Part shown: in pieces, positions 1 to 64,000 of the stretch
Layout of the letters: each line of letters opens with the position of its first letter
Position numbering within the stretch: the stretch's first letter is position 1
Assembly (NCBI RefSeq): GCF_013389665.1
Contig: NZ_CP058316.1
Coordinates: forward strand, 2,728,001 to 2,792,000
Direction: 5' to 3'
Length of the DNA: 64,000 nt
DNA from: Microbacterium oleivorans
GTDB lineage: Bacteria; Actinomycetota; Actinomycetes; Actinomycetales; Microbacteriaceae
Program-made: the position numbers and the translations under genes
The notes under the pieces: generated by a model
Databases searched by the model: none
Seen by the model: the letters and a program-made list of their open reading frames with translations, nothing else
Told to the model about the DNA's origin: nothing

Positions 1-1
1 C

Positions 2-1033
2 TGGATCGTCGGCGTCGGGCTCGTGGTGCTCATCGGTGCGATCTCCTGGATCGTGCTGCGGTCGGTGACCGAGCCGATCGCGCAGGCCGCCGAGAGCAGC
101 TCCCGGCTGGCCGCCGGCGACCTCGAGGTGCGCCTGCAGGTGCGTGGCCAGGACGAGTTCGCCACGCTCGGGCGCTCGTTCAACGCGATGGCCGACAGCA
201 TCGAGGCCCAGATCCGCGAGCTCGCCGAGCTGTCTCAGGTGCAGCAGCGGTTCGTCTCCGACGTCTCGCACGAGCTGCGCACGCCTCTCACGACGATCCG
301 CCTGGCCTCGGACATGCTCAACGACCGGCGCGACGCGTTCGATCCGGTGGCCGGTCGTGCCGCCGAGCTGCTGCACGACCAGGTGCACCGCTTCGAGGTG
401 CTGCTGACCGATCTCCTCGAGATCAGCCGCTACGACGCCGGCTCCGTGCAGCTCGAGAACGAACCCACCAGCATGACGCAGCTCGCCGAGGACGTCATCG
501 CCTCCATGGCGCAGCTCTCCGAGCAGCACGGGAGCGACGTCCGGCTCGTGGCTCCCGGCGGCTACTCTCCGGTGGAGATGGACCCGCGCCGCGTTCGCCG
601 GATCGTGCGGAACCTGCTCGGCAACGCCATCGAGCACGGCGAGGGGCGTCCGATCGTCGTCACGGTCGACAGTGACGCCCGTGCCGTCGCGCTGGGCGTG
701 CGCGACTACGGACTCGGGATGCGGCCCGACGACGCCGAACGCGTCTTCGACCGGTTCTGGCGCGCCGACCCCTCGCGCAAGCGCACGATCGGCGGCACCG
801 GTCTGGGCCTGTCCATCGCCCTCGGTGATGCGCGTCTCCACGGCGGCACGCTCGCGGTCTGGTCAGAGCTCGGACGGGGCACGAACTTCGTGCTCACCAT
901 CCCGCGCCGCAGCGAGCCGCTCGCGGGTCACTCGCCCATCCCGGTCGACCCCGGGGACGATGGCGTACCCTTCGACGACCTGGGTCTGACCCAGCCCATC
1001 TCGCTTCCCCGCACCTCGAAGGGCGCCCCGTGA
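2..1033 (+). CDS. mtrB: Sensor histidine kinase MtrB, C-terminal part
   Basis: Sensor kinase of the MtrA/MtrB system, which in actinobacteria couples cell-envelope and division status to MtrA. The window begins inside the gene, so the N-terminal sensor region is missing. In order: the end of a membrane helix, a HAMP linker, a HisKA domain with phospho-acceptor motif SHELRTPL (His codon at 269-271), and an ATPase domain with N box (NLLGNAIEHG), G1 (DYGLGM), F box (FDRFWR) and G2 (GGTGLGLSIA). The stop overlaps the lpqB start by 4 bp (GTGA), the conserved mtrA-mtrB-lpqB operon. The identity rests on these domains plus the lpqB neighbour. Confidence 0.93.
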   Translation, partial: WIVGVGLVVLIGAISWIVLRSVTEPIAQAAESSSRLAAGDLEVRLQVRGQDEFATLGRSFNAMADSIEAQIRELAELSQVQQRFVSDVSHELRTPLTTIRLASDMLNDRRDAFDPVAGRAAELLHDQVHRFEVLLTDLLEISRYDAGSVQLENEPTSMTQLAEDVIASMAQLSEQHGSDVRLVAPGGYSPVEMDPRRVRRIVRNLLGNAIEHGEGRPIVVTVDSDARAVALGVRDYGLGMRPDDAERVFDRFWRADPSRKRTIGGTGLGLSIALGDARLHGGTLAVWSELGRGTNFVLTIPRRSEPLAGHSPIPVDPGDDGVPFDDLGLTQPISLPRTSKGAP

Positions 1034-2706
1034 TCCGTCTGCGCGCCGCCGCCGCCGTGGCGGGGCTTCTGCTCGTCGCCCTCCTGACGGGGTGCACGGG
1101 CCTGCCCACCTCCGGGCCGGTCGTCGCGGGCGAGGCGATCGACGAGGAGGCGGGGTCGGTCGACTTCTCGTTCCTGCCCGACGATCCGCCCCCCGGGGCC
1201 ACACCCGAGCAGATCGTCTCGGGATTCCTCGCCGCCGGCTCCGGCCCGCGCGACGACTGGGGCACCGCGCGGCAGTTCCTCGCGCCCGACTTCCGCTCGT
1301 CGTGGCAGCCGACCGCACGCGCCACGATCGACCTGCCCGGCGAACGCGTCTTCTCCACGGCGGCGGATGGCACCGTGACGGTGTCGGTCACCCCGGAGGC
1401 GAGCGTGGACGCCACCGGCGCCCTGTCGATGACCGACGGGGGATCGATGCCGCTGAGCTTCAGCCTGATCGACGTCGGCGGCGAGTGGCGCATCTCCGAG
1501 GCGCCGGACGGCGTGGTCCTCGACCGGGCGCGGTTCCAGGCGGTGTTCCGGGAGTACTCGGTGATGTACTTCGATCTCTCGTGGTCGTACCTCGTGCCCG
1601 ATCGGCGATGGTTCCCGGCGACGAACGCGGCGACCCACATCACCGAGGCGCTGATCGACGGCGAGCCCAGCCCCTGGCTCGCCGGCGCCGTGGCCACCGC
1701 CTTCCCCAGCAGCCTCGAGCTCGCCACGCGCGCCGTGCCGCTCGAGGCCGGCGTCGCGCAGGTGCCGCTGTCGCAGTCGGCTCTCGCGATCGTGCCCGAC
1801 ACCCGCGACCGCATGCAGGCGCAGCTGGTGGCGAGTCTGCAGTCGGCCGGCATCCTCGGGGCGCAGATGTCGGTCGACGGCGAGCCGGTGGCGGCGCAAG
1901 CGGTCGAGATCCGACCCATCCGGGTCGATGTGCGGCCCGTCGTGCTCACCGACGACGCCTTCGGCTTCCTCTCAGGGTCCGAGGTCGAGCCGATCCCGGG
2001 GCTCTCCCCGGCGATCGCCGGACTCGACCCGGTCGCCGTCCAGGTGGCCGCCGACCGGAGCCTGGCCGCCGTGCGCACCGCGGCCGGCGCCGTGGTGCGG
2101 GCGCGATCGGACGGCACGTTCGAGGTCGTCGACGAGCGTCCCGGCCTCGTCGACCCGACGATCGACTCCGAGGGCTACATCTGGAGCGTTCCGGCCGGAA
2201 CGCCCTCGGCCCTCACGGCGGCCGGCCCGGACGGTGCGGTCATCCCCTTCGCCGATGCCTGGCCGGGGGCGTCGCAGATCTCGACCATCGAGGTGTCGCG
2301 CGACGGCACGCGCATCGCGGCTCTGGTGCGCGACGGCTCGCGGCCCGCGCTCTGGATGGCCGGCATCCTCCGCGACGACAACGGCGTGCCCGTCGGCCTC
2401 GGCGACCGCGAGACCGTCGCTGCGCTGCCGGGGGCGGGTCTGGATGCGAGCTGGGTCGACGGCTCCACCATCGCCGTGCTCGCCGAGGACGGTGGCGGCG
2501 AGGTGGTCATCTCCCAGTCGGTGGGCGGCTTCGGTGAGACGATCGCGGCGCCGGCGGACGGCGAATCGATCGCGGCGGCCAATCAACCCCGCGCGGTGCG
2601 ACTGCTCGATCGGGCCGGCCGCCTCTTCGACCAGAAGGGCGAGACCTGGGCGAGCGTGGCGGGCGGCATCCGCCTGCTCGCCACGCAGCAGGGTTCGCCG
2701 CGCTGA
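1030..2706 (+). CDS. lpqB: Lipoprotein LpqB, MtrB accessory
   Basis: Membrane-anchored extracytoplasmic lipoprotein known to interact with MtrB and modulate MtrAB signalling. The 558-residue product starts with GTG, has a short signal peptide and a lipobox ending LLTGC with the lipidated Cys near residue 22. A GerMN-like domain follows in the middle third and a beta-propeller-like region fills the C-terminal half (repeated short beta-rich stretches such as VAVQVAADRSLAAVR). Length is normal for the family. It is translationally coupled to mtrB through a 4-bp overlap, and comF follows after 88 bp. Confidence 0.93.
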   Translation: MIRLRAAAAVAGLLLVALLTGCTGLPTSGPVVAGEAIDEEAGSVDFSFLPDDPPPGATPEQIVSGFLAAGSGPRDDWGTARQFLAPDFRSSWQPTARATIDLPGERVFSTAADGTVTVSVTPEASVDATGALSMTDGGSMPLSFSLIDVGGEWRISEAPDGVVLDRARFQAVFREYSVMYFDLSWSYLVPDRRWFPATNAATHITEALIDGEPSPWLAGAVATAFPSSLELATRAVPLEAGVAQVPLSQSALAIVPDTRDRMQAQLVASLQSAGILGAQMSVDGEPVAAQAVEIRPIRVDVRPVVLTDDAFGFLSGSEVEPIPGLSPAIAGLDPVAVQVAADRSLAAVRTAAGAVVRARSDGTFEVVDERPGLVDPTIDSEGYIWSVPAGTPSALTAAGPDGAVIPFADAWPGASQISTIEVSRDGTRIAALVRDGSRPALWMAGILRDDNGVPVGLGDRETVAALPGAGLDASWVDGSTIAVLAEDGGGEVVISQSVGGFGETIAAPADGESIAAANQPRAVRLLDRAGRLFDQKGETWASVAGGIRLLATQQGSPR

Positions 2707-2794
2707 CTCCTGCCCCGTCGCGACGCGGCGCGGGTTCTCCCCGGCGCGGCGGCGACGGACGCGGCTCCCGAGGCCGCGTCGACATGCTCGAGGA

Positions 2795-3475
2795 ATGGAC
2801 GCGTTCTCCGACCTCGTCGCCCGGTGGCGCGGTGCCGGCCTCGACGCCGGCGTCGAGGCGCTCGATCTGCTCTTCCCGGTGTGGTGCGCGGGCTGCGACC
2901 AGCCCGGACGCGTTCTGTGCCCGCTGTGTGTCGCCGAGGTGTCCGATCCGGTGCTCCGTGCGATCGAGCCCGGCCTCACGGTCTGGAGCGCGATGCGCTT
3001 CAGCGGCACGGGAGCGCGCGCGATCCGAGCCCTCAAAGAGGAAGGCCGCACCGGTGTCGCTCGGCCTCTCGGCGGCCTGATCGCCGGTCTCGCCGATACC
3101 GCCGGCTGGTCGGACGCCACGCTCGTGCCCGTTCCCACGTCGGCCGCCGCGCTGCGTCGCCGCGGCTACGCGGTGCCCGAGCTCCTCGCCGCTCGCACCG
3201 GTCACGCGTGGTCGCGGATCCTCCGCGTGCGGGGGCGGGCCGTCGCCGATCAGCGCGGACTCGGACGTCGCGACCGCGAGCGGAACGTGGCGGGGACCTT
3301 CGCCGTCCGCGCCCGCCCCGCCGGGCGCGCGGTCGTCCTCATCGACGACGTCGTGACCACTGGTGCCACCCTCCGCGAGGCGAGCCGCGTTCTGGATGCC
3401 GCGGGGGCGCGGGTGCTGGGCGCGGTCGCCGCCGCCGACACGCCGCGGCGGATATCCCCGGGTGCCGGAGGGTGA
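2795..3475 (+). CDS. comF: ComF family phosphoribosyltransferase-like protein
   Basis: ComF-type protein, linked in other bacteria to DNA uptake or processing; its biochemical role in actinobacteria is not settled. The 226-residue protein has an N-terminal Cys4 zinc finger (CAGCDQPGRVLCPLC) and a C-terminal type I phosphoribosyltransferase fold with the PRPP loop VVLIDDVVTTGATL near residues 180-195. I chose the ATG at 2795 because it precedes the zinc finger by the usual distance. A GAGG lies only 1 base upstream, so ribosome binding is unusual and the start could be reassigned. Its place between lpqB and hpf matches M. tuberculosis Rv3242c. Confidence 0.88.
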   Translation: MDAFSDLVARWRGAGLDAGVEALDLLFPVWCAGCDQPGRVLCPLCVAEVSDPVLRAIEPGLTVWSAMRFSGTGARAIRALKEEGRTGVARPLGGLIAGLADTAGWSDATLVPVPTSAAALRRRGYAVPELLAARTGHAWSRILRVRGRAVADQRGLGRRDRERNVAGTFAVRARPAGRAVVLIDDVVTTGATLREASRVLDAAGARVLGAVAAADTPRRISPGAGG

Positions 3476-3564
3476 CAATCGAGGCCCTCGCCGCTAGCGT
3501 GGGGGAGACCAAGGCGAACGAAGGTCCGCCCTTGAACCGGGCGGACCGGAGCAAGGAGGTCAGG

Positions 3565-4227
3565 ATGGAAACCAGCATCGTCGGCGTGGGAGTCGGGATC
3601 ACGGATCGCTTCCGCACGGTGGCTGAAGAGAAGTCCACTCGCATCGAGACGCTCGCGCCACGCGCGCAGCGCCTCGACATCAAGGTCACCCACCGGGCGT
3701 ATCACAACGGTCGGATGGATGACGAGACCGTCGAGCTCACGCTCACCGGCAAGGGTCCGATCGTCCGGGCGGAGGCCACCGACGGAGACAAGTTCGTCGC
3801 CCTCGACCTCGCGGTCGACAAGCTCGTCGAGCAGGCGCGCCGGGCGAAGGACAAGCGGGTCGACGCTCGCAATCATCCGCGCGGCGCCAAGCTCGACAAG
3901 GGCACCGGCTCGCTCGCCGGAATCGACGTCGAACCGGCATCGGTCGACGTGCTGCGCGCCGTCGCGACGGGGGAGGTCCCCGTCATCGGCGAGAGCACGG
4001 ACGAGGACGACTACACGCCCGTGGTCATCCGCACGAAGGAGTTCGGAGCGGAATGGATGACCGTGGAGGAGGCGGTGGATCGCATGGAGCTCGTCGGCCA
4101 CGACTTCTTCCTCTTCATCAACGCGCGCACCGACCACCCCAGCGTCGTATACCGCCGCAAGGGCTGGGACTACGGCGTGATCTCGCTCGCCGCCGCCGCC
4201 CCGCCGGAGGCCGAGCTGGCGTCGTGA
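3565..4227 (+). CDS. hpf: Long-form ribosome hibernation promoting factor HPF/RaiA
   Basis: Cytoplasmic factor that inactivates and dimerises 70S ribosomes during stress or stationary phase. The 220-residue product has an N-terminal S30AE domain (about residues 1-110, including TDRFRTVAEEK and DIKVTHRAYHNGR) and the C-terminal dimerisation domain of long HPFs (from about residue 145, VVIRTKEF, then DFFLFINARTDHPSVVYRRKGWDYGVI). A strong Shine-Dalgarno AAGGAGGT lies at 3553-3560, 4-5 bases before the ATG. A perfect bidirectional terminator follows. Gene order comF-hpf-secA is conserved in actinobacteria, although here a convergent gene is inserted before secA. Confidence 0.95.
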   Translation: METSIVGVGVGITDRFRTVAEEKSTRIETLAPRAQRLDIKVTHRAYHNGRMDDETVELTLTGKGPIVRAEATDGDKFVALDLAVDKLVEQARRAKDKRVDARNHPRGAKLDKGTGSLAGIDVEPASVDVLRAVATGEVPVIGESTDEDDYTPVVIRTKEFGAEWMTVEEAVDRMELVGHDFFLFINARTDHPSVVYRRKGWDYGVISLAAAAPPEAELAS

Positions 4228-4233
4228 TCTGAT

Positions 4234-4282
4234 CACGACGAAGGGCGGATGCCGTGGGAAACGGCATCCGCCCTTCGTCGTG
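4234..4282. terminator. Bidirectional terminator between hpf and the convergent coiled-coil gene
   Basis: A perfect 22-bp inverted repeat (arms 4234-4255 and 4261-4282, 5-base loop) lies between the 3' ends of two convergent genes. There is no T-tract, as is common in high-GC actinobacteria. Confidence 0.85.
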
Positions 4283-4298
4283 TCGTGAGGGGTGCGGC

Positions 4299-5630
4299 TC
4301 AGTCGAACATGCCGTCGAGCATGCTCCCGATCACCAGACCGCCGAGGATGCCGCCGACCATGTTGCCGCCGCCACCGCCGCCACGGCCGCCCCAGCCGCC
4401 GCCGTAGCCCCCGGGGCCGCCCCAGCCGTCGTTCGGTCGTGAGCCCTCGATGTCGCGCTGCGCCAACTGAAGAGCCTCGCCCGCGAGCAACGCACAGCGG
4501 CGGGCGTCCGCGAGAGCCTTCTCGCGATCGTCCTCGGGGATGGCGCCCGACGGTGCGAGTGCCAACCGCAGGCTCTCGGCCTCGGCGAGTCGGGTGCGCG
4601 CGTCGGCGCCGATCCAGCCGCGGTGTCCGGCGATCACGCTGCGTGCCACCGAGAGCTGCCGGTCGGCATCGTCGATCGCATGACGCACGTGGCCCTCGGG
4701 CGGGATCGGCCGCGCCGCCCGCTCGCGTGCGGTGTCGACCGCGACATCCAGTGCCGCGTTCTTCTCACGGAGCATCGACAGCTCCGCGAACGGGTCGCTC
4801 TTCGAGCCGGCGGGGCTCACCCGCGTGAGCGCCTGCTGGAGCTCGGCCATCGCCGTCGAGACGGCGGACGTCTGCGGCGCGGTGCGGGCGGTGACGAGAT
4901 CGTCGCGCGAGTCGGCGACCACGTCGGCGAGCGTGGACTGCGCACGCAGCGCCTCGACCTCGAAGTCGTCGATCGCATCCAGCAGCGTCCGAGCGCGGCG
5001 CACCGCCTCGGTGGCGGTCTCGAGTGCGATGTTGGCCGGCCCCCGCTCACCCGCGGCACGGCGCCGCTCGGCGACCTCCGCGCCGTGCTCGGCGAACTCC
5101 AGAAGACCCGCGGCCTCATCGGCGTTGCCGCCGATCCGTGCCACGGCGTCGGGGTGGTAGCGCCCGGAGACGCGGTCGATGACCGCCCGCGCGGGATCCA
5201 CGCGCTGCTGCAGCGACGCGACGTCGGCACGGATGCCGGCGAGGATCTCGGGGCCGCGGCGGGCGCGTTCGATGGCCTCGGCCAACGCGGACGTGCGGTC
5301 GTCGAGGAGCTCCTCGGCCCACTCGCACAGCTGCAGGATGCGCGCGTTGCGGGTGCGCACCTCGTCGGGGGTGTCGGGGATCTCGTCGTGGTTGAGCTGC
5401 TTGAGGTGGAACGCCTCGCCGAGGTGGTGGCGCACCGCGTCGACGGCCTCGCGCAGCGGCGTGGTCGCCTCAGCTCCGAGTTCGGCCTCGGCGAAGGCCA
5501 TCTCGTCGTTCGTGACCCGCAGTCGCTCGTCGGCCGAGACGAGCGCGACGTCGGCCTCGCGGGCGAGGTTCGCGTCCGCCTCGGCGACTTCCTGCTGTTC
5601 CCGCTTGCGCTTGCCCCAGAATCCGGCCAT
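4299..5630 (-). CDS. Soluble coiled-coil protein with Gly-rich tail, paralogue of the TPM protein at 51.7 kb
   Basis: Uncharacterised 443-residue protein without signal peptide or TPM domain. Most of it (about residues 20-385) is predicted helical and coiled-coil, rich in Ala, Glu and Arg. The C-terminus is a Gly/Trp-rich run followed by a hydrophobic GGILGGLVIGSMLDGMFD end. It aligns along its length with the cytoplasmic half of the TPM-domain protein at 51668-53674, for example LGEAFHLKQLNHDEIPDT against LDEAFSLQQRLDDDQPDT, with the same type of C-terminal tail. The gene starts six bases after a TAGGAT hexamer (complement of 5637-5642), so it is probably leaderless. Function unknown; its paralogue's link to PspA suggests envelope stress. 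Confidence 0.85.
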   Translation of the reverse strand: MAGFWGKRKREQQEVAEADANLAREADVALVSADERLRVTNDEMAFAEAELGAEATTPLREAVDAVRHHLGEAFHLKQLNHDEIPDTPDEVRTRNARILQLCEWAEELLDDRTSALAEAIERARRGPEILAGIRADVASLQQRVDPARAVIDRVSGRYHPDAVARIGGNADEAAGLLEFAEHGAEVAERRRAAGERGPANIALETATEAVRRARTLLDAIDDFEVEALRAQSTLADVVADSRDDLVTARTAPQTSAVSTAMAELQQALTRVSPAGSKSDPFAELSMLREKNAALDVAVDTARERAARPIPPEGHVRHAIDDADRQLSVARSVIAGHRGWIGADARTRLAEAESLRLALAPSGAIPEDDREKALADARRCALLAGEALQLAQRDIEGSRPNDGWGGPGGYGGGWGGRGGGGGGNMVGGILGGLVIGSMLDGMFD

Positions 5631-5790
5631 GTCTCGATCCTAGGTCTCGTGGGGTGGACGACGGGGCGGCGGTCTCCACTCGCAGGCGACGCCAAGGTCA
5701 CGGCCCGATAACATGGCTCCATATGCCCGTGCGACGAGCGCGGGCGCGGCCGGCGGTGGTGTCGGCGCACCCGACAGATGGAGATCCTCC

Positions 5791-8583
<2,793 letters not shown>

Positions 8584-8588
8584 TCGAC

Positions 8589-8622
8589 CGAGCGGGCCAC
8601 GCATCGTCGATCGGCCCGCTCG
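8589..8622 (+). terminator. Probable secA terminator
   Basis: Inverted repeat with 10-bp arms (8589-8598 and 8613-8622) and a 14-base loop, six bases after the secA stop and before the promoter of the next gene. Confidence 0.6.
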
Positions 8623-8643
8623 GCCCCCGGATATCCTGATCGG

Positions 8644-9867
8644 ATGAAGCGCCGTACCCTCGACCAGTCATCCAAGCTCAAGGACGTCCTCTACGAGATC
8701 CGTGGCAGCGCCCTGGCCGAGGCCGACCGTCTCGAGGCCGACGGGCACCGGGTGCTCAAGCTGAACACCGGCAACCCGGCGATCTTCGGATTCGAGGCGC
8801 CGTTCCAGATCGTGCGCGACATGATCGAGTCGGTGCCGCACGCCCACGGGTACAGCGACAGCCGCGGCATCCTGTCCGCACGGCGTGCCGTGGTGTCGCG
8901 TTACGAGCAGGTGCCGGGGTTCCCGCACGTCGACCCCGACGACGTGTATCTCGGCAACGGGGTCTCCGAGCTCATCACCATGACCATGCAGGCCTTGCTC
9001 GACGAGGGCGACGAGGTGCTCATCCCCGCCCCCGACTACCCGCTGTGGACCGCCATGACGAGCCTCGGCGGCGGCAAGCCGGTGCACTACCTGTGCGACG
9101 CGACGCAGGGCTGGGAGCCCGACCTCGATGACATCCGGGCGAAGGTGACGCCGCAGACGAAGGCCATCGTCGTCATCAACCCCAACAACCCCACGGGAGC
9201 GGTCTACAGCCGCGAGGTGCTGCAGGGGATCGTCGAGATCGCGCGCGAGCACTCGCTGCTGCTGCTCTCGGATGAGATCTACGACCGCATCCTGTACGAC
9301 GGGGCGCAGCACATCCCGCTCGCGACTCTCGCTCCCGATCTGCTCTGCCTCACCTACAACGGGCTGTCGAAGACCTATCGCGTCGCCGGCTACCGCTCGG
9401 GATGGATGGTGATCACCGGCCCGAAGGCCCACGCGAAGGGCTTCCTGGAGGGCATCCAGCTGCTCGCGTCGACGCGCCTGTGCCCGAACGTCCCGGCCCA
9501 GTACGCCGTGCAGGCTGCGCTGTCGGGCGTGCAGTCCATCGAGGCGCTGATCGCCCCGTCAGGGCGGCTGCACGAGCAGCGGGATGCCGCGTGGAAGGGC
9601 TTGGAGAGCATCCCGGGTGTGACCTGCCACAAGCCGGAGGGCGCGCTGTACGCCTTCCCCCGGCTCGACCCCGAGGTCTACGAGATCCATGACGACGGCA
9701 AGCTCGTCTACGACTTCCTCGTCGCCGAGCATGTGCTGCTGGTCCAGGGCACCGGCTTCAACTGGCCCGACCCCGACCACCTGCGCATCGTCACCCTGCC
9801 GGAGGCGCGGGTCCTCACCGAGGCGGTCGAACGGCTCGGGAACTTCCTGGCCTCGTACAGGCAGTAG
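8644..9867 (+). CDS. Pyridoxal-phosphate aminotransferase, AlaA/AspC-like
   Basis: Fold type I class I/II aminotransferase, most like the alanine-type transaminases (AlaA, pyruvate plus glutamate to alanine plus 2-oxoglutarate); substrate preference cannot be fixed from sequence. The 407 residues contain the N-terminal GNPAIFGFEAP segment, the nucleotide-like NPNNPTGAVYS motif, the LSDEIYDRILYDG region and the PLP lysine in NGLSKTYRVAGYRSGW (Lys243). A TATCCT hexamer at 8632-8637 sits six bases before the ATG with no Shine-Dalgarno, so the message is probably leaderless. Confidence 0.9.
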   Translation: MKRRTLDQSSKLKDVLYEIRGSALAEADRLEADGHRVLKLNTGNPAIFGFEAPFQIVRDMIESVPHAHGYSDSRGILSARRAVVSRYEQVPGFPHVDPDDVYLGNGVSELITMTMQALLDEGDEVLIPAPDYPLWTAMTSLGGGKPVHYLCDATQGWEPDLDDIRAKVTPQTKAIVVINPNNPTGAVYSREVLQGIVEIAREHSLLLLSDEIYDRILYDGAQHIPLATLAPDLLCLTYNGLSKTYRVAGYRSGWMVITGPKAHAKGFLEGIQLLASTRLCPNVPAQYAVQAALSGVQSIEALIAPSGRLHEQRDAAWKGLESIPGVTCHKPEGALYAFPRLDPEVYEIHDDGKLVYDFLVAEHVLLVQGTGFNWPDPDHLRIVTLPEARVLTEAVERLGNFLASYRQ

Positions 9868-9871
9868 GACG

Positions 9872-10312
9872 TCACAGCAGCGCGAGCGACGTCGCGCGCC
9901 AGCGTCCGTCGCGCCCCTCGAGACGCATGGCGACGGCCCGGGTGCGGGTGGGCATCGTGACGACCGCCGACGCCTCGACCACACCGTCCGCCGGCTCGCA
10001 CAGACGGACGGCCGTGATCGAGTAGACCGGCCGCGCCGGCGCGACCTGGCGGGCGCTGCGTGCGCGTGCCGACAGATTGGCGCGGGTGACCAGCACGCGG
10101 AACGCGTCCTCGCTGAGCCAGCGAGCCAGCTGTTCGACCTCTCGCACCCCCGCGAGCACCTCGAGCACCCCGCGCGTGAGGTTGCGCACCAGCGGTTCGG
10201 GGTCGGGCAGCTCGGCGGTGGCGGTGGGTTGCGGTGCGAAGTACTCGGCGACGTCGAGCGACGAGCTGATGCGGCTGGATCGGTGGGTCTGGTGCGCCGC
10301 GTTGGTCGTCAT
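9872..10312 (-). CDS. Rv3235 family protein
   Basis: Conserved actinobacterial protein of unknown function, 146 residues, resembling the M. tuberculosis Rv3235 family that also lies near secA. The N-terminal 45 residues are polar and probably disordered; the rest is a compact alpha/beta domain (VRNLTRGVLEVLAGVREVEQ, then VYSITAVRLCEPADGVVEAS and VAMRLEGRDGRWRATSLALL), reminiscent of an NTF2/SnoaL-like fold. The start at 10312 has a good GAGGAGG Shine-Dalgarno 4-5 bases upstream. It ends five bases from the convergent aminotransferase gene. Confidence 0.75.
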   Translation of the reverse strand: MTTNAAHQTHRSSRISSSLDVAEYFAPQPTATAELPDPEPLVRNLTRGVLEVLAGVREVEQLARWLSEDAFRVLVTRANLSARARSARQVAPARPVYSITAVRLCEPADGVVEASAVVTMPTRTRAVAMRLEGRDGRWRATSLALL

Positions 10313-10440
10313 CGTGCCTCCTCTGGTCCGGTCTTCTCGACGCCGATGAGTACAGCACACTGCCGAATCCGGCCGGATGAGAATCCTCCAACCTGTGGAG
10401 AGCGCCGGCGGCGGGTGGAGCCGCGCGGTACTGTCCGGCC

Positions 10441-11043
10441 GTGCGATGGCAGCGATTCTTCGAAGATCTCGAACACCAGCTCGACTCCGAGTGGGAGGCC
10501 GAGCGTGCTGCGCTGCAGACCGAGGCGGAGCGCCTGCGCCTGTCGCGCCTGGCGCTGCAGGAGCGTCTGGGCGCGCTCGCCGATGACGGCGCGGCGGTGA
10601 CGGTCGAATTCTCCGCCGCTCGGATCCTCCGAGGGCGGGCGACCGGCGCCGGCGCGGACTGGGTGTCCCTCGACCTGGACCTCGGCCTCGACACCCGACG
10701 ACACGGAAGCGCCGCGCTCGTCCCCACCGGGGCGATCGAGGCAGTGGCGGCGCCTGAGCCCGACCTGCTGCGCAGTGCCCGCCCGCGGGCGCCGCGACCG
10801 CCCTCGACCGAGCGGATGACGTTCGGCTTCGTTCTGCGCGACCTCGTGCGTCGGCGCACCGCCGTGCGAGTGCACACCGACAGCGGACGGGAGTGGGTCG
10901 GCACGATCGACCGGGCGGGAGCCGACCATCTCGACCTCTCCCTGCACGATCCGGGAGCGCCACGACGAGCCGAGGCGGTCGTCGGTCAGCGGGTCGTCGC
11001 GCTGCGCGCGGTGAGCTGGGTGCAGCTCGGGAGCGCCGGATGA
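10441..11043 (+). CDS. Uncharacterised protein with coiled coil and two similar beta-rich repeats
   Basis: Not recognised as a named family. The 200-residue protein opens with a charged helix likely to form a coiled coil (residues 8-45, ending RLALQERLGAL). Two related beta-rich segments follow, around residues 52-95 (VTVEFSAARILRGRATGAG) and 140-180 (AVRVHTDSGREWVGTIDRAG), joined by a Pro/Arg-rich linker and a helix. The repeats resemble Sm- or KOW-like small barrels, which is only an impression. The start is GTG, six bases after a TACTGT hexamer at 10429-10434, so probably leaderless. The HTH gene downstream is convergent. Confidence 0.7.
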   Translation: MRWQRFFEDLEHQLDSEWEAERAALQTEAERLRLSRLALQERLGALADDGAAVTVEFSAARILRGRATGAGADWVSLDLDLGLDTRRHGSAALVPTGAIEAVAAPEPDLLRSARPRAPRPPSTERMTFGFVLRDLVRRRTAVRVHTDSGREWVGTIDRAGADHLDLSLHDPGAPRRAEAVVGQRVVALRAVSWVQLGSAG

Positions 11044-11059
11044 TCCATCCGCGCCCGGC

Positions 11060-11344
11060 TCACGACTCCGGGCGGGAACGATCTCGGGGACGGCCCCAGA
11101 GCTCGGGGAAGCTCGCGACCTGCGACTGCTGCCACAGCGCCGACCGCCGGGCATCCTCGATCTGAGCCGCGAGGTAGTCGTCGATGCTGGCGGCCTCGAT
11201 GCGCCAGCGTGGAGGCGATCCCACCTTGGCGCCCCGGATGCGTCCGTCGATCACGAGGGCGACGACCTCGTCGACCTCGATCTGCAGCATCTCGGCGACC
11301 TGAGCCGGCGCCAGCAGACGCGCGCGGTCGGGTGAGGCGGGCAT
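11060..11344 (-). CDS. Helix-turn-helix (MerR/excisionase type) DNA-binding protein
   Basis: Small 94-residue protein with one winged-helix HTH of the excisionase/AlpA type: LLAPAQVAEMLQIEVDEVVALV, then the wing GAKVGSPPRWRIEAASIDDYL. No phage or integrase gene is nearby, so a chromosomal regulator is more likely than a mobile-element excisionase. I chose the ATG at 11344 since it places the HTH near the N-terminus as in the family. Homologues are common as single genes in actinobacteria; their targets are unknown. Confidence 0.78.
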   Translation of the reverse strand: MPASPDRARLLAPAQVAEMLQIEVDEVVALVIDGRIRGAKVGSPPRWRIEAASIDDYLAAQIEDARRSALWQQSQVASFPELWGRPRDRSRPES

Positions 11345-11443
11345 GGCCCCATTATCGAGGAGGCGGACGGTGCCCGCGCGAGCCCTTGACAGCCTGTGGA
11401 CAACGCGCTCGGCGAATCCGCAACCCGATCCACCATATGGTGC

Positions 11444-12061
11444 ATGTCCGCTTCTCCCGCTCCCCGGCCGCGCGCGTTCTGGACCGATGCGCGGTTCCTG
11501 CTCGGCATCGTCCTGGTCGTCGTCTCGGTCGCGGGGGTGTGGTCGGTCGTCGCGATTGCTCGTCAGACCGTCCCCGTTCTCGCCGCCGGACGCACGATCA
11601 CCGTCGGCGAGACCCTCGAGGCGCATGATCTGCGCGTGGTCGACGTCTCCCTCGCGTCGCTGCGCGAGGCGTACCTGGCACCCGGCGAACTGGAGCCGGG
11701 AGCCGTGGCGGTGCGCACGATCGGCGACGGAGAACTCGTACCCACCGGCGCGGTGGTCGGGCACGCCGATCTCGAGGTGACGACCGTCGTGGTGTCACTC
11801 GGCCACGCGGTCCCCGCATCCGTGGCGGCAGGCTCGCGCGTCGAGGTCTGGCACGCCCCGCAACAGGAGCGGGGCGTCTTCGATGAGCCCCGCATCCTCG
11901 TGGCCGACGCGACGGTGCGCGATGTCCGCGTCGCCGACGGCGTCATGGCGCAGGCCACGGCCGATGTCGAGTTGGTGGTCGACCGCAGCGACGTCGCACC
12001 GACCCTCGCCGCGATCGCCCGCGGAGACGCCATCTCGGTCATCCCCACGGGGGCTCCGTGA
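11444..12061 (+). CDS. SAF-domain membrane protein, CpaB-like
   Basis: 205-residue protein with one N-terminal membrane helix (FLLGIVLVVVSVAGVWSVVAIA, about residues 15-36) and an extracytoplasmic SAF domain (VLAAGRTITVGETLEAHDL and ELEPGAVAVRTIGDGELVP). This matches CpaB/RcpC-like proteins, which assist Tad pilus secretins, but no other Tad genes are visible here. The start codon lies in a short palindrome (ACCATATGGT) and has no good Shine-Dalgarno; an upstream in-frame ATG exists at 11396. The stop overlaps the next gene, a CpaE-like ATPase, so the two are probably co-expressed. Confidence 0.8.
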   Translation: MSASPAPRPRAFWTDARFLLGIVLVVVSVAGVWSVVAIARQTVPVLAAGRTITVGETLEAHDLRVVDVSLASLREAYLAPGELEPGAVAVRTIGDGELVPTGAVVGHADLEVTTVVVSLGHAVPASVAAGSRVEVWHAPQQERGVFDEPRILVADATVRDVRVADGVMAQATADVELVVDRSDVAPTLAAIARGDAISVIPTGAP

Positions 12062-13296
12062 TGCGCGTTCTCGTCGCGCTGCCCGACGCGGGCCGGTTCG
12101 CGGCGCGGTTGCGTGCCGCCGGGATCGAGGTCGTCGCCACGACGTCACCCCGGGAGCTCGCGAGCGACGCCGCCGGGTCGGCGCTCGCCGGCGAGCTCGC
12201 GCGGGCCGACGTGCTCGTCCTTCCTGCCGACCGTTCCGTTCTCACACCCGCCCTCGTGGCGAGCTGCGACCGATTCGACACGCGCATCGTCGCCCGTTGC
12301 CGACGCGACGCCGACCGGCGCCTGGCGGAATCCCTCGGCCTCGCCGCCGTCGGCCAGGACGTCGACGCCGTCGCAGCGGTGAACGCGCTGCCGCGGGCGC
12401 ACACCGCTCCGGCACGCGGACGGGCCATCGCGGTGTGGGGGCCGGCCGGCGCGCCGGGACGCACCACCGTGTCGATCGAGCTCGCCCGTGAGCTCGCGCG
12501 CGACGGCCGGCGCGTCGGGCTCGCCGATGCCGACACCCACGCTCCGTCCCTCGCCCTCGCCCTCGGCGTCGCCGACGAGGGGCCCGGCCTGGCGGCGGCA
12601 TGCCGGCAGGCGGGCCGGGGTGAGCTCACCCCCGCCGAGCTCACCCGTATCGCCGTGCCGCTCGGCGACGTCGAGGTGCTGCCGGGAATCAACCGCCCAG
12701 GTCGCTGGCCGGAGCTGAGCGCCGACCGTCTCGAGCGGGCCGTGGACGTGGCCCGCGATTGGGTCGACGATCTCATCCTCGATGTGTCGGCCTCGCTCGA
12801 ACGCGACGAGGAGATCGTCAGCGACCTCGACGGACCACGACGCAACGCCGCGACCCTCGCCGCGCTCACCGCGGCCGATCTCGTCGTGGCCGTCGTGGCA
12901 GCCGACCCCGTCGGGGTGTCGCGGTTCCTCCGTTCGTATCCCGACCTGCGATCGGCAGTGGGCGCGACGCCGGTGAGGGTCGTGGTGAACAAGCTGCGCG
13001 GCGGGCCGCTCGGGATCGACGCCCGCGGGCAGGTGCGGCGCAGCCTCGAGCGGTACGCGGGTATCGAGCGCTGCTGGTTCGTGCCGTGGGATCCTCGCGC
13101 CGCGGACGCCGCGCTGCTCGCTGCCCGGCCCATCGGCGAGGGAGCGGCCCGCGGTGCGATCCCTGCTGCCGTGCGTCGCCTGGTCGGCGAGGCGGTGTCG
13201 CCGCCCGGGCCGAACGATGCGGCTCGGAGATCGCGCACCTCCAGCCGCAAACGCCGCGCGGAACGGCACGCCGCGGTCACAGCGACCGCCCCCTAG
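12061..13296 (+). CDS. CpaE/MinD-like P-loop ATPase with altered Walker A
   Basis: 411-residue protein with an N-terminal receiver-like region (about 1-115, VLVALPDAGRFAARLRAAG) and a MinD/ParA-type ATPase domain (from about residue 122). The P-loop reads WGPAGAPGRTTVSIELA: Arg replaces the usual catalytic Lys before TT, and the signature deviant-Walker Lys is also absent. Switch region VGLADADTHAPSLALALG and a Walker B-like DLILDVSAS are present. CpaE-like proteins localise or energise Tad pilus assembly, but here only the CpaB-like partner is present. The start could equally be GTG at 12058 (4-bp overlap). A basic C-terminal tail follows the domain. Confidence 0.8.
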   Translation: MRVLVALPDAGRFAARLRAAGIEVVATTSPRELASDAAGSALAGELARADVLVLPADRSVLTPALVASCDRFDTRIVARCRRDADRRLAESLGLAAVGQDVDAVAAVNALPRAHTAPARGRAIAVWGPAGAPGRTTVSIELARELARDGRRVGLADADTHAPSLALALGVADEGPGLAAACRQAGRGELTPAELTRIAVPLGDVEVLPGINRPGRWPELSADRLERAVDVARDWVDDLILDVSASLERDEEIVSDLDGPRRNAATLAALTAADLVVAVVAADPVGVSRFLRSYPDLRSAVGATPVRVVVNKLRGGPLGIDARGQVRRSLERYAGIERCWFVPWDPRAADAALLAARPIGEGAARGAIPAAVRRLVGEAVSPPGPNDAARRSRTSSRKRRAERHAAVTATAP

Positions 13297-13305
13297 TCTG
13301 GAATC

Positions 13306-14799
13306 GTGTCGACCCTCAGCGATCTCGTCCATGCCCAGGGGCTCTCCACCGACGCCGATGTCGAGTGGCTGCATCGTCTCGCCGGTGACGGCCAGCTGCT
13401 CGCCGACCTCGCCTTCGCCGACATCGTGATCTGGGTGCCGACCGCAGACGATTCCTTCATCGCCGTCGCGCACACCCGCCCCGGGGGAGCCGCGACGCTG
13501 TTCTACCGCGACATCGTCGGCGATCGGGTGAGGCCGCAGTGGCGCACGCAGGTCACGGACGCCTTCACGCAGGCTCGCATCGTCGACTCGGCGTCGCCCG
13601 ACTGGTTCGAGGAGACGCCGACCCGGGTGCGCGCGGTACCGATCGTGCGCGAGCGCGCCGGCGCCGATCGTGCGGCACACGTCGTCGGGGTCCTCACCCG
13701 TCACACCAACCTCGGCGAGGCGCGCACGCCGTCGCGCCAGCAGATCACCTTCAACGACTGCGCCGACGACCTGTTCGGCATGGTCGCGTCATCGGACTTC
13801 CCCGATCTGAGCGCGCCGACCGCTCCGCGTCGCGGCGCTCCGCGCGCCTCGGACGGTCTCATCCGCCTGGACGTCGACGGCATGACCACCTTCGCCAGCC
13901 CCAACGCCCTCTCGGCATTCAACAGGCTCGGCTTCGAGGACGAGCTGGAGGGGGAGCCGCTCATCGATGTCGCCACCGCGATCCTGCCCAGCAAGCGGGA
14001 GTTCGACGAGTCGCTTCCCATCGTGATGGCCGGACGCGCGCCCTGGCGGGCCGACATCGAGGCGCGCGGGGTGACGGTGTCGCTGCGCACCATCCCGCTA
14101 CGCGACAACGGCACCCGGATCGGCGCCATCGTGCTGTGCCGCGACGTCAGCGAGATCCGGCACCAGGAGCAGGAGCTCATCACCAAGGACGCGACGATCC
14201 GCGAGATCCATCACCGGGTGAAGAACAATCTGCAGACGGTGGCGTCGCTGTTGCGCATCCAGGCGCGCCGCACGCATTCGGAGGAGGCGCGCGACGCCCT
14301 CACCCAGGCGATGCGCCGCGTCTCGGCGATCGCCGTGGTGCACGACACGCTCTCCGAGGGCCTGGCTCAGAACGTCGACTTCGACGAGGTGTTCGCTCGC
14401 GTCCTCAAGCTCGTCGCCGAGGTCGCCGCGGCCCCCAACACACGTGCACGCACACGCTCGTCGGGTCAGTTCGGAACGCTCCCGAGCGCCTACGCGACGC
14501 CGCTCGCGCTGGCGCTGACCGAACTCGTCACCAACGCCGTCGAGCACGGACTCGCCGGCACCGAGGGCGACGTCGAGATCGTCGCGGAACGCTCGGAGGA
14601 GCGCCTCGAGGTCAAGGTTCGCGATTCCGGCGTCGGTCTTCCCGAGGGACAGGTCGGACGGGGCCTCGGTACGCAGATCGTGCGCACCCTCATCCAGGGG
14701 GAGTTGAGCGGCACCATCGATTGGCACACGCTCGTCGGAAGCGGGACCGAGGTGACGATCGACATCCCGCTGCGCTACATCGAGCGCGAAGCCGGTTGA
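13306..14799 (+). CDS. pdtaS: PdtaS-type sensor histidine kinase
   Basis: Cytosolic sensor kinase of the HisKA_2 group, orthologous by position and domains to M. tuberculosis PdtaS (Rv3220c), which signals to the antitermination-type regulator PdtaR. The 497 residues hold an N-terminal GAF-like domain (1-150), a PAS-like domain (about 185-285), the HisKA_2 motif REIHHRVKNNLQTVASLLRI near residue 300, and an ATPase domain (ELVTNAVEHGL, VRDSGVGLPEG, RGLGTQIVRTL). Start GTG; TAGTCT at 13294-13299 lies six bases upstream and overlaps the stop of the preceding gene. The convergent whiB1 gene repeats the mycobacterial neighbourhood. No pdtaR is in the window. Confidence 0.9.
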   Translation: MSTLSDLVHAQGLSTDADVEWLHRLAGDGQLLADLAFADIVIWVPTADDSFIAVAHTRPGGAATLFYRDIVGDRVRPQWRTQVTDAFTQARIVDSASPDWFEETPTRVRAVPIVRERAGADRAAHVVGVLTRHTNLGEARTPSRQQITFNDCADDLFGMVASSDFPDLSAPTAPRRGAPRASDGLIRLDVDGMTTFASPNALSAFNRLGFEDELEGEPLIDVATAILPSKREFDESLPIVMAGRAPWRADIEARGVTVSLRTIPLRDNGTRIGAIVLCRDVSEIRHQEQELITKDATIREIHHRVKNNLQTVASLLRIQARRTHSEEARDALTQAMRRVSAIAVVHDTLSEGLAQNVDFDEVFARVLKLVAEVAAAPNTRARTRSSGQFGTLPSAYATPLALALTELVTNAVEHGLAGTEGDVEIVAERSEERLEVKVRDSGVGLPEGQVGRGLGTQIVRTLIQGELSGTIDWHTLVGSGTEVTIDIPLRYIEREAG

Positions 14800-14814
14800 G
14801 CCCCTCGGGGCTCA
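14797..14814. terminator. Stem-loop between pdtaS and whiB1
   Basis: Short inverted repeat (arms 14797-14803 and 14808-14814, loop of four) in the 23-bp gap between convergent genes and overlapping the pdtaS stop. It could terminate either transcript. Confidence 0.55.
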
Positions 14815-14822
14815 GCCCGGCC

Positions 14823-15071
14823 TCAGGAGGCGCGGCGGGCGCGCGCGGCGCGGCGCTTGAGCGCGCGACGCTCGTCCTCGGAGAGACCGCCCCAGACACC
14901 CGAGTCCTGTCCGGTCTCGAGGGCGTACTGCAGGCAGATCTCGGTCACGGTGCAACGCGCGCAGACGGCCTTGGCCTTTTCGATCTGGTCGACGGCCGGC
15001 CCGGTGTTCCCGACGGGGAAGAAGAGTTCGGGGTCGACGGTCAGGCAGGCAGACTTGTCGCGCCAATCCAT
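14823..15071 (-). CDS. whiB1: WhiB1 iron-sulfur transcription factor
   Basis: 82-residue Wbl-family regulator that binds a 4Fe-4S cluster sensitive to NO and interacts with the primary sigma factor. The four ligand cysteines are present (CLTV at Cys9, CARC at 37 and 40, Cys46), followed by the GVWGGLSEDERRALKRR turn and basic tail. The DPELFFPVGNTGPA stretch is characteristic of WhiB1. A clear AAGGAG lies six bases before the ATG. A 225-bp region to the next divergent gene presumably carries its promoter, since wbl genes often have long leaders. Confidence 0.95.
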   Translation of the reverse strand: MDWRDKSACLTVDPELFFPVGNTGPAVDQIEKAKAVCARCTVTEICLQYALETGQDSGVWGGLSEDERRALKRRAARARRAS

Positions 15072-15296
15072 GTGGTGCTCCTTGATGGGGTGGTGTTTAC
15101 GTCGGGCCGGACTCGGGTCGTCCGGTACCCTGGTTAAGTGTGCGAGCGGTTGCTCGCCCCACTTCGCTGTGGGAGCACACGGCTTGATCCATCGTCCCAT
15201 AGCCCGGACAGATGAATCAAGGGTGAACTGCGGATTCGCGCGCGCCGGCCGTGAGGACCGGGTCCCTCGCGCCGCCCGAGGAGAGAGTCGGATGCC

Positions 15297-15683
15297 ATGG
15301 CGCCCACTGCCGTCGAACGCCTCGCCGGTGCCGTCCTCGCTGCCGAGGCCGTCGCGTTGCTGGCCGTGATCGGGTGGGAGATCATCGCGCTCCTGGACGG
15401 CGACACGATCGACGTCCCCAGCTCGGTGGCGCTGATCGTCCTCACCGCGGTCGGTGCGCTCGCCCTTGCCGCGTTCGCGGTCTCGGTGTGGCGTCGCGTC
15501 TCGTGGGGCCGCTCCGGGGGCATCGTGGCACAGTTGCTGATCCTGGCCGTCGCGCTCGGCGCGGCCACCGGCCAGTACGCCGACGCGGGCACCGCCGTTC
15601 TGCTGGCGGTTCCGGGCGTCGTGGGCTTCGTGCTGCTCGTGGCGGCGACCCGACGCGCCGCCCACGACCGGGGCGGCGCCTAG
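15297..15683 (+). CDS. Small integral membrane protein
   Basis: 128-residue protein with four predicted membrane helices (about residues 10-32, 43-66, 76-92 and 98-119) and almost no polar loops. It ends in a short basic tail. No named family recognised, though similar four-helix proteins are widespread in actinobacteria. The ATG at 15297 has GAGGAGAGAG upstream. The gene is divergent from whiB1 and convergent with bcp. Confidence 0.75.
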   Translation: MAPTAVERLAGAVLAAEAVALLAVIGWEIIALLDGDTIDVPSSVALIVLTAVGALALAAFAVSVWRRVSWGRSGGIVAQLLILAVALGAATGQYADAGTAVLLAVPGVVGFVLLVAATRRAAHDRGGA

Positions 15684-15698
15684 GCGACGGCCGGTTCG

Positions 15699-16166
15699 TC
15701 AGTCGATTCCCAGCAGGGTGCGTACACGCGCGACGTGGCCCGTGGCCTTGACGTTGTACAGCGCATGCTCGAGACGGCCATCGCCGTCGACGACGAAGGT
15801 GGAGCGGATGACGCCCTCGACGGTCTTGCCGTAGTTCATCTTCTCGCCCCACGCCCCGTACGCCTCGTGGACGGCGTGGTCGGGGTCGCTCAGCAGCGGG
15901 TAGGTGAGCCCTTCCTGCTCCCGGAAGCGCCGGAGCTTCGCCGCGTCGTCGCGCGAGACCCCCAGGACATCGATGCCGGCCGCGCGCAGGCTCTCGACGC
16001 TGTCGCGGAAATCGCACGCTTCACGCGTGCAGCCCGGAGTCATGGCGGCCGGGTAGAAGAACAGCACGACGCGCCGGCCGCGCAGATCCGCGAGCGAGAC
16101 GGCCGTGCCGTCCTGATCGTCGAGCGTGAAATCGGGAGCGGGGGAGCCGGCTTCGAGACGCGTCAT
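15699..16166 (-). CDS. bcp: Thioredoxin-dependent peroxiredoxin, Bcp/PrxQ type
   Basis: Reduces hydrogen peroxide and organic peroxides using thioredoxin. The 155-residue protein has the peroxidatic Cys in FFYPAAMTPGCTREAC and a resolving Cys five residues later, the atypical 2-Cys arrangement of Bcp. The upstream hexamer TAGGCT (complement of 16173-16178) is six bases from the ATG, so the message is probably leaderless. Position next to the SigH region fits an oxidative-stress role, though I see no SigH-type promoter directly before it. Confidence 0.93.
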   Translation of the reverse strand: MTRLEAGSPAPDFTLDDQDGTAVSLADLRGRRVVLFFYPAAMTPGCTREACDFRDSVESLRAAGIDVLGVSRDDAAKLRRFREQEGLTYPLLSDPDHAVHEAYGAWGEKMNYGKTVEGVIRSTFVVDGDGRLEHALYNVKATGHVARVRTLLGID

Positions 16167-16201
16167 GCACCCAGCCTAGGACGAGGCGCCGCGGCATGCC
16201 G

Positions 16202-17245
16202 TCATGCAGCGAACGTGCTCAGCAGGCGCTGCAGCGAATCCAGCCGCGCCGCGCCGCGCTCGCCCAGTCGGCCCTCGGCCACGGCCTCGACGATCGCGCA
16301 GTCGGGCGCGTCGGGCAGGTGGGTGCAGCCGCGGGGACATTCCTCGGCGACGGCGGCCAGGTCGGTGAAGGCCGCGAGGATGTTCGCGGGGTCGATGTGC
16401 CCGAGGCCGAACGAGCGCACACCGGGTGTGTCGATGACCCAGCCACGCCCCTGCTCGGCGATGTATCGCAGCGACACCGTCGAGCTCGAGGTGTGCCGCC
16501 CGCGCCCGGTGACCTCGTTGACATGCCCCGTCGCGCGCGCGGCCGTGGGGACCAGGGCGTTCACGAGCGTCGACTTGCCGACCCCCGAATGCCCGACGAA
16601 GACCGTCGCGTGGCCGACGAGCTTGGCGCCCAGCTCGTCGACCGGCATCCGTCCGCGGCCGCTGGTGAGGACCTCGAGATCGTCCACACCCTCGAAATGG
16701 GCCAGGAACGAGGTCGGGTCGGCCAGATCGGTCTTGGTCACCACGAGCAGCGGATGGATGCCGGCGTCCAGGGCGGCGATGAGGTAGCGATCGACCAATC
16801 GGGGTCGAGGCTCGGGGTCGGCCGCGGCGACGACGATCACGATCTGGTCGGCGTTGGCGACGACGATCCGCTCGACCTGGTCGGTGTCGTCCGCGCTGCG
16901 GCGCAGCAGCGTCGTGCGGGGCTCGATGCCCACGATCCGCCCCAGGGTGCCCTCGTCGCCCGACACATCACCCACCACGCGGGCGAGGTCGCCGGTCACG
17001 ATGGGCTGCCGACGCAGCTCGCGCGCCCGGACGCCGAGCGACGTGTGCTCGTCGGGGCCGTCCTCGTCGATCAGGACCGTGTAGCGGCCCCGGTCCACAC
17101 CGAGGACCCGCGCGACGACGGCATCCGCGTGCGACGGGCGGCGCTTGGTGCGAGGCCGGTTGGCCTTGGGATTGGGGCGTGTCCGGAAGTCGGCGTCGTC
17201 ATACCCCTCGTCGACCTCGTCGTCGGCGTCGTCGAGCCAGCTCAC
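16202..17245 (-). CDS. rsgA: Ribosome small subunit GTPase RsgA
   Basis: Circularly permuted GTPase acting in late 30S assembly. 347 residues: acidic N-terminal extension, an OB-fold (about 45-110), then permuted G motifs with TKTD (G4) first, GHSGVGKST (G1, P-loop) and DTPGVRSFG (G3), and a C-terminal zinc-binding segment [15 protein letters not shown]. The GTG at 17245 follows aroA with a 4-bp overlap, so the genes are translationally coupled. Earlier in-frame codons fall deep inside aroA and would add no family sequence. aroA-rsgA adjacency is also seen in mycobacteria. Confidence 0.94.
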
Positions 17246-18585
17246 CCGGCATCCTCGGACCCGCGGCCGAGCATCTCGTCCCAGAGCTGCGGGAACTCGG
17301 GGAGGGTCTTGGCGGTGGTTCCGATGTCGTCGACCTCGACACCCGCGACGCGCAGCCCGATGATCGCACCCGCGGTCGCCATGCGGTGATCGTGGTGCGC
17401 ACGCCAGAGCCCGCCCCGCAACGGCGTGGGGGTGATGCGGATGCCGTCCTCGAGCTCCTCGGCGGATCCGCCGAGCGCGCGGAGGTTGCCCACGAGCGCC
17501 GCGATGCGGTCCGTCTCGTGGCCGCGGATGTGGCCGATGCCGTGGAGCGTGCTGGGCGCATCGGCGAAGGCGGCGAGTGCGAACAGCGAGGGCGTGAGCT
17601 CGCTCGCGGCGGAGAGGTCGAGGTCGACGCCGCGAACCTCGCCGGTGCCGGTGACCGAGAGGACCCCGCTGCGACGGGTCACGCGCGCGCCCATCTCGGT
17701 GAGGATGTCGGTCAGCAGGGCGCCGGGCTGGGTCGAATGCACCGGCCAGTGCGGGATCGAGACCCGGCCGCCGGTGAGGACGGCCGCGGCCAGGAACGGC
17801 GCGGCGTTGGAGAGGTCGGGCTCGATCGCGAGCTCTTTGCCGCGCAGCGGGCCCGCGGGAACGAGCCATTCCCGCTCGCTCGGACGCTCGACGTGCACGC
17901 CGCGATGGGCGAGTGCCTCGACCGTCATGTCGATGTGGGGGAGGCTCGGCAGTCGCCGGCCCTCGTGCACCAGCCGCAGGCCGACATCGAAACGGGGCGC
18001 CGCCAGCAGCAGTCCCGACACGAACTGGCTCGAGGCGCTCGCGTCGATGGTGACCTCCCCGCCGCGCACGTGGCCATGCCCGTGCACGAGGAAGGGCAGC
18101 ATCCATCGGCCGCCGTCGTCGATATCGACGCCCAGCTCGCGCAGGCTCCGGATCATCTCGGCCATCGGACGGTGCAAGGCGCTCTCGTGGGCGGTGACGG
18201 TCACCTCGCCCCGGGCGAGACCCGCCAGCGGGGAGATGAAGCGCATCACGGTGCCCGCCTGCCCGCAATCGATCACCGCGTCGACGGTCTGTCCGCTCAG
18301 CGGCGAGACGACCAGGTCGGGGCCGAAACGCCCGTCGCCGGGTACGGCCTCGATCCCGGCGCCGAGCGCTCGCAGCGCCTCGATCATCCGCGCGGAATCG
18401 TCGGAGTGCAGCGGTGCGACCAGGCGCGACGGGGAGTCCGCCAACGCCGAGAGCACCAGCTCTCGATTGGTCAGGGACTTCGACCCGGGGACGGACACGT
18501 CGGCCCGGACGGGGCCGTCGGCCACCGGCGCGCGCCACGGCGCGCCGTCGGTGACGGGGCGAGGGGAATACGCGTGGTGGCTCAT
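17242..18585 (-). CDS. aroA: 3-phosphoshikimate 1-carboxyvinyltransferase (EPSP synthase)
   Basis: Sixth step of the shikimate pathway: phosphoenolpyruvate plus shikimate-3-phosphate to EPSP. 447 residues with the N-terminal [19 protein letters not shown] and GQAGTVMRF motifs and the C-terminal [11 protein letters not shown] and [10 protein letters not shown] segments typical of the family. The ATG at 18585 lies eight bases after a TACTGT hexamer (complement of 18594-18599), so its leader is very short. This start region also contains the sigH promoter on the other strand, so transcription of the two genes may interfere. Confidence 0.95.
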
Positions 18586-18590
18586 GGGTT
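18564..18590 (+). promoter_or_regulatory. SigH/SigR-type autoregulatory promoter of sigH
   Basis: GGGAAT at 18564-18569 and GTT at 18588-18590 are separated by 18 bases, an exact fit to the SigR/SigH consensus (GGGAAT, 18-19 bases, GTT). The expected start of transcription is near 18597, about 37 bases before the sigH ATG. The -10 element lies against the aroA start codon on the opposite strand. Confidence 0.85.
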
Positions 18591-18633
18591 TCCACAGTAT
18601 CGAACGCGTTCGACCTCTGGAGGGAAGGAGTCC

Positions 18634-19287
18634 ATGATCGCCACGATCGATCCCGTGATAGACGCGTGGGACGCCGACGTAGACTGGCCGCTGATGGAAG
18701 AGCAAGCGGTCACCGATCCGAGTGTCCAGTTCGAGGAGCAGGCGCTCCCGTTCATGGACCAGCTATACGCCGCGGCCATGCGCATGACGCGCAACCCCGC
18801 CGACGCCGCCGACCTCGTCCAAGAGACATTCGTGAAGGCATTCGCGTCCTGGTCGTCCTTCACCCAGGGCACGAACCTGAAGGCGTGGCTGTACCGCATC
18901 CTGACGAACACGTACATCAACACGTATCGCAAGAAGCAGCGCGAGCCCTACCAGGGCACCATCGACGACCTCGAGGACTGGCAATTGGGCGGGGCGGAAT
19001 CGACCACCGCCTCGAGCAGCAGGTCCGCCGAGGCTGAAGCGATCGATCGCATGCCGGCGTCGGCCGTCAAGGACGCCCTGCAGTCGATCCCGGAGGATTT
19101 CCGGCTGGCCGTCTACTTCGCCGACGTCGAAGGATTCGCCTACCAGGAGATCGCCGACATCATGAAAACCCCGATCGGTACGGTCATGAGTCGTCTGCAC
19201 CGTGGCAGACGCCTGCTTCGCGACCTGCTGGCCGACTATGCGAAGGAGCGTGGCATCGCCACGCCCCCTACGAGGAGCAAGAAATGA
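18634..19287 (+). CDS. sigH: ECF sigma factor SigH/SigR
   Basis: RNA polymerase sigma factor of the SigH/SigR group that controls thioredoxin, proteases and thiol homeostasis after disulfide or heat stress. 217 residues: a variable acidic N-terminus, sigma2 (about 38-105, [27 protein letters not shown] cut by region 2.2) and sigma4 (about 140-195, [20 protein letters not shown] and [17 protein letters not shown]). Start ATG follows GGAAGGAG with a short 3-base gap; the next Met at 18694 is an alternative. The stop overlaps rshA (ATGA), so sigma and anti-sigma are co-translated. Confidence 0.93.
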
Positions 19288-19532
19288 GCGACTGCGGCTG
19301 CGACAAAGCGCGCCAGAGCCTGGAAGAGTACCTGCGCAACGAAGTGTGCAAGACCGAGCACTCCGACATCCGCGAGCACCTGGAGAGCTGCCCGTCATGT
19401 CAGGAGGAGGCCGTGATCTCGCGCACGCTGACCGATGTGGTGGCGCGAGCGTGCAAGGAGACGGCGCCCGAGGAACTGCGCGATCAGGTGCTCGCGCGGC
19501 TGCGCGCGGCGCAGACGGCCGCCCACGCCTGA
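19284..19532 (+). CDS. rshA: Zinc-containing anti-sigma factor RshA/RsrA
   Basis: 82-residue redox-sensitive anti-sigma factor that holds SigH until its thiols are oxidised. It contains the ZAS signature HLESCPSC (His-X3-Cys-X2-Cys), an N-terminal Cys pair (CGCDKA) and another Cys (EVCKTEH) that can supply the fourth zinc ligand. It overlaps sigH by 4 bp. The reading frame is short and complete, ending before a shared terminator with kgd. Confidence 0.92.
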
Positions 19533-19572
19533 CGGACCCCTCGGGCCCGCGACAGCGGACGCCGTGACCGTC

Positions 19573-19617
19573 GATGCCCGCTCCGCCACCCTCTGAACAA
19601 GGGGCGGAGCGGGCATC
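19573..19617. terminator. Bidirectional terminator between rshA and kgd
   Basis: Perfect 15-bp inverted repeat (arms 19573-19587 and 19603-19617, loop of 15) between convergent genes. Confidence 0.8.
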
Positions 19618-19630
19618 TCCGTATGGAGCG

Positions 19631-22600
19631 TCAGAGGGTGAGCGCCTGCTCGATGAGCTTCGCCTGCTCGACGGCGTGCACCTTCGGCGACCCGGTGGCG
19701 GTGGATGCCGCCGAGGGGCGCGTGATCCCGCGGATCGACCGGCCCTGCAGCTGCGATGCCACCTCGAGCGCGATGAACGGCCAGGCGCCCTGGTTCTCGG
19801 GCTCGTCCTGCACCCATACCACCTCGGCATCGGGGTAACCCGCCAGAACGCGGTTGAGCTCCTCGACGGGCGCGGGGTAGTACTGCTCGAGCCGCACGAG
19901 CGCGATGGCGGGGTTGGGGTTCTTGTCGAGTTCCGCCTTGAGGTCCCAGTGGATCTTGCCCGCGTGCAGCAGCACGCGCTTGACGCCGGACTTGTCGGCG
20001 ACCGAGCGGTCGTCGAGCACGGGCTCGAACCGACCGTTCTGGAAGTCCTCGACCGGACTCGTGGCGCCGCGCAGGCGGAGCATCGCCTTCGGGGTGAAGA
20101 CGACGAGCGGGCGACGCGGCCGGGCGTAGGCCTGACGGCGCAGCAGGTGGAAGTACGACGCCGGCGTCGAGGGGCGCGCGACCGTCATGTTGTCCTGGGC
20201 GCACATCTGCAGGTACCGCTCGATGCGGGCCGAGGAGTGGTCGGGGCCCTGACCTTCGTAGCCGTGGGGGAGCAGGAGCACGACGCCCGATTGCTGCGCC
20301 CACTTCTGCTCTGCCGACGAGATGAACTCGTCGATGACGGACTGCGCGCCGTTGGCGAAGTCGCCGAACTGGGCCTCCCACAGCACGAGGGAATCGGCCC
20401 GCTCGACGGAGTAGCCGTATTCGAACGCCATAGCCGCGTACTCGCTCAGCAGCGAGTCGTACACGTAGAAGCGGCCCTGGTTCTCGGACAGGTTCGCGAG
20501 GGGCAGCCACTCCTGACCGTTCGACCGGTCGTGCAGCACGGCGTGACGCTGGACGAAGGTGCCGCGACGGGCATCCTGTCCGGCGAGGCGCACGTTCGTG
20601 CCCTCCATCAGCAGCGACCCGAAGGCGAAGAGCTCACCCATCGCCCAGTCGATGTTGCCGTTGCGGCTCATGTCGTTGCGCTTGTCGAGCAGCTGCTTCA
20701 GCTTGCCGTGCACCGTGAAGTTCTCGGGCGCGTTGACGAAGGCGTCGCCGATCTGGTGCAGCACGTCCTCGCCGACGCCCGTGGTCTCGGGCGCCCCGAC
20801 GGCCTGATCCACCGGGCCGGAGAGTCCCACGGCACCCGATGCGCCGGTCTCGGCGGCGTGGGTCTCGGCGAACGCGACCTCGAGGCGGTCCTGGAAGTCG
20901 CGCTTTGCCTGCTCGTACTCCTCCTCGGTGATGTCACCGCGTCCGACGAGGGATTCGGTGTACAGGCGCCGCACCGAACGCTTGGCCTCGATGAGGTTCG
21001 TCATCAGGGGCTGCGTCATCGAGGGGTCGTCGCCCTCGTTGTGGCCGCGGCGGCGGTAGCAGACGAGATCGATCACGACGTCGCGCTTGAACTCCTGGCG
21101 GTACCGGAAGGCGAGCTGCGCGACGTGGACGACGGCCTCGGGGTCGTCGCCGTTGACGTGGAAGACCGGCGCCTGGATGGCCTTGGCCACGTCGGTGGCG
21201 TACACCGACGACCGGGCGTCGAGCGGGAGGGTCGTGAAGCCGACCTGGTTGTTCACGACGACGTGCACGGTGCCGCCGGTGCGGTAACCGCGCAGCTGCG
21301 ACATCTGCAGCGTCTCGACCACGACGCCCTGGCCGGCGAAGGCCGCGTCGCCGTGCACCAGGATCGGGAGCCAGGCGAACGAGCCGATCGGGCCGCGGTC
21401 CTGCTTGGCGCGGACGATGCCCTCGAGCACACCGTCGACGGTCTCGAGGTGAGAGGGGTTCGCCGCGAGGTAGACCGGGAGCTCCTGGCCTTCGTCGCCG
21501 ACGAAGGTGCCTTCCGTGCCGAGGTGGTACTTGACGTCCCCAGACCCGCTCTTCGATCCGATCGCGACCGAGCCCTCGAACTCGCGGAAGACCTGACCGT
21601 AGGTCTTGCCGGCGATGTTGGTGAGCACGTTGAGGCGGCCGCGATGGGCCATGCCGATGGCGGCACCCTCGAGCCCGGTGCGGGCAGCGCCCTGGAGGAT
21701 CTCGTCCAGGAGCGGGATGAGCGACTCGCCGCCTTCGAGGCTGAACCGCTTCTGGCCGACGTACTTCGTCTGCAGGAACGTCTCGAACGCCTCGGCCTGG
21801 TTGAGCTTGCCGAGGATCCGCAGCTGCTCGTCGTGGCCGGGCTTCTGGTACTTCACCTCGACGTTGTCCTGGAACCACCTGCGCTGGCCCGGGTCCTGGA
21901 TGTGCATGTACTCGATGCCGATCGTGCGGCAGTACGAGTCGCGCAGGACGCCGAGGATCTCGCGCAGCTTCATGACGCGCTTGCTGCCGAAGCCTCCCGT
22001 GACGAACTCGCGGTCGAGGTCCCAGAAGGTCAGTCCGTGCTGCTCGATCTCGAGATCGGGGTGGGTGCGCTGGCGGTACTCGAGCGGGTCGATGTCGGCC
22101 ATGAGGTGGCCCCGGACACGATAGGAGTTGATGAGCTCCTGCACGCGTGCGGTCTTGTCGACGCGTTCGGCCAGATCGACGTTGATGTCGGTGGACCACT
22201 GGATCGGCGCGTAGGGGATGCGCAGGGCCGCGAAGATCCCGTCGTAGAAGCCGTTCTTGCCGATCAGCAGCTCGTGCACGGTCTTGAGGAACTCGCCCGA
22301 CCCCGCACCCTGGATGACGCGGTGGTCGTAGGTGCTGGTGAGGGTGATGGTCTTGCCGATGCCCAGGTTGACGAGCGTCTTCTCGCTGGAGCCCTGGAAC
22401 TCGGCCGGGTAGTCGAGGGCGCCGGCGCCGATGATGCTGCCCTGGCCCTTCATCAGGCGCGGCACGGAATGCACCGTGCCGATGCCGCCGGGGTTCGTCA
22501 GGGAGATCGTCGTGCCCTGGAAGTCCGCCGCGGTGAGCTTGTTCTTGCGTGCGCGACCGACGAGGTCCTCGTACGCCGAGAGGTACTCGTCGAAGGTGAG

Positions 22601-23359
22601 CGACTCGGCGCGCTTGATGCTGGGCACCATGAGGGCGCGCGTGCCGTCGGGCTTGGGGAGGTCGATCGCGATGCCGAGTCCGACGTGCGCGTGCGCGACG
22701 ACCGAGGGCTTGCCGTCGACCTCGGCGTACGACACGTTCTGGCTCGGGAAGGCCTTCAGCGCCTGGATGAGGGCCCAGCCGATGAGGTGCGTGAAGCTGA
22801 TCTTGCCGCCGCGTGTGCGCGACATGTGGTTGTTGATGACGATGCGGTTGTCGATCATCAGCTTCGCGGGGATCGTCCGCACGCTCGTCGCGGTCGGCAC
22901 GGTGAGGGAGTCGTCCATGTTCGCCGCGAGGGTCTTGGGCATGCCGCGCAGCGGCGTGACGACGTCCTCGCGCTGCTCGACCTCGGCCGAGGGAGCCGTG
23001 GGCGCCTGAGCCGGAACCGGCTGTGCAGCGGCGGGGCGGGCGGTGGTGCGCGCCACCGGCTGCGCGCCGACCGTCGGGACGGGGGCCGTCACCGGATGGG
23101 CCGACGCGGCGGCTGCGGGTCTGCCCGTCGCGGGCTGGGGTGCGGGCTCCGCCGCTGCGGGCTGGGCGGAGCCGGGCGCTGCCGCTGCGTCGCCCGCGGC
23201 GCCGACGTGCTGGGCGTAGGCCTCGAGCGTCGGCCACCACTCCTTGTCCACCGAGTTCCGGTCCTCGCGGAACTGTTCGTACAGTTCCGCGACGAGCCAC
23301 TCGTTCGCTCCGAACTCTCCGTCGTTCGAGGTTCCGATTCCGGTCGCCTGGCTGGACAC
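19631..23359 (-). CDS. kgd: Multifunctional 2-oxoglutarate decarboxylase/dehydrogenase Kgd (fused E2-E1)
   Basis: TCA-cycle enzyme that decarboxylates 2-oxoglutarate with thiamine diphosphate. Actinobacteria fuse an E2 acyltransferase core to the E1 part. 1242 residues: a helical N-terminus (NEWLVAELYEQFRED), an Ala/Pro-rich linker (about 50-125), the E2 catalytic domain with STYDHRVIQGAGSGEF (active-site His) but no lipoyl domain, then E1 with IGMAHRGRLNVLTNIAGK and HGDAAFAGQG of the cofactor site. The GTG start lacks a strong Shine-Dalgarno. A TACCCT hexamer far upstream and a leader hairpin at 23399-23414 suggest a leader of roughly 70 bases. Confidence 0.96.
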   Translation of the reverse strand: MSSQATGIGTSNDGEFGANEWLVAELYEQFREDRNSVDKEWWPTLEAYAQHVGAAGDAAAAPGSAQPAAAEPAPQPATGRPAAAASAHPVTAPVPTVGAQPVARTTARPAAAQPVPAQAPTAPSAEVEQREDVVTPLRGMPKTLAANMDDSLTVPTATSVRTIPAKLMIDNRIVINNHMSRTRGGKISFTHLIGWALIQALKAFPSQNVSYAEVDGKPSVVAHAHVGLGIAIDLPKPDGTRALMVPSIKRAESLTFDEYLSAYEDLVGRARKNKLTAADFQGTTISLTNPGGIGTVHSVPRLMKGQGSIIGAGALDYPAEFQGSSEKTLVNLGIGKTITLTSTYDHRVIQGAGSGEFLKTVHELLIGKNGFYDGIFAALRIPYAPIQWSTDINVDLAERVDKTARVQELINSYRVRGHLMADIDPLEYRQRTHPDLEIEQHGLTFWDLDREFVTGGFGSKRVMKLREILGVLRDSYCRTIGIEYMHIQDPGQRRWFQDNVEVKYQKPGHDEQLRILGKLNQAEAFETFLQTKYVGQKRFSLEGGESLIPLLDEILQGAARTGLEGAAIGMAHRGRLNVLTNIAGKTYGQVFREFEGSVAIGSKSGSGDVKYHLGTEGTFVGDEGQELPVYLAANPSHLETVDGVLEGIVRAKQDRGPIGSFAWLPILVHGDAAFAGQGVVVETLQMSQLRGYRTGGTVHVVVNNQVGFTTLPLDARSSVYATDVAKAIQAPVFHVNGDDPEAVVHVAQLAFRYRQEFKRDVVIDLVCYRRRGHNEGDDPSMTQPLMTNLIEAKRSVRRLYTESLVGRGDITEEEYEQAKRDFQDRLEVAFAETHAAETGASGAVGLSGPVDQAVGAPETTGVGEDVLHQIGDAFVNAPENFTVHGKLKQLLDKRNDMSRNGNIDWAMGELFAFGSLLMEGTNVRLAGQDARRGTFVQRHAVLHDRSNGQEWLPLANLSENQGRFYVYDSLLSEYAAMAFEYGYSVERADSLVLWEAQFGDFANGAQSVIDEFISSAEQKWAQQSGVVLLLPHGYEGQGPDHSSARIERYLQMCAQDNMTVARPSTPASYFHLLRRQAYARPRRPLVVFTPKAMLRLRGATSPVEDFQNGRFEPVLDDRSVADKSGVKRVLLHAGKIHWDLKAELDKNPNPAIALVRLEQYYPAPVEELNRVLAGYPDAEVVWVQDEPENQGAWPFIALEVASQLQGRSIRGITRPSAASTATGSPKVHAVEQAKLIEQALTL

Positions 23360-23398
23360 GGCAGATCGCCTGCTTTCATCGGTGAAGATCAGTTCTCA

Positions 23399-23414
23399 CG
23401 GCGGTGATCCGCCG
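23399..23414 (-). promoter_or_regulatory. Hairpin in the kgd leader
   Basis: Perfect 6-bp stem (23399-23404 and 23409-23414) with a 4-base loop, between the likely kgd promoter and its start. Role unknown. Confidence 0.35.
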
Positions 23415-23556
23415 CCGCGCACAGTGTCCTAGGGTAGCCCAGATCCCCACCGCGAACGCCGCACGCGACGAGCGCGGTATCGCATCGTGACACGCTCCAC
23501 CGGGCTCCCCGCGCGCGGCCGGGCCCGCCTCCGGGCGGCGGCGTACCGTAAGAGGC

Positions 23557-25014
23557 ATGCGTTTCTCGGGAGCTCAGCCCACGGTCGACCTGACCTACTC
23601 CGACGTCTTCCTCGTTCCACGGCGCTCGGCCGTCACGAGCCGCCTCGACGTCGATCTGTCACCGCGCGACGGGACCGCCGCGACCCTCCCGATCGTCTCG
23701 GCGAACATGAACTCGGTCACCGGCCCGCGTCTGGCGGCGACGCTCGCGCGCCGCGGCGGACTCGGCGTGCTGCCGCAGGACATGCCCCTCCAGGACCTCG
23801 ACGAGGCCATCCGCTGGGTCAAGGATCAGCCGGTCGCGTGGGACACCCCGATCGTCATGTCGCCGGATGCCACGGTGGCCGAGGCCTCGCGGGTGCTGCC
23901 CGCACTCGACGGGCACGGCATCGTGGTCGCCGACCAGCGGGCGGCGGGACTGCGCATCGACGACATCGCCGGCATCGTGCCGGCGGCTCGCCTCGCCACG
24001 GCGCTCGCCGATGCGAGGCTGGGCGACCTCGTGCGCGACCGCGCGACGGCGATCGACGCCGACGACGTTCCCGATCCGCGCGCGGCCTTCGATCTCATCG
24101 ATGCCGCCGGAGTGCCGGTCGTCGCCGTGCTGCATCAGGGTGCGCTCGTCGGGACCCTCTCGCGTCGAAGCGCCCTGCGGACGGCCATCTACCGCCCCGC
24201 CGTCGACGCGGACGGCCGCCTGATCGTCGCCGCGGCGATCGGGATCAACGGAGACGCCGCAGCGAAGGCCCGTGCGCTGGCCGCCGCCGGTGTCGACGTG
24301 CTGGTGGTCGACACCGCCCACGGTCACCAGGAGGGGATGCTCCGCGCGCTGCGCGAGGTGTCGGCGCTGGGGCTCGGGCTGCCGATCGTCGCGGGCAACA
24401 TCGTCACCGCCGACGGCGTGAACGACCTCGTCGAGGCAGGGGCGAGCATCCTCAAGGTGGGGGTGGGACCCGGCGCGATGTGCACGACCCGCATGATGAC
24501 CGCTGTGGGCCGGCCGCAGTTCTCGGCCGTGCTCGAGACCGCTCAGGCGGCCGCTGCCCTCGGGGCGCACGTGTGGGCAGACGGGGGAGTGCGCTACCCG
24601 CGAGACGTCGCGCTCGCGCTGGCCGCCGGTGCGGCATCCGTCATGATCGGCTCGTGGTTCGCCGGCACGATCGAATCCCCGGGCGAGGTGCAGGTCGACG
24701 ACGCGGGACGCGTCTTCAAGGAGTCGTGGGGAATGGCCTCGACCAAGGCGGTCGTGGGCCGTTTCACCCGGCTCGACGCCTACGAACGGGCGCGCAAGGA
24801 GCTGTTCGCCGAGGGGATCTCGTCGTCGCGCATCTATCTCGATCCGCTGCGACCGGGTGTGGAGGACCTGCTCGACATGATCACCTCGGGCGTGCGCTCG
24901 TCGTTCACCTACGCCGGTGCCGCCGACGTCGCGCAGTTCCACGATCGCGCGACCGTCGGGCTCCAGTCGGCGGCCGGCTACGAGGAGGGCAAGGCGCTGC
25001 CGGTCAGCTGGTAG
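23557..25014 (+). CDS. guaB1: GuaB1 family protein, probable GMP reductase
   Basis: IMP dehydrogenase/GMP reductase family member of the actinobacterial GuaB1 type. In mycobacteria this group has been shown to act as a GMP reductase (GMP plus NADPH to IMP plus ammonia) rather than as an IMP dehydrogenase. 485 residues: barrel with [10 protein letters not shown] near the N-terminus, an inserted CBS-like pair (about 95-215), and the catalytic loop GPGAMCTTR with Cys309, then [17 protein letters not shown]. Start ATG lies seven bases after TACCGT, so probably leaderless. The reaction is inferred from the subgroup. Confidence 0.9.
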
Positions 25015-25075
25015 CGGGTCCGCGCCTCGGTCGGCCGGCCGTTCGGGCCGAGACAGGCGTAAGATCGGCGGCACG

Positions 25076-25141
25076 ATGGACGACCCTCCCAGTAGCCGAC
25101 CCTCGCCCCGCCGACACCGCCCCCTCGGGGGTGACCGCTGA
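25076..25141 (+). CDS. Leader peptide overlapping the first CNNM/CorC gene
   Basis: Tiny 21-codon frame starting MDDPPSSRP, Pro/Arg-rich, ending RPLGGDR. Its TGA shares its A with the ATG of the exporter gene (TGATG). TAAGAT at 25060-25065 lies ten bases before the ATG, so the message would begin almost at the leader ORF. The last codons form a hairpin that holds the exporter's Shine-Dalgarno. An Asp/Pro-rich start is typical of leader peptides whose translation aborts at low Mg2+ (as MgtL in Salmonella). Supported only by architecture and by the similar leader at 62207. Confidence 0.6.
   Translation: MDDPPSSRPSPRRHRPLGGDR
25115..25133 (+). promoter_or_regulatory. Hairpin sequestering the Shine-Dalgarno of the CNNM/CorC gene
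   Basis: CCCCC (25120-25124) pairs with GGGGG (25127-25131), extended by CAC/(G)TG after a 2-base bulge. The G-run is the only plausible ribosome-binding site for the ATG at 25141. A ribosome finishing the leader ORF would melt it. Confidence 0.55.
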
Positions 25142-26505
25142 TGGACGTCGTGATGCTGGGCGTGGGGCTGCTCCTGACCATCGGCACCGGTCTGTTCGTC
25201 GCGAGCGAGTTCGCGCTGGTCAATCTCGATCGCGCCGATCTCGAGGCTCGTCAGGCAGCCGGCGAATCCCGTCTGTCGATGACCATCGCGGCGCTGCGGA
25301 TCACGTCGACGCATCTCTCCAGCGCTCAGCTGGGGATCACGCTCACCACGCTGCTGACCGGTTACACGATGGAGCCGGCGATCTCGAATCTCCTCGGCCC
25401 CGTTTTCACGTCGTGGGGGTGGTCCGATGCGGTGTCGCGTCCGATCGCCGCGGTCGTCGGGGTCTCGATCGCCACGATCTTCTCGATGATCCTCGGCGAG
25501 CTCGTTCCCAAGAACTTCGCCCTGGCGATCCCGCGCCAGACGGCGAAACTCGTCATCCCCTTCCAGACGGCCTTCACCGCCGTGTTCCGGCCGGCCGTCA
25601 CGGTGCTCAACGGCAGCGCGAACGGCGTGCTGCGATCGATGGGCGTCGAGCCGAAGGAGGAGCTCTCCGGGGCGCGCTCGGCGGAGGAGCTGTCGAGCCT
25701 GGTGCGCCGCTCGGCCAGCGCGGGCGTGCTCGAGAAGGACACCGCCTCGCTCCTGGACCGTTCCCTCACCTTCTCGCGGCTGACCACCGCCGACGTGATG
25801 ACGCCCCGCCCGAGCCTGCACGCCGTCGCGGCCGGCGACAGCGTCGAGGACGTGATCCAGCTCGCGCGCCGCACCGGTCATAGCCGCTTCCCGGTCTATG
25901 ACGAGTCGATGGACGACATCGCCGGCATCGCGCACGTCAAGCAGGCGGTCAGCGTGCCGCGCGAGCGGCGTGCGGACGTGCCGGCGGCGGCGATCGCGGA
26001 GGAGCCGCTGCGCGTGCCCGAGGCGGTGCACCTCGACGCGGTCCTCGGCGAACTGCGAGCCCGCGGCTATCAGATGGCGATCGTGGTCGACGAGTACGGG
26101 GGGACGGCGGGAGTCGTCACTCTCGAGGACCTCGTGGAGGAGATCGTGGGCGAGGTGCTCGACGAGCACGATCGCAACCGTGCCGGGGTGCTGCGCGTGG
26201 CCGGCGGCATCGTCTTCCCCGCCGAGCTGCGGCCGGACGAGGTGCTCGACCGCACCGGCATCCGCGTTCCCGAGGGTGACGTGTACGACACCGTCGGAGG
26301 CTTCGTGATGAGCGTCGTGGAGCGCATCCCGGTCGTGGGCGACACGGTCGAGATCGAGGACGGCACACTGACGGTGCAGCGCATGGACGGCCGACGCGTC
26401 GACCGGGTGCGCTTCGAGCCGACGCCGATGCCGGACGGCTCCGACTCCGGGGCGGCGGCCGGCCCGGGTGGCCGTGAGCGCGGCCCGGAAGGGACGACCC
26501 GATGA
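25141..26505 (+). CDS. CNNM/CorC family transporter (DUF21-CBS-CorC_HlyC), first of pair
   Basis: Member of the family of the Mg2+ efflux proteins CorC/MpfA (formerly hemolysins). 454 residues: DUF21 membrane domain with about four helices (1-190; start VMLGVGLLLTIGTGLFVASEF), a CBS pair (about 215-340; TADVMTPRPSLHAV, VVDEYGGTAGVVTLEDLVEE) and a C-terminal CorC_HlyC domain (about 350-425). It overlaps the upstream leader ORF by one base and the next gene by four bases, so all three are translationally coupled. Direction of transport is inferred from characterised relatives. Confidence 0.92.
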   Translation: MDVVMLGVGLLLTIGTGLFVASEFALVNLDRADLEARQAAGESRLSMTIAALRITSTHLSSAQLGITLTTLLTGYTMEPAISNLLGPVFTSWGWSDAVSRPIAAVVGVSIATIFSMILGELVPKNFALAIPRQTAKLVIPFQTAFTAVFRPAVTVLNGSANGVLRSMGVEPKEELSGARSAEELSSLVRRSASAGVLEKDTASLLDRSLTFSRLTTADVMTPRPSLHAVAAGDSVEDVIQLARRTGHSRFPVYDESMDDIAGIAHVKQAVSVPRERRADVPAAAIAEEPLRVPEAVHLDAVLGELRARGYQMAIVVDEYGGTAGVVTLEDLVEEIVGEVLDEHDRNRAGVLRVAGGIVFPAELRPDEVLDRTGIRVPEGDVYDTVGGFVMSVVERIPVVGDTVEIEDGTLTVQRMDGRRVDRVRFEPTPMPDGSDSGAAAGPGGRERGPEGTTR

Positions 26506-27554
26506 ACGACTGGGCGGGGCTGGCCTGGCTCGTGGTGCTGCTCGCCTTCAACGCGTTCTTCGTGGCGAGCGAGTTCGCCGTCATCTCCGCGCGCCGCTCG
26601 CAGATCGAGCCGCTCGCCGAGAAGGGATCGCGCGCGGCGAAGACGGCGCTGTGGGCCATGGAGCACGCGACGCTCATGCTGGCGACCTGCCAGCTGGGCA
26701 TCACGATCTGCTCGCTGGTGATCCTCAACGTCTCGGAGCCGGCGATCCACCACCTGCTCGCGGTGCCGCTGGGGCTCACCGGCTGGGGCGAGGCCGTGGT
26801 GGACGTCGTGGCGTTCGTCGTCGCGCTGGTGGTCGTGTCGTACCTGCACGTCGTGTTCGGCGAGATGGTGCCCAAGAACCTCGCGTTCTCGCTGCCCGAT
26901 CGGGCCGTTCTGCTGCTGGCGACACCGCTGCGGTGGGTGTCGCGGGTGTTCTACCCGATCATCGTCGTGCTCAACTGGATCGCCAATCACACCGTCCGGC
27001 TGTTCCGTGTGGAGCCCAAGGACGAGGCGACCTCGACCTACACGCTCGAGGAGGTCGCCACGATCGTCGCGACCTCGCGCATCGAGGGCGTGCTCGACGA
27101 CGCCTCCGGCACGGTCGCGGCGGTCATGGAGTTCACCGACAAGAAGGCGAAGGACGTGGCGGTTCCGCTGACCGACCTCGTCACGCTCCCCGAGTCGGCG
27201 ACACCCGAGGACGTGGAGCGCGCCGTGGCGCGGCACGGGTTCTCGCGCTACGTGATCGTCGACGAGGCCGACCAGCCGGTCGGCTACGTGCACCTCAAGG
27301 ACGTGCTGCGCGAGGCCGAGGGGGACGACGACGCCGCCTCCCGTCCGATCAAGGCGAAGCGGATCCATCTGATGGTCCCTGTCGCCGAGACGACCGACCT
27401 CGAGGACGCGCTCGCCCTGATGCGACGTTCGAGCCGGCATCTCGCCCAGGTGCGCGACGCCGAGGGCCGCACGACGGCGGTGCTCTTCCTCGAGGACATC
27501 ATCGAGGAGCTCATCGGCGAGGTCCACGACGCCACCCGTCGCGTTCCGCGCTGA
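26502..27554 (+). CDS. CNNM/CorC family transporter (DUF21-CBS), second of pair
   Basis: 350-residue partner of the preceding gene with the same DUF21 membrane domain (AFNAFFVASEFAVISARRSQ) and CBS pair (YVIVDEADQPVGYVHLKDVL), but no C-terminal CorC_HlyC domain. The ATGA overlap with the first gene suggests co-translation and probably a heteromeric complex. A similar pair lies at 62284-64000, so the organism has at least two copies of this module. Confidence 0.92.
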   Translation: MNDWAGLAWLVVLLAFNAFFVASEFAVISARRSQIEPLAEKGSRAAKTALWAMEHATLMLATCQLGITICSLVILNVSEPAIHHLLAVPLGLTGWGEAVVDVVAFVVALVVVSYLHVVFGEMVPKNLAFSLPDRAVLLLATPLRWVSRVFYPIIVVLNWIANHTVRLFRVEPKDEATSTYTLEEVATIVATSRIEGVLDDASGTVAAVMEFTDKKAKDVAVPLTDLVTLPESATPEDVERAVARHGFSRYVIVDEADQPVGYVHLKDVLREAEGDDDAASRPIKAKRIHLMVPVAETTDLEDALALMRRSSRHLAQVRDAEGRTTAVLFLEDIIEELIGEVHDATRRVPR

Positions 27555-27598
27555 GCCGCCGCGCCGACCTCGGCGGGCGAGACGGGCGCGGCGCGGGG

Positions 27599-28666
27599 TC
27601 AGTGGCGGCGGGCCCGCACGTACTGCGGCGGCCAGATCGCGGCGTCCTCACCCAACTCGGTGGCAGCGCGGAGTCCGAAGTGCGGGTCGCGCAGCCACTC
27701 GCGGCCGGCCATCACGGCATCCGCGTCTCCGGCGGCGAGGATCTCCTCTGCCTGGGCGCCGGTGGTGATCTCGCCCACCGCGCTCACCGGCACCGCGGCG
27801 CCGCGGCGGACCTCACGCGCGAAGGGCACCTGGTAGCCGGGGCCGGTCGTGATGCTCTGGTGCGCGACGAGCCCGCCGCTGGAGACGTCGACGAGATCCA
27901 CGCCGTGCTCGCGGGCCCATCCCGCCACGACCGTCGTCTCGGCGACGTCCCAGCCGCCGTCGGCCCAGTCGGTCGCCGAGAACCGGACGAACAGCGGCGT
28001 CCCGGGAGCCACCGCCCGCACGGCGTCGATGATCCGCAGCAGCAGGCGAGCGCGGTTCTCGAGCGGACCGCCGTACGCGTCGGTGCGCGTGTTCGACAGC
28101 GGAGAGAGGAACTCGTGCAGCAGGTAGCCGTGCGCCGCGTGGATCTCGAGGACCTCGAACCCCGCTGCCACGGAGCGCTCGGCAGCCGCGGCGAACGCCG
28201 CGACCAGGTCGTCGATCCGGGCGAGGTCGAGCTCGACGGGTCGGTCGTAGCCGTCGAAAGCCAGCGCCGAGGGTGCGAGAGGCTGCCAGCCGCCGCGATC
28301 GCCCGGAACGGTGCCGCGCTCGGTCGCGAACGGCGAGAAGGTCGACGCCTTGCGGCCGGCGTGGGCAAGCTGGATGGCCGCGACGGCGCCGCGGCTGCGG
28401 ATCGATGCGACGATCGGCGCCCAGGCGTCGCGCTGCTCGTCGTTCCAGATCCCGGTGTCTTCGGGGGTGATGCGTCCCTCGGGCACGACGGCGGTGGCCT
28501 CGGCCATCACGAGGCCCGCGCCACCGGAGGCGAACTGCGCGAGGTGCACGTGGTGCCAGTCGCCCGGGAGGCCGTCCTGCGACGAGTACTGGCACATCGG
28601 CGCGACCCACAGCCGGTTGCGCACCTCGACGGTGCGGACGGTCAGGGGGCTGAACAACTGGCTCAC
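27599..28666 (-). CDS. Old yellow enzyme, YqjM/NamA type NADPH:flavin oxidoreductase
   Basis: FMN-dependent ene-reductase that reduces activated double bonds or nitro compounds. 355 residues from GTG at 28666 (AAGGAG seven bases upstream). The thermophilic-like/YqjM signature is clear: WVAPMCQYSSQDG puts Cys25 and Tyr27 next to the flavin, and HAAHGYLLHEFLSPLSN carries the substrate-binding histidines. ASGGAGLVMAEATAV and the C-terminal DAVMAGREWLRDPHF match phosphate binding by the FMN barrel. Divergent from nnrD with a 35-bp gap. Confidence 0.93.
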   Translation of the reverse strand: MSQLFSPLTVRTVEVRNRLWVAPMCQYSSQDGLPGDWHHVHLAQFASGGAGLVMAEATAVVPEGRITPEDTGIWNDEQRDAWAPIVASIRSRGAVAAIQLAHAGRKASTFSPFATERGTVPGDRGGWQPLAPSALAFDGYDRPVELDLARIDDLVAAFAAAAERSVAAGFEVLEIHAAHGYLLHEFLSPLSNTRTDAYGGPLENRARLLLRIIDAVRAVAPGTPLFVRFSATDWADGGWDVAETTVVAGWAREHGVDLVDVSSGGLVAHQSITTGPGYQVPFAREVRRGAAVPVSAVGEITTGAQAEEILAAGDADAVMAGREWLRDPHFGLRAATELGEDAAIWPPQYVRARRH

Positions 28667-28701
28667 GCCGAGCTCCTTCTGGGCGCCGGTAGGGTGACGC
28701 C

Positions 28702-29553
28702 ATGGTCGATATCCACGAATGGGATGCGGGCGAGACGGCTGCGCTCCTGCGGGAGCCAACCGCCGATGACCACAAGTATTCCCGGGGAGTGCTGGGGGTG
28801 CGCACCGGCTCGCACGAGTATCCCGGGGCCGCGGTCCTCGGCGTCGAAGCGGCGTGGCGCACCGGCATCGGCATGGTGCGCTACCTCGGACCCGAGCGAC
28901 CCGCCGACCTCGTGCTCCAGCGCCGCCCCGAGACGGTGACCCGGCCGGGTCGCGTCCAGGCATGGCTGATCGGCTCGGGAACGGATGCCGCCACGCGTCT
29001 GCCCGCGGAGTCGGCGCGGCTGGCGGAGGTCCTGGCTGGTGAGCTGCCCGTGGTCGTCGACGCCGGCGCCCTCGACCTCGTCCCGGGAGCCCGGGCGCCG
29101 ATGGTCGTGACCCCGCATCAGAGTGAGCACGCGCAACTGAGGGACCTCCTGGGCCTCGCCGAGGCTCCACCTGGCGCCTCGCTCGCCGAGCGCGCGTTCG
29201 CAGCCCGCGAGACGGCGCAGGGCAGCGGGGCCGCGGTGCTGCTCAAGGGCGCCGAGACGGTCGTGGCGGCCCCCGACGGCTGGACGACGGTGGTGCGGGC
29301 GGGCACGGGCTGGCTCGCCACCGCCGGTACGGGTGATGTGCTGGGCGGCATCCTGGGTGCGATCGTGGCCGCTCGGGGAGCGCAGCACGAGCTCGATGCG
29401 GCGGCGCTCGCCCGGCTCGCAGCCGCAGCAGCCTTCGTTCACGGGCACGCGGGGCGGAGCGCCGGTCCGGGGCCGGTGACGGCGCTCGACGTCGCCGAGG
29501 CGGTCCCCGCCGTCATCGCGCTTCTTCTCGGTGGAGGCGATCCGGCGCGCTGA
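28702..29553 (+). CDS. nnrD: ADP-dependent NAD(P)H-hydrate dehydratase
   Basis: Repairs hydrated NADH and NADPH by dehydrating the S-epimer with ADP. 283 residues of the ribokinase-like fold (C-terminal half of YjeF), with KYSRGVLGVRTGSHEYPGAA for nucleotide binding and the catalytic TAGTGDVLGGILGA motif. The epimerase half (NnrE) is not fused or adjacent. Start ATG six bases after TAGGGT (28690-28695): leaderless. Confidence 0.92.
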   Translation: MVDIHEWDAGETAALLREPTADDHKYSRGVLGVRTGSHEYPGAAVLGVEAAWRTGIGMVRYLGPERPADLVLQRRPETVTRPGRVQAWLIGSGTDAATRLPAESARLAEVLAGELPVVVDAGALDLVPGARAPMVVTPHQSEHAQLRDLLGLAEAPPGASLAERAFAARETAQGSGAAVLLKGAETVVAAPDGWTTVVRAGTGWLATAGTGDVLGGILGAIVAARGAQHELDAAALARLAAAAAFVHGHAGRSAGPGPVTALDVAEAVPAVIALLLGGGDPAR

Positions 29554-29603
29554 CGCTCGGGAGCGGCCGGGGGCGGTGCGACGCCCGCACGTAGGATGAC
29601 AGC

Positions 29604-30809
29604 GTGACGAGACGGGCAGCGCTGTGGGTCGCTTTCGTGCTCGTTCACCTGCTGGTCTGCGTGCTGGGGTTCGTCATGCCGAACCAGCCGATGGGCGACG
29701 TGTACCTCGTCTACGAACCCTGGTCGCGTGCGGCGCTCGCGGGCGACGGGATCGTCGGGGTGACCGAGGACTGGGTGTACCCGCAGCTCGCACTCGTGCC
29801 GCTCGTGCTCGCCCACGGGTTCGCGTGGATCGCCGGGTACACGGCCGGCTGGGCGGTCTTCGTCACGGCGCTGGATGCGGTGGCGTTCGCGGTGCTCGTG
29901 GGCGATGCGCGCTCCCGAGGCCGCGCGCGGGCCGCATGGTTCTGGCTTGCCGCCATCCTCGCGCTCGGTCCGGTCGGCCTCTACCGCCTCGACGCCGTCA
30001 CCGTGGCCGTCGCGGTGCTCGGGTGCGTGTGGTTGCGCGGGCGGCCCTGGCTCGCCGGCGTGCTGCTGGCCGCGGCGACGTGGATCAAGGTGTGGCCGGC
30101 GGCACTCAGCGCCGCCGCCGCGATCGCCCTGCGTCGACGCTGGGCCCTGATCGGCGCGAGCGCGATCGTCTCGGCCCTGACGCTCCTGGCGATCGTCGTC
30201 GCGGGCGGCGCCGACCACGCCTTCGGTTTCATCGGCGATCAGACCTCGCGCGGGCTCCAGGTCGAAGCCCCGGTCAGCGCGTACTACCTCTGGGGCAGCA
30301 TGCTCGGGGTCCCCGGATTCTCCGTGTACTACTCCACCGAGATCCTGACGTTCCAGGTGACCGGCCGCGATATCGACCCCGTGATCGCCCTCATGACACC
30401 GCTGCTGGCGGCGGGGGTGGGGTCCGTCGCCGTCCTCGCCGCGGTCAAGACCGCGCGCGGGGCGCGCGCGATGCGGCTGCTGCCGGTGACGGCGATGGCG
30501 CTCGTCGTGGTGTTCATCGCGCTCAACAAGGTCGGGTCGCCGCAGTACCTCTGCTGGCTCATCCCACCCGTGGTCCTCGGGCTGCTTTACGACCGTCGGG
30601 AGTGGACGCGCCCGGCGATCGCGGTACTCGTCCTGTGCGCACTCACCCAGATCGTGTACCCCGTGGCGTACGGTGAGGTCCTCGCCGCGCACCCGTTCGG
30701 GGTCGCGGTGCTCACGATCCGCAACGTCCTGCTCGTCGCGCTGGGGGTGTGGATGGTCGTCCGTCTCGCGCGGGTGCCCGTCCGTCCGTCGACGCCCGTC
30801 CCCGCCTGA
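29604..30809 (+). CDS. GT87-type membrane glycosyltransferase
   Basis: Integral membrane protein of 401 residues with about ten helices, resembling the actinobacterial GT87 (DUF2029) family of polyprenyl-phosphate-mannose-dependent mannosyltransferases. Family-like features are the acidic pair after helix 1 (MGDVYLVYEPW), WIKVWPAAL in the middle and KVGSPQYLCWLIPP near the end. Acceptor unknown. Start GTG six bases after TAGGAT (29592-29597): leaderless. Followed closely by a thiamine-binding protein gene. Confidence 0.82.
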   Translation: MTRRAALWVAFVLVHLLVCVLGFVMPNQPMGDVYLVYEPWSRAALAGDGIVGVTEDWVYPQLALVPLVLAHGFAWIAGYTAGWAVFVTALDAVAFAVLVGDARSRGRARAAWFWLAAILALGPVGLYRLDAVTVAVAVLGCVWLRGRPWLAGVLLAAATWIKVWPAALSAAAAIALRRRWALIGASAIVSALTLLAIVVAGGADHAFGFIGDQTSRGLQVEAPVSAYYLWGSMLGVPGFSVYYSTEILTFQVTGRDIDPVIALMTPLLAAGVGSVAVLAAVKTARGARAMRLLPVTAMALVVVFIALNKVGSPQYLCWLIPPVVLGLLYDRREWTRPAIAVLVLCALTQIVYPVAYGEVLAAHPFGVAVLTIRNVLLVALGVWMVVRLARVPVRPSTPVPA

Positions 30810-30822
30810 ACCGGAGGTTCTC

Positions 30823-31164
30823 ATGCTCGTCGCCTTCTCCGTCGCCCCCAGCGGCACCGGCCGCGCCGACGGCTCGGTCCACGATGCCGTCGCCGCGGCG
30901 GTCGCGGTCGTGCGCGCATCGGGTCTGCCGCACCGCACGACGTCGATGTTCACCGAGATCGAGGGGGAGTGGGACGAGGTGATGGCCGTGGTGAAGGACG
31001 CGACCGAAGCGGTGCTGCCCTTCGGCTCACGGGTCTCGCTCGTTCTCAAGGCCGACATCCGTCCCGGCCGAACCGGCGAGATCGACGCGAAGATCGAACG
31101 GCTCGAGACAGCGCTCGAATCGATTCGACACGACGACGGGGGCGGCGCTACGCTCCCTGAGTGA
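30823..31164 (+). CDS. MTH1187-family thiamine-binding protein
   Basis: 113-residue cytoplasmic protein of the DUF77/MTH1187 family, members of which bind thiamine or HMP and are often near thiamine genes. N-terminus MLVAFSVAPSG and FTEIEGEWDEVMAVVKDA match the ferredoxin-like fold. GGAGG lies five bases before the ATG; the stop overlaps the MFS gene (GTGA). No TPP riboswitch is visible upstream. Confidence 0.85.
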   Translation: MLVAFSVAPSGTGRADGSVHDAVAAAVAVVRASGLPHRTTSMFTEIEGEWDEVMAVVKDATEAVLPFGSRVSLVLKADIRPGRTGEIDAKIERLETALESIRHDDGGGATLPE

Positions 31165-32393
31165 CGACCCCGACGATCTCCCGCGCCCACGCGCGCTGGG
31201 CGCTGCTCGCCCTGGCCATCGGCAGCTTCGGCATCGGCATGACGGAGTTCGTCGTGATGGGCCTGCTGCCCGAGATCGCCGGAGAGCTCCTGCCCGGGGT
31301 GTCCGCGGACGACCCGGAGGCGGCGATCGCGCAGGCGGGCTGGCTCATCACCCTGTACGCGGCGGGGGTCGTCGTGGGTGCGCCCACCATAGCCGGGACC
31401 GCGGCGAAGTATCCGCGGCACCGCGTGATGCTCTTCCTCGCCCTCGCCCTCACCGTCTTCAACGGGCTGACCCTCGTCCTGCCCTCGTTCGAGCTCGTCG
31501 CGGCCTCGCGGTTCCTCGCGGGGTTGCCGCACGGCGCCTATTTCGGCATCGGCGCGCTCGTCGCGGCCGACGCGCTCGGGCCCGGCAAACGCGCCCAGGG
31601 GGTTGCCTTCGTGCTGACGGGCCTGACCATTGCCAACGTCGTCGGGGTGCCGCTGGGAACCTTCCTCGGCCAGCAGTTCGGATGGCGCGCCGCGTTCCTC
31701 GTCGTCGCGGTGATCTTCGCCGCCGCGACGGTGGCGATAGGCATCACCGTGCCACATCACGCGGGGGAGCCCCTGCGGACCCTGCGCGCGGAGCTGCGGG
31801 TGTTCCGCATCGGCCAGGTCTGGTTCGCCCTCGGCATCGGGGCCATCGGCTTCGGCGGGTTCTTCGCCGTCTACAGCTACATCGCCACTCTCGTGACCGA
31901 CGTGGCGGGCTCGCCGCAGTGGTCGGTGCCGATCGTGCTCGTCATCTCGGGTGTGGGAATGACCGTGGGCAACCTCGTCGGCGGGCGCGTGGCCGACCGG
32001 GACCTGCGGCGCAGCCTCATCGGGGGCCTGCTGGCGCTCGCCGCGGTGCAGACGCTCCTCGCGCTGACGGCGGAATGGATCGTGGCAGTGGCGGTGTTCG
32101 TCTTCCTCGTCGGGTTCTTCTCCGCCGCGCTCAGCCCGACCATCCAGACCCGCCTCATGGACGTCGCCGGCGACAACCAATCCATCGCGGCCGCGCTGAA
32201 CCACTCCGCGCTGAACATGGGGAACGCGCTCGGCGCGGCCCTCGGCGGCGCGGTGATCGCCGCCGGGCTCGGCTTCGTCGCGCCCGTCTGGGTGGGGGTG
32301 GCCCTGGCCCTGGCCGGACTCGTCGTCGCATCGACGAGCTTCGCCGTCGAGGGCCGGACGAAGAGCGGTTCGCCGGTCCGGGCCGCCGGCTGA
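31161..32393 (+). CDS. MFS transporter, DHA1 (AraJ/sugar-efflux-like)
   Basis: 410-residue major facilitator with 12 predicted helices. The opening WALLALAIGSFGIGMTEFV and the loop after helix 4 (FGIGALVAADALGPGKRA) are typical of the AraJ/YdhP-like efflux group. Coupled by 4-bp overlap to the thiamine-binding protein gene; export of a vitamin or precursor is possible but not shown. It stops three bases before the convergent metX gene with no terminator visible. Confidence 0.88.
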   Translation: MTTPTISRAHARWALLALAIGSFGIGMTEFVVMGLLPEIAGELLPGVSADDPEAAIAQAGWLITLYAAGVVVGAPTIAGTAAKYPRHRVMLFLALALTVFNGLTLVLPSFELVAASRFLAGLPHGAYFGIGALVAADALGPGKRAQGVAFVLTGLTIANVVGVPLGTFLGQQFGWRAAFLVVAVIFAAATVAIGITVPHHAGEPLRTLRAELRVFRIGQVWFALGIGAIGFGGFFAVYSYIATLVTDVAGSPQWSVPIVLVISGVGMTVGNLVGGRVADRDLRRSLIGGLLALAAVQTLLALTAEWIVAVAVFVFLVGFFSAALSPTIQTRLMDVAGDNQSIAAALNHSALNMGNALGAALGGAVIAAGLGFVAPVWVGVALALAGLVVASTSFAVEGRTKSGSPVRAAG

Positions 32394-32396
32394 GGG

Positions 32397-33602
32397 TCAG
32401 ACCCCTTCGAGCAGACGCCGCAGATGCCTGCCGACGACAGGCGTCTCGATGAGGAACGCGTCGTGGCCGAAGTCGCTGGTGATGACGACGGCGTCCTCAT
32501 CGATCGTCGACCGGATGCCGCGGGCGATGCGGTGCTGCCCCTCGACCGGGAAGAGCCGGTCGGAGTCGATCCCGAGCACCAGCGTGCGCGCCTGCACGCG
32601 GGCCAGGGCGTCGTCGACGCCGCCCCGGTCACGGCCGACGTCGTGCGAGTTCATGGCCTCGACGAGCGTGATGTAGCTGTTCGCGTCGAATCGGCGCGTG
32701 AACTTGTTGCCGTGGAAGTCGAGGTAGCTCTCGACGGCGAACCGGCCGCCGTGTCCGAGGGGGCTCTTGCCCGACTGCCAGGTGCGCTGGAATCGCTGGT
32801 TGAGCTCGGTGGGACTGCGGTAGTTCAGCAGCGCCATCCGGCGCGCGAGGGCGAGTCCGCGGTGCGGTCCATCGCCGTCGCCCGCGTCGTAGTATTCGCC
32901 GTCCTGGAAGCGCGGGTCGATGCGGATCGCCTCGAGCTGGACGGAGTTCAGAGCGATCTGGTCGGCCGTGTTGACCGGTGGGGCTGCCAGCACCGCGAGG
33001 CGCGCCACGCGCTCCGGGTGGCCCACGCCCCACTCCAGCGCGTGCATGCCCCCCATCGAGCCCCCGACGACCGCGCCCCAGACCTCGATGCCCAGTTCGT
33101 CCGCGAGGCGTGCCTGTGCGGCGACCTGGTCGCGGATGGTCAGATGCGGGAAGCGCGCCGCCCACTCGTACCCGTCGGATGCGATCGACGACGGCCCCGT
33201 CGATCCCTGGCAGCCGCCGAGCATGTTGGGGGCGACGACGAACCAGCGGTCGGTGTCGATCGGACCGCCCGGGCCGACGATGTCGTCCCACCAGCCCGCC
33301 GTGGGGTGCCCGGGGCCGGCATCCCCGCGCAGGTGGCTGTCGCCGGTGAGGGCGTGGAGCACGAGGACGGCGTTGTCGCGCGTCGGGGAGAGCTCGCCCC
33401 ACGTCTCGTACGCGAGGCGGAAGCCGGGCAGCCGCTCCCCGCTCTCCGTGATGAGCTCACCGAAGGACGCGAAGCGGCGGTCGCCGACCGCGTCGCCGTC
33501 GCGCCACGCACCGGTGGCCGGCGGACGTGCGCGCAGGAGCCGGGCGTCGGCCTCCGTGATCGGCGCGCTCGGCACCGTGTCCTCGGAGGTCTGCCAGTCC
33601 AT
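32397..33602 (-). CDS. metX: Homoserine O-acetyltransferase
   Basis: Transfers acetyl from acetyl-CoA to homoserine, the first committed step to methionine; the product is used by MetY. 401 residues of alpha/beta-hydrolase fold with nucleophile Ser in VVGGSMGGMHALEWG, Asp in LGIDSDRLFP and His in DFGHDAFL. I chose the ATG at 33602, which has GGGAG 10 bases upstream; the in-frame ATG at 33611 is only one base from that site. metY lies 1.4 kb away on the same strand with terC between them. Confidence 0.95.
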   Translation of the reverse strand: MDWQTSEDTVPSAPITEADARLLRARPPATGAWRDGDAVGDRRFASFGELITESGERLPGFRLAYETWGELSPTRDNAVLVLHALTGDSHLRGDAGPGHPTAGWWDDIVGPGGPIDTDRWFVVAPNMLGGCQGSTGPSSIASDGYEWAARFPHLTIRDQVAAQARLADELGIEVWGAVVGGSMGGMHALEWGVGHPERVARLAVLAAPPVNTADQIALNSVQLEAIRIDPRFQDGEYYDAGDGDGPHRGLALARRMALLNYRSPTELNQRFQRTWQSGKSPLGHGGRFAVESYLDFHGNKFTRRFDANSYITLVEAMNSHDVGRDRGGVDDALARVQARTLVLGIDSDRLFPVEGQHRIARGIRSTIDEDAVVITSDFGHDAFLIETPVVGRHLRRLLEGV

Positions 33603-33715
33603 GATCGCCATTCTCCCGTCTGTCGGGGCGGCGTGCCCGCGTGTTACGCCCCGGCGTCGGAGAACTGACCCAGGGAGCGCGCCGAGCAGCCGAAAACGTC
33701 ACGTAAGATATCGCG

Positions 33716-33840
33716 AAGCAAGGGGAGTACTTCCGCCTGCGGCGATCTCGTCATTACGAACCCGACGTCGGGTTCCGGGACGCCGGTCCCTCCGGGGATG
33801 AAGGAGACCTGGCCGTTCGGTTCCGTCGACCCCTTGGAGA
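33716..33840 (+). promoter_or_regulatory. yybP-ykoY Mn2+ riboswitch upstream of terC
   Basis: The leader holds conserved elements of this aptamer: CAAGGGGAGUAC (33719-33730), the internal UCGUCAUUACG segment (33749-33759) and GGAGACCU (33803-33810). Two pairings of the 5' arm are possible: with CCUGG at 33808-33812 (aptamer P1, one mismatch), or perfectly with CCCCTTG at 33830-33836, which touches the Shine-Dalgarno GGAGA. This fits translational switching ON by Mn2+. A TAAGAT hexamer at 33704-33709 would start the RNA near 33716. terC is a classic target. Confidence 0.75.
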
Positions 33841-33844
33841 TTTC

Positions 33845-34876
33845 GTGGACATCACTCCGCTCGTATGGATCATCACCATCGCGGTGACCATCGCCTTCTT
33901 CGTGTACGAGTTCTTCGCACACGTCCGCACCCCGCACGAACCGACGATCGCGGAATCGGCGCGCTGGTCGGCGTTCTACATCGGCCTCGCGCTCATCTTC
34001 GGCGTCGTCATCGGCCTCGTCCCGAGCTGGGGCTGGGTGTTCGCCGGCGAGTACTTCGCCGGATACCTCACCGAGAAGGCGCTGTCGATCGACAACCTCT
34101 TCGTGTTCCTGATCATCATGACCGGGTTCGCGGTGCCGAAGAAGTACCAGCAGAAGGTGCTGATGATCGGCATCGTCATCGCCCTCATCATGCGCGGCGC
34201 GTTCATCGCCATCGGCGCCGCCCTGATCGACAACTTCTCGTGGATCTTCTACATCTTCGGCGCCCTGCTGCTCTTCCTGGCCTACCGCCAGGCGTTCTCG
34301 CACGGCGACTCCGATCCCGCCAACGGCAAGTTCATGCGCTTCGTTCGTCGCCACCTTCCGGTGACCGACGAGTACAACGGCGACAAGCTGACGGTCAAGA
34401 AGGACGGCAAGCGGTTCGTCACGCCGATGCTGCTGGTGATCATCGCCATCGGCTTCATCGACCTCGTCTTCGCCGTCGACTCGATCCCCGCGATCTACGG
34501 TCTGACCAACGAGGCCTACATCGTCTTCACCGCCAACGCGTTCGCGCTCATGGGGCTGCGTCAGCTGTTCTTCCTCATCGGCGGCCTCCTGGAACGCCTG
34601 GTCTACCTGGCGCAGGGCCTTGCGGTCATCCTCGCGTTCATCGGTGTGAAGCTCGTCTTCCACGCCCTGCACGTCAACGAGCTGCACTTCATCAACGGCG
34701 GCGAGCCGCTGCTGTGGGTGCCCGAGATCCCCATCTGGTTCTCGCTGCTGTTCATCGCCGCGACCGTCGCGGTCGCGACCGTCGCGAGCCTGGCGAAGAC
34801 GCGCGGCGACAAGGAGAAGAACGACCGGGAACAGGTCCAGGGCGAGGAGATCACGACGGCGTCCGACGCCGACTGA
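33845..34876 (+). CDS. TerC family membrane protein, probable Mn2+ exporter
   Basis: 343-residue membrane protein with about nine helices. TerC-family signature residues are seen in EKALSIDNLFVF (acidic metal-binding helix) and the second half DLVFAVDSIPAI. Characterised relatives (Alx, MeeF/MeeY) export Mn2+ or metallate secreted enzymes. Start is GTG with GGAGA six bases upstream and a Mn2+ riboswitch-like leader before it. The gene is inserted between metX and metY on the other strand. Confidence 0.92.
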   Translation: MDITPLVWIITIAVTIAFFVYEFFAHVRTPHEPTIAESARWSAFYIGLALIFGVVIGLVPSWGWVFAGEYFAGYLTEKALSIDNLFVFLIIMTGFAVPKKYQQKVLMIGIVIALIMRGAFIAIGAALIDNFSWIFYIFGALLLFLAYRQAFSHGDSDPANGKFMRFVRRHLPVTDEYNGDKLTVKKDGKRFVTPMLLVIIAIGFIDLVFAVDSIPAIYGLTNEAYIVFTANAFALMGLRQLFFLIGGLLERLVYLAQGLAVILAFIGVKLVFHALHVNELHFINGGEPLLWVPEIPIWFSLLFIAATVAVATVASLAKTRGDKEKNDREQVQGEEITTASDAD

Positions 34877-34890
34877 CGTCTCGACCGGCT

Positions 34891-34946
34891 TCAGCACGAT
34901 GCCCCCGCGCCGCCGATCGGCGGGCGCGGGGGCATCGTCGTGCTGA
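34891..34946. terminator. Bidirectional terminator between terC and metY
   Basis: Core arms 34897-34910 and 34924-34937 are perfectly complementary over 14 bp, extended by an outer pairing (34891-34896 with 34941-34946) across a 3-base bulge. Convergent genes end on both sides. Confidence 0.8.
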
Positions 34947-34957
34947 GGAGGGACGGA

Positions 34958-36280
34958 TCAGGCGCGAGCGGCCTCGACCACCGTGCGCGCCGCCGCGAGG
35001 GCCTGGTCGAGATCGGCCTTCAGGTCATCGATGTTCTCGAGACCGACCGAGAGGCGCACGAGACCCGGGGTGACCCCCGTGGTCAGCTGCTGCTCGGGAG
35101 TCAACTGGGAGTGCGTCGTCGAGGCCGGGTGGATCACCAGCGAGCGCACGTCGCCGATGTTGGCCAGGTGGCTGAAGAGCTCGAGGGCGTCGACGAATGC
35201 CCGGCCGGCCGCCACACCGCCCTTGAGCTCGAACGACAGGACGGCGCCGACGCCCTTCGGGGCGTACGCGTTCGCCGCGGCGTACCAGGGCGACGTCGGC
35301 AGGCCCGAATAGTTCACCGAGGCGATGTCGTCGTGGTTCTCGAGCCACTCGGCGATCTCCTGGGCGTTCTGCACGTGGCGTTCGATGCGAAGCGACAGGG
35401 TCTCGATGCCCTGGATCAGCAGCCAGGCGCTCTGCGGTGAGATGGCCGCCCCGAGGTCGCGCAGCAGCTGCACACGGGCCTTGATGACGTAGGCGAGGCC
35501 GTCGCCGACCGCCTGCGTAAAGACGGCGCCGTGGTACGAGGGGTCGGGGGTGGTCAGGCCCGGGAAGCGCTCCGCGTGCTCCGACCAGGGGAAGCGACCG
35601 CCGTCGACGACGAGTCCGCCGATGACCGTCCCGTGTCCGCCGAGGAACTTGGTGGCCGAGTGCACGACGATGTCGGCGCCGTGCTCGAACGGACGGATGA
35701 GGTAGGGCGTGGCGATCGTGTTGTCGACGATGAGCGGGACGCCGGCCTCGTGGGCGATGTCGGCGACGCCGCGGATGTCGAGCACGTTGATCTGCGGGTT
35801 GCCGATGGTCTCGGCGAAGAACAGCTTCGTGTTCGGTCGGACCGCCCGGCGCCATTCTTCGAGGTCGTCCTGGTTCTCGACGAAGGTGACCTCGATGCCG
35901 AGCTTGGCGAGGGTGTATTTGAACAGGTTGTAGGTTCCGCCGTAGATCGAGCTCGACGAGACGAAGTGGTCCCCGGCTTCGGCGATGTTGAGGATCGCGA
36001 TGGTCTCCGCCGCCTGTCCGGAGGCGACGAGCAGGGCGCCGGTGCCCCCCTCGAGGGCGGCGAGTCGGTGCTCGACGACCTCCTGCGTCGGGTTCTGCAT
36101 CCGGGTGTAGATGTTGCCGGGCTCGGCGAGCGAGAAGAGGTTCGCCGCGTGGTCGGAGTTGTCGAACACGTACGAGGTGGTCTGGTAGATCGGCGTCGCA
36201 CGAGCCTTGGTGACCGGGTCCGGTGCGGCCCCGGTGTGGATCTGCTTGGTCTCGAAGCGCCAGTTCTCGGATGCGGGCAT
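34958..36280 (-). CDS. metY: O-acetylhomoserine sulfhydrylase
   Basis: PLP enzyme of the Cys/Met metabolism family that makes homocysteine from O-acetylhomoserine and sulfide. 440 residues, with [20 protein letters not shown], the cofactor-binding [13 protein letters not shown] and the lysine in [13 protein letters not shown]. The start at 36280 has GGAG six bases upstream; an ATG four codons earlier has none. Partner of metX in direct sulfhydrylation. I see no SAM riboswitch in the 170-bp upstream gap. Confidence 0.95.
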
Positions 36281-36452
36281 GCGAGGCTCCATCGGGGTCG
36301 GAAAGCGGCGACGGTCGCCGGCCTGGGTCGAGCGTACGGAGGCGTCGACCCGCCGACAACGCCGGGGACATGGGGCGTAACCTGGTCGAACCCTCCGTCC
36401 GCGCCGATCACCGCTCCTCGAGGCGGCGCAGCGGCACGGCTACGGTGGACTC

Positions 36453-37235
36453 ATGACGCGACGTGCAGTGGTGACCGGTGCCAGTTCGGGAATCGGAGAG
36501 GCCGTCGTGCGCGCGTTGCGCGCCGCGGGCTGGGATGTGGTCGGCGTCGCCCGCCGAGCCGAACGGCTCGAGGCCCTCGATGCCGAGGTCGGGTCGGCGT
36601 CGTTCGCCGCCGACCTGAGCAGCGAGGCCGACGTCGCGGCGCTGGCCTCGCACCTGGCGGCATCCGGCGAACTCCACGCCTTCGTCCATGTGGCCGGCGG
36701 TGCGCGGGGGTCGGACCGCGTCGAGGACGGTGCGGCGGAGGACTGGCGGTGGATGTTCGAGGCCAACGTCCTCTCGGCGCAGCTGGTGACATCGTCCCTG
36801 CTGCCGCTGCTGCGACGCGGTGTCGAACACGGCGGCTGGCACGCCGACGCGGTGTTCGTGACCTCCACCGCCGCCCAGACCGCCTACCCCGGTGGCGGCG
36901 GGTACAACGCGGCGAAAGCGGGGGAGTCGATGCTCGTGCACGCGCTGCGCCTCGAGCTCAACGGCGAGCCCATCCGTGTCGTCGAGATCGCCCCGGGGAT
37001 GGTGCGTACCGAAGAGTTCACGCTCAACCGCCTCGGCGGCGACCGGGCCGCCGCCGACGAGTTGTACGCGGGCGTCGAGCAGCCGCTCGTCGCCGCGGAC
37101 GTCGCCGATGTCATCGCCTTCGCGCTCGCCGCGCCCGGGCACGTCAACCTCGACCTCGTGACGATGCGTCCCGTCGCTCAGTCCGCCCAGCACCTGCTCG
37201 CCCGCCGACCGCTCCGCCCGCGATCGACCGAGTGA
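36453..37235 (+). CDS. SDR family NAD(P)-dependent oxidoreductase
   Basis: Classical short-chain dehydrogenase of 260 residues, similar to the YdfG (3-hydroxy acid dehydrogenase) group. Cofactor motif TGASSGIG at residues 8-15; ARR after strand 2 suggests NADPH; catalytic Ser in VFVTSTAAQ and YNAAK. Substrate unknown. ATG six bases after TACGGT (36441-36446): leaderless. Confidence 0.9.
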   Translation: MTRRAVVTGASSGIGEAVVRALRAAGWDVVGVARRAERLEALDAEVGSASFAADLSSEADVAALASHLAASGELHAFVHVAGGARGSDRVEDGAAEDWRWMFEANVLSAQLVTSSLLPLLRRGVEHGGWHADAVFVTSTAAQTAYPGGGGYNAAKAGESMLVHALRLELNGEPIRVVEIAPGMVRTEEFTLNRLGGDRAAADELYAGVEQPLVAADVADVIAFALAAPGHVNLDLVTMRPVAQSAQHLLARRPLRPRSTE

Positions 37236-37287
37236 CCCGAGCACCGGGCGCCCCGGGGCGGGCTCATCACGGTTTGGGGTGCCTGCC

Positions 37288-38814
37288 TCACCTCGGGGCG
37301 CGCGAATCGCGCCCCGACGTGTCGGGGCCGCCCCAAACCGGAGACGTCGGGTGTCCGGCGGTGGCGTCGTCGGCCGGAGGCTCGGCGTCGGCGAAGGCGA
37401 CCCGGGGCACGACCAACAGCAGCAGCGCCGCGATGAAGCCTCCTGCCGCGCAGACGGCCCAGACGGTGAGGTAGCCGCCGATCGAGGCGGCGGTCTCACT
37501 CGCGACCACGCCGGCGCCGGCGGCGAGCACCACACCGAACACGGCGGACGAGAACGTGCCGCCGATCGTCTTCGTCGTGTTGGTCATCGCCGAGGCGACG
37601 CCGGTCTGCCCGCGCGGCGCGGCTGCCGCAGCGGCCGCGGGCATCGCGCCGACCAGAGCGCCGCAGCCGAGGCCCGCGATGCACAGATTGAGCAGCACCT
37701 GCCACAGTTCGAGGTGGAAGGGCAGGAAGAGGGCGTAGCCGACGCCGACGAGCAGGGCCGCGCCGATGAGGACGACCCGGGGGCTCGCGCGCCGCGAGGT
37801 GAGGGCGAACAGAACGGCGCCCACGATCAGCGACACCAGGTACACCCCGATGATGTTCGAGCGCTCGGTCGCGTCGAGTCCGAGCCCGTACCCCAGCGCA
37901 GGGTCGGTGCCGGCGTAGGTCGACAGCGGGCCCTGCGCGCCCAGGAGGCTGATCCCGATCAGGAACGCGGTGGCCTGCACCGGCCACATCTCGGGACGCG
38001 CGAGGACGCGGACATCGACGGCCGGATCGGGCTGCTTCAGCTCGAAGCGCCCGAACGCCACGAATCCGAGCGCGCCCGCCGCGAGCAACGCCCAGACCCA
38101 GATCGCTCCGGGGCCGTTCAGTCGCAGGAACGTGAGCGCGCTCGTGACCAGCAGCAGGGCGACGGCGAGCAGGACGAACCCGCGCGAGTCGAGCCGGCGG
38201 TGCCCCGGTTCCGGCACGGATTCGGGGACTCCCAACCAGATGACCACGGCCACGAGCGTCACGGCGACCGCCGGGACGATGAGCGTGAGGGTCAGATCTC
38301 CCGCCGTCGCCGCGTAGATGCGCCCGGCCGCGAGGGCACCGATGATCGCACCCGCCTGCAGACCGACCACCAGCAGGCCGGCGGCCCGACGGGTCAGCGA
38401 GACGCCGCGGGCCTGACGTCGGCCGCGCTCGAAGATGAGCGCGATCTCGAGCGGCAGCCACACGACGTAGAACCCCTGGAGAGCCCAGGCGATCAGGAAC
38501 GACCAGAACGACGCTGCGAAGGCGAGCCACCAGGTGGCGGCGGCCGTCAGCACGGCGGCGATCAGCAGGATGCGCTTGTGACCGTACATGTCGCCGAGCT
38601 TGGCGAGGACGGGGACGACGAGCGCCGAGAGCAGCAACTGAGCGGCCTCGAACCAGTTCACGTCGGCGTCGCGGATGCCGAGCTCGACGACGATGTCGCT
38701 GAGGAGCGGGACGTAGTACCCCTGCAGGATGCCGCTGACGATCTCGACGAGGATGAACCACCCGATCAGACCCGCGGTGACGCCCAGGGCTGAGGTGCGC
38801 AGGCTCGTCGACAC
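37288..38814 (-). CDS. MFS transporter, 14-helix DHA2-like
   Basis: 508-residue major facilitator with about 14 helices, likely a drug or metabolite exporter. MFS motif A is recognisable in [12 protein letters not shown]. Start GTG at 38814, six bases after TATGCT (complement of 38821-38826), which is leaderless and divergent from ung. The C-terminal tail is hydrophilic and its last codons contain a perfect 9-bp hairpin (37294-37302 with 37308-37316) nested within a second inverted repeat (37271-37279 with 37331-37339) that reaches past the stop. Confidence 0.88.
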
Positions 38815-38853
38815 GGGGCGAGCATACTGCGATCGCCGTCCTACGCTGGTGAG

Positions 38854-39552
38854 GTGACAGCTCGATCGTTGACCGAACTGGCCGCTGCGGGGCTCATCGC
38901 CCCCGACTGGGCGCGTGCGCTCGAGCCGGTCGCCCCCGACATCGCCGCGATGGGTGAGCGTCTGCGCGCCGAGAACGCCGCGGGGCGCTCCTACCTTCCG
39001 GCGGGCGAGCACGTGCTGCGGGCGTTCCAGCGCCCGCTCGCCGACGTGCGCGTGCTCATCGTGGGGCAGGACCCCTACCCCACTCCCGGCCATGCCATCG
39101 GGCTCTCGTTCGCCGTCGACGCACATGTCCGGCCGCTGCCGCGGAGCCTCGGCAACATCTACCGCGAGCTCGACGCCGACCTCGGCATCCCGCCGGCAGA
39201 CCACGGGGATCTCTCGGCGTGGAGCGACCAGGGCGTCCTGCTGCTCAACCGTGTGCTCACCGTCGCCCCCGGTGCGCCCGCGTCGCACCGGGGCTGGGGG
39301 TGGGAGCGGGTGACCGAACATGCCATCCGCGTCCTGGCCGCGCGGGATGCTCCGCTCGTCGCGATCCTGTGGGGGAAGGATGCCGCGACGCTGCAGCCGA
39401 TGCTCGGCGATGCGGCGATCATCGCCTCGCCGCATCCCTCGCCGTTGTCGGCGAACCGGGGATTCTTCGGCTCCCGGCCCTTCTCGCGGGCCAACGAGCT
39501 CCTGGTGCAGCGGGGGAGCGGCCCGATCGAGTGGCGTGTGCCGGCCCGCTGA
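38854..39552 (+). CDS. ung: Uracil-DNA glycosylase, family 1
   Basis: Removes uracil from DNA in base excision repair. 232 residues with the water-activating loop [12 protein letters not shown], the uracil-binding LLLNRVLTV strand and the DNA-intercalating [19 protein letters not shown] motif, which define family 1. Start GTG, six bases after TACGCT (38842-38847). Length is normal. Confidence 0.95.
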
Positions 39553-39597
39553 ACCGCCCGTCACGACCGCGAAACGTTCCCGCCGTAGAGTTGCGAC

Positions 39598-40224
39598 ATG
39601 CTCGAGGAGGATTACAACCGGGACCGGCGGCGGCTGCCCCGCCACCTGCGACGCAGCCCTGAGCCCGAACGTCCGTTCTCGTACGAGATCCGGCCCGCGC
39701 GCGCGGACGATCTGCCCGACATCCGCGAGATCTACAACTACTACGTCACCAATTCCGTCGTCACCTTCGACGAGAAGAGGTGGTCGTTGCTCCAGTGGCG
39801 TCAGAGGTACGACCACCTGACCAGGCTCAAGCTCCCCTTCCTCGTCGCCGCGTCACCGACCGGCCAGATCCTGGGATACGCGCTCGCCTCGCCGTGGAAC
39901 GGCAAGACCGGCTTCCGGTACACCGCCGAGACGTCGATCTACCTCGGCCAGGCCGCCACCGGCAAAGGGCTGGGCCGTGCTCTGCTGGAGGCGCTCATCG
40001 ACGCCTGCCGCGAGCTGGGGTTGCGCGAGATCGTCGCGGTGGTCAGCGACAAGGGGGCCGAGGCCTCGATCGCGCTGCACGAGAGGTTCGGGTTCGTCGA
40101 GGTCGGACGCATGGGCCGCGTGGGTCACAAGTTCGGCCGTTGGCTCGGCACCATCTATCTGCAGAAGTCGCTCGAACAGCAGAAGAAGGGCCTGCGCGCG
40201 CTCTTCTCGCAGCGTTCGGACTGA
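39598..40224 (+). CDS. GNAT acetyltransferase, phosphinothricin/methionine-sulfoximine type
   Basis: 208-residue N-acetyltransferase. After a basic N-terminal extension of about 27 residues, YEIRPARADDLPDIREIYNYYV opens a GNAT domain of the PAT/MddA group; acetyl-CoA binding is at QAATGKGLGRALLEAL (variant of Q/RxxGxG/A), followed by ALHERFGFVEVGRM. Relatives acetylate methionine sulfoximine or sulfone or related small amines. ATG six bases after TAGAGT (39586-39591): leaderless. Confidence 0.88.
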   Translation: MLEEDYNRDRRRLPRHLRRSPEPERPFSYEIRPARADDLPDIREIYNYYVTNSVVTFDEKRWSLLQWRQRYDHLTRLKLPFLVAASPTGQILGYALASPWNGKTGFRYTAETSIYLGQAATGKGLGRALLEALIDACRELGLREIVAVVSDKGAEASIALHERFGFVEVGRMGRVGHKFGRWLGTIYLQKSLEQQKKGLRALFSQRSD

Positions 40225-40226
40225 CG

Positions 40227-40568
40227 TCAGCGCCCCGGGGCGCCACCGGCCGGCGGTGTCCGCCCCGCCCGTACGGCGTCGATGAGTGCACGCCAGGCGG
40301 TGTCGAGATCGTCGGTGAGCTCGACGCTGCGGATGCCGCCGGGGTCGTCGACCCGGATGCGCCACTGAAACCGGTCGGCGCCGCGCGTCGGGCTCCGTGG
40401 TGGCGAGGCATCGCGCCACGGGCAGTCTTCGATCAGACCGAGCCACGCCTCGCGATCGGTCGCCTCCGGCTCGACGTGCCACGATCGGCTCAACCCGGCG
40501 AAGCCTCCCGTGCGCTCGACCTCGATACGCAGGACGGGGGTCGTGTCGTCATCGCTCGGCTGCGGCAT
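40227..40568 (-). CDS. Emfourin-like inhibitor of the adjacent M4 protease
   Basis: 113-residue protein that I assign to the emfourin family of slow-tight protealysin inhibitors, from EVERTGGFAGLSRSW near the N-terminus, then a beta-rich segment FQWRIRVDDPGGIRSVEL and a C-terminal helix. It overlaps the 3' end of the M4 protease gene by 20 bp, the same neighbourhood as protealysin and emfourin in Serratia. The pairing supports inhibition of an intracellular protease, which is inferred. Confidence 0.8.
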   Translation of the reverse strand: MPQPSDDDTTPVLRIEVERTGGFAGLSRSWHVEPEATDREAWLGLIEDCPWRDASPPRSPTRGADRFQWRIRVDDPGGIRSVELTDDLDTAWRALIDAVRAGRTPPAGGAPGR

Positions 40569-41613
40569 CCTCGATCACGCCGACGCCCGACCATCCGGCT
40601 CGGACGGCGTCGACCTCCTCCGATCCCTCACCGTACTCCTGCTCTGCGGCGGTGAGCGTGGCCTGCGCGAAGGCGGCGAAGTCCGCGGTCGGGGAGAGCG
40701 TGCCCGAGGTGAGGGTGCGGTACCAGATCAGCCCCGCGCGCTCCCAGGCGTACCCGCCGAGCCGCGTCGCCACCAGGTGGAAGGCACGATTGGGGATACC
40801 GGAGTTGATGTGCACGCCGCCGTTGTCGCTCTCGGTCTCGACGTAGTCGCGCAGATGTCCGGGCTGGGGGTCGCGACCGAGCACGTCGTCGTCGTAGGCC
40901 GTCCCCGGTGCGGCCAGCGACCGTAGCGCGGTGCCCTGCACAGCCTCGGTGAAGATGCCCGCCCCGATGAGCCACGACGCCTCGGCGGCGGTCTCGCCGC
41001 GGTGGTGCTGCTCGGCGAGGGCGCCGAAGACGTCGGAGAGCGACTCGTTGAGCGCGCCCGGCTGCCCCTGATACTCGAGCCCGCCGGAGAACTCCGTCAC
41101 GCCGTGCGCGAGCTCGTGCGCGATGACCGAGAGGGAGCGCGTGAAGCCGCTGAAGACCTCGCCGTCGCCGTCGCCGAAGACCATGCGTTCGCCGTTCCAG
41201 AACGCGTTGTCGTAGTCGCGCCCGTAGTGGACGGTGGCCGCCAGGACACCGCCCCGGCCGTCGATCGACGCGCGGCCGAAGGCCTCGGAGAAGAACGCGA
41301 ACGTCGCGCCCAGCCCCTCGTACGCCTCGTCGACGGCGGCGTCGCCCGTGGGCGGGGCGTCTTCATCGCGGACGAGCACGCCCGGCAGGTCTTCGCGTCG
41401 CTGCGCGTCGGACACGGCCCGATCGGGTGCGGGCACCCGCTCGGCGACGAGCGTGTCGCCATCCTCGATCGTCAGGCGCAACTGGGCCCGGCCGGCCAGG
41501 TCGCCGGGTCGCGCGGCCAGGGTCGCCCGGGCGGCCACGGCGGCGCGGGCGAGGTGGGGTTCGCGGGCCGAGGCGACGCGGGCGAGGAGATACGGGGGGA
41601 TGATCGCGCGCAT
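40549..41613 (-). CDS. Protealysin-like M4 metalloprotease
   Basis: Thermolysin-family zinc protease of 354 residues. There is no signal peptide; instead the N-terminus reads MRAIIPPYLL, the cryptic propeptide motif of protealysin-like proteases that are often intracellular or exported by non-Sec routes. Zinc ligands are His166 and His170 in AHELAHGVTEF, with Glu167 catalytic, and Glu190 in GALNESLSD. A catalytic His lies in VHINSGIPNRAFH. ATG six bases after TAGCGT (complement of 41620-41625): leaderless. Confidence 0.92.
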   Translation of the reverse strand: MRAIIPPYLLARVASAREPHLARAAVAARATLAARPGDLAGRAQLRLTIEDGDTLVAERVPAPDRAVSDAQRREDLPGVLVRDEDAPPTGDAAVDEAYEGLGATFAFFSEAFGRASIDGRGGVLAATVHYGRDYDNAFWNGERMVFGDGDGEVFSGFTRSLSVIAHELAHGVTEFSGGLEYQGQPGALNESLSDVFGALAEQHHRGETAAEASWLIGAGIFTEAVQGTALRSLAAPGTAYDDDVLGRDPQPGHLRDYVETESDNGGVHINSGIPNRAFHLVATRLGGYAWERAGLIWYRTLTSGTLSPTADFAAFAQATLTAAEQEYGEGSEEVDAVRAGWSGVGVIEDAAAER

Positions 41614-41665
41614 GGCATCACGCTAGCCCGGGCCGCCGACACCGGCCAGCGGAACTTCCCGGGGG

Positions 41666-42471
<806 letters not shown>

Positions 42472-42475
<4 letters not shown>

Positions 42476-43254
42476 GCCGACGCCTCCGGTCGCCAGAGCG
42501 TCGCCGTGGCGTCGCGCAGCAGGCTGCGGGTGACCTCCGACGCCGGCGCGGTCAGCAGAGTGGCCACCGGCGCCGATTCGACGACGCGGCCGTGCTCGAG
42601 CACCACGGCATCCGTGGCGACCTGCGAGAGCACGGCGAGATCGTGGGTGATGAACAGCAGCGACATCCCGTCGTCGTCGACCAGCTCGCCGAGGAGGGCG
42701 AGGATCTCGGCCTGGATCGTGACGTCCAGCGCCGTGGTCGGTTCGTCGGCGATGAGCAGACGCGGACGCGCGGCGATCGCCATGGCGATCGCGACCCGCT
42801 GGCGCTGACCGCCCGACAGCTGGTGCGGATAGCGGCGCAGCGCGCCCTCCGGAAGGCGCACGCGGTCGGCGTCGGCCTGTGCACGGGCCAGCGCCTCGCG
42901 TCGTCCCGCACGGGCGTGGATGCGCAGCGGCTCGGAGATCTGCCGTCCCACCGTCCGCAGCGGGTTGAGCGCGGTCTGCGGCTCCTGGAACACGATGCCG
43001 ACCTGCTCGCCGCGGAGGGCGGCGATGTCGCGGTCGCGCCGACCGACGAGCTCCATGCCGTCCCAACGGATGCTGCCGCTCACCTCCGCGCCCTCGGGCA
43101 GCAGACCGAGGATGGCCAGCGCGGTCAGGGACTTGCCCGAGCCCGACTCGCCGATCAAGCCCACGCGCGCCCCGTCCGGCACCGCGAACGAGACGCCGTC
43201 GACGACGCGTCGTCCGTCGAGCGCGATGACCAGATCGTTCACCTCGAGGCTCAT
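42472..43254 (-). CDS. Peptide/nickel ABC transporter ATPase (DppD/OppD-like)
   Basis: 260-residue ATPase with Walker [10 protein letters not shown], signature [15 protein letters not shown] and Walker [14 protein letters not shown]. Pairs with the following ATPase as a heterodimer. It overlaps both neighbours by four bases. Being shorter than typical DppD (about 320), it lacks the C-terminal oligopeptide extension. Confidence 0.92.
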
Positions 43255-44132
43255 GCCACCACCGCCGGCGTGTGGGTCGACGCCGCCGAGCGTCGCCGTG
43301 CGAGCGTCGGATCGGTGGCCTCGCGCAGGCCGTCGCCCAGCATGTTCAGCCCCAGGACGGTGATCGTGATGGCCAGACCGGGCCAGACCACGCTGAGCGG
43401 ATACGCGGTGAGGTAGTTCTGCAGCTCGCTGAGCAGCAGCCCCCACGAGGGCTGGGTCGGGGGAGCCCCGAAGCCGAGATAGCTGAGCCCGGCCTCGGCG
43501 AGGACCGCCACCGCCATGCCCCACGACAGCTGCACGATGAACACCGGAGCCACGTTCGGCAGGAGGTGGCGGGCGGCGATCTGCATCGGGGTGAGCCCGC
43601 TCGCCCGTGCGGCGAGCACGAAGTCGCTGTGCAGCGTCCGGCGGAGTTCGGGACGGGTGACGCGTGCGATGTTGACGCCGAAGCCGATGCCCACCGAGAT
43701 CACCACCACCCACAGCGAGCCTCCCCATACCGCCGAGATCATCATGGCGATCAGCAGCACGGGGAAGGCGATGAGGATGTCGACGAGGACCGCGACGACC
43801 TCGCGCGTCCACCGTCCCGTCAAGGCGCCGAGGCACGCGAGCGCGAGACCCAGCAGGGTGGCCACGACGCCCGCGCCGGCGGCGACGAGGACCGTGGTGC
43901 GCGCGCCGGCGAGCAGGAGCGAGAGGATGTCGCGGCCCGACGCATCGGTGCCGAGGATGTGCGGCCACCCCGGCGGGGCCCACCGTGCCGGAATGTCCAC
44001 CCGTTGCGGGTCGAAGGGCGTCCACACCAGCGACACCGCGGCGAGCACCCCGATCGCCGTGACGACGACCAGCCCGAACCGCCCCGCCGGCAGCGCCCAC
44101 AGCCGGCGCAGCCACCCTTCGCGACCGGTCAT
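43251..44132 (-). CDS. Peptide ABC transporter permease (DppC/OppC-like)
   Basis: 293-residue permease with an N-terminal helix, a long periplasmic segment holding HILGTDASGRDILSLLLAGAR (typical of DppC) and about five further helices. The coupling EAA loop is ARASGLTPMQIAARHLLPN. Overlaps both neighbours. Confidence 0.92.
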   Translation of the reverse strand: MTGREGWLRRLWALPAGRFGLVVVTAIGVLAAVSLVWTPFDPQRVDIPARWAPPGWPHILGTDASGRDILSLLLAGARTTVLVAAGAGVVATLLGLALACLGALTGRWTREVVAVLVDILIAFPVLLIAMMISAVWGGSLWVVVISVGIGFGVNIARVTRPELRRTLHSDFVLAARASGLTPMQIAARHLLPNVAPVFIVQLSWGMAVAVLAEAGLSYLGFGAPPTQPSWGLLLSELQNYLTAYPLSVVWPGLAITITVLGLNMLGDGLREATDPTLARRRSAASTHTPAVVA

Positions 44133-45079
44133 GACGCCTCCCGCTGTCGAGGGTCGAGCCCGCGGTGCACCAGGTCGACGACGAAGCCCACGACCAGGAC
44201 GACGGCGGTGAGCGTCAGGAGCTCCCCCTGCACCTTGGGCAGGTCGCGCAGACCGACATCGGCGACGAGCATGCGACCGATTCCCGGCAGGGTGAAGAGC
44301 TGCTCGATGACGACGGCGCCCACGACGATGCCCGCGACCTGCAGGCCGAGGACGCTGATGATCGACAGCCCCACCGTCGGCAGGCCGTGGCGGAGCAGCG
44401 CCGCCCGGCGGGTGAGCCCCTTCGCCGCTGCCGTGCGGACGAAGTCCTGACCCATGGCGGCGAGCGTCGCGGATCGGACGAACCGCATGAGCATCGCACC
44501 CTCGACGACCCCGATCGTGACGGCGGGCAGCACGAGCGACGCGAGGGCCCGTCCCGGCTCACGCCACCCGTCGCGGGGGAAGCCTTGCGCGGGCAGCCAG
44601 CCGAGCCACACGGCGAAGACGACGACGAGCATCATCCCCGCCCACACCACGGGGACGGCGGCGAGGGTCTGCGCACCGAACGAGAGGAGCGTTCCGTCGG
44701 CGCGACCGCGCCGCAGCGCGGCGAGGATGCCGAAGGGGAGGGCGATCAGCAGCGCCACCGCCATCGACATCAAGCCGAGGGGAACCGTCACCTGCGCCTT
44801 CGCGGCGAGCTCGGCGGCCACCGGGGTACCCGTCACGAGGGAGGCTCCGAGATCGCCCATGAGGAGCCCGCCGATCCACTGGGCGTACTGCGTCGTGAGG
44901 GGAACGTCGAGCCCCAGACGTTCCCGGATGGCCGCGACCTGCTCGGGGGTGGAGTTGGTCCCCGCGATCTGCTGGGCGACATCCCCGGGCAGGACTCGCA
45001 GGGTGAGGAAGATCAGCACGCTGGCGACGACCAGGCCCAGCAGGAGCAGGCCCAGTCGCGTCAGCGCGTAACGGGTCAC
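44129..45079 (-). CDS. Peptide ABC transporter permease (DppB/OppB-like)
   Basis: 316-residue permease with six helices; LRVLPGDVAQQIAG and ERLGLDVPLTTQYAQWI match the DppB periplasmic segment and TAAAKGLTRRAALLRHGLP is the EAA loop. Start GTG overlaps the stop of the binding-protein gene (GTGA). Confidence 0.92.
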   Translation of the reverse strand: MTRYALTRLGLLLLGLVVASVLIFLTLRVLPGDVAQQIAGTNSTPEQVAAIRERLGLDVPLTTQYAQWIGGLLMGDLGASLVTGTPVAAELAAKAQVTVPLGLMSMAVALLIALPFGILAALRRGRADGTLLSFGAQTLAAVPVVWAGMMLVVVFAVWLGWLPAQGFPRDGWREPGRALASLVLPAVTIGVVEGAMLMRFVRSATLAAMGQDFVRTAAAKGLTRRAALLRHGLPTVGLSIISVLGLQVAGIVVGAVVIEQLFTLPGIGRMLVADVGLRDLPKVQGELLTLTAVVLVVGFVVDLVHRGLDPRQREAS

Positions 45080-46587
45080 CCGTCGCTCTTGGCGATCTCG
45101 GCCAGGTCGATGCGGGCGTTCACGTTGTCGACGGGCATGCCCGAGACGTTCGTGGCCACCGCGACGACGGAGGCCCAGTTGTAGAGCCAGTCGGCGGCGT
45201 GGTCCTCCGAGACGATGCGCGCGGCCTGCGCGAGGAGGTCCGAGGCTGCGGCCTCGTCCGTCGCCGCGAGCGACTGAGCGTAGAGCTCTTGCACCTCGGG
45301 GTTGTCGTAGGTGAAGTAGTAGTCCGGGTCGGCCCAGTTCTCGAAGTCGCGCGGCTCGGCGTGGTTGACGACGCTGAGCTCGTAGTCCTTGTTCGTGTAG
45401 ACATCGCTCAGCCACGTCCCGAAGTCGACCGGATCGACCTGCAGATCGATGCCGACGTCGTTCAGGTTCGACACCAGGATCTGCGGCAGCGTCGAATCGT
45501 ACGCCGAGGGGATCGTGAGGGTCAGGGTCAGATCGTCCACACCGGCCTCGCTGAGGAGCGCCCGGGCGGCCTCGGGATCGTAGGCGACGACATCGCTGAG
45601 ATCCTCGTACCCCGGGTCGGGCTCGGGAATCGGTCCGAAGAGGGTCTGCCCCGCGCCCACGGCCTCGACGATGGCGTCGTGGTCGATCGCGGTGCGGATC
45701 GCCTCGCGCACCCGCGGGTCGGCGAGCGCTCCGGAGGTGGAGTTCATCGCGAGCACGCTCTTGTCGGTCGCGCTGCCGGTTTGGACGGCGAAGTCGCCGC
45801 CTGCTTCGACCTGGTCGGCGAGGTTGGCGTCGAAGCCGACGATCACGTCGATCTCGCCGGCGAGGGCCGCATTGATGGCGGCCTGGTTGTCGGGGATGAA
45901 GTCGAAGGTGACGTCGGCGACCTGGGCCGCGTCGCCCCAGTAGGCGTCGTTGCGCTCGAGCGTGAGGCTCGCGCCCTGTCGCCAGTTGGCGAGCCGGAAC
46001 GGACCGGTGCCGTTGGCCGCGGTGTTGTAGTCCACCGTGTCGCCCTCTTTGAGGATGATGCCCGCGCGGCCGGTGAGGTTCCACAGGAGAGCGGAATCGG
46101 GCTGGGTCAGCGTCACGGTGATGGTCTGCCCGTCGGCGGCGATCGAGGCGACGTTGGCCAGCCGCTCGCTGTCGGCCCATGCCGGGGTGGCCTGTCGCGT
46201 CGTCAGCGACGACACGACGTCCTGGGGCGTGAGTGGCTGCCCGTCGTGGAAGACGACGCCTTCGCGAAGGGTGAAGGTGTAGGTGAGTCCGTCGGCTGAG
46301 ACCTCGTGCGAACTGGCGAGGGAGTCGGTGATCTCGCCCTCGGCCGTGCGTGCCACCAAGCCCTGGTACACGTTGTCGATGAGGGTCTGATCGAGCGAGA
46401 TGCCTGCGGTCTGGCGGATGTCGAGGTTGGACGGCTCGAGCACCAGACGGATGCTGACGCTGGCGTCGGGGTTCGAGGTTCCGACGGTCGCCGAGGGGGC
46501 GGGGTCGGCACCGCCCGTGCAGCCGGCGAGGACGAGGGTCCCGGCGGCCAGCAGGGCGGCGGCCGAGAGAGCGGTGCGGCGGAGCAT
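45076..46587 (-). CDS. Peptide ABC transporter substrate-binding lipoprotein (family 5)
   Basis: First gene of the importer operon: a 503-residue SBP_bac_5 lipoprotein. Signal peptide and lipobox LVLAGC put the lipidated Cys at about residue 22, which fixes the start at 46587; AAAGGA lies 11-12 bases upstream. The domain carries EPSNLDIRQTAGISLDQ and the family-5 segment AVRTAIDHDAIVEAVGAG-like (here REAIRTAIDHDAIVEA). The likely -10 is TAGGCT (complement of 46664-46669), giving a leader of about 70 bases. Substrate (di/oligopeptide, nickel or glycoside) cannot be told. Confidence 0.93.
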   Translation of the reverse strand: MLRRTALSAAALLAAGTLVLAGCTGGADPAPSATVGTSNPDASVSIRLVLEPSNLDIRQTAGISLDQTLIDNVYQGLVARTAEGEITDSLASSHEVSADGLTYTFTLREGVVFHDGQPLTPQDVVSSLTTRQATPAWADSERLANVASIAADGQTITVTLTQPDSALLWNLTGRAGIILKEGDTVDYNTAANGTGPFRLANWRQGASLTLERNDAYWGDAAQVADVTFDFIPDNQAAINAALAGEIDVIVGFDANLADQVEAGGDFAVQTGSATDKSVLAMNSTSGALADPRVREAIRTAIDHDAIVEAVGAGQTLFGPIPEPDPGYEDLSDVVAYDPEAARALLSEAGVDDLTLTLTIPSAYDSTLPQILVSNLNDVGIDLQVDPVDFGTWLSDVYTNKDYELSVVNHAEPRDFENWADPDYYFTYDNPEVQELYAQSLAATDEAAASDLLAQAARIVSEDHAADWLYNWASVVAVATNVSGMPVDNVNARIDLAEIAKSDG

Positions 46588-46758
46588 GTGGAGGAGGTTC
46601 CTTTCGCAAGGGCGGCGGCATCGTTGCTGTCCGATGCGCGTCCGCGAACTCAGTGCGGCATACAGCCTAGGGTCCGCCGCGCTCGGCGGTGACATCTCCC
46701 CGTCCTGCAGCGTCGCAGTGCGTCACGTTATTTCCGTGGCGGAGTGTCTGTCGCCCTG

Positions 46759-47697
46759 TCAGAGGGAGGTCAGTCCGGCGTCCCGGATGATGCGGGCGAG
46801 CTCGCTCGGCAGTTCCTCCTGCACGTTGTGTCCGGAGTCCACCGTCACGATCCCGGCGTCCGGGAGTCGCGTCGTGAATGCCTCGACATCGGCATCGCTC
46901 AGGTACCCGCGGTTGCCGCGCACGAGGGTGACGGGAGCGGAGACGGCCGCCAGATCCTCCCAGCCCGAGGCGGCGAGGATGCCGGCGAGCGAGTCCTGGC
47001 GCGCGGACGCGGCGGCGGACGCACCGGGGTCGGCCGCGAGGACGTTGGCGATGCGTGCGAAGTGGTGCTTCCACTCGACGCGGCCGTCCTCGCGCACGCG
47101 CGAGTTCAGGTAGACCCCGCGCTCGGCGGCGGTACGGTCGCCGCCGAGCCCGAACGACAGTGCGCGATCGACCATCTCCTCACGCGATGCCCAGTGCGTC
47201 GGGCCCGCGAAGAATCGCCGGATCTGGGACGCCCCTCCCGCAGGGTCGAGGCCGGGAGCGATGTCGACGATGACCAGGGCCCTGACGAGCTCGGGATGTG
47301 CGGCGGCGAGAGCCGCGGCGGTCAGCCCCCCGAGGGATTGGCCGACGACGACCTGCGGCGTCTCGGTCCAGTGGGCGATGGCCGGAGCGATGTCGGCGGC
47401 GAGGGTCCGAGCCGCGTAGTCGGCGTCGTCGCGCCAGCCCGAGTCGCCGTGCCCCGGGAGGTCGAGCGCCAGCACCGGACGGCCGAGGGCGAGAGCCGTC
47501 CGATCCCACGTGTGCGCGTTCAGTCCGGCGCCGTGGAGCAGCGTGACCTCGGGGAGGCCGTCACCGAGTCGCAGCGCGCTCAGGGGTCGGCCGTCCGGGG
47601 CGAAGGTGAACAGGCGCTCCGCCGACGGCACCGGCACCCCGCTCTCGGCGGCCTGCACGGGCAGGAACGAGAATTCGTCGAACGGTGTCTCGGCCAC
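46759..47697 (-). CDS. Alpha/beta-fold hydrolase
   Basis: 312-residue hydrolase with oxyanion LLHGAG, nucleophile elbow VVGQSLGGLTAAAL and a C-terminal SGHNVQEE histidine. The first 40 residues are an extension before the core. Substrate unknown. Start GTG. It is upstream of, and on the same strand as, the ABC operon, separated by 171 bp with its own promoter. Confidence 0.85.
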   Translation of the reverse strand: MAETPFDEFSFLPVQAAESGVPVPSAERLFTFAPDGRPLSALRLGDGLPEVTLLHGAGLNAHTWDRTALALGRPVLALDLPGHGDSGWRDDADYAARTLAADIAPAIAHWTETPQVVVGQSLGGLTAAALAAAHPELVRALVIVDIAPGLDPAGGASQIRRFFAGPTHWASREEMVDRALSFGLGGDRTAAERGVYLNSRVREDGRVEWKHHFARIANVLAADPGASAAASARQDSLAGILAASGWEDLAAVSAPVTLVRGNRGYLSDADVEAFTTRLPDAGIVTVDSGHNVQEELPSELARIIRDAGLTSL

Positions 47698-47771
47698 GGT
47701 CGTCCTTGTCCTTCGGTCGGGGGCGGTCTCATTCTCCCCCGGCGCGCACGGGCCGTGGGTAGTGTGAAGGC

Positions 47772-48248
47772 ATGAGTCCGGAGCGCCGTATCCACCTGGC
47801 GAAGGCGGCGCGTCCCGCTTTCGATGCGCTCGACGCCTTCGCCCGCACGGTCGGCCGCATCGCCGCCGAGGCCGGCGTCGACGATCGGCTGAAGGAGCTC
47901 GCTCTCGTGCACAGCTCGCAGCTCAACGGCTGCGCCTACTGTGCGCGTGTTCACGTCGAGCGCGCCGTCGCCGCGGGGGTGACGGTCGACGAGATCGGCC
48001 AACTCTCGACCTGGCGCGACTCCGGCGTCTTCGACGAGCGTGAGCGGGCGGCGCTCGAGCTCGCCGAGGCTTATGTGCATATCGCCGACGACGGCATCTC
48101 GGACGAGCTCTACGACCATGTCGGGGGCGTGTTCTCGGAAGCGGAGTACGTCGCCCTGAGCTGGCTGCTGATCTCGATCAACGCGTTCAACCGGCTGACG
48201 ATCGCGGGTCGCTATCCGGTTCCGCCGCTGCCGAAGGCGGAGGTGTGA
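47772..48248 (+). CDS. Carboxymuconolactone decarboxylase/AhpD-family protein
   Basis: 158-residue all-helical protein with the AhpD redox motif NGCAYCARVHVERA (CxxC plus His), so a peroxidase-like function is more likely than decarboxylation. ATG six bases after TAGTGT (47760-47765): leaderless. It overlaps the phosphatase gene by four bases. Confidence 0.88.
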   Translation: MSPERRIHLAKAARPAFDALDAFARTVGRIAAEAGVDDRLKELALVHSSQLNGCAYCARVHVERAVAAGVTVDEIGQLSTWRDSGVFDERERAALELAEAYVHIADDGISDELYDHVGGVFSEAEYVALSWLLISINAFNRLTIAGRYPVPPLPKAEV

Positions 48249-48967
48249 CCGGCCGGTCCGCCCCCGTGGTCTCGGGCGCGATCAACTTCCGCGACACGGG
48301 CGGACTCCCGGCGGGTGGTCGTGCCACCCGTGCCGGGGTGCTGTTCCGCTCGGGCAATCTCTTCCGCGTCGACGACTCGGGCCGGCAGGCGTTGCGAGAC
48401 CTCGGCCTGCGCCGCATCATCGACCTGCGCGACGACGACGAGGTGCTCTCGGAACCCACCGTGCTCGACGGCTTCACGCACGAGACTCAGCGGGTGCCGC
48501 TCTTCGTCGGCTCGGTGGCCTCGTTGTTCCGCGCGGACATGTCACTCGACTCGATGTACCGCTCGCTCGTGGACGACTCCGCACCCCGGGTGCTCGACGT
48601 GGTCCGGGGAGTGCTGGCCGAACAGCCCGTCCTGGTGCACTGCACGATCGGCAAGGACCGCACGGGCGTCACGATCGCCCTGATCCTCGCGGCGGCCGGC
48701 GTCGACGAGGATGCCGTGATCGCCGACTACGCGCGCACCGAGACGCTGCTGCCGGCCGAGCGGAACGCGCCGATCATCGCGTACCTCCGCGAGCGGCATC
48801 CGGATGCGCCGCACCTCGTCGACCTCGCGACCCGGTCGCCGGCGCCGGTGATGCGGGCGCTCCTCGAGGATCTGCGCGAACGCTTCGGCTCGCCGAGGGA
48901 GTATCTGCGCGCCCAGGGCCTGGACGACGACGAGCTCGCCGAGTTGCGTCGCATCCTGGTCGCCTGA
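48245..48967 (+). CDS. Tyrosine-protein phosphatase, PTP/DSP-like
   Basis: 240-residue phosphatase with the P-loop VHCTIGKDRTGVTIAL (CX5R) and N-terminal INFRDTGGLP, as in the MptpB/IphP family. GTG start overlaps the preceding gene. May act on phosphotyrosine or phosphoinositides; the natural target is unknown. Confidence 0.9.
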   Translation: MTGRSAPVVSGAINFRDTGGLPAGGRATRAGVLFRSGNLFRVDDSGRQALRDLGLRRIIDLRDDDEVLSEPTVLDGFTHETQRVPLFVGSVASLFRADMSLDSMYRSLVDDSAPRVLDVVRGVLAEQPVLVHCTIGKDRTGVTIALILAAAGVDEDAVIADYARTETLLPAERNAPIIAYLRERHPDAPHLVDLATRSPAPVMRALLEDLRERFGSPREYLRAQGLDDDELAELRRILVA

Positions 48968-49000
48968 GCGTGCGCGCGTTCGCTGCGCGATGTGGACGAC

Positions 49001-49019
49001 ATAGGTTAGGCATGCCTTT
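49001..49019. promoter_or_regulatory. DtxR/IdeR-like iron box
   Basis: The 19-base site ATAGGTTAGGCATGCCTTT matches the IdeR/DtxR consensus TTAGGTTAGGCTAACCTAA at 13 positions, best in its left half. It covers the -35 region of a TATAGT -10 element (49028-49033) in front of the SIP-domain gene, where an iron-loaded repressor would block polymerase. Confidence 0.65.
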
Positions 49020-49042
49020 GCGCGAGGTATAGTGGACCCATC

Positions 49043-49504
49043 ATGACCGAGGCCCACAGCGACTCCGCCTGCCGTGCATCGAAGCACGCACGCGTCCAGC
49101 AGCTGATCACCGCCGACGAGCACGCGCTCGCCGAGTTGGAGGCCCTGCTCGCGACACTGCCGCTGTGCTCGACGGGCCGCGTGTTCGTCGAGGTTCCCGA
49201 CGCATCGTGGATCGGCGCGCTCTCGGTGCCCGGCCGCATGATCGTGACCTGGCTCGACCGCTCGGCCCGCTCCGGCGCCGCCGGCACAGGGCGGGCGTGC
49301 GCCCCGGGCGAAGCGCTGTCGCGTGCCGTCATCGCCTGGGCCGACGAGATGCTGTGCACCGAGGCCGCACGCTCGACGCGTGTGCATCTGCTGGGCGGGT
49401 TCCTCGGGACGGCGGACATCCTCGACCACCTCACCGGACGCCTCGCCCTGGCGGCCGACGAGATCCACACGCCCGCGCGCTTCGGTCTGGCCACCGCTCG
49501 CTGA
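49043..49504 (+). CDS. Stand-alone SIP domain protein (siderophore-interacting)
   Basis: 153-residue protein matching only the C-terminal SIP domain (NADPH-binding half) of siderophore-interacting reductases: LLATLPLCSTGRVFVEVPD, MIVTWLDRSARSGA, LLGGFLGTADILDHL. No FAD-binding half is encoded next to it, so it may partner with another protein. An iron box overlaps its promoter and the ATG lies nine bases after TATAGT, giving a near-leaderless message. Confidence 0.82.
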   Translation: MTEAHSDSACRASKHARVQQLITADEHALAELEALLATLPLCSTGRVFVEVPDASWIGALSVPGRMIVTWLDRSARSGAAGTGRACAPGEALSRAVIAWADEMLCTEAARSTRVHLLGGFLGTADILDHLTGRLALAADEIHTPARFGLATAR

Positions 49505-49510
49505 GGGCCG

Positions 49511-49972
49511 TCAGCCGCGCGCACCGCGGCGGGGGATGTAGTTGCCATCGGCCAGTCCCGCCTCGATCTCGAAGCGATTGCGCAGCGGGTCGCGTCCGGC
49601 CAACAGGTAGAGCACGGGCATCAGCAGCCCGTAGCGGCGCCATTGGCGGGCGTGGACGCGCTCGTGCGTCAGCACCCGCTCGTCGGGTTCGCGGTCGCCG
49701 GTGAGGAAGCACGATCCGACGCACACTCCGCCCCGGCCGAACGTCCACCCGGGCATCCCCGTGAACACCCACAGGCCGTCCCGGCGCCGTACGCGTCCGG
49801 TCGACCAGAGCGACCCCCAGACGAACCCGAATGCCGTCCCGGCACGGGCCCCGAGTCTGCTGACGACGGAGTCGAGGAGGACCGGCGGGATACGTCGGTC
49901 GAACGCGACGCCGCGCCGCACGGCATCATCGGCGCGCTCACGCCACTGCGGCGGCGGCGCGACGGGACTCAT
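49511..49972 (-). CDS. Uncharacterised protein with an HExxH-like motif
   Basis: 153-residue protein of unknown function, sometimes labelled Fe-S oxidoreductase without support. It has the metal-binding pattern RVLTHERVHARQWRRYG (HExxH) followed by a hydrophobic stretch and FEIEAGLADGNYIPR. This could be a small zinc peptidase or a metal-binding protein. ATG overlaps the arginase gene by four bases (ATGA), so the two are co-expressed. Confidence 0.75.
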   Translation of the reverse strand: MSPVAPPPQWRERADDAVRRGVAFDRRIPPVLLDSVVSRLGARAGTAFGFVWGSLWSTGRVRRRDGLWVFTGMPGWTFGRGGVCVGSCFLTGDREPDERVLTHERVHARQWRRYGLLMPVLYLLAGRDPLRNRFEIEAGLADGNYIPRRGARG

Positions 49973-50802
49973 GCGAGGGCTCCGACGATGCGCAGGACCG
50001 ATCCCATGTCCTCCACCGCGGCGCCGGGATGCGCCGGCGCGAAGCCCGAGAGGGAGGCGCCCGCCAGCGGCAGCCTCTCGCGCAGTCCGGCGATCGCCGC
50101 GGTGACGGTGGGCACGTCGAGGCCGAAGGGTACGGGAGCGGCGACACCGGTGATCACCGCGGGATCGAGCACGTCGAGATCGACGTGCACGTAGACGGAT
50201 GTCGCGCCGGTGGCCGCCACGGCGTCGGCGAGAGCCCCGGGCGCAGCGAGCTCGTCGGCGCTGAGCACCCGCAGGCCCTCGGCGCGGACGACCTCGCTCT
50301 CCGCGTCGTCGAACTCCCGTGCGCCTGCCAGGACGATCCTCGCCGGCGGCACGGCGCCGTCGGCGGTGAGCGGGCCGTGGCCGAAGAGCGCGTGCAGCGC
50401 CATGCCCGCGAAGGCCCCCGACGGCGACGAGAGCGGCGTGTGGAGGTCCGCGTGCGCGTCGAACCACACCACGGCCATGCCGCTCGTCCTCGTCGCGGCG
50501 TGAGCCACGGCTGGCACGGCGACGCCGCAGTCGCCGCCGATCACCACGGCGTGCTCGGCCGAGGGTGAGGCGTCGCCGTCGGTGCGATCGAGGGCGGTCG
50601 CGATCAGGTCCCGGGTGCGCTGGATCGAGCTGAAACGTCGGATGCCGGTGTCGAGTGCCTCCCCGGCCTCGACCGGGACGTCCACGCGCTCGGTCGCGCT
50701 GCGGGGGAGGTCTCCGGCGATCGCCTCGGCACCGTCGATCAGGGTCATCGATCGCGCGGAGGGGGATCCCTGCCACTGCGGGACCACGATGAATCGGGTC
50801 AT
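49969..50802 (-). CDS. Arginase/agmatinase family ureohydrolase
   Basis: 277-residue Mn2+-dependent ureohydrolase. All metal-binding motifs are visible: IGGDCGVAV, VWFDAHADLHTP and HVDLDVLDPAV. The sequence is nearer to arginase than to agmatinase in length, but substrate is not decidable. AAGGA lies seven bases before the ATG at 50802. A terminator of the upstream pspA gene separates it from that gene. Confidence 0.88.
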   Translation of the reverse strand: MTRFIVVPQWQGSPSARSMTLIDGAEAIAGDLPRSATERVDVPVEAGEALDTGIRRFSSIQRTRDLIATALDRTDGDASPSAEHAVVIGGDCGVAVPAVAHAATRTSGMAVVWFDAHADLHTPLSSPSGAFAGMALHALFGHGPLTADGAVPPARIVLAGAREFDDAESEVVRAEGLRVLSADELAAPGALADAVAATGATSVYVHVDLDVLDPAVITGVAAPVPFGLDVPTVTAAIAGLRERLPLAGASLSGFAPAHPGAAVEDMGSVLRIVGALA

Positions 50803-50831
50803 GTCGTCATCCTTCGTTCGTGCGCGGAGCA

Positions 50832-50879
50832 CGAACACCGACGTCCGGGCGGCTGCGCCGGCCCGGACGTCGGTGTTCG
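50832..50879 (-). terminator. pspA terminator
   Basis: Perfect 19-bp inverted repeat (arms 50832-50850 and 50861-50879, loop of 10) between the end of pspA and the start of the arginase-like gene, both on the minus strand. Confidence 0.85.
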
Positions 50880-50890
50880 CGGGGGAGCGG

Positions 50891-51625
50891 TCAGCGCTCG
50901 ATCGCCCCGGCGGCGCCGCCGGTCTTCAACGCGGCGAGGCGCGCCTCGACCTCGGTGAGCTGACCGACGTCCTCGAGGCTCTCGAACTGGGCGTCCAGGC
51001 TCGACGCGGCCAGTTCCTGCTTGCCGGTGGCGAGAGCCTCCTGGCGCCGCACCTTGTCTTCGAAGCGTCCCAGCTCGCTGGTGGGGTCGAGGACGTCGAT
51101 GGACTTCACGGCGTCGTGCACGCGGTTCTGCGCCTCGGCGGTCTTGGCGCGGGCCAGCAGCTCGGAGCGCTTCGAGCGCAGCTGGTCGAGCTTGACCTTC
51201 ATGCCGTTCAGGCCGTCCTTGAGCTTCTCGACGACCTCGGTCTGCGTGGCGATCGTCGGGGCGATGGCCCGCGCCTCGTTCTCCTCGCTGATCTGGCGCT
51301 GGAGGGCCACCTTGGCGAGGTTGTCGAACTTGTCGGCGTCGGCGGTGTTGCCGGTTCCGCGCAGCTCGTCGGCCTTGCGGCTCGCGGCCAGGGCCTTGTT
51401 GCCCCACTCGGTCGCCGCCTGGATGTCTTCCTGGTGGTCGCGCTCGAGCAGGCGCAGGTTGCCGATGGTCTCGGCGATGGCCGACTCCGCGTCGGCGATC
51501 GAGTTCGTGTAGTCCCGCACGAGCTGGTCGAGCATCTTCTGCGGGTCCTCGGCCTGATCGAGCAGGGCGTTGATGTTCGCCTTCATGAGCGTCGAGATGC
51601 GACCGAAGATGGACTGCTTTGCCAT
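50891..51625 (-). CDS. pspA: PspA/IM30 envelope-stress protein
   Basis: 244-residue helical protein that oligomerises on damaged cytoplasmic membrane (ESCRT-III-like). The N-terminal amphipathic helix ISTLMKANINALLDQAEDP and the coiled-coil body (DYTNSIADAESAIAETIGN, EAQNRVHDAVKSIDVLD) are typical. It is downstream of a TPM-domain membrane protein (42-bp gap), probably one operon. A strong terminator follows. Confidence 0.93.
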   Translation of the reverse strand: MAKQSIFGRISTLMKANINALLDQAEDPQKMLDQLVRDYTNSIADAESAIAETIGNLRLLERDHQEDIQAATEWGNKALAASRKADELRGTGNTADADKFDNLAKVALQRQISEENEARAIAPTIATQTEVVEKLKDGLNGMKVKLDQLRSKRSELLARAKTAEAQNRVHDAVKSIDVLDPTSELGRFEDKVRRQEALATGKQELAASSLDAQFESLEDVGQLTEVEARLAALKTGGAAGAIER

Positions 51626-51667
51626 CGGGGTTCCTTTCGTGGGTGATCTGTGGAGAAGAGTGAGTCG

Positions 51668-53674
51668 TCAGAAGCGGCCGCCGCCGCGCCGCGAACGGCC
51701 GCCGCCGAATCCGCCGCCGCTGCGGCCGCGTGAGCCGCCGCCGAATCCGCCGCGGGGTGTGCCGAAGCCGCTGCCGCCGAATCCCGACGAACGACGCCCC
51801 GTGGAGCCGCCGCCCAACAGCGAGTTCAGCACCATGCCGCCGATCATGGCTCCCATCATGCCGTTGGAGTTCGAGCCGGGCGAGCCCTGCGCGAAGCCGC
51901 CGACATCCGTCCGTGCCGCGTCGATCGCGAGGCCGCTGAGCTGCGTCGCGCGCGCGGCATCGGCGAGGGCGCGTTCGGGCTCGATTTGAGCGGTGGCTTC
52001 GGCCCGGTCCAGGGACGCGCGCGCTTCGGCGACGCGTGTCCGCGCCGTGGCTCCGACTGCCCCGCGTCGCGTCCCGATGTAATCCTCGGCCGCTGAGACC
52101 CGCGCTCGGGCCTGCTGCAGCTGCTGCTCCAGCGTCTGCCGGGCGCGCGTCGCCCGCTGGGCGGCGTCGCGGGCTCCCGCGAGTGCTGCGTCGATGGCCG
52201 AGTTGGCGCCGAGGAGGGTTGCCAGAGCCGTCTGCGGGCGGCGGTGAGTGCCGGTGAGCTGGGCGCGTGAGGCGTCGATCTGCTGGCGCGTCGCCGAGAC
52301 GACCGCGGCGAGTGACCCATCGGGGTCGGGCACGCCGACGGCTGCAGCGACATCCTGCTCGAGCTCGCCGATGAGGGCCGCCGCGTCGCGTTCGGCGGTC
52401 GCGAGGTCGGCGGATACCTTGTCGACCGCGGCCTCCAACCGGGCGGCCTGGGCCACGGCTCCCTCCGCAGCCCGCAGCGCAACGGCTGCGGCGGAGCCGT
52501 CGCCCGCTGCGATCGCTGCCTGAGCCGCGGCGAGCTGCTCGTCCGCGTAGTCGAGGCGGCTTCGTGCCTGGTCGTGGTTGTCGCCGACGGTCGAGAGCTC
52601 GTCGGGCGCGTAGGTCGAACGGAGCCGCTCGAGAGAGGCGATCGCGTCGTCGAGGCCGGTCGCGGCGGTCGCGCGCTCCTGCTGGATGCGCACGAGCGCC
52701 TCGGGGGCGTTCTGCTCGAGGGCGCGCAGACGATCGAATTCCTCCGTCCGGGCGTCGAGCTCGGCGTCGGCGTGTGCACAGAGCTCGAGGATCCGCGTGT
52801 GGACGGCACGCACGTCCGCCTCGGTGTCGGGCTGGTCGTCGTCGAGTCGCTGTTGGAGCGAGAAAGCCTCGTCGAGATCGCGGCGGGCTTGCGCGAGCGT
52901 CTCGGTGAATGCGGTCGCCGCGTCGTCCCCGAACTGTGCTCGGGCGAACCCGAGCTCCTGTTCGCTCGTGCGAATGGCGTCGTCCGCGGCGACGAGCGCA
53001 CTGGCCGATCGGCGGGCGAGCTCCTCGATCGGCTCGGAGGCCGGGCCGCGTTCGACCGACGCGCCGGCGCGACGGCGCCGGACGACGATGACGACGACGG
53101 CGATGACGGCGCCCACGGCCAGGATGCCGAGGACGATCGTGAGCACGGGGACACCTCTGCCACTGTCCGAACCGCCGCCCGCGTCGTCGCCGGAGACGCC
53201 GACGGCAGCGGCCAGGCCGCCGGCGGCGGCGAAGGCCGCTCCGCTCCAGTCGCCCGAGCGGAGCTCCGGCAGGATGTCCTCCGTCTCGATGCGTCCGAGG
53301 GCATCGGCGTCGACCGGACCGGCGGTGTCGCCCGAGAGATAGAAGTTGCGCTGTTCGGTCGCGATGGCGAGGACGTACTGGTTCACGCCGAGACCGCCCT
53401 TCTGCGCGACGTCGTTCGCCCAGCCCTCCGCGTCGGAGGGTGAGGTGAAGGCGTCGACGTAGACCACCCAGAGATCGATTCCGGCCTCGCTGCTGAGAGC
53501 GGTGAGCCTCTCGTCGAGGGATCGTTCCTCCCCCTCCGACAGCGCGTCGACCCGATCGACCACGCGGCCGGCGCCCAAGTCGACAGGATCGGTGGCCCAC
53601 GCTGCGGCGGAACCGCCGAGGACGAGCATCAGAGTCGCCACGATCGAGAGCGTCACTGCTCGGAGCACGCGCAT
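51668..53674 (-). CDS. TPM-domain membrane protein with long cytoplasmic coiled coil
   Basis: 668 residues: signal peptide (cleavage near 27), extracytoplasmic TPM domain (about 30-160; VVDRVDALSEGEERSLDER, GIDLWVVYVDAF, NQYVLAIATEQRNFYLS), one membrane helix (about 176-202), a 400-residue coiled coil, and a Ser/Gly/Arg-rich tail with a short hydrophobic MMGAMIGGMVLNSLLG. The C-terminal half is homologous to the soluble protein at 4299-5630. TPM proteins (MgtE-like Psb27/YgcG) are often next to pspA in actinobacteria; a role in envelope stress is inferred. AAGGGG precedes the ATG. Confidence 0.87.
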   Translation of the reverse strand: MRVLRAVTLSIVATLMLVLGGSAAAWATDPVDLGAGRVVDRVDALSEGEERSLDERLTALSSEAGIDLWVVYVDAFTSPSDAEGWANDVAQKGGLGVNQYVLAIATEQRNFYLSGDTAGPVDADALGRIETEDILPELRSGDWSGAAFAAAGGLAAAVGVSGDDAGGGSDSGRGVPVLTIVLGILAVGAVIAVVVIVVRRRRAGASVERGPASEPIEELARRSASALVAADDAIRTSEQELGFARAQFGDDAATAFTETLAQARRDLDEAFSLQQRLDDDQPDTEADVRAVHTRILELCAHADAELDARTEEFDRLRALEQNAPEALVRIQQERATAATGLDDAIASLERLRSTYAPDELSTVGDNHDQARSRLDYADEQLAAAQAAIAAGDGSAAAVALRAAEGAVAQAARLEAAVDKVSADLATAERDAAALIGELEQDVAAAVGVPDPDGSLAAVVSATRQQIDASRAQLTGTHRRPQTALATLLGANSAIDAALAGARDAAQRATRARQTLEQQLQQARARVSAAEDYIGTRRGAVGATARTRVAEARASLDRAEATAQIEPERALADAARATQLSGLAIDAARTDVGGFAQGSPGSNSNGMMGAMIGGMVLNSLLGGGSTGRRSSGFGGSGFGTPRGGFGGGSRGRSGGGFGGGRSRRGGGRF

Positions 53675-53855
53675 CCGTTCCCCTTCCGAGGACGGAGGAC
53701 CGGCCTCGCCCCCACTCTATTGAGGGCCCCGAGTCCGAGCCTATGCGGGGACTGGGAATCAGCGGGCAGCGGAATCGCGGCGCGGATACCCGCGGGTGCG
53801 TGCGCCGGCGACTACGCTGACCGGCGGCCGCACGGCCGTGAGGCGGGAGGCTGCA

Positions 53856-54689
53856 ATGGACGACAGGTACGGCACCGATGTGCTCGCGGCCGGCTGGCGC
53901 GAGGCGGGTCGCAAGGTCGTCCCAGAGACGGCCGCAGAGGTCGATCTCGTCGTCGAGGTCGCCGCGGACGGATACTGCGGGGCCGTCGTCGCGGTGCGCG
54001 GCGGCAACGTCGAGCTCGAGGACCGTCTCGGCAAGGTGCGCATCTTCCCCCTCGGTGGCGGCTTCCTCGTGGACGGCGAGCCGGTCAAGCTCGTCGCGCC
54101 GCAGGCCCAGGCGTCCGCCGGTCGGCTGCGGACGGCATCCGGATCGTTCGTGGCACCGCAGCAGCGGGCCCGTGTCGCACGCGCCTCGCGCATCCTCGTC
54201 GAGGGCCGGCACGACGCCGAGCTGGTCGAGAAGGTATGGGGCGCCGACCTGCGTGTCGAGGGTGTCGTCGTGGAGTACCTACAGGGCGTCGATCTGCTCG
54301 ACGACCTCCTGCGGGACGAGCCGCCCTCGGCCGAGCGACGCTACGGCGTTCTCGTCGACCACCTCGTCGCGGGGTCGAAGGAGACGCGTATCGCCGAACA
54401 GATCCTGCGCGGGCCGCACGGGGCGCACCTGAAGATCGTCGGCCACCCCCACATCGACGTCTGGCAGTGCGTCCGCCCCGAGGCGGTCGGCATCCGGGCG
54501 TGGCCCGTCGTGCCGCGGGGGATCGACTGGAAGACGGGGGTCTGCCGCGCACTCGGCTGGCCCGCAAAAGACCAGGCCGACATCGCGCACGCCTGGCAGC
54601 GCATCCTCGGATCTGTGCGGACGTACCGCGACCTCGACCCCGCTCTGCTCGGGCGGGTGGAGGAGCTGATCGATTTCGTCACGGTCTGA
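53856..54689 (+). CDS. DUF3097 family protein
   Basis: 277-residue actinobacterial protein of unknown function (DUF3097). A conserved Toprim-like core is visible around ILVEGRHDAELVEKVWG and GVLVDHLVAGSKETRIAEQI (acidic residues as in Toprim domains), suggesting a nucleic-acid enzyme or cofactor, but this is inference. GGGAGG lies five bases before the ATG. Upstream is a 180-bp divergent promoter region shared with the TPM gene. Confidence 0.85.
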   Translation: MDDRYGTDVLAAGWREAGRKVVPETAAEVDLVVEVAADGYCGAVVAVRGGNVELEDRLGKVRIFPLGGGFLVDGEPVKLVAPQAQASAGRLRTASGSFVAPQQRARVARASRILVEGRHDAELVEKVWGADLRVEGVVVEYLQGVDLLDDLLRDEPPSAERRYGVLVDHLVAGSKETRIAEQILRGPHGAHLKIVGHPHIDVWQCVRPEAVGIRAWPVVPRGIDWKTGVCRALGWPAKDQADIAHAWQRILGSVRTYRDLDPALLGRVEELIDFVTV

Positions 54690-54743
54690 GGGGAGAGGGC
54701 GCAACGGCTCGGCGCGCTCTCGACGGCTCGATAGCCTGGACCC

Positions 54744-55499
54744 ATGCCCGAGACCGACGAGCCCGACACCGGCGACGAGCCCCGCTACCGCGAGCGCCCC
54801 GTGTCGTTCGCGCGTCGCAGCGGCCGGATGAGCGACGGTCAGGAGCGCGCGTGGAACCAGCTCGGATCCTTCTACGCCGTGCCGGTCGAGCGTGATCAGG
54901 CGGTGTTGAGCGTGCGCCCCGGTGCGCAGGTCGATCCGGCGACTCTGTTCGGGCGGTCGGCCCCGCTCATCGTCGAGATCGGATCGGGGCAGGGCCACGC
55001 GATCGTCGCCGCGGCCGAGACCGCGCCCGCGACGGACTTCCTCGCCGTGGAGGTCTTCCGGGCGGGCCTGGCCCGGACCATGCTCGACGCCGATCGAGCC
55101 GGCGTGCGCAACCTGCGCCTGGTCGAGGCGAACGCGCCCGAGGTGCTGGAGCATCTGCTGCCGCCGGCATCGGTCGACGAGCTCTGGATCTTCTTCTCCG
55201 ACCCGTGGCACAAGAATCGACACACGAAGCGCCGACTCATCTCGCCCGACTTCGCGCCGTTGGCCGCTCGGGTCCTCAAGCCGGGCGGGGCGCTGCGACT
55301 GGCCACCGACTGGCAGGATTACGCGCTGCAGATGCGGGAGGTGATGTCGGATGCCGCGGGCTTCGCTGCCGGATTCGACGGCGCCTGGGCGCCGCGGTTC
55401 GAGGGACGTGTCATGACGGCCTTCGAGCGCAAGGGCATCGCCAAGGGGCGCGACATCCGCGACCTCGTCTACCTCCGCACCGACGACGACCTGCGCTGA
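54744..55499 (+). CDS. trmB: tRNA (guanine-46-N7)-methyltransferase
   Basis: SAM-dependent enzyme that makes m7G46 in the tRNA variable loop. 251 residues with SAM motif IVEIGSGQGHAIV, then FFSDPWHKNRHTKRRL and the C-terminal TAFERKGIAKGRDIRDL that define TrmB. The first 25 residues are acidic and disordered. ATG six bases after TAGCCT (54732-54737): leaderless. The next gene starts four bases after the stop. Confidence 0.95.
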   Translation: MPETDEPDTGDEPRYRERPVSFARRSGRMSDGQERAWNQLGSFYAVPVERDQAVLSVRPGAQVDPATLFGRSAPLIVEIGSGQGHAIVAAAETAPATDFLAVEVFRAGLARTMLDADRAGVRNLRLVEANAPEVLEHLLPPASVDELWIFFSDPWHKNRHTKRRLISPDFAPLAARVLKPGGALRLATDWQDYALQMREVMSDAAGFAAGFDGAWAPRFEGRVMTAFERKGIAKGRDIRDLVYLRTDDDLR

Positions 55500-55503
55500 G
55501 CCG

Positions 55504-56358
55504 ATGAAGACGCACGCAGCCCTCGGGTCACGCCCGTTCATCTCGGTCAGCACCGTCCCGGCGCTTCTGGTGTGCCTGGCCGCGCCCGCGTTCTTCGTCC
55601 TGCTGCAGCCCTGGCTGGGCTGGACGCTGCTCGTCGTGGGGCTCGTCGTCGCGCTCGGTGTCGATCGTTGGCGCGTCAGCGAGACGCGCCCTTCGCTCAC
55701 GCGGGACCTCTCGCTGATCGCGCTCGGCCTGGTCGTAGTCAGCCTGATCGACCTCAAGGCCGAGCTCGACAACCCGGCGATGCTGCGGTTCACGCTCGCC
55801 TTGGGCGGCGCCGTGCTGCTGCCCTACCTCGTGTCGCGGTACCTGTACCGGGATCACGCCATCCGATTCCCCTGGCGGGGAGGCGGCCGCTGGACGCGTT
55901 TCCAGTGGATCTGGCTCGCCGCCGTGCTGGTCCTGGGCTGGCTGATCCTGCCGTTCTACTTCATCACCTCGGGCGTCTACACCAACTGGCCCGTCGTCGA
56001 CACGCCCGAGCTCATCGTGCGGCTCTTCGTGGGTGTCGGGGCGGTGGGCATCTGGGACGAGCTGTTCTTCATCTGCACGTGCTTCGCGCTGCTGCGGCGC
56101 CACTTCGCCGATGCGTCGGCGAATGTGCTGCAGGCCATCGTGTTCGTGTCGTTCCTCTGGGAGCTCGGCTACCAGGCCTGGGGTCCGGCGCTCACGGTTC
56201 CGTTCGCGCTCCTCCAGGGGTGGATCTTCCTCCGCACGAAGTCGCTCGCCTACGTCGTGACGGTGCACCTCCTCTTCGACGCCGTCGTGTTCGGCGTGCT
56301 CGTCCATGCCCACAATCCCGGCCTGCTCGACGCCCTCTTCCTCGTTCCCGCACCCTGA
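55504..56358 (+). CDS. CPBP-like membrane protein with degenerate protease motif
   Basis: 284-residue protein with about seven helices, resembling CPBP/Abi intramembrane proteases. The first motif, normally EExxxR, reads WDELFFICTCFALLRRHF (Asp-Glu, no Arg at the expected place), and the later His motifs are represented by FVSFLWELGYQAWG and VHLLFDAVVFG. It may be a diverged or inactive relative. It lies four bases after trmB, so likely co-transcribed. Confidence 0.7.
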   Translation: MKTHAALGSRPFISVSTVPALLVCLAAPAFFVLLQPWLGWTLLVVGLVVALGVDRWRVSETRPSLTRDLSLIALGLVVVSLIDLKAELDNPAMLRFTLALGGAVLLPYLVSRYLYRDHAIRFPWRGGGRWTRFQWIWLAAVLVLGWLILPFYFITSGVYTNWPVVDTPELIVRLFVGVGAVGIWDELFFICTCFALLRRHFADASANVLQAIVFVSFLWELGYQAWGPALTVPFALLQGWIFLRTKSLAYVVTVHLLFDAVVFGVLVHAHNPGLLDALFLVPAP

Positions 56359-56429
56359 CAGCACGCGGTGCGCAGACGGTGCACAGACGGCCGCGCTAGC
56401 ATCGACCGCGGAGCCCGGGTCATGGGCTC

Positions 56430-56483
56430 GCGGACGAGGGAGCAGTACCCGCACACGACAAGACTGACTCGGACGGGTCTGTC
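56430..56483 (+). promoter_or_regulatory. Guanidine-III (ykkC-III) riboswitch and expression platform
   Basis: GCGGACGAGG (56430-56439), GTACCCGC (56445-56452) and GACAAGAC (56457-56464) reproduce the conserved blocks of the guanidine-III aptamer. P1 GCGG/CCGC and P2 GAGCAG/CTGACTC (one bulged A) both form. GTCTGTC (56477-56483) directly before the ATG can pair with GACAAGAC, so guanidine binding would free the start site. A TAGCAT hexamer at 56397-56402 is the likely promoter. Confidence 0.85.
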
Positions 56484-56798
56484 ATGGCATGGGTGATTCT
56501 GATCGCTTCGGGCGTCCTGGAAGCGGTGTGGGCCTCCGCGCTCGCAGCATCCGAGGGGTTCCGCCGGCGGCGGCCGACGATGGTCTTCGTCGTCGCCCTC
56601 GTGGCGAGCATGGGCGGCCTCGCCCTGGCGATGACCGAGCTGCCCACCGGCACCGCGTACGCCGTGTGGGTGGGCGTGGGTGCGACGCTCACCGTCGTGT
56701 GGGCGATGATCACCCGACGCGAGCGAGCCTCGACCGCGCGCATCCTGCTGCTTCTGCTGCTCGTGGCCTCGGTCATCGGGCTGAAGGTGGTCAGCTGA
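56484..56798 (+). CDS. SMR guanidinium exporter subunit (Gdx-type), first of pair
   Basis: 104-residue small multidrug resistance protein with four helices. The essential Glu13 is in SGVLEAVWASALA, followed by ASEGFRRRRP, similar to the SEGF motif of SugE/Gdx proteins. GTAYAVWVGVGATLTVVW is the conserved third-helix region. Its leader contains a guanidine-III riboswitch, so export of guanidinium is the likely role. TGATG coupling to the second subunit. Confidence 0.92.
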   Translation: MAWVILIASGVLEAVWASALAASEGFRRRRPTMVFVVALVASMGGLALAMTELPTGTAYAVWVGVGATLTVVWAMITRRERASTARILLLLLLVASVIGLKVVS

Positions 56799-57214
56799 TG
56801 GCCTGGTTCGTCCTTCTGCTCAGCGCCGTGTGCGAGGCGGTCTGGGCCACCGCCCTCGGCCACTCGCAGGGGCTCACCGAGCCGGCAGCGACCGTCGTGT
56901 TCGTCGTCGGGGTGACTCTCAGCATGGTCGGACTCGGCTGGGCGATGAAGCAGATCCCCATCGGGACCGCCTACGCCGTATGGGTGGGTGTCGGCGCCGC
57001 GCTCACGGTTGCCTGGTCGATCCTGTCGGGGGCCGAGCCCTTCTCGATCGGCAAAGTGGTGTTCATCGCGGGCATCGTCGCCGCCGTGATCGGACTCAAG
57101 CTGGTCCCCGCTGCGGCGGCGATCAGCCCAGACGCGACAGCAGGGCCGGTCCGAATGCCGCGATCGCCGCGATCGGCACGACGAGCGCGGCCGCTGCGAC
57201 GATCCCGACAATGA
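56798..57214 (+). CDS. SMR guanidinium exporter subunit, second of pair, with extended tail
   Basis: 138-residue SMR protein with Glu13 in SAVCEAVWATALG and GTAYAVWVGVGAALTVAW. It overlaps the first subunit by one base, as in paired SMR transporters that form antiparallel heterodimers. The family normally ends near residue 105 (VIGLKLVP); here about 34 further residues rich in Arg, Pro and Ser follow, because the frame runs on through an opposite-strand gene. Confidence 0.88.
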   Translation: MAWFVLLLSAVCEAVWATALGHSQGLTEPAATVVFVVGVTLSMVGLGWAMKQIPIGTAYAVWVGVGAALTVAWSILSGAEPFSIGKVVFIAGIVAAVIGLKLVPAAAAISPDATAGPVRMPRSPRSARRARPLRRSRQ

Positions 57215-57305
57215 CGATGTTGCCCAGGATCGCCGCGACGAGAGCGCGGCCGCGGTCAGAAGCGGATCGGATGCGGTCGGCGGCAGAGAGCGGTGCTGTG
57301 GTCAC
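57123..57305 (-). CDS. Small single-helix membrane protein overlapping the SMR tail
   Basis: 60-residue protein with a polar N-terminus (APLSAADRIRSASDRG) and one long hydrophobic segment (about 24-50; NIVIVGIVAAAALVVPIAA). Start GTG lies exactly six bases after TACCGT (complement of 57312-57317), the same leaderless pattern as many genes here, which supports it as a real gene. Its last 92 bases lie antisense to the unusual tail of the second SMR gene. Function unknown. Confidence 0.6.
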   Translation of the reverse strand: MTTAPLSAADRIRSASDRGRALVAAILGNIVIVGIVAAAALVVPIAAIAAFGPALLSRLG

Positions 57306-57469
57306 ATATCGACGGTACGAAGCGGCAGGGCGTCACCGCGTCGGTCGAGCGGCTGAACGGCATCCTCCTCGGGGATGATCTCGCGCTGGGGGACTGTCAA
57401 TGCCCTTCGCGGCGCCGCCGCGGCGGACGTAGCCTCTGGGGTCACCGCGAGAAGACGAAGGAGCGCACC

Positions 57470-57673
57470 ATGACCGACCCGCACACCCGCCCCGGGGCCG
57501 AGCCGGGCGACGCCGGCGACGGCGTCGAGACCGGAACCACGACGGGCGGAGCCTCCGCGTTCCCGGGATCGCCGAGCGCGGCGCCCGACGAGCCGGCCCC
57601 CGACGAAACAGACGGTTCCGACACGACGACGGACGCGGACGGCGATCCGCTCGAGAACCCGTCGGGAGGCTGA
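57470..57673 (+). CDS. Small acidic disordered protein
   Basis: 67 residues, almost entirely Gly, Asp, Glu, Thr, Ser and Pro (for example PDEPAPDETDGSDTT), without hydrophobic core. AAGGAG lies six bases before the ATG. It resembles the 71-residue protein at 61489 in composition only. Function unknown; the next gene is a stress-type PNPOx-like protein. Confidence 0.7.
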   Translation: MTDPHTRPGAEPGDAGDGVETGTTTGGASAFPGSPSAAPDEPAPDETDGSDTTTDADGDPLENPSGG

Positions 57674-57766
57674 GCGCCCCCTGTCAAGCAGGAGCGCCGC
57701 CGGCCCGGGCGATGTCAGTGTAAGGACACGGCGCCCACGCCCGGATGCCGCGATGAAGGAGGAGCC

Positions 57767-58249
57767 ATGAGCGACACGGAAGATCCCCGCACGACCCTCG
57801 CCGAGCTGTTGCCGGACTTCCGGTTCGCGATGGTGACGACCGCCGACGCCGACGGCAAGCTCACGGCCCGCCCGCTCACCGTGCAGGAGGCGGAGTTCGA
57901 CGGCGACCTCTGGTTCGTCGTGGATCGTGAGTCGTCGGTGGCCGCCCACGTGGGCGAGCGACCGGGCGTCGGGGTCGCACTGAGCACGAACGACGCCTGG
58001 GTGTCGCTGGCCGGGGAGGCCCGGATCGTGGACGACCGCGCCCGGCTCGGCCACTACTGGTCGAGCACCCTGGAGGCCTGGTTCCCCGACGGGCCCGACG
58101 ATCCCCGCGTCACGCTGCTGCGGATCGATGCCGTCTCGGGGGAGTACTGGAGCAGCGCCGGCGGACGCGTCGCGACGGCGATCGGCCTGATCAAATCGAA
58201 GATCACGGGCGAGACCTACGAGGGTCGCAACGAGAAGCTCGATCTCTGA
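57767..58249 (+). CDS. Pyridoxamine-phosphate-oxidase-like (general stress protein 26) family
   Basis: 160-residue flavin-binding split-barrel protein similar to GSP26 of Bacillus: FRFAMVTTADADGKLTARPL, LWFVVDRESSVAAHV and EYWSSAGGRVATAIGLIKSK. AAGGAGG precedes the ATG. Ends before a strong bidirectional terminator. Confidence 0.88.
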   Translation: MSDTEDPRTTLAELLPDFRFAMVTTADADGKLTARPLTVQEAEFDGDLWFVVDRESSVAAHVGERPGVGVALSTNDAWVSLAGEARIVDDRARLGHYWSSTLEAWFPDGPDDPRVTLLRIDAVSGEYWSSAGGRVATAIGLIKSKITGETYEGRNEKLDL

Positions 58250-58268
58250 ACGAGACGATCGCCCGGTC

Positions 58269-58317
58269 ATCGAACGAAGGGCCGTCCCGCGTGGAGCGGG
58301 ACGGCCCTTCGTTCGAT
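58269..58317. terminator. Bidirectional terminator between GSP26-like gene and hydrolase
   Basis: Perfect 22-bp inverted repeat (arms 58269-58290 and 58296-58317, 5-base loop) between convergent genes. Confidence 0.87.
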
Positions 58318-58324
58318 CAGCGCG

Positions 58325-59161
58325 TCACTTCGCGAGGAAGGCGAGCAGCGCCTCGTTGAACCGCCCCGCGTGGCTGACATTCAGACCGTGCGGTGCGTCG
58401 TCGATCAGGACGAGCTCGCTTCCCGCGAGCTGCTCGTGCGTGCGCTTCCCCGAGCCCTCGAAGGGGACGGTGCCGTCGCCCGAACCGTGGATGACCAGGG
58501 CGGGCACGGTGACGGCCTCGAGGTCACGGCGGAAGTCGGTGGTGCCGAAGGCCTCCATCGACTTGAGCGCAGCGTGGTGGTCGGCCTGTCGTGTCAGCGC
58601 GATCGCCTGCTGACGCTGCTCCTCGGTGACCTTGAGATCGCCGTCGACCGAGAAGAACTGGGTCGTGAACCCGTCGTAGAACGTCGCCTCGTCCTCCTTG
58701 AGGCCGTTCTCCATCTCGTCGGCCTGCTCCTGCGTCAGCGGGCCCTCCGGGTTGTCGGGGGTCTGGGCGAGATAGGGAGGCACCGCCGCGGCGAAGACGA
58801 CGCTGCGCAGCCGGTCCTGGCCGTGATTGGCGATGTAACGGGCGACCTCGCCGCCGCCCATCGAGAATCCGACGAGCGTCACGTCCCGCAGATCCAGGGT
58901 CTCGAGCACCGCGGCGAGATCGGAGGCGAAGGTGTTGTAGTCGTAGCCCGAGCGCGGCTTGTCGCTCCGGCCGAAGCCGCGGCGGTCGTAGGCGACCACA
59001 CGGTATCCGGCGGCGGCGAGAGCCGGGATCTGCTCGGACCATGATTCGGCCGACAGCGGCCAGCCGTGGATGAGCACGACCGGACGGCCGCTGCCGCCGG
59101 TGTCGTCGACGTGCAGCTCGACGTCGTTGAAGAGGCCTTTGTGTGCGGTGATCTCAGTCAT
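58325..59161 (-). CDS. Alpha/beta hydrolase, non-heme chloroperoxidase-like
   Basis: 278-residue alpha/beta hydrolase of the cofactor-free haloperoxidase/esterase group: LIHGWPLSAESW oxyanion loop, RRGFGRSDKPRSGYDY, nucleophile VGFSMGGGEVARY, Asp in VIHGSGDGTVPF and His in DAPHGLNVSHA. The ATG at 59161 gives the usual N-terminus. Physiological substrate unknown. Confidence 0.9.
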   Translation of the reverse strand: MTEITAHKGLFNDVELHVDDTGGSGRPVVLIHGWPLSAESWSEQIPALAAAGYRVVAYDRRGFGRSDKPRSGYDYNTFASDLAAVLETLDLRDVTLVGFSMGGGEVARYIANHGQDRLRSVVFAAAVPPYLAQTPDNPEGPLTQEQADEMENGLKEDEATFYDGFTTQFFSVDGDLKVTEEQRQQAIALTRQADHHAALKSMEAFGTTDFRRDLEAVTVPALVIHGSGDGTVPFEGSGKRTHEQLAGSELVLIDDAPHGLNVSHAGRFNEALLAFLAK

Positions 59162-59277
59162 GAGGTCATCATCGCCAGACGCCCCACCGTACTCGAACAG
59201 TTGACGAAATACGTCCGGCGGTCTAGAACGCGGGCAGACTGTCGATGTGCGCCGTCGAACACCCCCGGGAACTCGTC

Positions 59278-60078
59278 GTGCCCGAAGGTGACAGCGTCTA
59301 CCGGCTGGCCGACCGCCTTCGGCGGCAGGTCGCGCACCGGCGCATCGTCGCCGGAGAGCTCCGGTCAGGAACGGCGGCGGGGACATCGCTGGCAGGTCTG
59401 GCGATCGGCGGCTTCGACACGCACGGCAAGCACCTGGTCACCACACTGGACCCGGGATGGGCGTTGCACACGCACCTGCTCATGCAGGGGTCGTGGTCGG
59501 TCACCCGGGCAGGACGGTCGGTGCCGGCGCGGCTGAGGTCGGCGGTGCGCGTGCGAGCGTCGCTCGATGACGGGAGCACCCTCTGGGGAATCGACATGCC
59601 CGTGGTCGAGATGCTCCGCGCGTCCTCGGTGCGAGCCGCTCTCGCGCACCTGGGTCCGGACCCGCTGCGACCCGATTGGGATGCCGCCGAGGCGGCCCGG
59701 AGGCTGCGGTCGGCTGCGGATCGCCCCCTCGTCGCCGCCTTGCTCGACCAGCGGATCATCGCGGGACTCGGAAACCTGTGGGTCAACGAGCTCGCGTTCC
59801 TCTCCGGGGCGCATCCGTTCGCTCCGGCCGGTGCCGTCGACGCGGATGCGCTCGTGGATCGGGCGGCTCGTGCGCTTCGACTCTCGGCGACCGTCGCCGG
59901 GATGTATCAGGTGACGACGGGGGACCGGCGACCGGGCCGGTCCCACTGGGTCGCGGGTCGTGCCGGCAAGCCGTGTCTTCGCTGCGGGACGATGATCCGC
60001 GTGCGGGCCGAGGTCGCCGACGATCCGCAGCGGCGCCGGACCTGGTGGTGCCCGTTCTGTCAGCCTTCCGGCTCGTGA
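59278..60078 (+). CDS. nei: Endonuclease VIII (Nei) DNA glycosylase
   Basis: Bifunctional glycosylase/AP lyase for oxidised pyrimidines, Fpg/Nei family. I set the start at GTG 59278 because the mature enzyme must expose Pro2-Glu3 (sequence MPEGDSVYRLADRL), the catalytic N-terminus; the upstream in-frame ATG would bury it. Also seen: HGKHL catalytic lysine region, LLDQRIIAGLGNLWVNELAF and a C-terminal zinc finger CLRCGTMIR...WWCPFC. 266 residues. Confidence 0.92.
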   Translation: MPEGDSVYRLADRLRRQVAHRRIVAGELRSGTAAGTSLAGLAIGGFDTHGKHLVTTLDPGWALHTHLLMQGSWSVTRAGRSVPARLRSAVRVRASLDDGSTLWGIDMPVVEMLRASSVRAALAHLGPDPLRPDWDAAEAARRLRSAADRPLVAALLDQRIIAGLGNLWVNELAFLSGAHPFAPAGAVDADALVDRAARALRLSATVAGMYQVTTGDRRPGRSHWVAGRAGKPCLRCGTMIRVRAEVADDPQRRRTWWCPFCQPSGS

Positions 60079-60105
60079 TGGCGCGGAAGAGCGGAGGAAC
60101 GTCCG

Positions 60106-60594
60106 TCAGCGCCGGAGTGCAGACGCCGGCTCGACCGAGTCGACGGCATCCTGCATCCGGGAGAGGAAGTCGATGACGGCTTCCGTCGCCTCGGCCGACG
60201 TGTCGGCCGCCACCTGGTGCATGCGATCGTGCATGGCAGAGAGCGTGGATCTGACCTCGTCGTCCGCACGCTCGGTGGGCTCGAGATAGACGCTGCGCCG
60301 ATCGCTCGGGTGCGGGACTCGGCGTAGATAACCGGAGCTCTCCAGTCTGTCGAGCAGACTCGTCGTGCTGGCGGTCGAGATCCCGAGGTACTTCGCAACG
60401 TCTCCGGGTTTGACCTGCAAGCCGCGCGACTGCGCGCGCAGCAACTGCCGGATGACCAGGAGCTCGTTCTCGCCCATCGACATCGACTCGCGCGTACGAC
60501 GGCGCATCGCCGCTTCCGCCGCCTGGTAGAGGCGCAGGGCCTCCAGGGCGCTGGTCGCGCGCTGGCGGTCGTTGTCGTAGAAGAAACCGGTCAT
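60106..60594 (-). CDS. MarR family transcriptional regulator
   Basis: 162-residue winged-helix repressor: MGENELLVIRQLLRAQ, recognition region KPGDVAKYLGISTASTTSLLDRLESSGYLRR and wing PHPSDRRSVYLEPTE. GGAGG lies eight bases before the ATG. Divergent from the DUF7882-type gene; the shared AT-rich spacer contains a TTATCAGATAA palindrome that could be its operator. Ligand unknown. Confidence 0.9.
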   Translation of the reverse strand: MTGFFYDNDRQRATSALEALRLYQAAEAAMRRRTRESMSMGENELLVIRQLLRAQSRGLQVKPGDVAKYLGISTASTTSLLDRLESSGYLRRVPHPSDRRSVYLEPTERADDEVRSTLSAMHDRMHQVAADTSAEATEAVIDFLSRMQDAVDSVEPASALRR

Positions 60595-60629
60595 GTGTGC
60601 ACCTCCGCACTTGTGCTCGTAGGTATAAC

Positions 60630-60640
60630 TTATCAGATAA
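60630..60640. promoter_or_regulatory. Candidate MarR operator palindrome
   Basis: TTATC-A-GATAA is a perfect 5+1+5 palindrome in the divergent spacer, close to the probable marR -10 (complement, TAAGTT) and upstream of a TTGACG -35 (60645-60650) for the rightward gene. Confidence 0.5.
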
Positions 60641-60711
60641 CTAACTTGACGAGATACTTTCACAACTAGTAGCGTTAGCGACAAGTCATCCAGCATCTGT
60701 GAGGAGCCACC

Positions 60712-61098
60712 ATGGGCCAGCTGTTCTACGGGAACGCTTCCGAGTCGATTGAGATCCCTGACCGCCTGCTCGCCCACCTGAAGGTGTTGGCGGCGACGAA
60801 GCTGCGACGTTCCGAGAGCTTCACGCTCACGTGGAAGCACGTCGACGGTTCTGCATCGGGGCGCTCGACCATCTGGCTGCAGCCGTCGATCCCCCTCCGG
60901 TTCGTCTTCGACTCGGCCGAGCCCGAGAAGCTCGACTCGAACCTGCTGACCGAGATGGCCAAGTCGGCGACATCGTCGGCGGGATTGGTGGTCGATCTGG
61001 CCGAGTACGCCCCGGCGGCTGCGCCGGCGGCCGGACCGGCCTCCCTCGAGGCCTCCGCCGCACCCGCCCTCGCGGGAGAACTGGCGACCGCAGCATGA
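60712..61098 (+). CDS. DUF7882-type small protein of Microbacteriaceae
   Basis: 128-residue protein opening MGQLFYGNASESIEI with a core RSESFTLTWKHV...GRSTIWLQPSIPLRFVF. I recognise it as the DUF7882 family typical of Microbacteriaceae; the ATP-dependent DNA ligase label seen in databases has no motif support. The C-terminal 30 residues are Ala/Pro-rich. GAGGAG lies six bases before the ATG. The next gene overlaps it. Confidence 0.8.
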   Translation: MGQLFYGNASESIEIPDRLLAHLKVLAATKLRRSESFTLTWKHVDGSASGRSTIWLQPSIPLRFVFDSAEPEKLDSNLLTEMAKSATSSAGLVVDLAEYAPAAAPAAGPASLEASAAPALAGELATAA

Positions 61099-61445
61099 CC
61101 AGCCTCCTCGCCGAGCCGGCGGCCCCGCGCGTCCTGAGCGCGCGTCGCATCACCTGGTCGACCGTGGCGCCCGGCTTCTACGTCGCCTCCACCGACGGCG
61201 AGTTCGTCGGATCGATCGACGTGTCGTCGGACGGCCATTACATCGCCCTCGACGGCCACGCCACACCGATCGGCCGGTACGCGACGCTGAAAGAGGCGCA
61301 GCACTCGCTCCTCACCACGGATGCTCCGGGAAACCGCGCCCGCAAGCGCATGGTCCGTCGCAACATCCGTGCCGCCGCCACGGCCTCCGGTGCCGTCGCG
61401 GGTGCGCTCGCGCTCACGGCCGGCGCCCTCGCACCGTTCATCTGA
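61095..61445 (+). CDS. Small protein with C-terminal membrane helix
   Basis: 116 residues: a soluble N-terminal part (WSTVAPGFYVASTDGEFVGSIDV, then HYIALDGHATPIGRYATLKEAQ) resembling a small beta domain, a basic linker NRARKRMVRRNIR and one Ala/Gly-rich hydrophobic helix at the end (about 95-116). ATGA overlap with the DUF7882-type gene indicates co-translation. Function unknown. Confidence 0.72.
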   Translation: MTSLLAEPAAPRVLSARRITWSTVAPGFYVASTDGEFVGSIDVSSDGHYIALDGHATPIGRYATLKEAQHSLLTTDAPGNRARKRMVRRNIRAAATASGAVAGALALTAGALAPFI

Positions 61446-61488
61446 CCTCGGCCCGAAGCGGCCGCCACCCAGAGAGAAGAGGAAAACG

Positions 61489-61704
61489 ATGACCTCGAAC
61501 GAGACGCACCGCGATACCGACGAGAACGCCTACGAGGGTCCGGACATCGAAGTCCCCACCGGCGAGCACGACAGCGAGGGGACTCCCGAGCCGGGCGGTC
61601 TCGGCGGTGACGGCACCATTCCCTCGAACCCCGACGGTGTGGCCGCCGGTCACACCGGGACGGCATCCACCTTCGAGCCCGAAGAGGACGAGCAGTCCTC
61701 CTGA
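61489..61704 (+). CDS. Small acidic disordered protein
   Basis: 71 residues of low complexity, Glu/Asp/Gly/Thr-rich (EVPTGEHDSEGTPEPGG; ends EPEEDEQSS), with an AGAGGA ribosome-binding site. Third gene of a probable operon from 60712. Composition recalls the product at 57470. Function unknown. Confidence 0.68.
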   Translation: MTSNETHRDTDENAYEGPDIEVPTGEHDSEGTPEPGGLGGDGTIPSNPDGVAAGHTGTASTFEPEEDEQSS

Positions 61705-61775
61705 GGCCCGTACCGGAGGGTCGGAGGCGGCGCGGTCCCCAACCCTCGCACCAGCGGTCCTCACGACCGTCGCAT

Positions 61776-61823
61776 CACAGCGAAGCGCCCGAGACATCCT
61801 CCCGTCTCGGGCGCTTCGCTGTG
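61776..61823. terminator. Bidirectional terminator
   Basis: Perfect 20-bp inverted repeat (arms 61776-61795 and 61804-61823, 8-base loop) between convergent genes. Confidence 0.85.
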
Positions 61824-61831
61824 CGGGCGGG

Positions 61832-62041
61832 TCAGGCGCCGAGCTTCTTCGATGCCTTGCGCGCAGCGGAGTCGACGACTTTGCGGGCACGCTTGCGCGC
61901 CTTGCGCAACGAGGGATCATCCCAGAGGTGCTTCGCAGCGTGGCTGATGTCGCGGTATCGGGCCCGCCCGGCCTTCGCTCCGGCGATGTAGGCGGCGACC
62001 CCCACGACGAGGATCAGCAGGCAGGCTTTGGGCTTCGGCAT
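61832..62041 (-). CDS. Small basic membrane-anchored protein
   Basis: 69 residues: one N-terminal helix (ACLLILVVGVAAYIAGAKAG) and a strongly basic helical tail (LRKARKRARKVVDSAARKASKK). I chose the ATG at 62041 since GGAG lies six bases upstream; the ATG at 62053 has none. The tail might bind nucleic acid or acidic lipids. Related small proteins (YtxH-like) are common in actinobacteria. Confidence 0.7.
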   Translation of the reverse strand: MPKPKACLLILVVGVAAYIAGAKAGRARYRDISHAAKHLWDDPSLRKARKRARKVVDSAARKASKKLGA

Positions 62042-62206
62042 CCCGTACTCCATTCGGTCGATGTGTCGCCCACGCTACGGATGCCGCGGAGTCGCGTCAT
62101 CGGCTTGACAGAGGCCGATGTCGCACGGTCCGTGCGGGCGGTCGCCCGGGGGGACTTGCGGCTATCCTGTAGACGCCCACCCGTGCCCTATCGAGAAAGA
62201 ACACCC

Positions 62207-62287
62207 GTGAGCCGTCGCCGTGCCTCCACCGACCAGGAGGGTCGATCTTCGTACCCCCTCACTGAGAGAGGGGGTGACACCGAATGA
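62207..62287 (+). CDS. Leader peptide overlapping the second CNNM/CorC gene
   Basis: 26-codon frame from GTG with GAGAAAG eight bases upstream; begins MSRRRASTDQEG and ends YPLTERGGDTE. Its TGA overlaps the exporter ATG (ATGA). An in-frame GTG at 62183 would give 34 residues starting MPYRERTP; TATCCT at 62163-62168 is the likely -10. The ending PL(TER)GGD resembles RPLGGDR of the leader at 25076, and in both the codons CCC CTC ... GGG GGT form the hairpin that holds the exporter's Shine-Dalgarno. Confidence 0.6.
   Translation: MSRRRASTDQEGRSSYPLTERGGDTE
62254..62274 (+). promoter_or_regulatory. Hairpin sequestering the Shine-Dalgarno of the CNNM/CorC gene
   Basis: CCCCCTC (62254-62260) pairs perfectly with GAGGGGG (62268-62274), loop of seven. 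The GAGGGGG arm is the ribosome-binding site for the ATG at 62284. Confidence 0.6.
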
Positions 62288-63702
62288 CCGAAGCGGTCCT
62301 GACACTGTTGTTGGGGATCCTGCTGACGCTGGCGATCATCGCGGCCTGCGGATTCTTCGTCGCGCAGGAGTTCGCCTACATGTCGGTCGACCGGTCGCGC
62401 ATGGCGGCCCGGGCCGAGAAGGGCGACGCGCAGGCAGCACGCGTGCTCGCCATCACCAAGCGCACCTCTTTCATGCTCTCGGGCGCGCAGCTCGGCATCA
62501 CCGTGACCGGCCTGATGATCGGCTACGTCGCCGAGCCTCTGATCGGCGAATCCATCGGCACGCTCCTCGGCGGAGTCGGCATCGACCCGTCCGTCTCGGT
62601 GCTGATCGGTACCGTGGGGGCGCTGGTGCTCGCGACCGTCGTGACGATGATCTTCGGCGAGCTCTACCCGAAGAATCTCGCCATCGCGAGTCCCGAGCCG
62701 CTCGCGCGCGCGTTGGCGGTGCCCACCCGTATCTATCTGATGCTCTTCGGCTGGCTGATCACCGTGTTCGACGTCGCCGCGAACGCGCTGCTGCGCCTGC
62801 TGCGCATCGAGCCTCTCGAGGACGTCGACGAGAGCGCGACCGCGCGTGACCTCGAGGCGATCATCGAGGAGTCCCGCGCGAGCGGCGACCTTCCCGACGA
62901 TCTGTCGATGATCATCGACCGCATCCTCGACTTCCCGCAGCGCGACGTCGAGCACGCGATGGTGCCGCGCTCGCGCATCGACTCGATCTCGCCCGACACG
63001 ACGGTGGGCGAGGTGCGCGCGCTCATGGCGACGGGCCACACGCGCTACCCGGTCATCGGCCACGAGGACGACCCCGTCGGCGTCGTCGAGCTGATCGACC
63101 TGCTGCGCGGCCATTACGCCGACGATGCGCCGGTGTCGACGATGATGCGCGAGGCCGTCGTGCTTCCGACGACCATGCAGCTGCCCGTCGCGCTCGACCG
63201 CATGCGGCAGACGCGCAACGAGCTCGCGTGCGTCGTCGACGAATACGGCAACTTCGACGGCATCCTCACGATCGAGGACCTGACCGAGGAGGTCATCGGC
63301 GAGATCTCGGACGAGCACGACCTCGACGTCCACGAGATCGTCAGCGTCGGCGACGACCATTGGCGCCTGCCCGGCGACATCCACCTCGACGAGGTCGAGC
63401 GGCTCATCGGCCACGACCTGCCGCGGGACGACGCCGAGACCATCGCCGGACTCATCATCAGCGAGCACGGCGACCTGCTGCCCGAGGGGGCTCTCGTGCG
63501 AATCGACCTGCCCGAGCGCGCGTCCGAGACCGTTCAGGGCCTGCGGATGCAGCGCTGGCTGGACGTCGAGGTGGTCGAGGTCGCGCGGCTCGTCCCGTCG
63601 GAGCTCGTCGTGCGCCTGCACGAGGTGGACCTGGATGCCGACGCCGAGGGCGGCGATGCCGTCGTCGCGGCCGGCGCGCCCGATGAGGAGGTGACCCGAT
63701 GA
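62284..63702 (+). CDS. CNNM/CorC family transporter (DUF21-CBS-CorC_HlyC), second module
   Basis: 472 residues: DUF21 membrane domain (TLLLGILLTLAIIAACGFFV and FMLSGAQLGITVTGLMIGYV), CBS pair (about 215-335; VVDEYGNFDGILTIEDL) and CorC_HlyC domain (about 345-440). Paralogous to the gene at 25141 and likewise followed by an overlapping partner (ATGA). Leader ORF and hairpin precede it. Probably Mg2+ efflux or homeostasis, inferred from characterised relatives. Confidence 0.92.
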   Translation: MTEAVLTLLLGILLTLAIIAACGFFVAQEFAYMSVDRSRMAARAEKGDAQAARVLAITKRTSFMLSGAQLGITVTGLMIGYVAEPLIGESIGTLLGGVGIDPSVSVLIGTVGALVLATVVTMIFGELYPKNLAIASPEPLARALAVPTRIYLMLFGWLITVFDVAANALLRLLRIEPLEDVDESATARDLEAIIEESRASGDLPDDLSMIIDRILDFPQRDVEHAMVPRSRIDSISPDTTVGEVRALMATGHTRYPVIGHEDDPVGVVELIDLLRGHYADDAPVSTMMREAVVLPTTMQLPVALDRMRQTRNELACVVDEYGNFDGILTIEDLTEEVIGEISDEHDLDVHEIVSVGDDHWRLPGDIHLDEVERLIGHDLPRDDAETIAGLIISEHGDLLPEGALVRIDLPERASETVQGLRMQRWLDVEVVEVARLVPSELVVRLHEVDLDADAEGGDAVVAAGAPDEEVTR

Positions 63703-64000
63703 GCTGGTGGGTCGTCACGATCATCACGATCGCGCTCATCGTCGCGAGTGCGTTCTTCGTCATCGTCGAGTTCGCGCTCCTCGCCGCCCGACGCCACCGG
63801 CTGGAGGAGGAGGCCGACCGCAGTGCCTCGGCGCGCGCCGCGTTGCGCGGGGTCAACGAGCTGACCGTCATGCTCGCGTTCGCTCAGCTGGGCATCACCG
63901 CGTGCACGTTCCTGCTGGGCGCGATCACCAAGCCGGCGATCGACTACGCGCTGGCGCCGGTGTTCGAGCAGTGGGGTCTGCCCTACGTGCTGGCCGACGT
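63699..64000 (+). CDS. CNNM/CorC family transporter, partial
   Basis: N-terminal 100 residues of a DUF21 protein (IALIVASAFFVIVEFALLAARRHR; TVMLAFAQLGITACTFLLGA), cut by the window end. It overlaps the preceding gene by four bases, matching the tandem arrangement at 25141-27554. Whether it lacks the CorC_HlyC domain like its counterpart cannot be seen. Confidence 0.9.
   Translation, partial: MSWWVVTIITIALIVASAFFVIVEFALLAARRHRLEEEADRSASARAALRGVNELTVMLAFAQLGITACTFLLGAITKPAIDYALAPVFEQWGLPYVLAD

Follow-up and report, generated by a model that had tools for sequence, protein, structure and literature searches.

A conserved short leader ORF overlapping CNNM/CorC-family genes in Microbacteriaceae, and its possible role as a Mg2+-responsive gate on translation

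Introduction

Acidic residues that stand adjacent or one apart early in a nascent chain can cause the ribosome to pause or drop off, as in the EPDP stretch of MgtL, the leader of mgtA in Escherichia coli and Salmonella, which is a short ORF with an acidic and proline start ahead of a Mg2+ transport gene (PMC11282234); intrinsic ribosome destabilisation (IRD) of this kind is described as eased by Mg2+. MgtL acts on the Rho-dependent transcription termination of an importer, which drop-off switches on. A second arrangement is the Salmonella mgtQ uORF before mgtB, with Asp and Glu codons and with the Shine-Dalgarno (SD) sequence of the Mg2+ transporter held in a stem-loop, where mgtB is translated more when the ribosome is destabilised, owing to alternative stems. 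For the mgtP leader of Salmonella, a response to charged tRNA-Pro is described (PMC8092293). Among CorC-domain proteins of Mg2+ stress, E. coli CorC (YbeX) is suggested to rise at high Mg2+ through IRD in its own N-terminus, and loss of the start of YoaL, the leader of mgpA (yoaE), is suggested to lower MgpA translation (PMC12421838, discussion of a 2025 article). Proline-bearing regulatory nascent chains, the RAPP/RGPP arrest-peptide uORFs, are also reported in Actinomycetota (PMC12992588).

The window analysed here, the whole stretch of 64,000 nucleotides from Microbacterium oleivorans, carries two operons of CNNM/CorC-family genes, each preceded by a short leader. Leader 1 resembles MgtL, but its downstream gene looks like an exporter and overlaps the leader, and drop-off should switch the gene off. 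Unlike CorC and YoaL, where IRD and an overlapping leader belong to two different genes, there is here one overlapping acidic leader, in another phylum; and unlike the RAPP/RGPP uORFs, none of 178 leaders contains the motif R[AG]PP.

Results

Elements of the two operons

Promoter-like element, leaders, SD sequences and overlaps were read from the sequence, and the genes were assigned by Pfam or homology. Operon 1 comprises:

23557..25014, + strand: GuaB-like gene upstream of the operon (PF00478, IMP dehydrogenase/GMP reductase domain, 328.9 bits)
25060..25065, + strand: -10-like TAAGAT, 10 nt 5' of the leader 1 ATG, suggesting a near-leaderless mRNA
25076..25141, + strand: leader 1 uORF, MDDPPSSRPSPRRHRPLGGDR and stop, with a conserved MDDPP start
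25079..25090, + strand: Asp-Asp-Pro-Pro codons, the conserved core of leader 1 by conservation counts
25118..25133, + strand: predicted hairpin over the SD (six pairs, loop CUCG), its stability not above that expected from composition
25127..25135, + strand: SD, GGGGGTGAC
25139..25143, + strand: TGATG, the leader 1 stop overlapping the exporter start, conserved
25141..26505, + strand: CNNM/CorC-family putative exporter P0003 (Pfam CNNM, CBS and CorC_HlyC; solved relatives are named CorC)
26502..27554, + strand: second CNNM gene, P0004, with an ATGA overlap (Pfam CNNM and CBS)

Operon 2 comprises:

62207..62287, + strand: leader 2 uORF with a GTG start, VSRRRASTDQEGRSSYPLTERGGDTE and stop, common to 18 of 29 fetched homologue loci
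62231..62239, + strand: Asp-Gln-Glu codons (DQE in 17/18 relatives, DPE in 1/18)
62252..62276, + strand: SD-covering hairpin, predicted with nine pairs and a seven-nt loop
62270..62278, + strand: SD, GGGGGTGAC
62284..63702, + strand: CNNM/CorC-family putative exporter P0005, with an ATGA overlap with leader 2 (Pfam CNNM, CBS and CorC_HlyC)
63699..64000, + strand: second CNNM gene, with an ATGA overlap, running past the window end (homology match G000:C1:2791723-2792700)

An initial annotation had placed leaders and SD-masking hairpins in both operons, and all of these were recovered. The codons CCC CTC GGG GGT are present in operon 1, and in both operons the SD GGGGGTGAC forms the 3' arm of the hairpin. 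Searched with Rfam at gathering scores, the whole window gave no leader RNA family such as the M-box, its sole match being guanidine-III at 56408-56473. An EttA-family gene is present (886.6 bits) and was counted in favour of the drop-off reading developed below.

Conservation of the leader peptides

The genus-type sample comprised 110 loci, some of them duplicates: 93 differ from one another over 210 nt and 84 over 63 nt. The family sample comprised 80 loci from 148 matching genomes, with each genus represented at most twice and some 64 genera when counted by hand, and the order/class sample outside the family 40 loci; one homologue set consisted of the best-scoring 30 loci among 78 genomes with a match. 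All 110 Microbacterium-type loci have, before a CNNM/CorC gene beside a GuaB-like gene, a uORF that starts MDDPP and follows a -10 motif at a distance of about 10 nt, and an MD[DE]P start was found in 68/80 loci from other genomes of the family. Codon 3 of the family leaders is Asp in 65 and Glu in three, the pattern requiring D or E, and codon 5, which the detection pattern left free, is Pro in 67/68 (CCT 32, CCC 17, CCG 17, CCA 1); the Ser of codon 6 is written TCT, TCA or AGT. Because the proline codons vary while the residues stay, codon 5 carries a peptide-level signature, and we are confident that selection acts on the MDDPP peptide. Twelve of the 80 family genomes have no MD[DE]P start, and in at least three of these the promoter apparently lies right at the CNNM gene (L186, L201, L210).

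Leader 1 has adjacent acids and a proline near the chain start, of the kind found in published Mg2+-sensitive drop-off sequences such as the EPDP of MgtL, and it is a short ORF directly before a gene whose Mg2+ transport role is given by its family name only. Leader 2 has its acids one apart, as D-(Q/P)-E, and is without counterpart in 11/29 homologue loci, which are more distant (proteins 53-64% identical). The initial annotation had not drawn on these most conserved features, the MDDPP of leader 1 and the D-Q-E of leader 2. MDDPP holds two acids only, below most tested IRD sequences, and the leaders show a rare-codon bias that hints at constraint at the RNA level as well; both observations weigh against a gate of the IRD type.

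The motif Asp-Pro-Pro is strongly EF-P-dependent. It is conceivable, though unlikely, that the start of leader 1 slows the ribosome early without releasing it. The leader would then report on the activity of EF-P or on charged prolyl-tRNA, Mg2+ would act only indirectly, and the coupling to the exporter would be unchanged. The Pro-Pro pair at residues 4-5 occurs in 110/110 genus and 67/68 family leaders, more prolines follow in the further motif [HC][RKS]P (98/110 genus and 28/68 family leaders, above shuffles), and the mgtP leader offers a precedent. However, conservation of the two acids equals that of the prolines (residue 3 is D or E in 68/68, although required by the pattern), and operon 2 keeps D-Q-E or D-P-E without a Pro-Pro pair.

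The element TANNNT ends 7-14 nt 5' of the leader ATG in 177/178 loci, and exactly 10 nt in 136; the leader is 11-53 aa long with a middle that is little conserved. This spacing and variability, together with the conserved overlap reported below, would suit a leader that senses nothing and only delivers ribosomes to a poorly accessible SD, its conserved start serving leaderless initiation. We consider this rather unlikely, for the residues persist through codon changes at positions 5 and 6, and an MDDPP-type start is also retained before second CNNM paralogues (L269-L272, L276) and in a natural fusion. Least probable of all, and hardly to be expected, is that the short ORF encodes a working small protein and overlaps the exporter incidentally: a conserved start and the second motif would agree with it, but not the range of lengths, the unconserved middle or the fusion.

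Stop-start overlap and SD hairpins

The leader 1 stop lies at +1 in the TGATG style in 105/110 genus loci, 67/68 family leaders end within -9 to +25 of the exporter start, and the overlap is kept in 18/18 relatives of operon 2. The link between leader and exporter that had been proposed is upheld by this conservation, and their translation is very probably coupled.

The hairpin that had been given the decisive part fared differently in the two operons. In operon 2 the local fold has a z of -3.04, with 0/200 shuffles equally stable, and at most 5% of shuffles are as stable in 13/18 relatives; a longer fold of 121 nt is ordinary (z -0.52, 56/200 shuffles as stable). In operon 1 the local fold is not beyond chance (z 0.36, 131/200 shuffles as stable; z 0.15 for the 113-nt fold), 73% of shuffled 5' arms fold equally well in this genome, and the hairpin is at or below 5% of shuffles in just 4/82 distinct relatives and, in the wider family, in 5/80 (mean z 0.04). 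The genus-level shuffles, and the operon-1 arm swaps described below, used 82 of the 84 distinct loci, L055 and L112 being left out as no SD was found there. In 82/84 distinct operon-1 relatives the SD can be covered by a helix of at least five pairs, but the script picks the best helix, and C-rich proline codons ahead of a G-rich SD yield one anyway. Since the operon-1 hairpin is no better than its C-rich composition predicts, the core of that operon is the peptide and the overlap, and the decisive role claimed for the hairpin does not hold there.

Covariation, which had been recommended as a check, was considered as proof of the operon-1 hairpin and rejected. The register of the helices shifts from species to species, so the test was run without a fixed structure; duplex-energy arm swaps left 210/2000 permutations as good as the native pairing, and four hairpin settings left 116 to 270 of 5000, with a control segment behaving in the opposite way (4911/5000). 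The GGAGG species were also set aside as evidence: the A faces U in 9/9, but with the best helix chosen by the script, and when 11 such species were given the arms of others only some lost stability, with no consistent loss. For operon 2 the arm swap was not significant (642/5000).

Folding with the ribosome placed along the leader predicted that the SD stays paired when no ribosome or an early ribosome is present, as had been supposed: in operon 1 (n=82) it was on average 5% unpaired without a ribosome and 5% with one at codon 4, and in operon 2 (n=18), likewise not freed, the best of codons 1-13 brought it to a mean of 22%. The SD opened only at ribosome positions that cover it, which lends no support to a hairpin acting apart from reinitiation. 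Compared with shuffled leaders, native ones keep the SD only slightly more closed (59/87 genus, 44/65 family). These predictions bear on the mgtQ-like possibility that early loss or pausing of the ribosome refolds the leader and frees the exporter SD, for which mgtQ itself is the model, a uORF with acidic codons before a Mg2+ transporter, and for which the ACCTCC and GGAGGG segments of operon 2 could form alternative pairs. The SD is not freed by a ribosome at any early position, no mgtQ-type release through alternative stems is predicted here, and a leader fused to its exporter cannot work by SD release; we regard this opposite sign as very improbable.

Specificity and spread

The pattern TANNNT-N10-ATGGAYGAYCCNCC has 62 matches in 150 family genomes, and 62/62 stand before a CNNM gene (60 checked by hand against the homologue list and two by reading L273 and L274); the reversed pattern has none in the same genomes. 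In 373 class genomes outside the family there are two matches, one before a CNNM gene and one at a TetR-like start. An overlapping leaderless-type uORF occurs in 21/40 order/class loci, and the looser MD[DE]P in 3/40 (L215, L216, L235). Acidic leaders were dropped as a feature outside the family, where early acids are not enriched (6/21 vs 2/11, p 0.68, against a tiny background that includes the window's own leader). A third CNNM group has an overlapping uORF in 24/25 loci and acids adjacent or one apart in 15/25, the copy of this genome not being among the 15.

In one genome (L211), MDDPPS forms the N-terminus of the CNNM exporter itself (P0006), an arrangement that resembles YbeX. Drop-off there can only mean less exporter. 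The fusion occurs in 1/80 family loci, and among 120 proteins listed of 2222 only P0006 begins MDDPP. Its source is one genome, which the record name identifies as a MAG, and the fusion may therefore reflect a sequencing error.

Discussion

We tentatively favour an MgtL/IRD-type gate that acts through the nascent chain and is arranged to turn the exporter on, in which the ribosome may, by analogy with MgtL, drop off leader 1 in a Mg2+-dependent manner. Transcription would start a few bases 5' of the leader 1 ATG, so that Met-Asp-Asp-Pro-Pro is made first; at low Mg2+ this acidic and proline start would destabilise the ribosome, and with the ribosome lost early the strong SD of the exporter would remain base-paired to C-rich leader mRNA, so that little exporter is produced. 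With ample Mg2+ the ribosome would proceed, open the paired SD, stop on the exporter start codon and reinitiate. The CNNM proteins of these operons presumably export Mg2+, and the net outcome would be a Mg2+ exporter produced when Mg2+ is in excess. Less certainly, leader 2 does the same through D-(Q/P)-E and a genuine SD hairpin. The overall logic of the initial annotation is thus partly supported. Its remark that no described example was known needs a rider, because the discussion of PMC12421838 puts forward a control of this sign for CorC of E. coli.

A bolder and doubtful reading is that the Microbacteriaceae possess a dedicated Mg2+ sensor based on leaderless initiation, in which a ribosome starting on a 5'-terminal MDDPP would pass or fail according to how stable it is at the prevailing cytosolic Mg2+, and export would be set accordingly. 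Such a sensor would be a separately evolved mirror image of MgtL, which governs import with drop-off as the on state, and its variants would stand before three CNNM paralogue groups (MDDPP; D-Q/P-E; D-S-D or D-P-D with HSPSARVTPG), once fused to the exporter. Even without a role for Mg2+, the uORF is strongly conserved and CNNM-specific, and no description of it was found in the literature searched. If Mg2+ is read in this way, dozens of leaders with just the first five residues fixed, and one natural fusion, would form a natural library for IRD research; ribosome instability would serve as a Mg2+ gauge in a second phylum, with the opposite sign, as fits an exporter; and there would be a directly testable claim on how actinobacteria control Mg2+ export.

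Results

The window belongs to a 3.35-Mb Microbacterium-type genome and carries two operons, each with two CNNM-family genes, and the features considered here lie as follows on the forward strand:

25076-25141, forward strand, leader 1, an upstream open reading frame (uORF) beginning MDDPP
25141-26505, forward strand, P0003, domains CNNM, CBS and CorC_HlyC
26502-27554, forward strand, P0004, domains CNNM and CBS
62207-62287, forward strand, leader 2, a uORF with a GTG start
62284-63702, forward strand, P0005, domains CNNM, CBS and CorC_HlyC

Solved relatives of these proteins bear the names CorC and "Magnesium and cobalt efflux protein". Mg2+ export is a putative function, resting on family names and on published relatives (CorC and MgpA, PMC12421838).

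Relatives of P0003, present in 78/79 genus genomes and 148/150 Microbacteriaceae genomes, together with 80 named loci, served for reading the upstream DNA. A uORF beginning MDDPP was present at all 110 Microbacterium-type loci and ended at +1 of the exporter start in 105 of them (exceptions L015, L054, L112, L113 and L114). Among the loci from other family genomes, at most two per genus, 68/80 had an MD[DE]P leader of 11-53 residues (median 25), and 67 of these ended inside -9 to +25, the one outside being a leader-exporter fusion. The stop ends at +5 in 46/68, its TGA supplied by exporter codons 2-3, a position at which TGA occurs in just 1/38 order and class loci (L217-L254). TANNNT ends 7-14 nt upstream of the leader ATG in 177/178 loci, exactly 10 nt in 136; therefore, given the usual spacing from -10 element to start, the message appears nearly leaderless. 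An 81% identical CNNM gene with an MDDPP leader was also seen in a record labelled Planococcus sp. APC 4015 (L092), which is probably a mislabelled or mixed assembly.

The pattern TANNNT-N10-ATGGAYGAYCCNCC gave 62 matches in 59/150 family genomes, against none for the reversed control. By hand comparison of coordinates, 60 stand directly upstream of a CNNM match, four of them before second CNNM paralogues, and the remaining two, on other contigs of G100 and G132, lead into a CNNM start (L273, L274). A class-wide scan of 394 genomes returned 11 matches, ten upstream of CNNM (including L286, L279, L283 and L284) and one at what by eye is the start of a TetR-like protein (L287); outside the family the pattern occurred in 2/373 genomes. 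In some genomes MDDPP leaders (MDDPPSH...) also precede second, more distant CNNM paralogues (L269, L270, L271, L272, L276), so the leader followed gene duplication.

The beginning of leader 1 keeps its residues while its codons vary. Codon 5, left free by the search pattern, is Pro in 67/68 family leaders (CCT 32, CCC 17, CCG 17, CCA 1), and codon 6 is Ser in 50/68 (TCT 37, TCA 9, AGT 4); codon 3, where the pattern permitted both, is Asp in 65 and Glu in three. This points to selection on the leader start as a peptide. Another motif, [HC][RKS]P, was present in 98/110 genus leaders (shuffle mean 11.1) and 28/68 family leaders (shuffle mean 4.1). The sequence CATAGACCC, encoding His-Arg-Pro with the rare AGA codon for Arg, recurs in many family leaders (e.g., L138, L143, L156), and AGA is the middle codon in 17 of the 28 having the motif. 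An additional constraint at the RNA level is possible from the usage of CCT (216/757 Pro codons in leaders vs 3/85 in four window genes) and AGA (99/441 Arg codons vs 0/131), only a hint, as leaders of other genomes are set against window genes.

Relatives of P0005 are fewer (17/79 genus and 13/150 family genomes). Leader 2 is common to 18/29 loci, ends 1-19 nt beyond the exporter start in all 18, and carries the acidic motif D-Q-E in 17 and D-P-E in one. Its GTG start lies far downstream of the likely promoter, and it is therefore not leaderless. In this genome a uORF of 31 residues (L002 1370-1465) overlaps the third CNNM gene, L002, and 24/25 genus loci of this third group also carry such a uORF; acidic residues are adjacent or one apart at 15/25 loci, the window genome's own copy not among them. 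Both HSPSARVTPG and an inverted repeat within the leader, GCCCGGGTGACCCCGGGC, are conserved in the relatives (L288-L312). Elsewhere in the window, a guanidine-III riboswitch (56408-56473; Rfam RF01763, 48.8 bits) lies directly upstream of an ORF reading MAWVILIASGVLEAVWASALAASEG, by eye a probable small multidrug-resistance/guanidinium exporter in a known, ordinary arrangement.

The initial annotation proposed that in both operons a hairpin masks the exporter's Shine-Dalgarno (SD) and is opened by leader translation. The leaders, overlaps and predicted helices are all present in the sequence, and the hairpin stands out in operon 2 (local z -3.04, 0/200 shuffles as stable; mean z -2.29 across 18 relatives, 13 of which are matched in stability by no more than 5% of their shuffles), within a 121-nt fold that is itself ordinary (z -0.52). 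In operon 1 it is unremarkable: z is 0.36 in the window genome, with 73% of shuffles equally good, and the mean over 82 distinct relatives is -0.18, only four at or below 5%. An SD-pairing helix is possible in 82/84 operon-1 relatives, a widespread capacity that is accounted for by composition.

Discussion

Leaders were folded with a 28-nt ribosome footprint placed at each codon. The operon-1 SD is predicted to be unpaired at 5% both without a ribosome and with one at codon 4 (n=82), and that of operon 2 at 2% without and 4% at codon 10, the best of codons 1-13 averaging 22% (n=18). The SD opens only once it is covered by the footprint, in part an inherent effect of how the test is constructed, and early pausing or loss is therefore predicted to leave it shut; the plausible user of the SD would be a ribosome completing the leader. 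In leader 2, ACCTCC/GGAGGG and CCCCCTC/GAGGGGG segments (62225-62260) resemble a four-arm attenuator; folding with a ribosome on the leader predicted no SD release for such a device. Native leaders are predicted to keep the SD slightly more closed than their shuffles do: uncorrected for relatedness, native SD openness is 0.12 vs 0.17 in shuffles for the genus (lower in 59/87) and 0.17 vs 0.22 for the family (lower in 44/65). SD strength averages -14.7 kcal/mol in the genus, with 0/110 weaker than -5, and -8.7 in the family, with 9/68 weaker than -5; because SDs are weaker there, reinitiation may carry greater weight in the wider family.

A single genome, G119, whose record name marks it as a MAG, has ATG GAC GAC CCT CCG TCT after the promoter, reading in frame into the exporter (L211, L267). 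A database protein of 475 aa, P0006, begins MDDPPSAELLL, the only MDDPP start among the 120 proteins listed. In a second genome of the genus the leader is separate and 12 residues long (L268). If translation aborts at MDDPPS, the fused exporter itself would be lost, which would set the sign of control.

In published accounts, MgtL carries the motif EPDP, and acidic residues that are neighbours or separated by one position among the first 30 cause pausing or drop-off (PMC11282234); intrinsic ribosome destabilisation (IRD) is relieved by Mg2+ (PMC9718836), destabilisation on the mgtQ uORF of Salmonella raises mgtB translation (PMC8092293), and RAPP uORFs are treated (PMC12992588). Searches that included the strings MDDPP and DDPPS found no description of the MDDPP leader in a literature from which subscription papers were mostly absent. 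The core finding is a conserved, CNNM-specific MDDPP leader that overlaps the exporter, and, as a likeness of working only, leader 1 would resemble an IRD-type Mg2+ leader whose output has the reversed sign.
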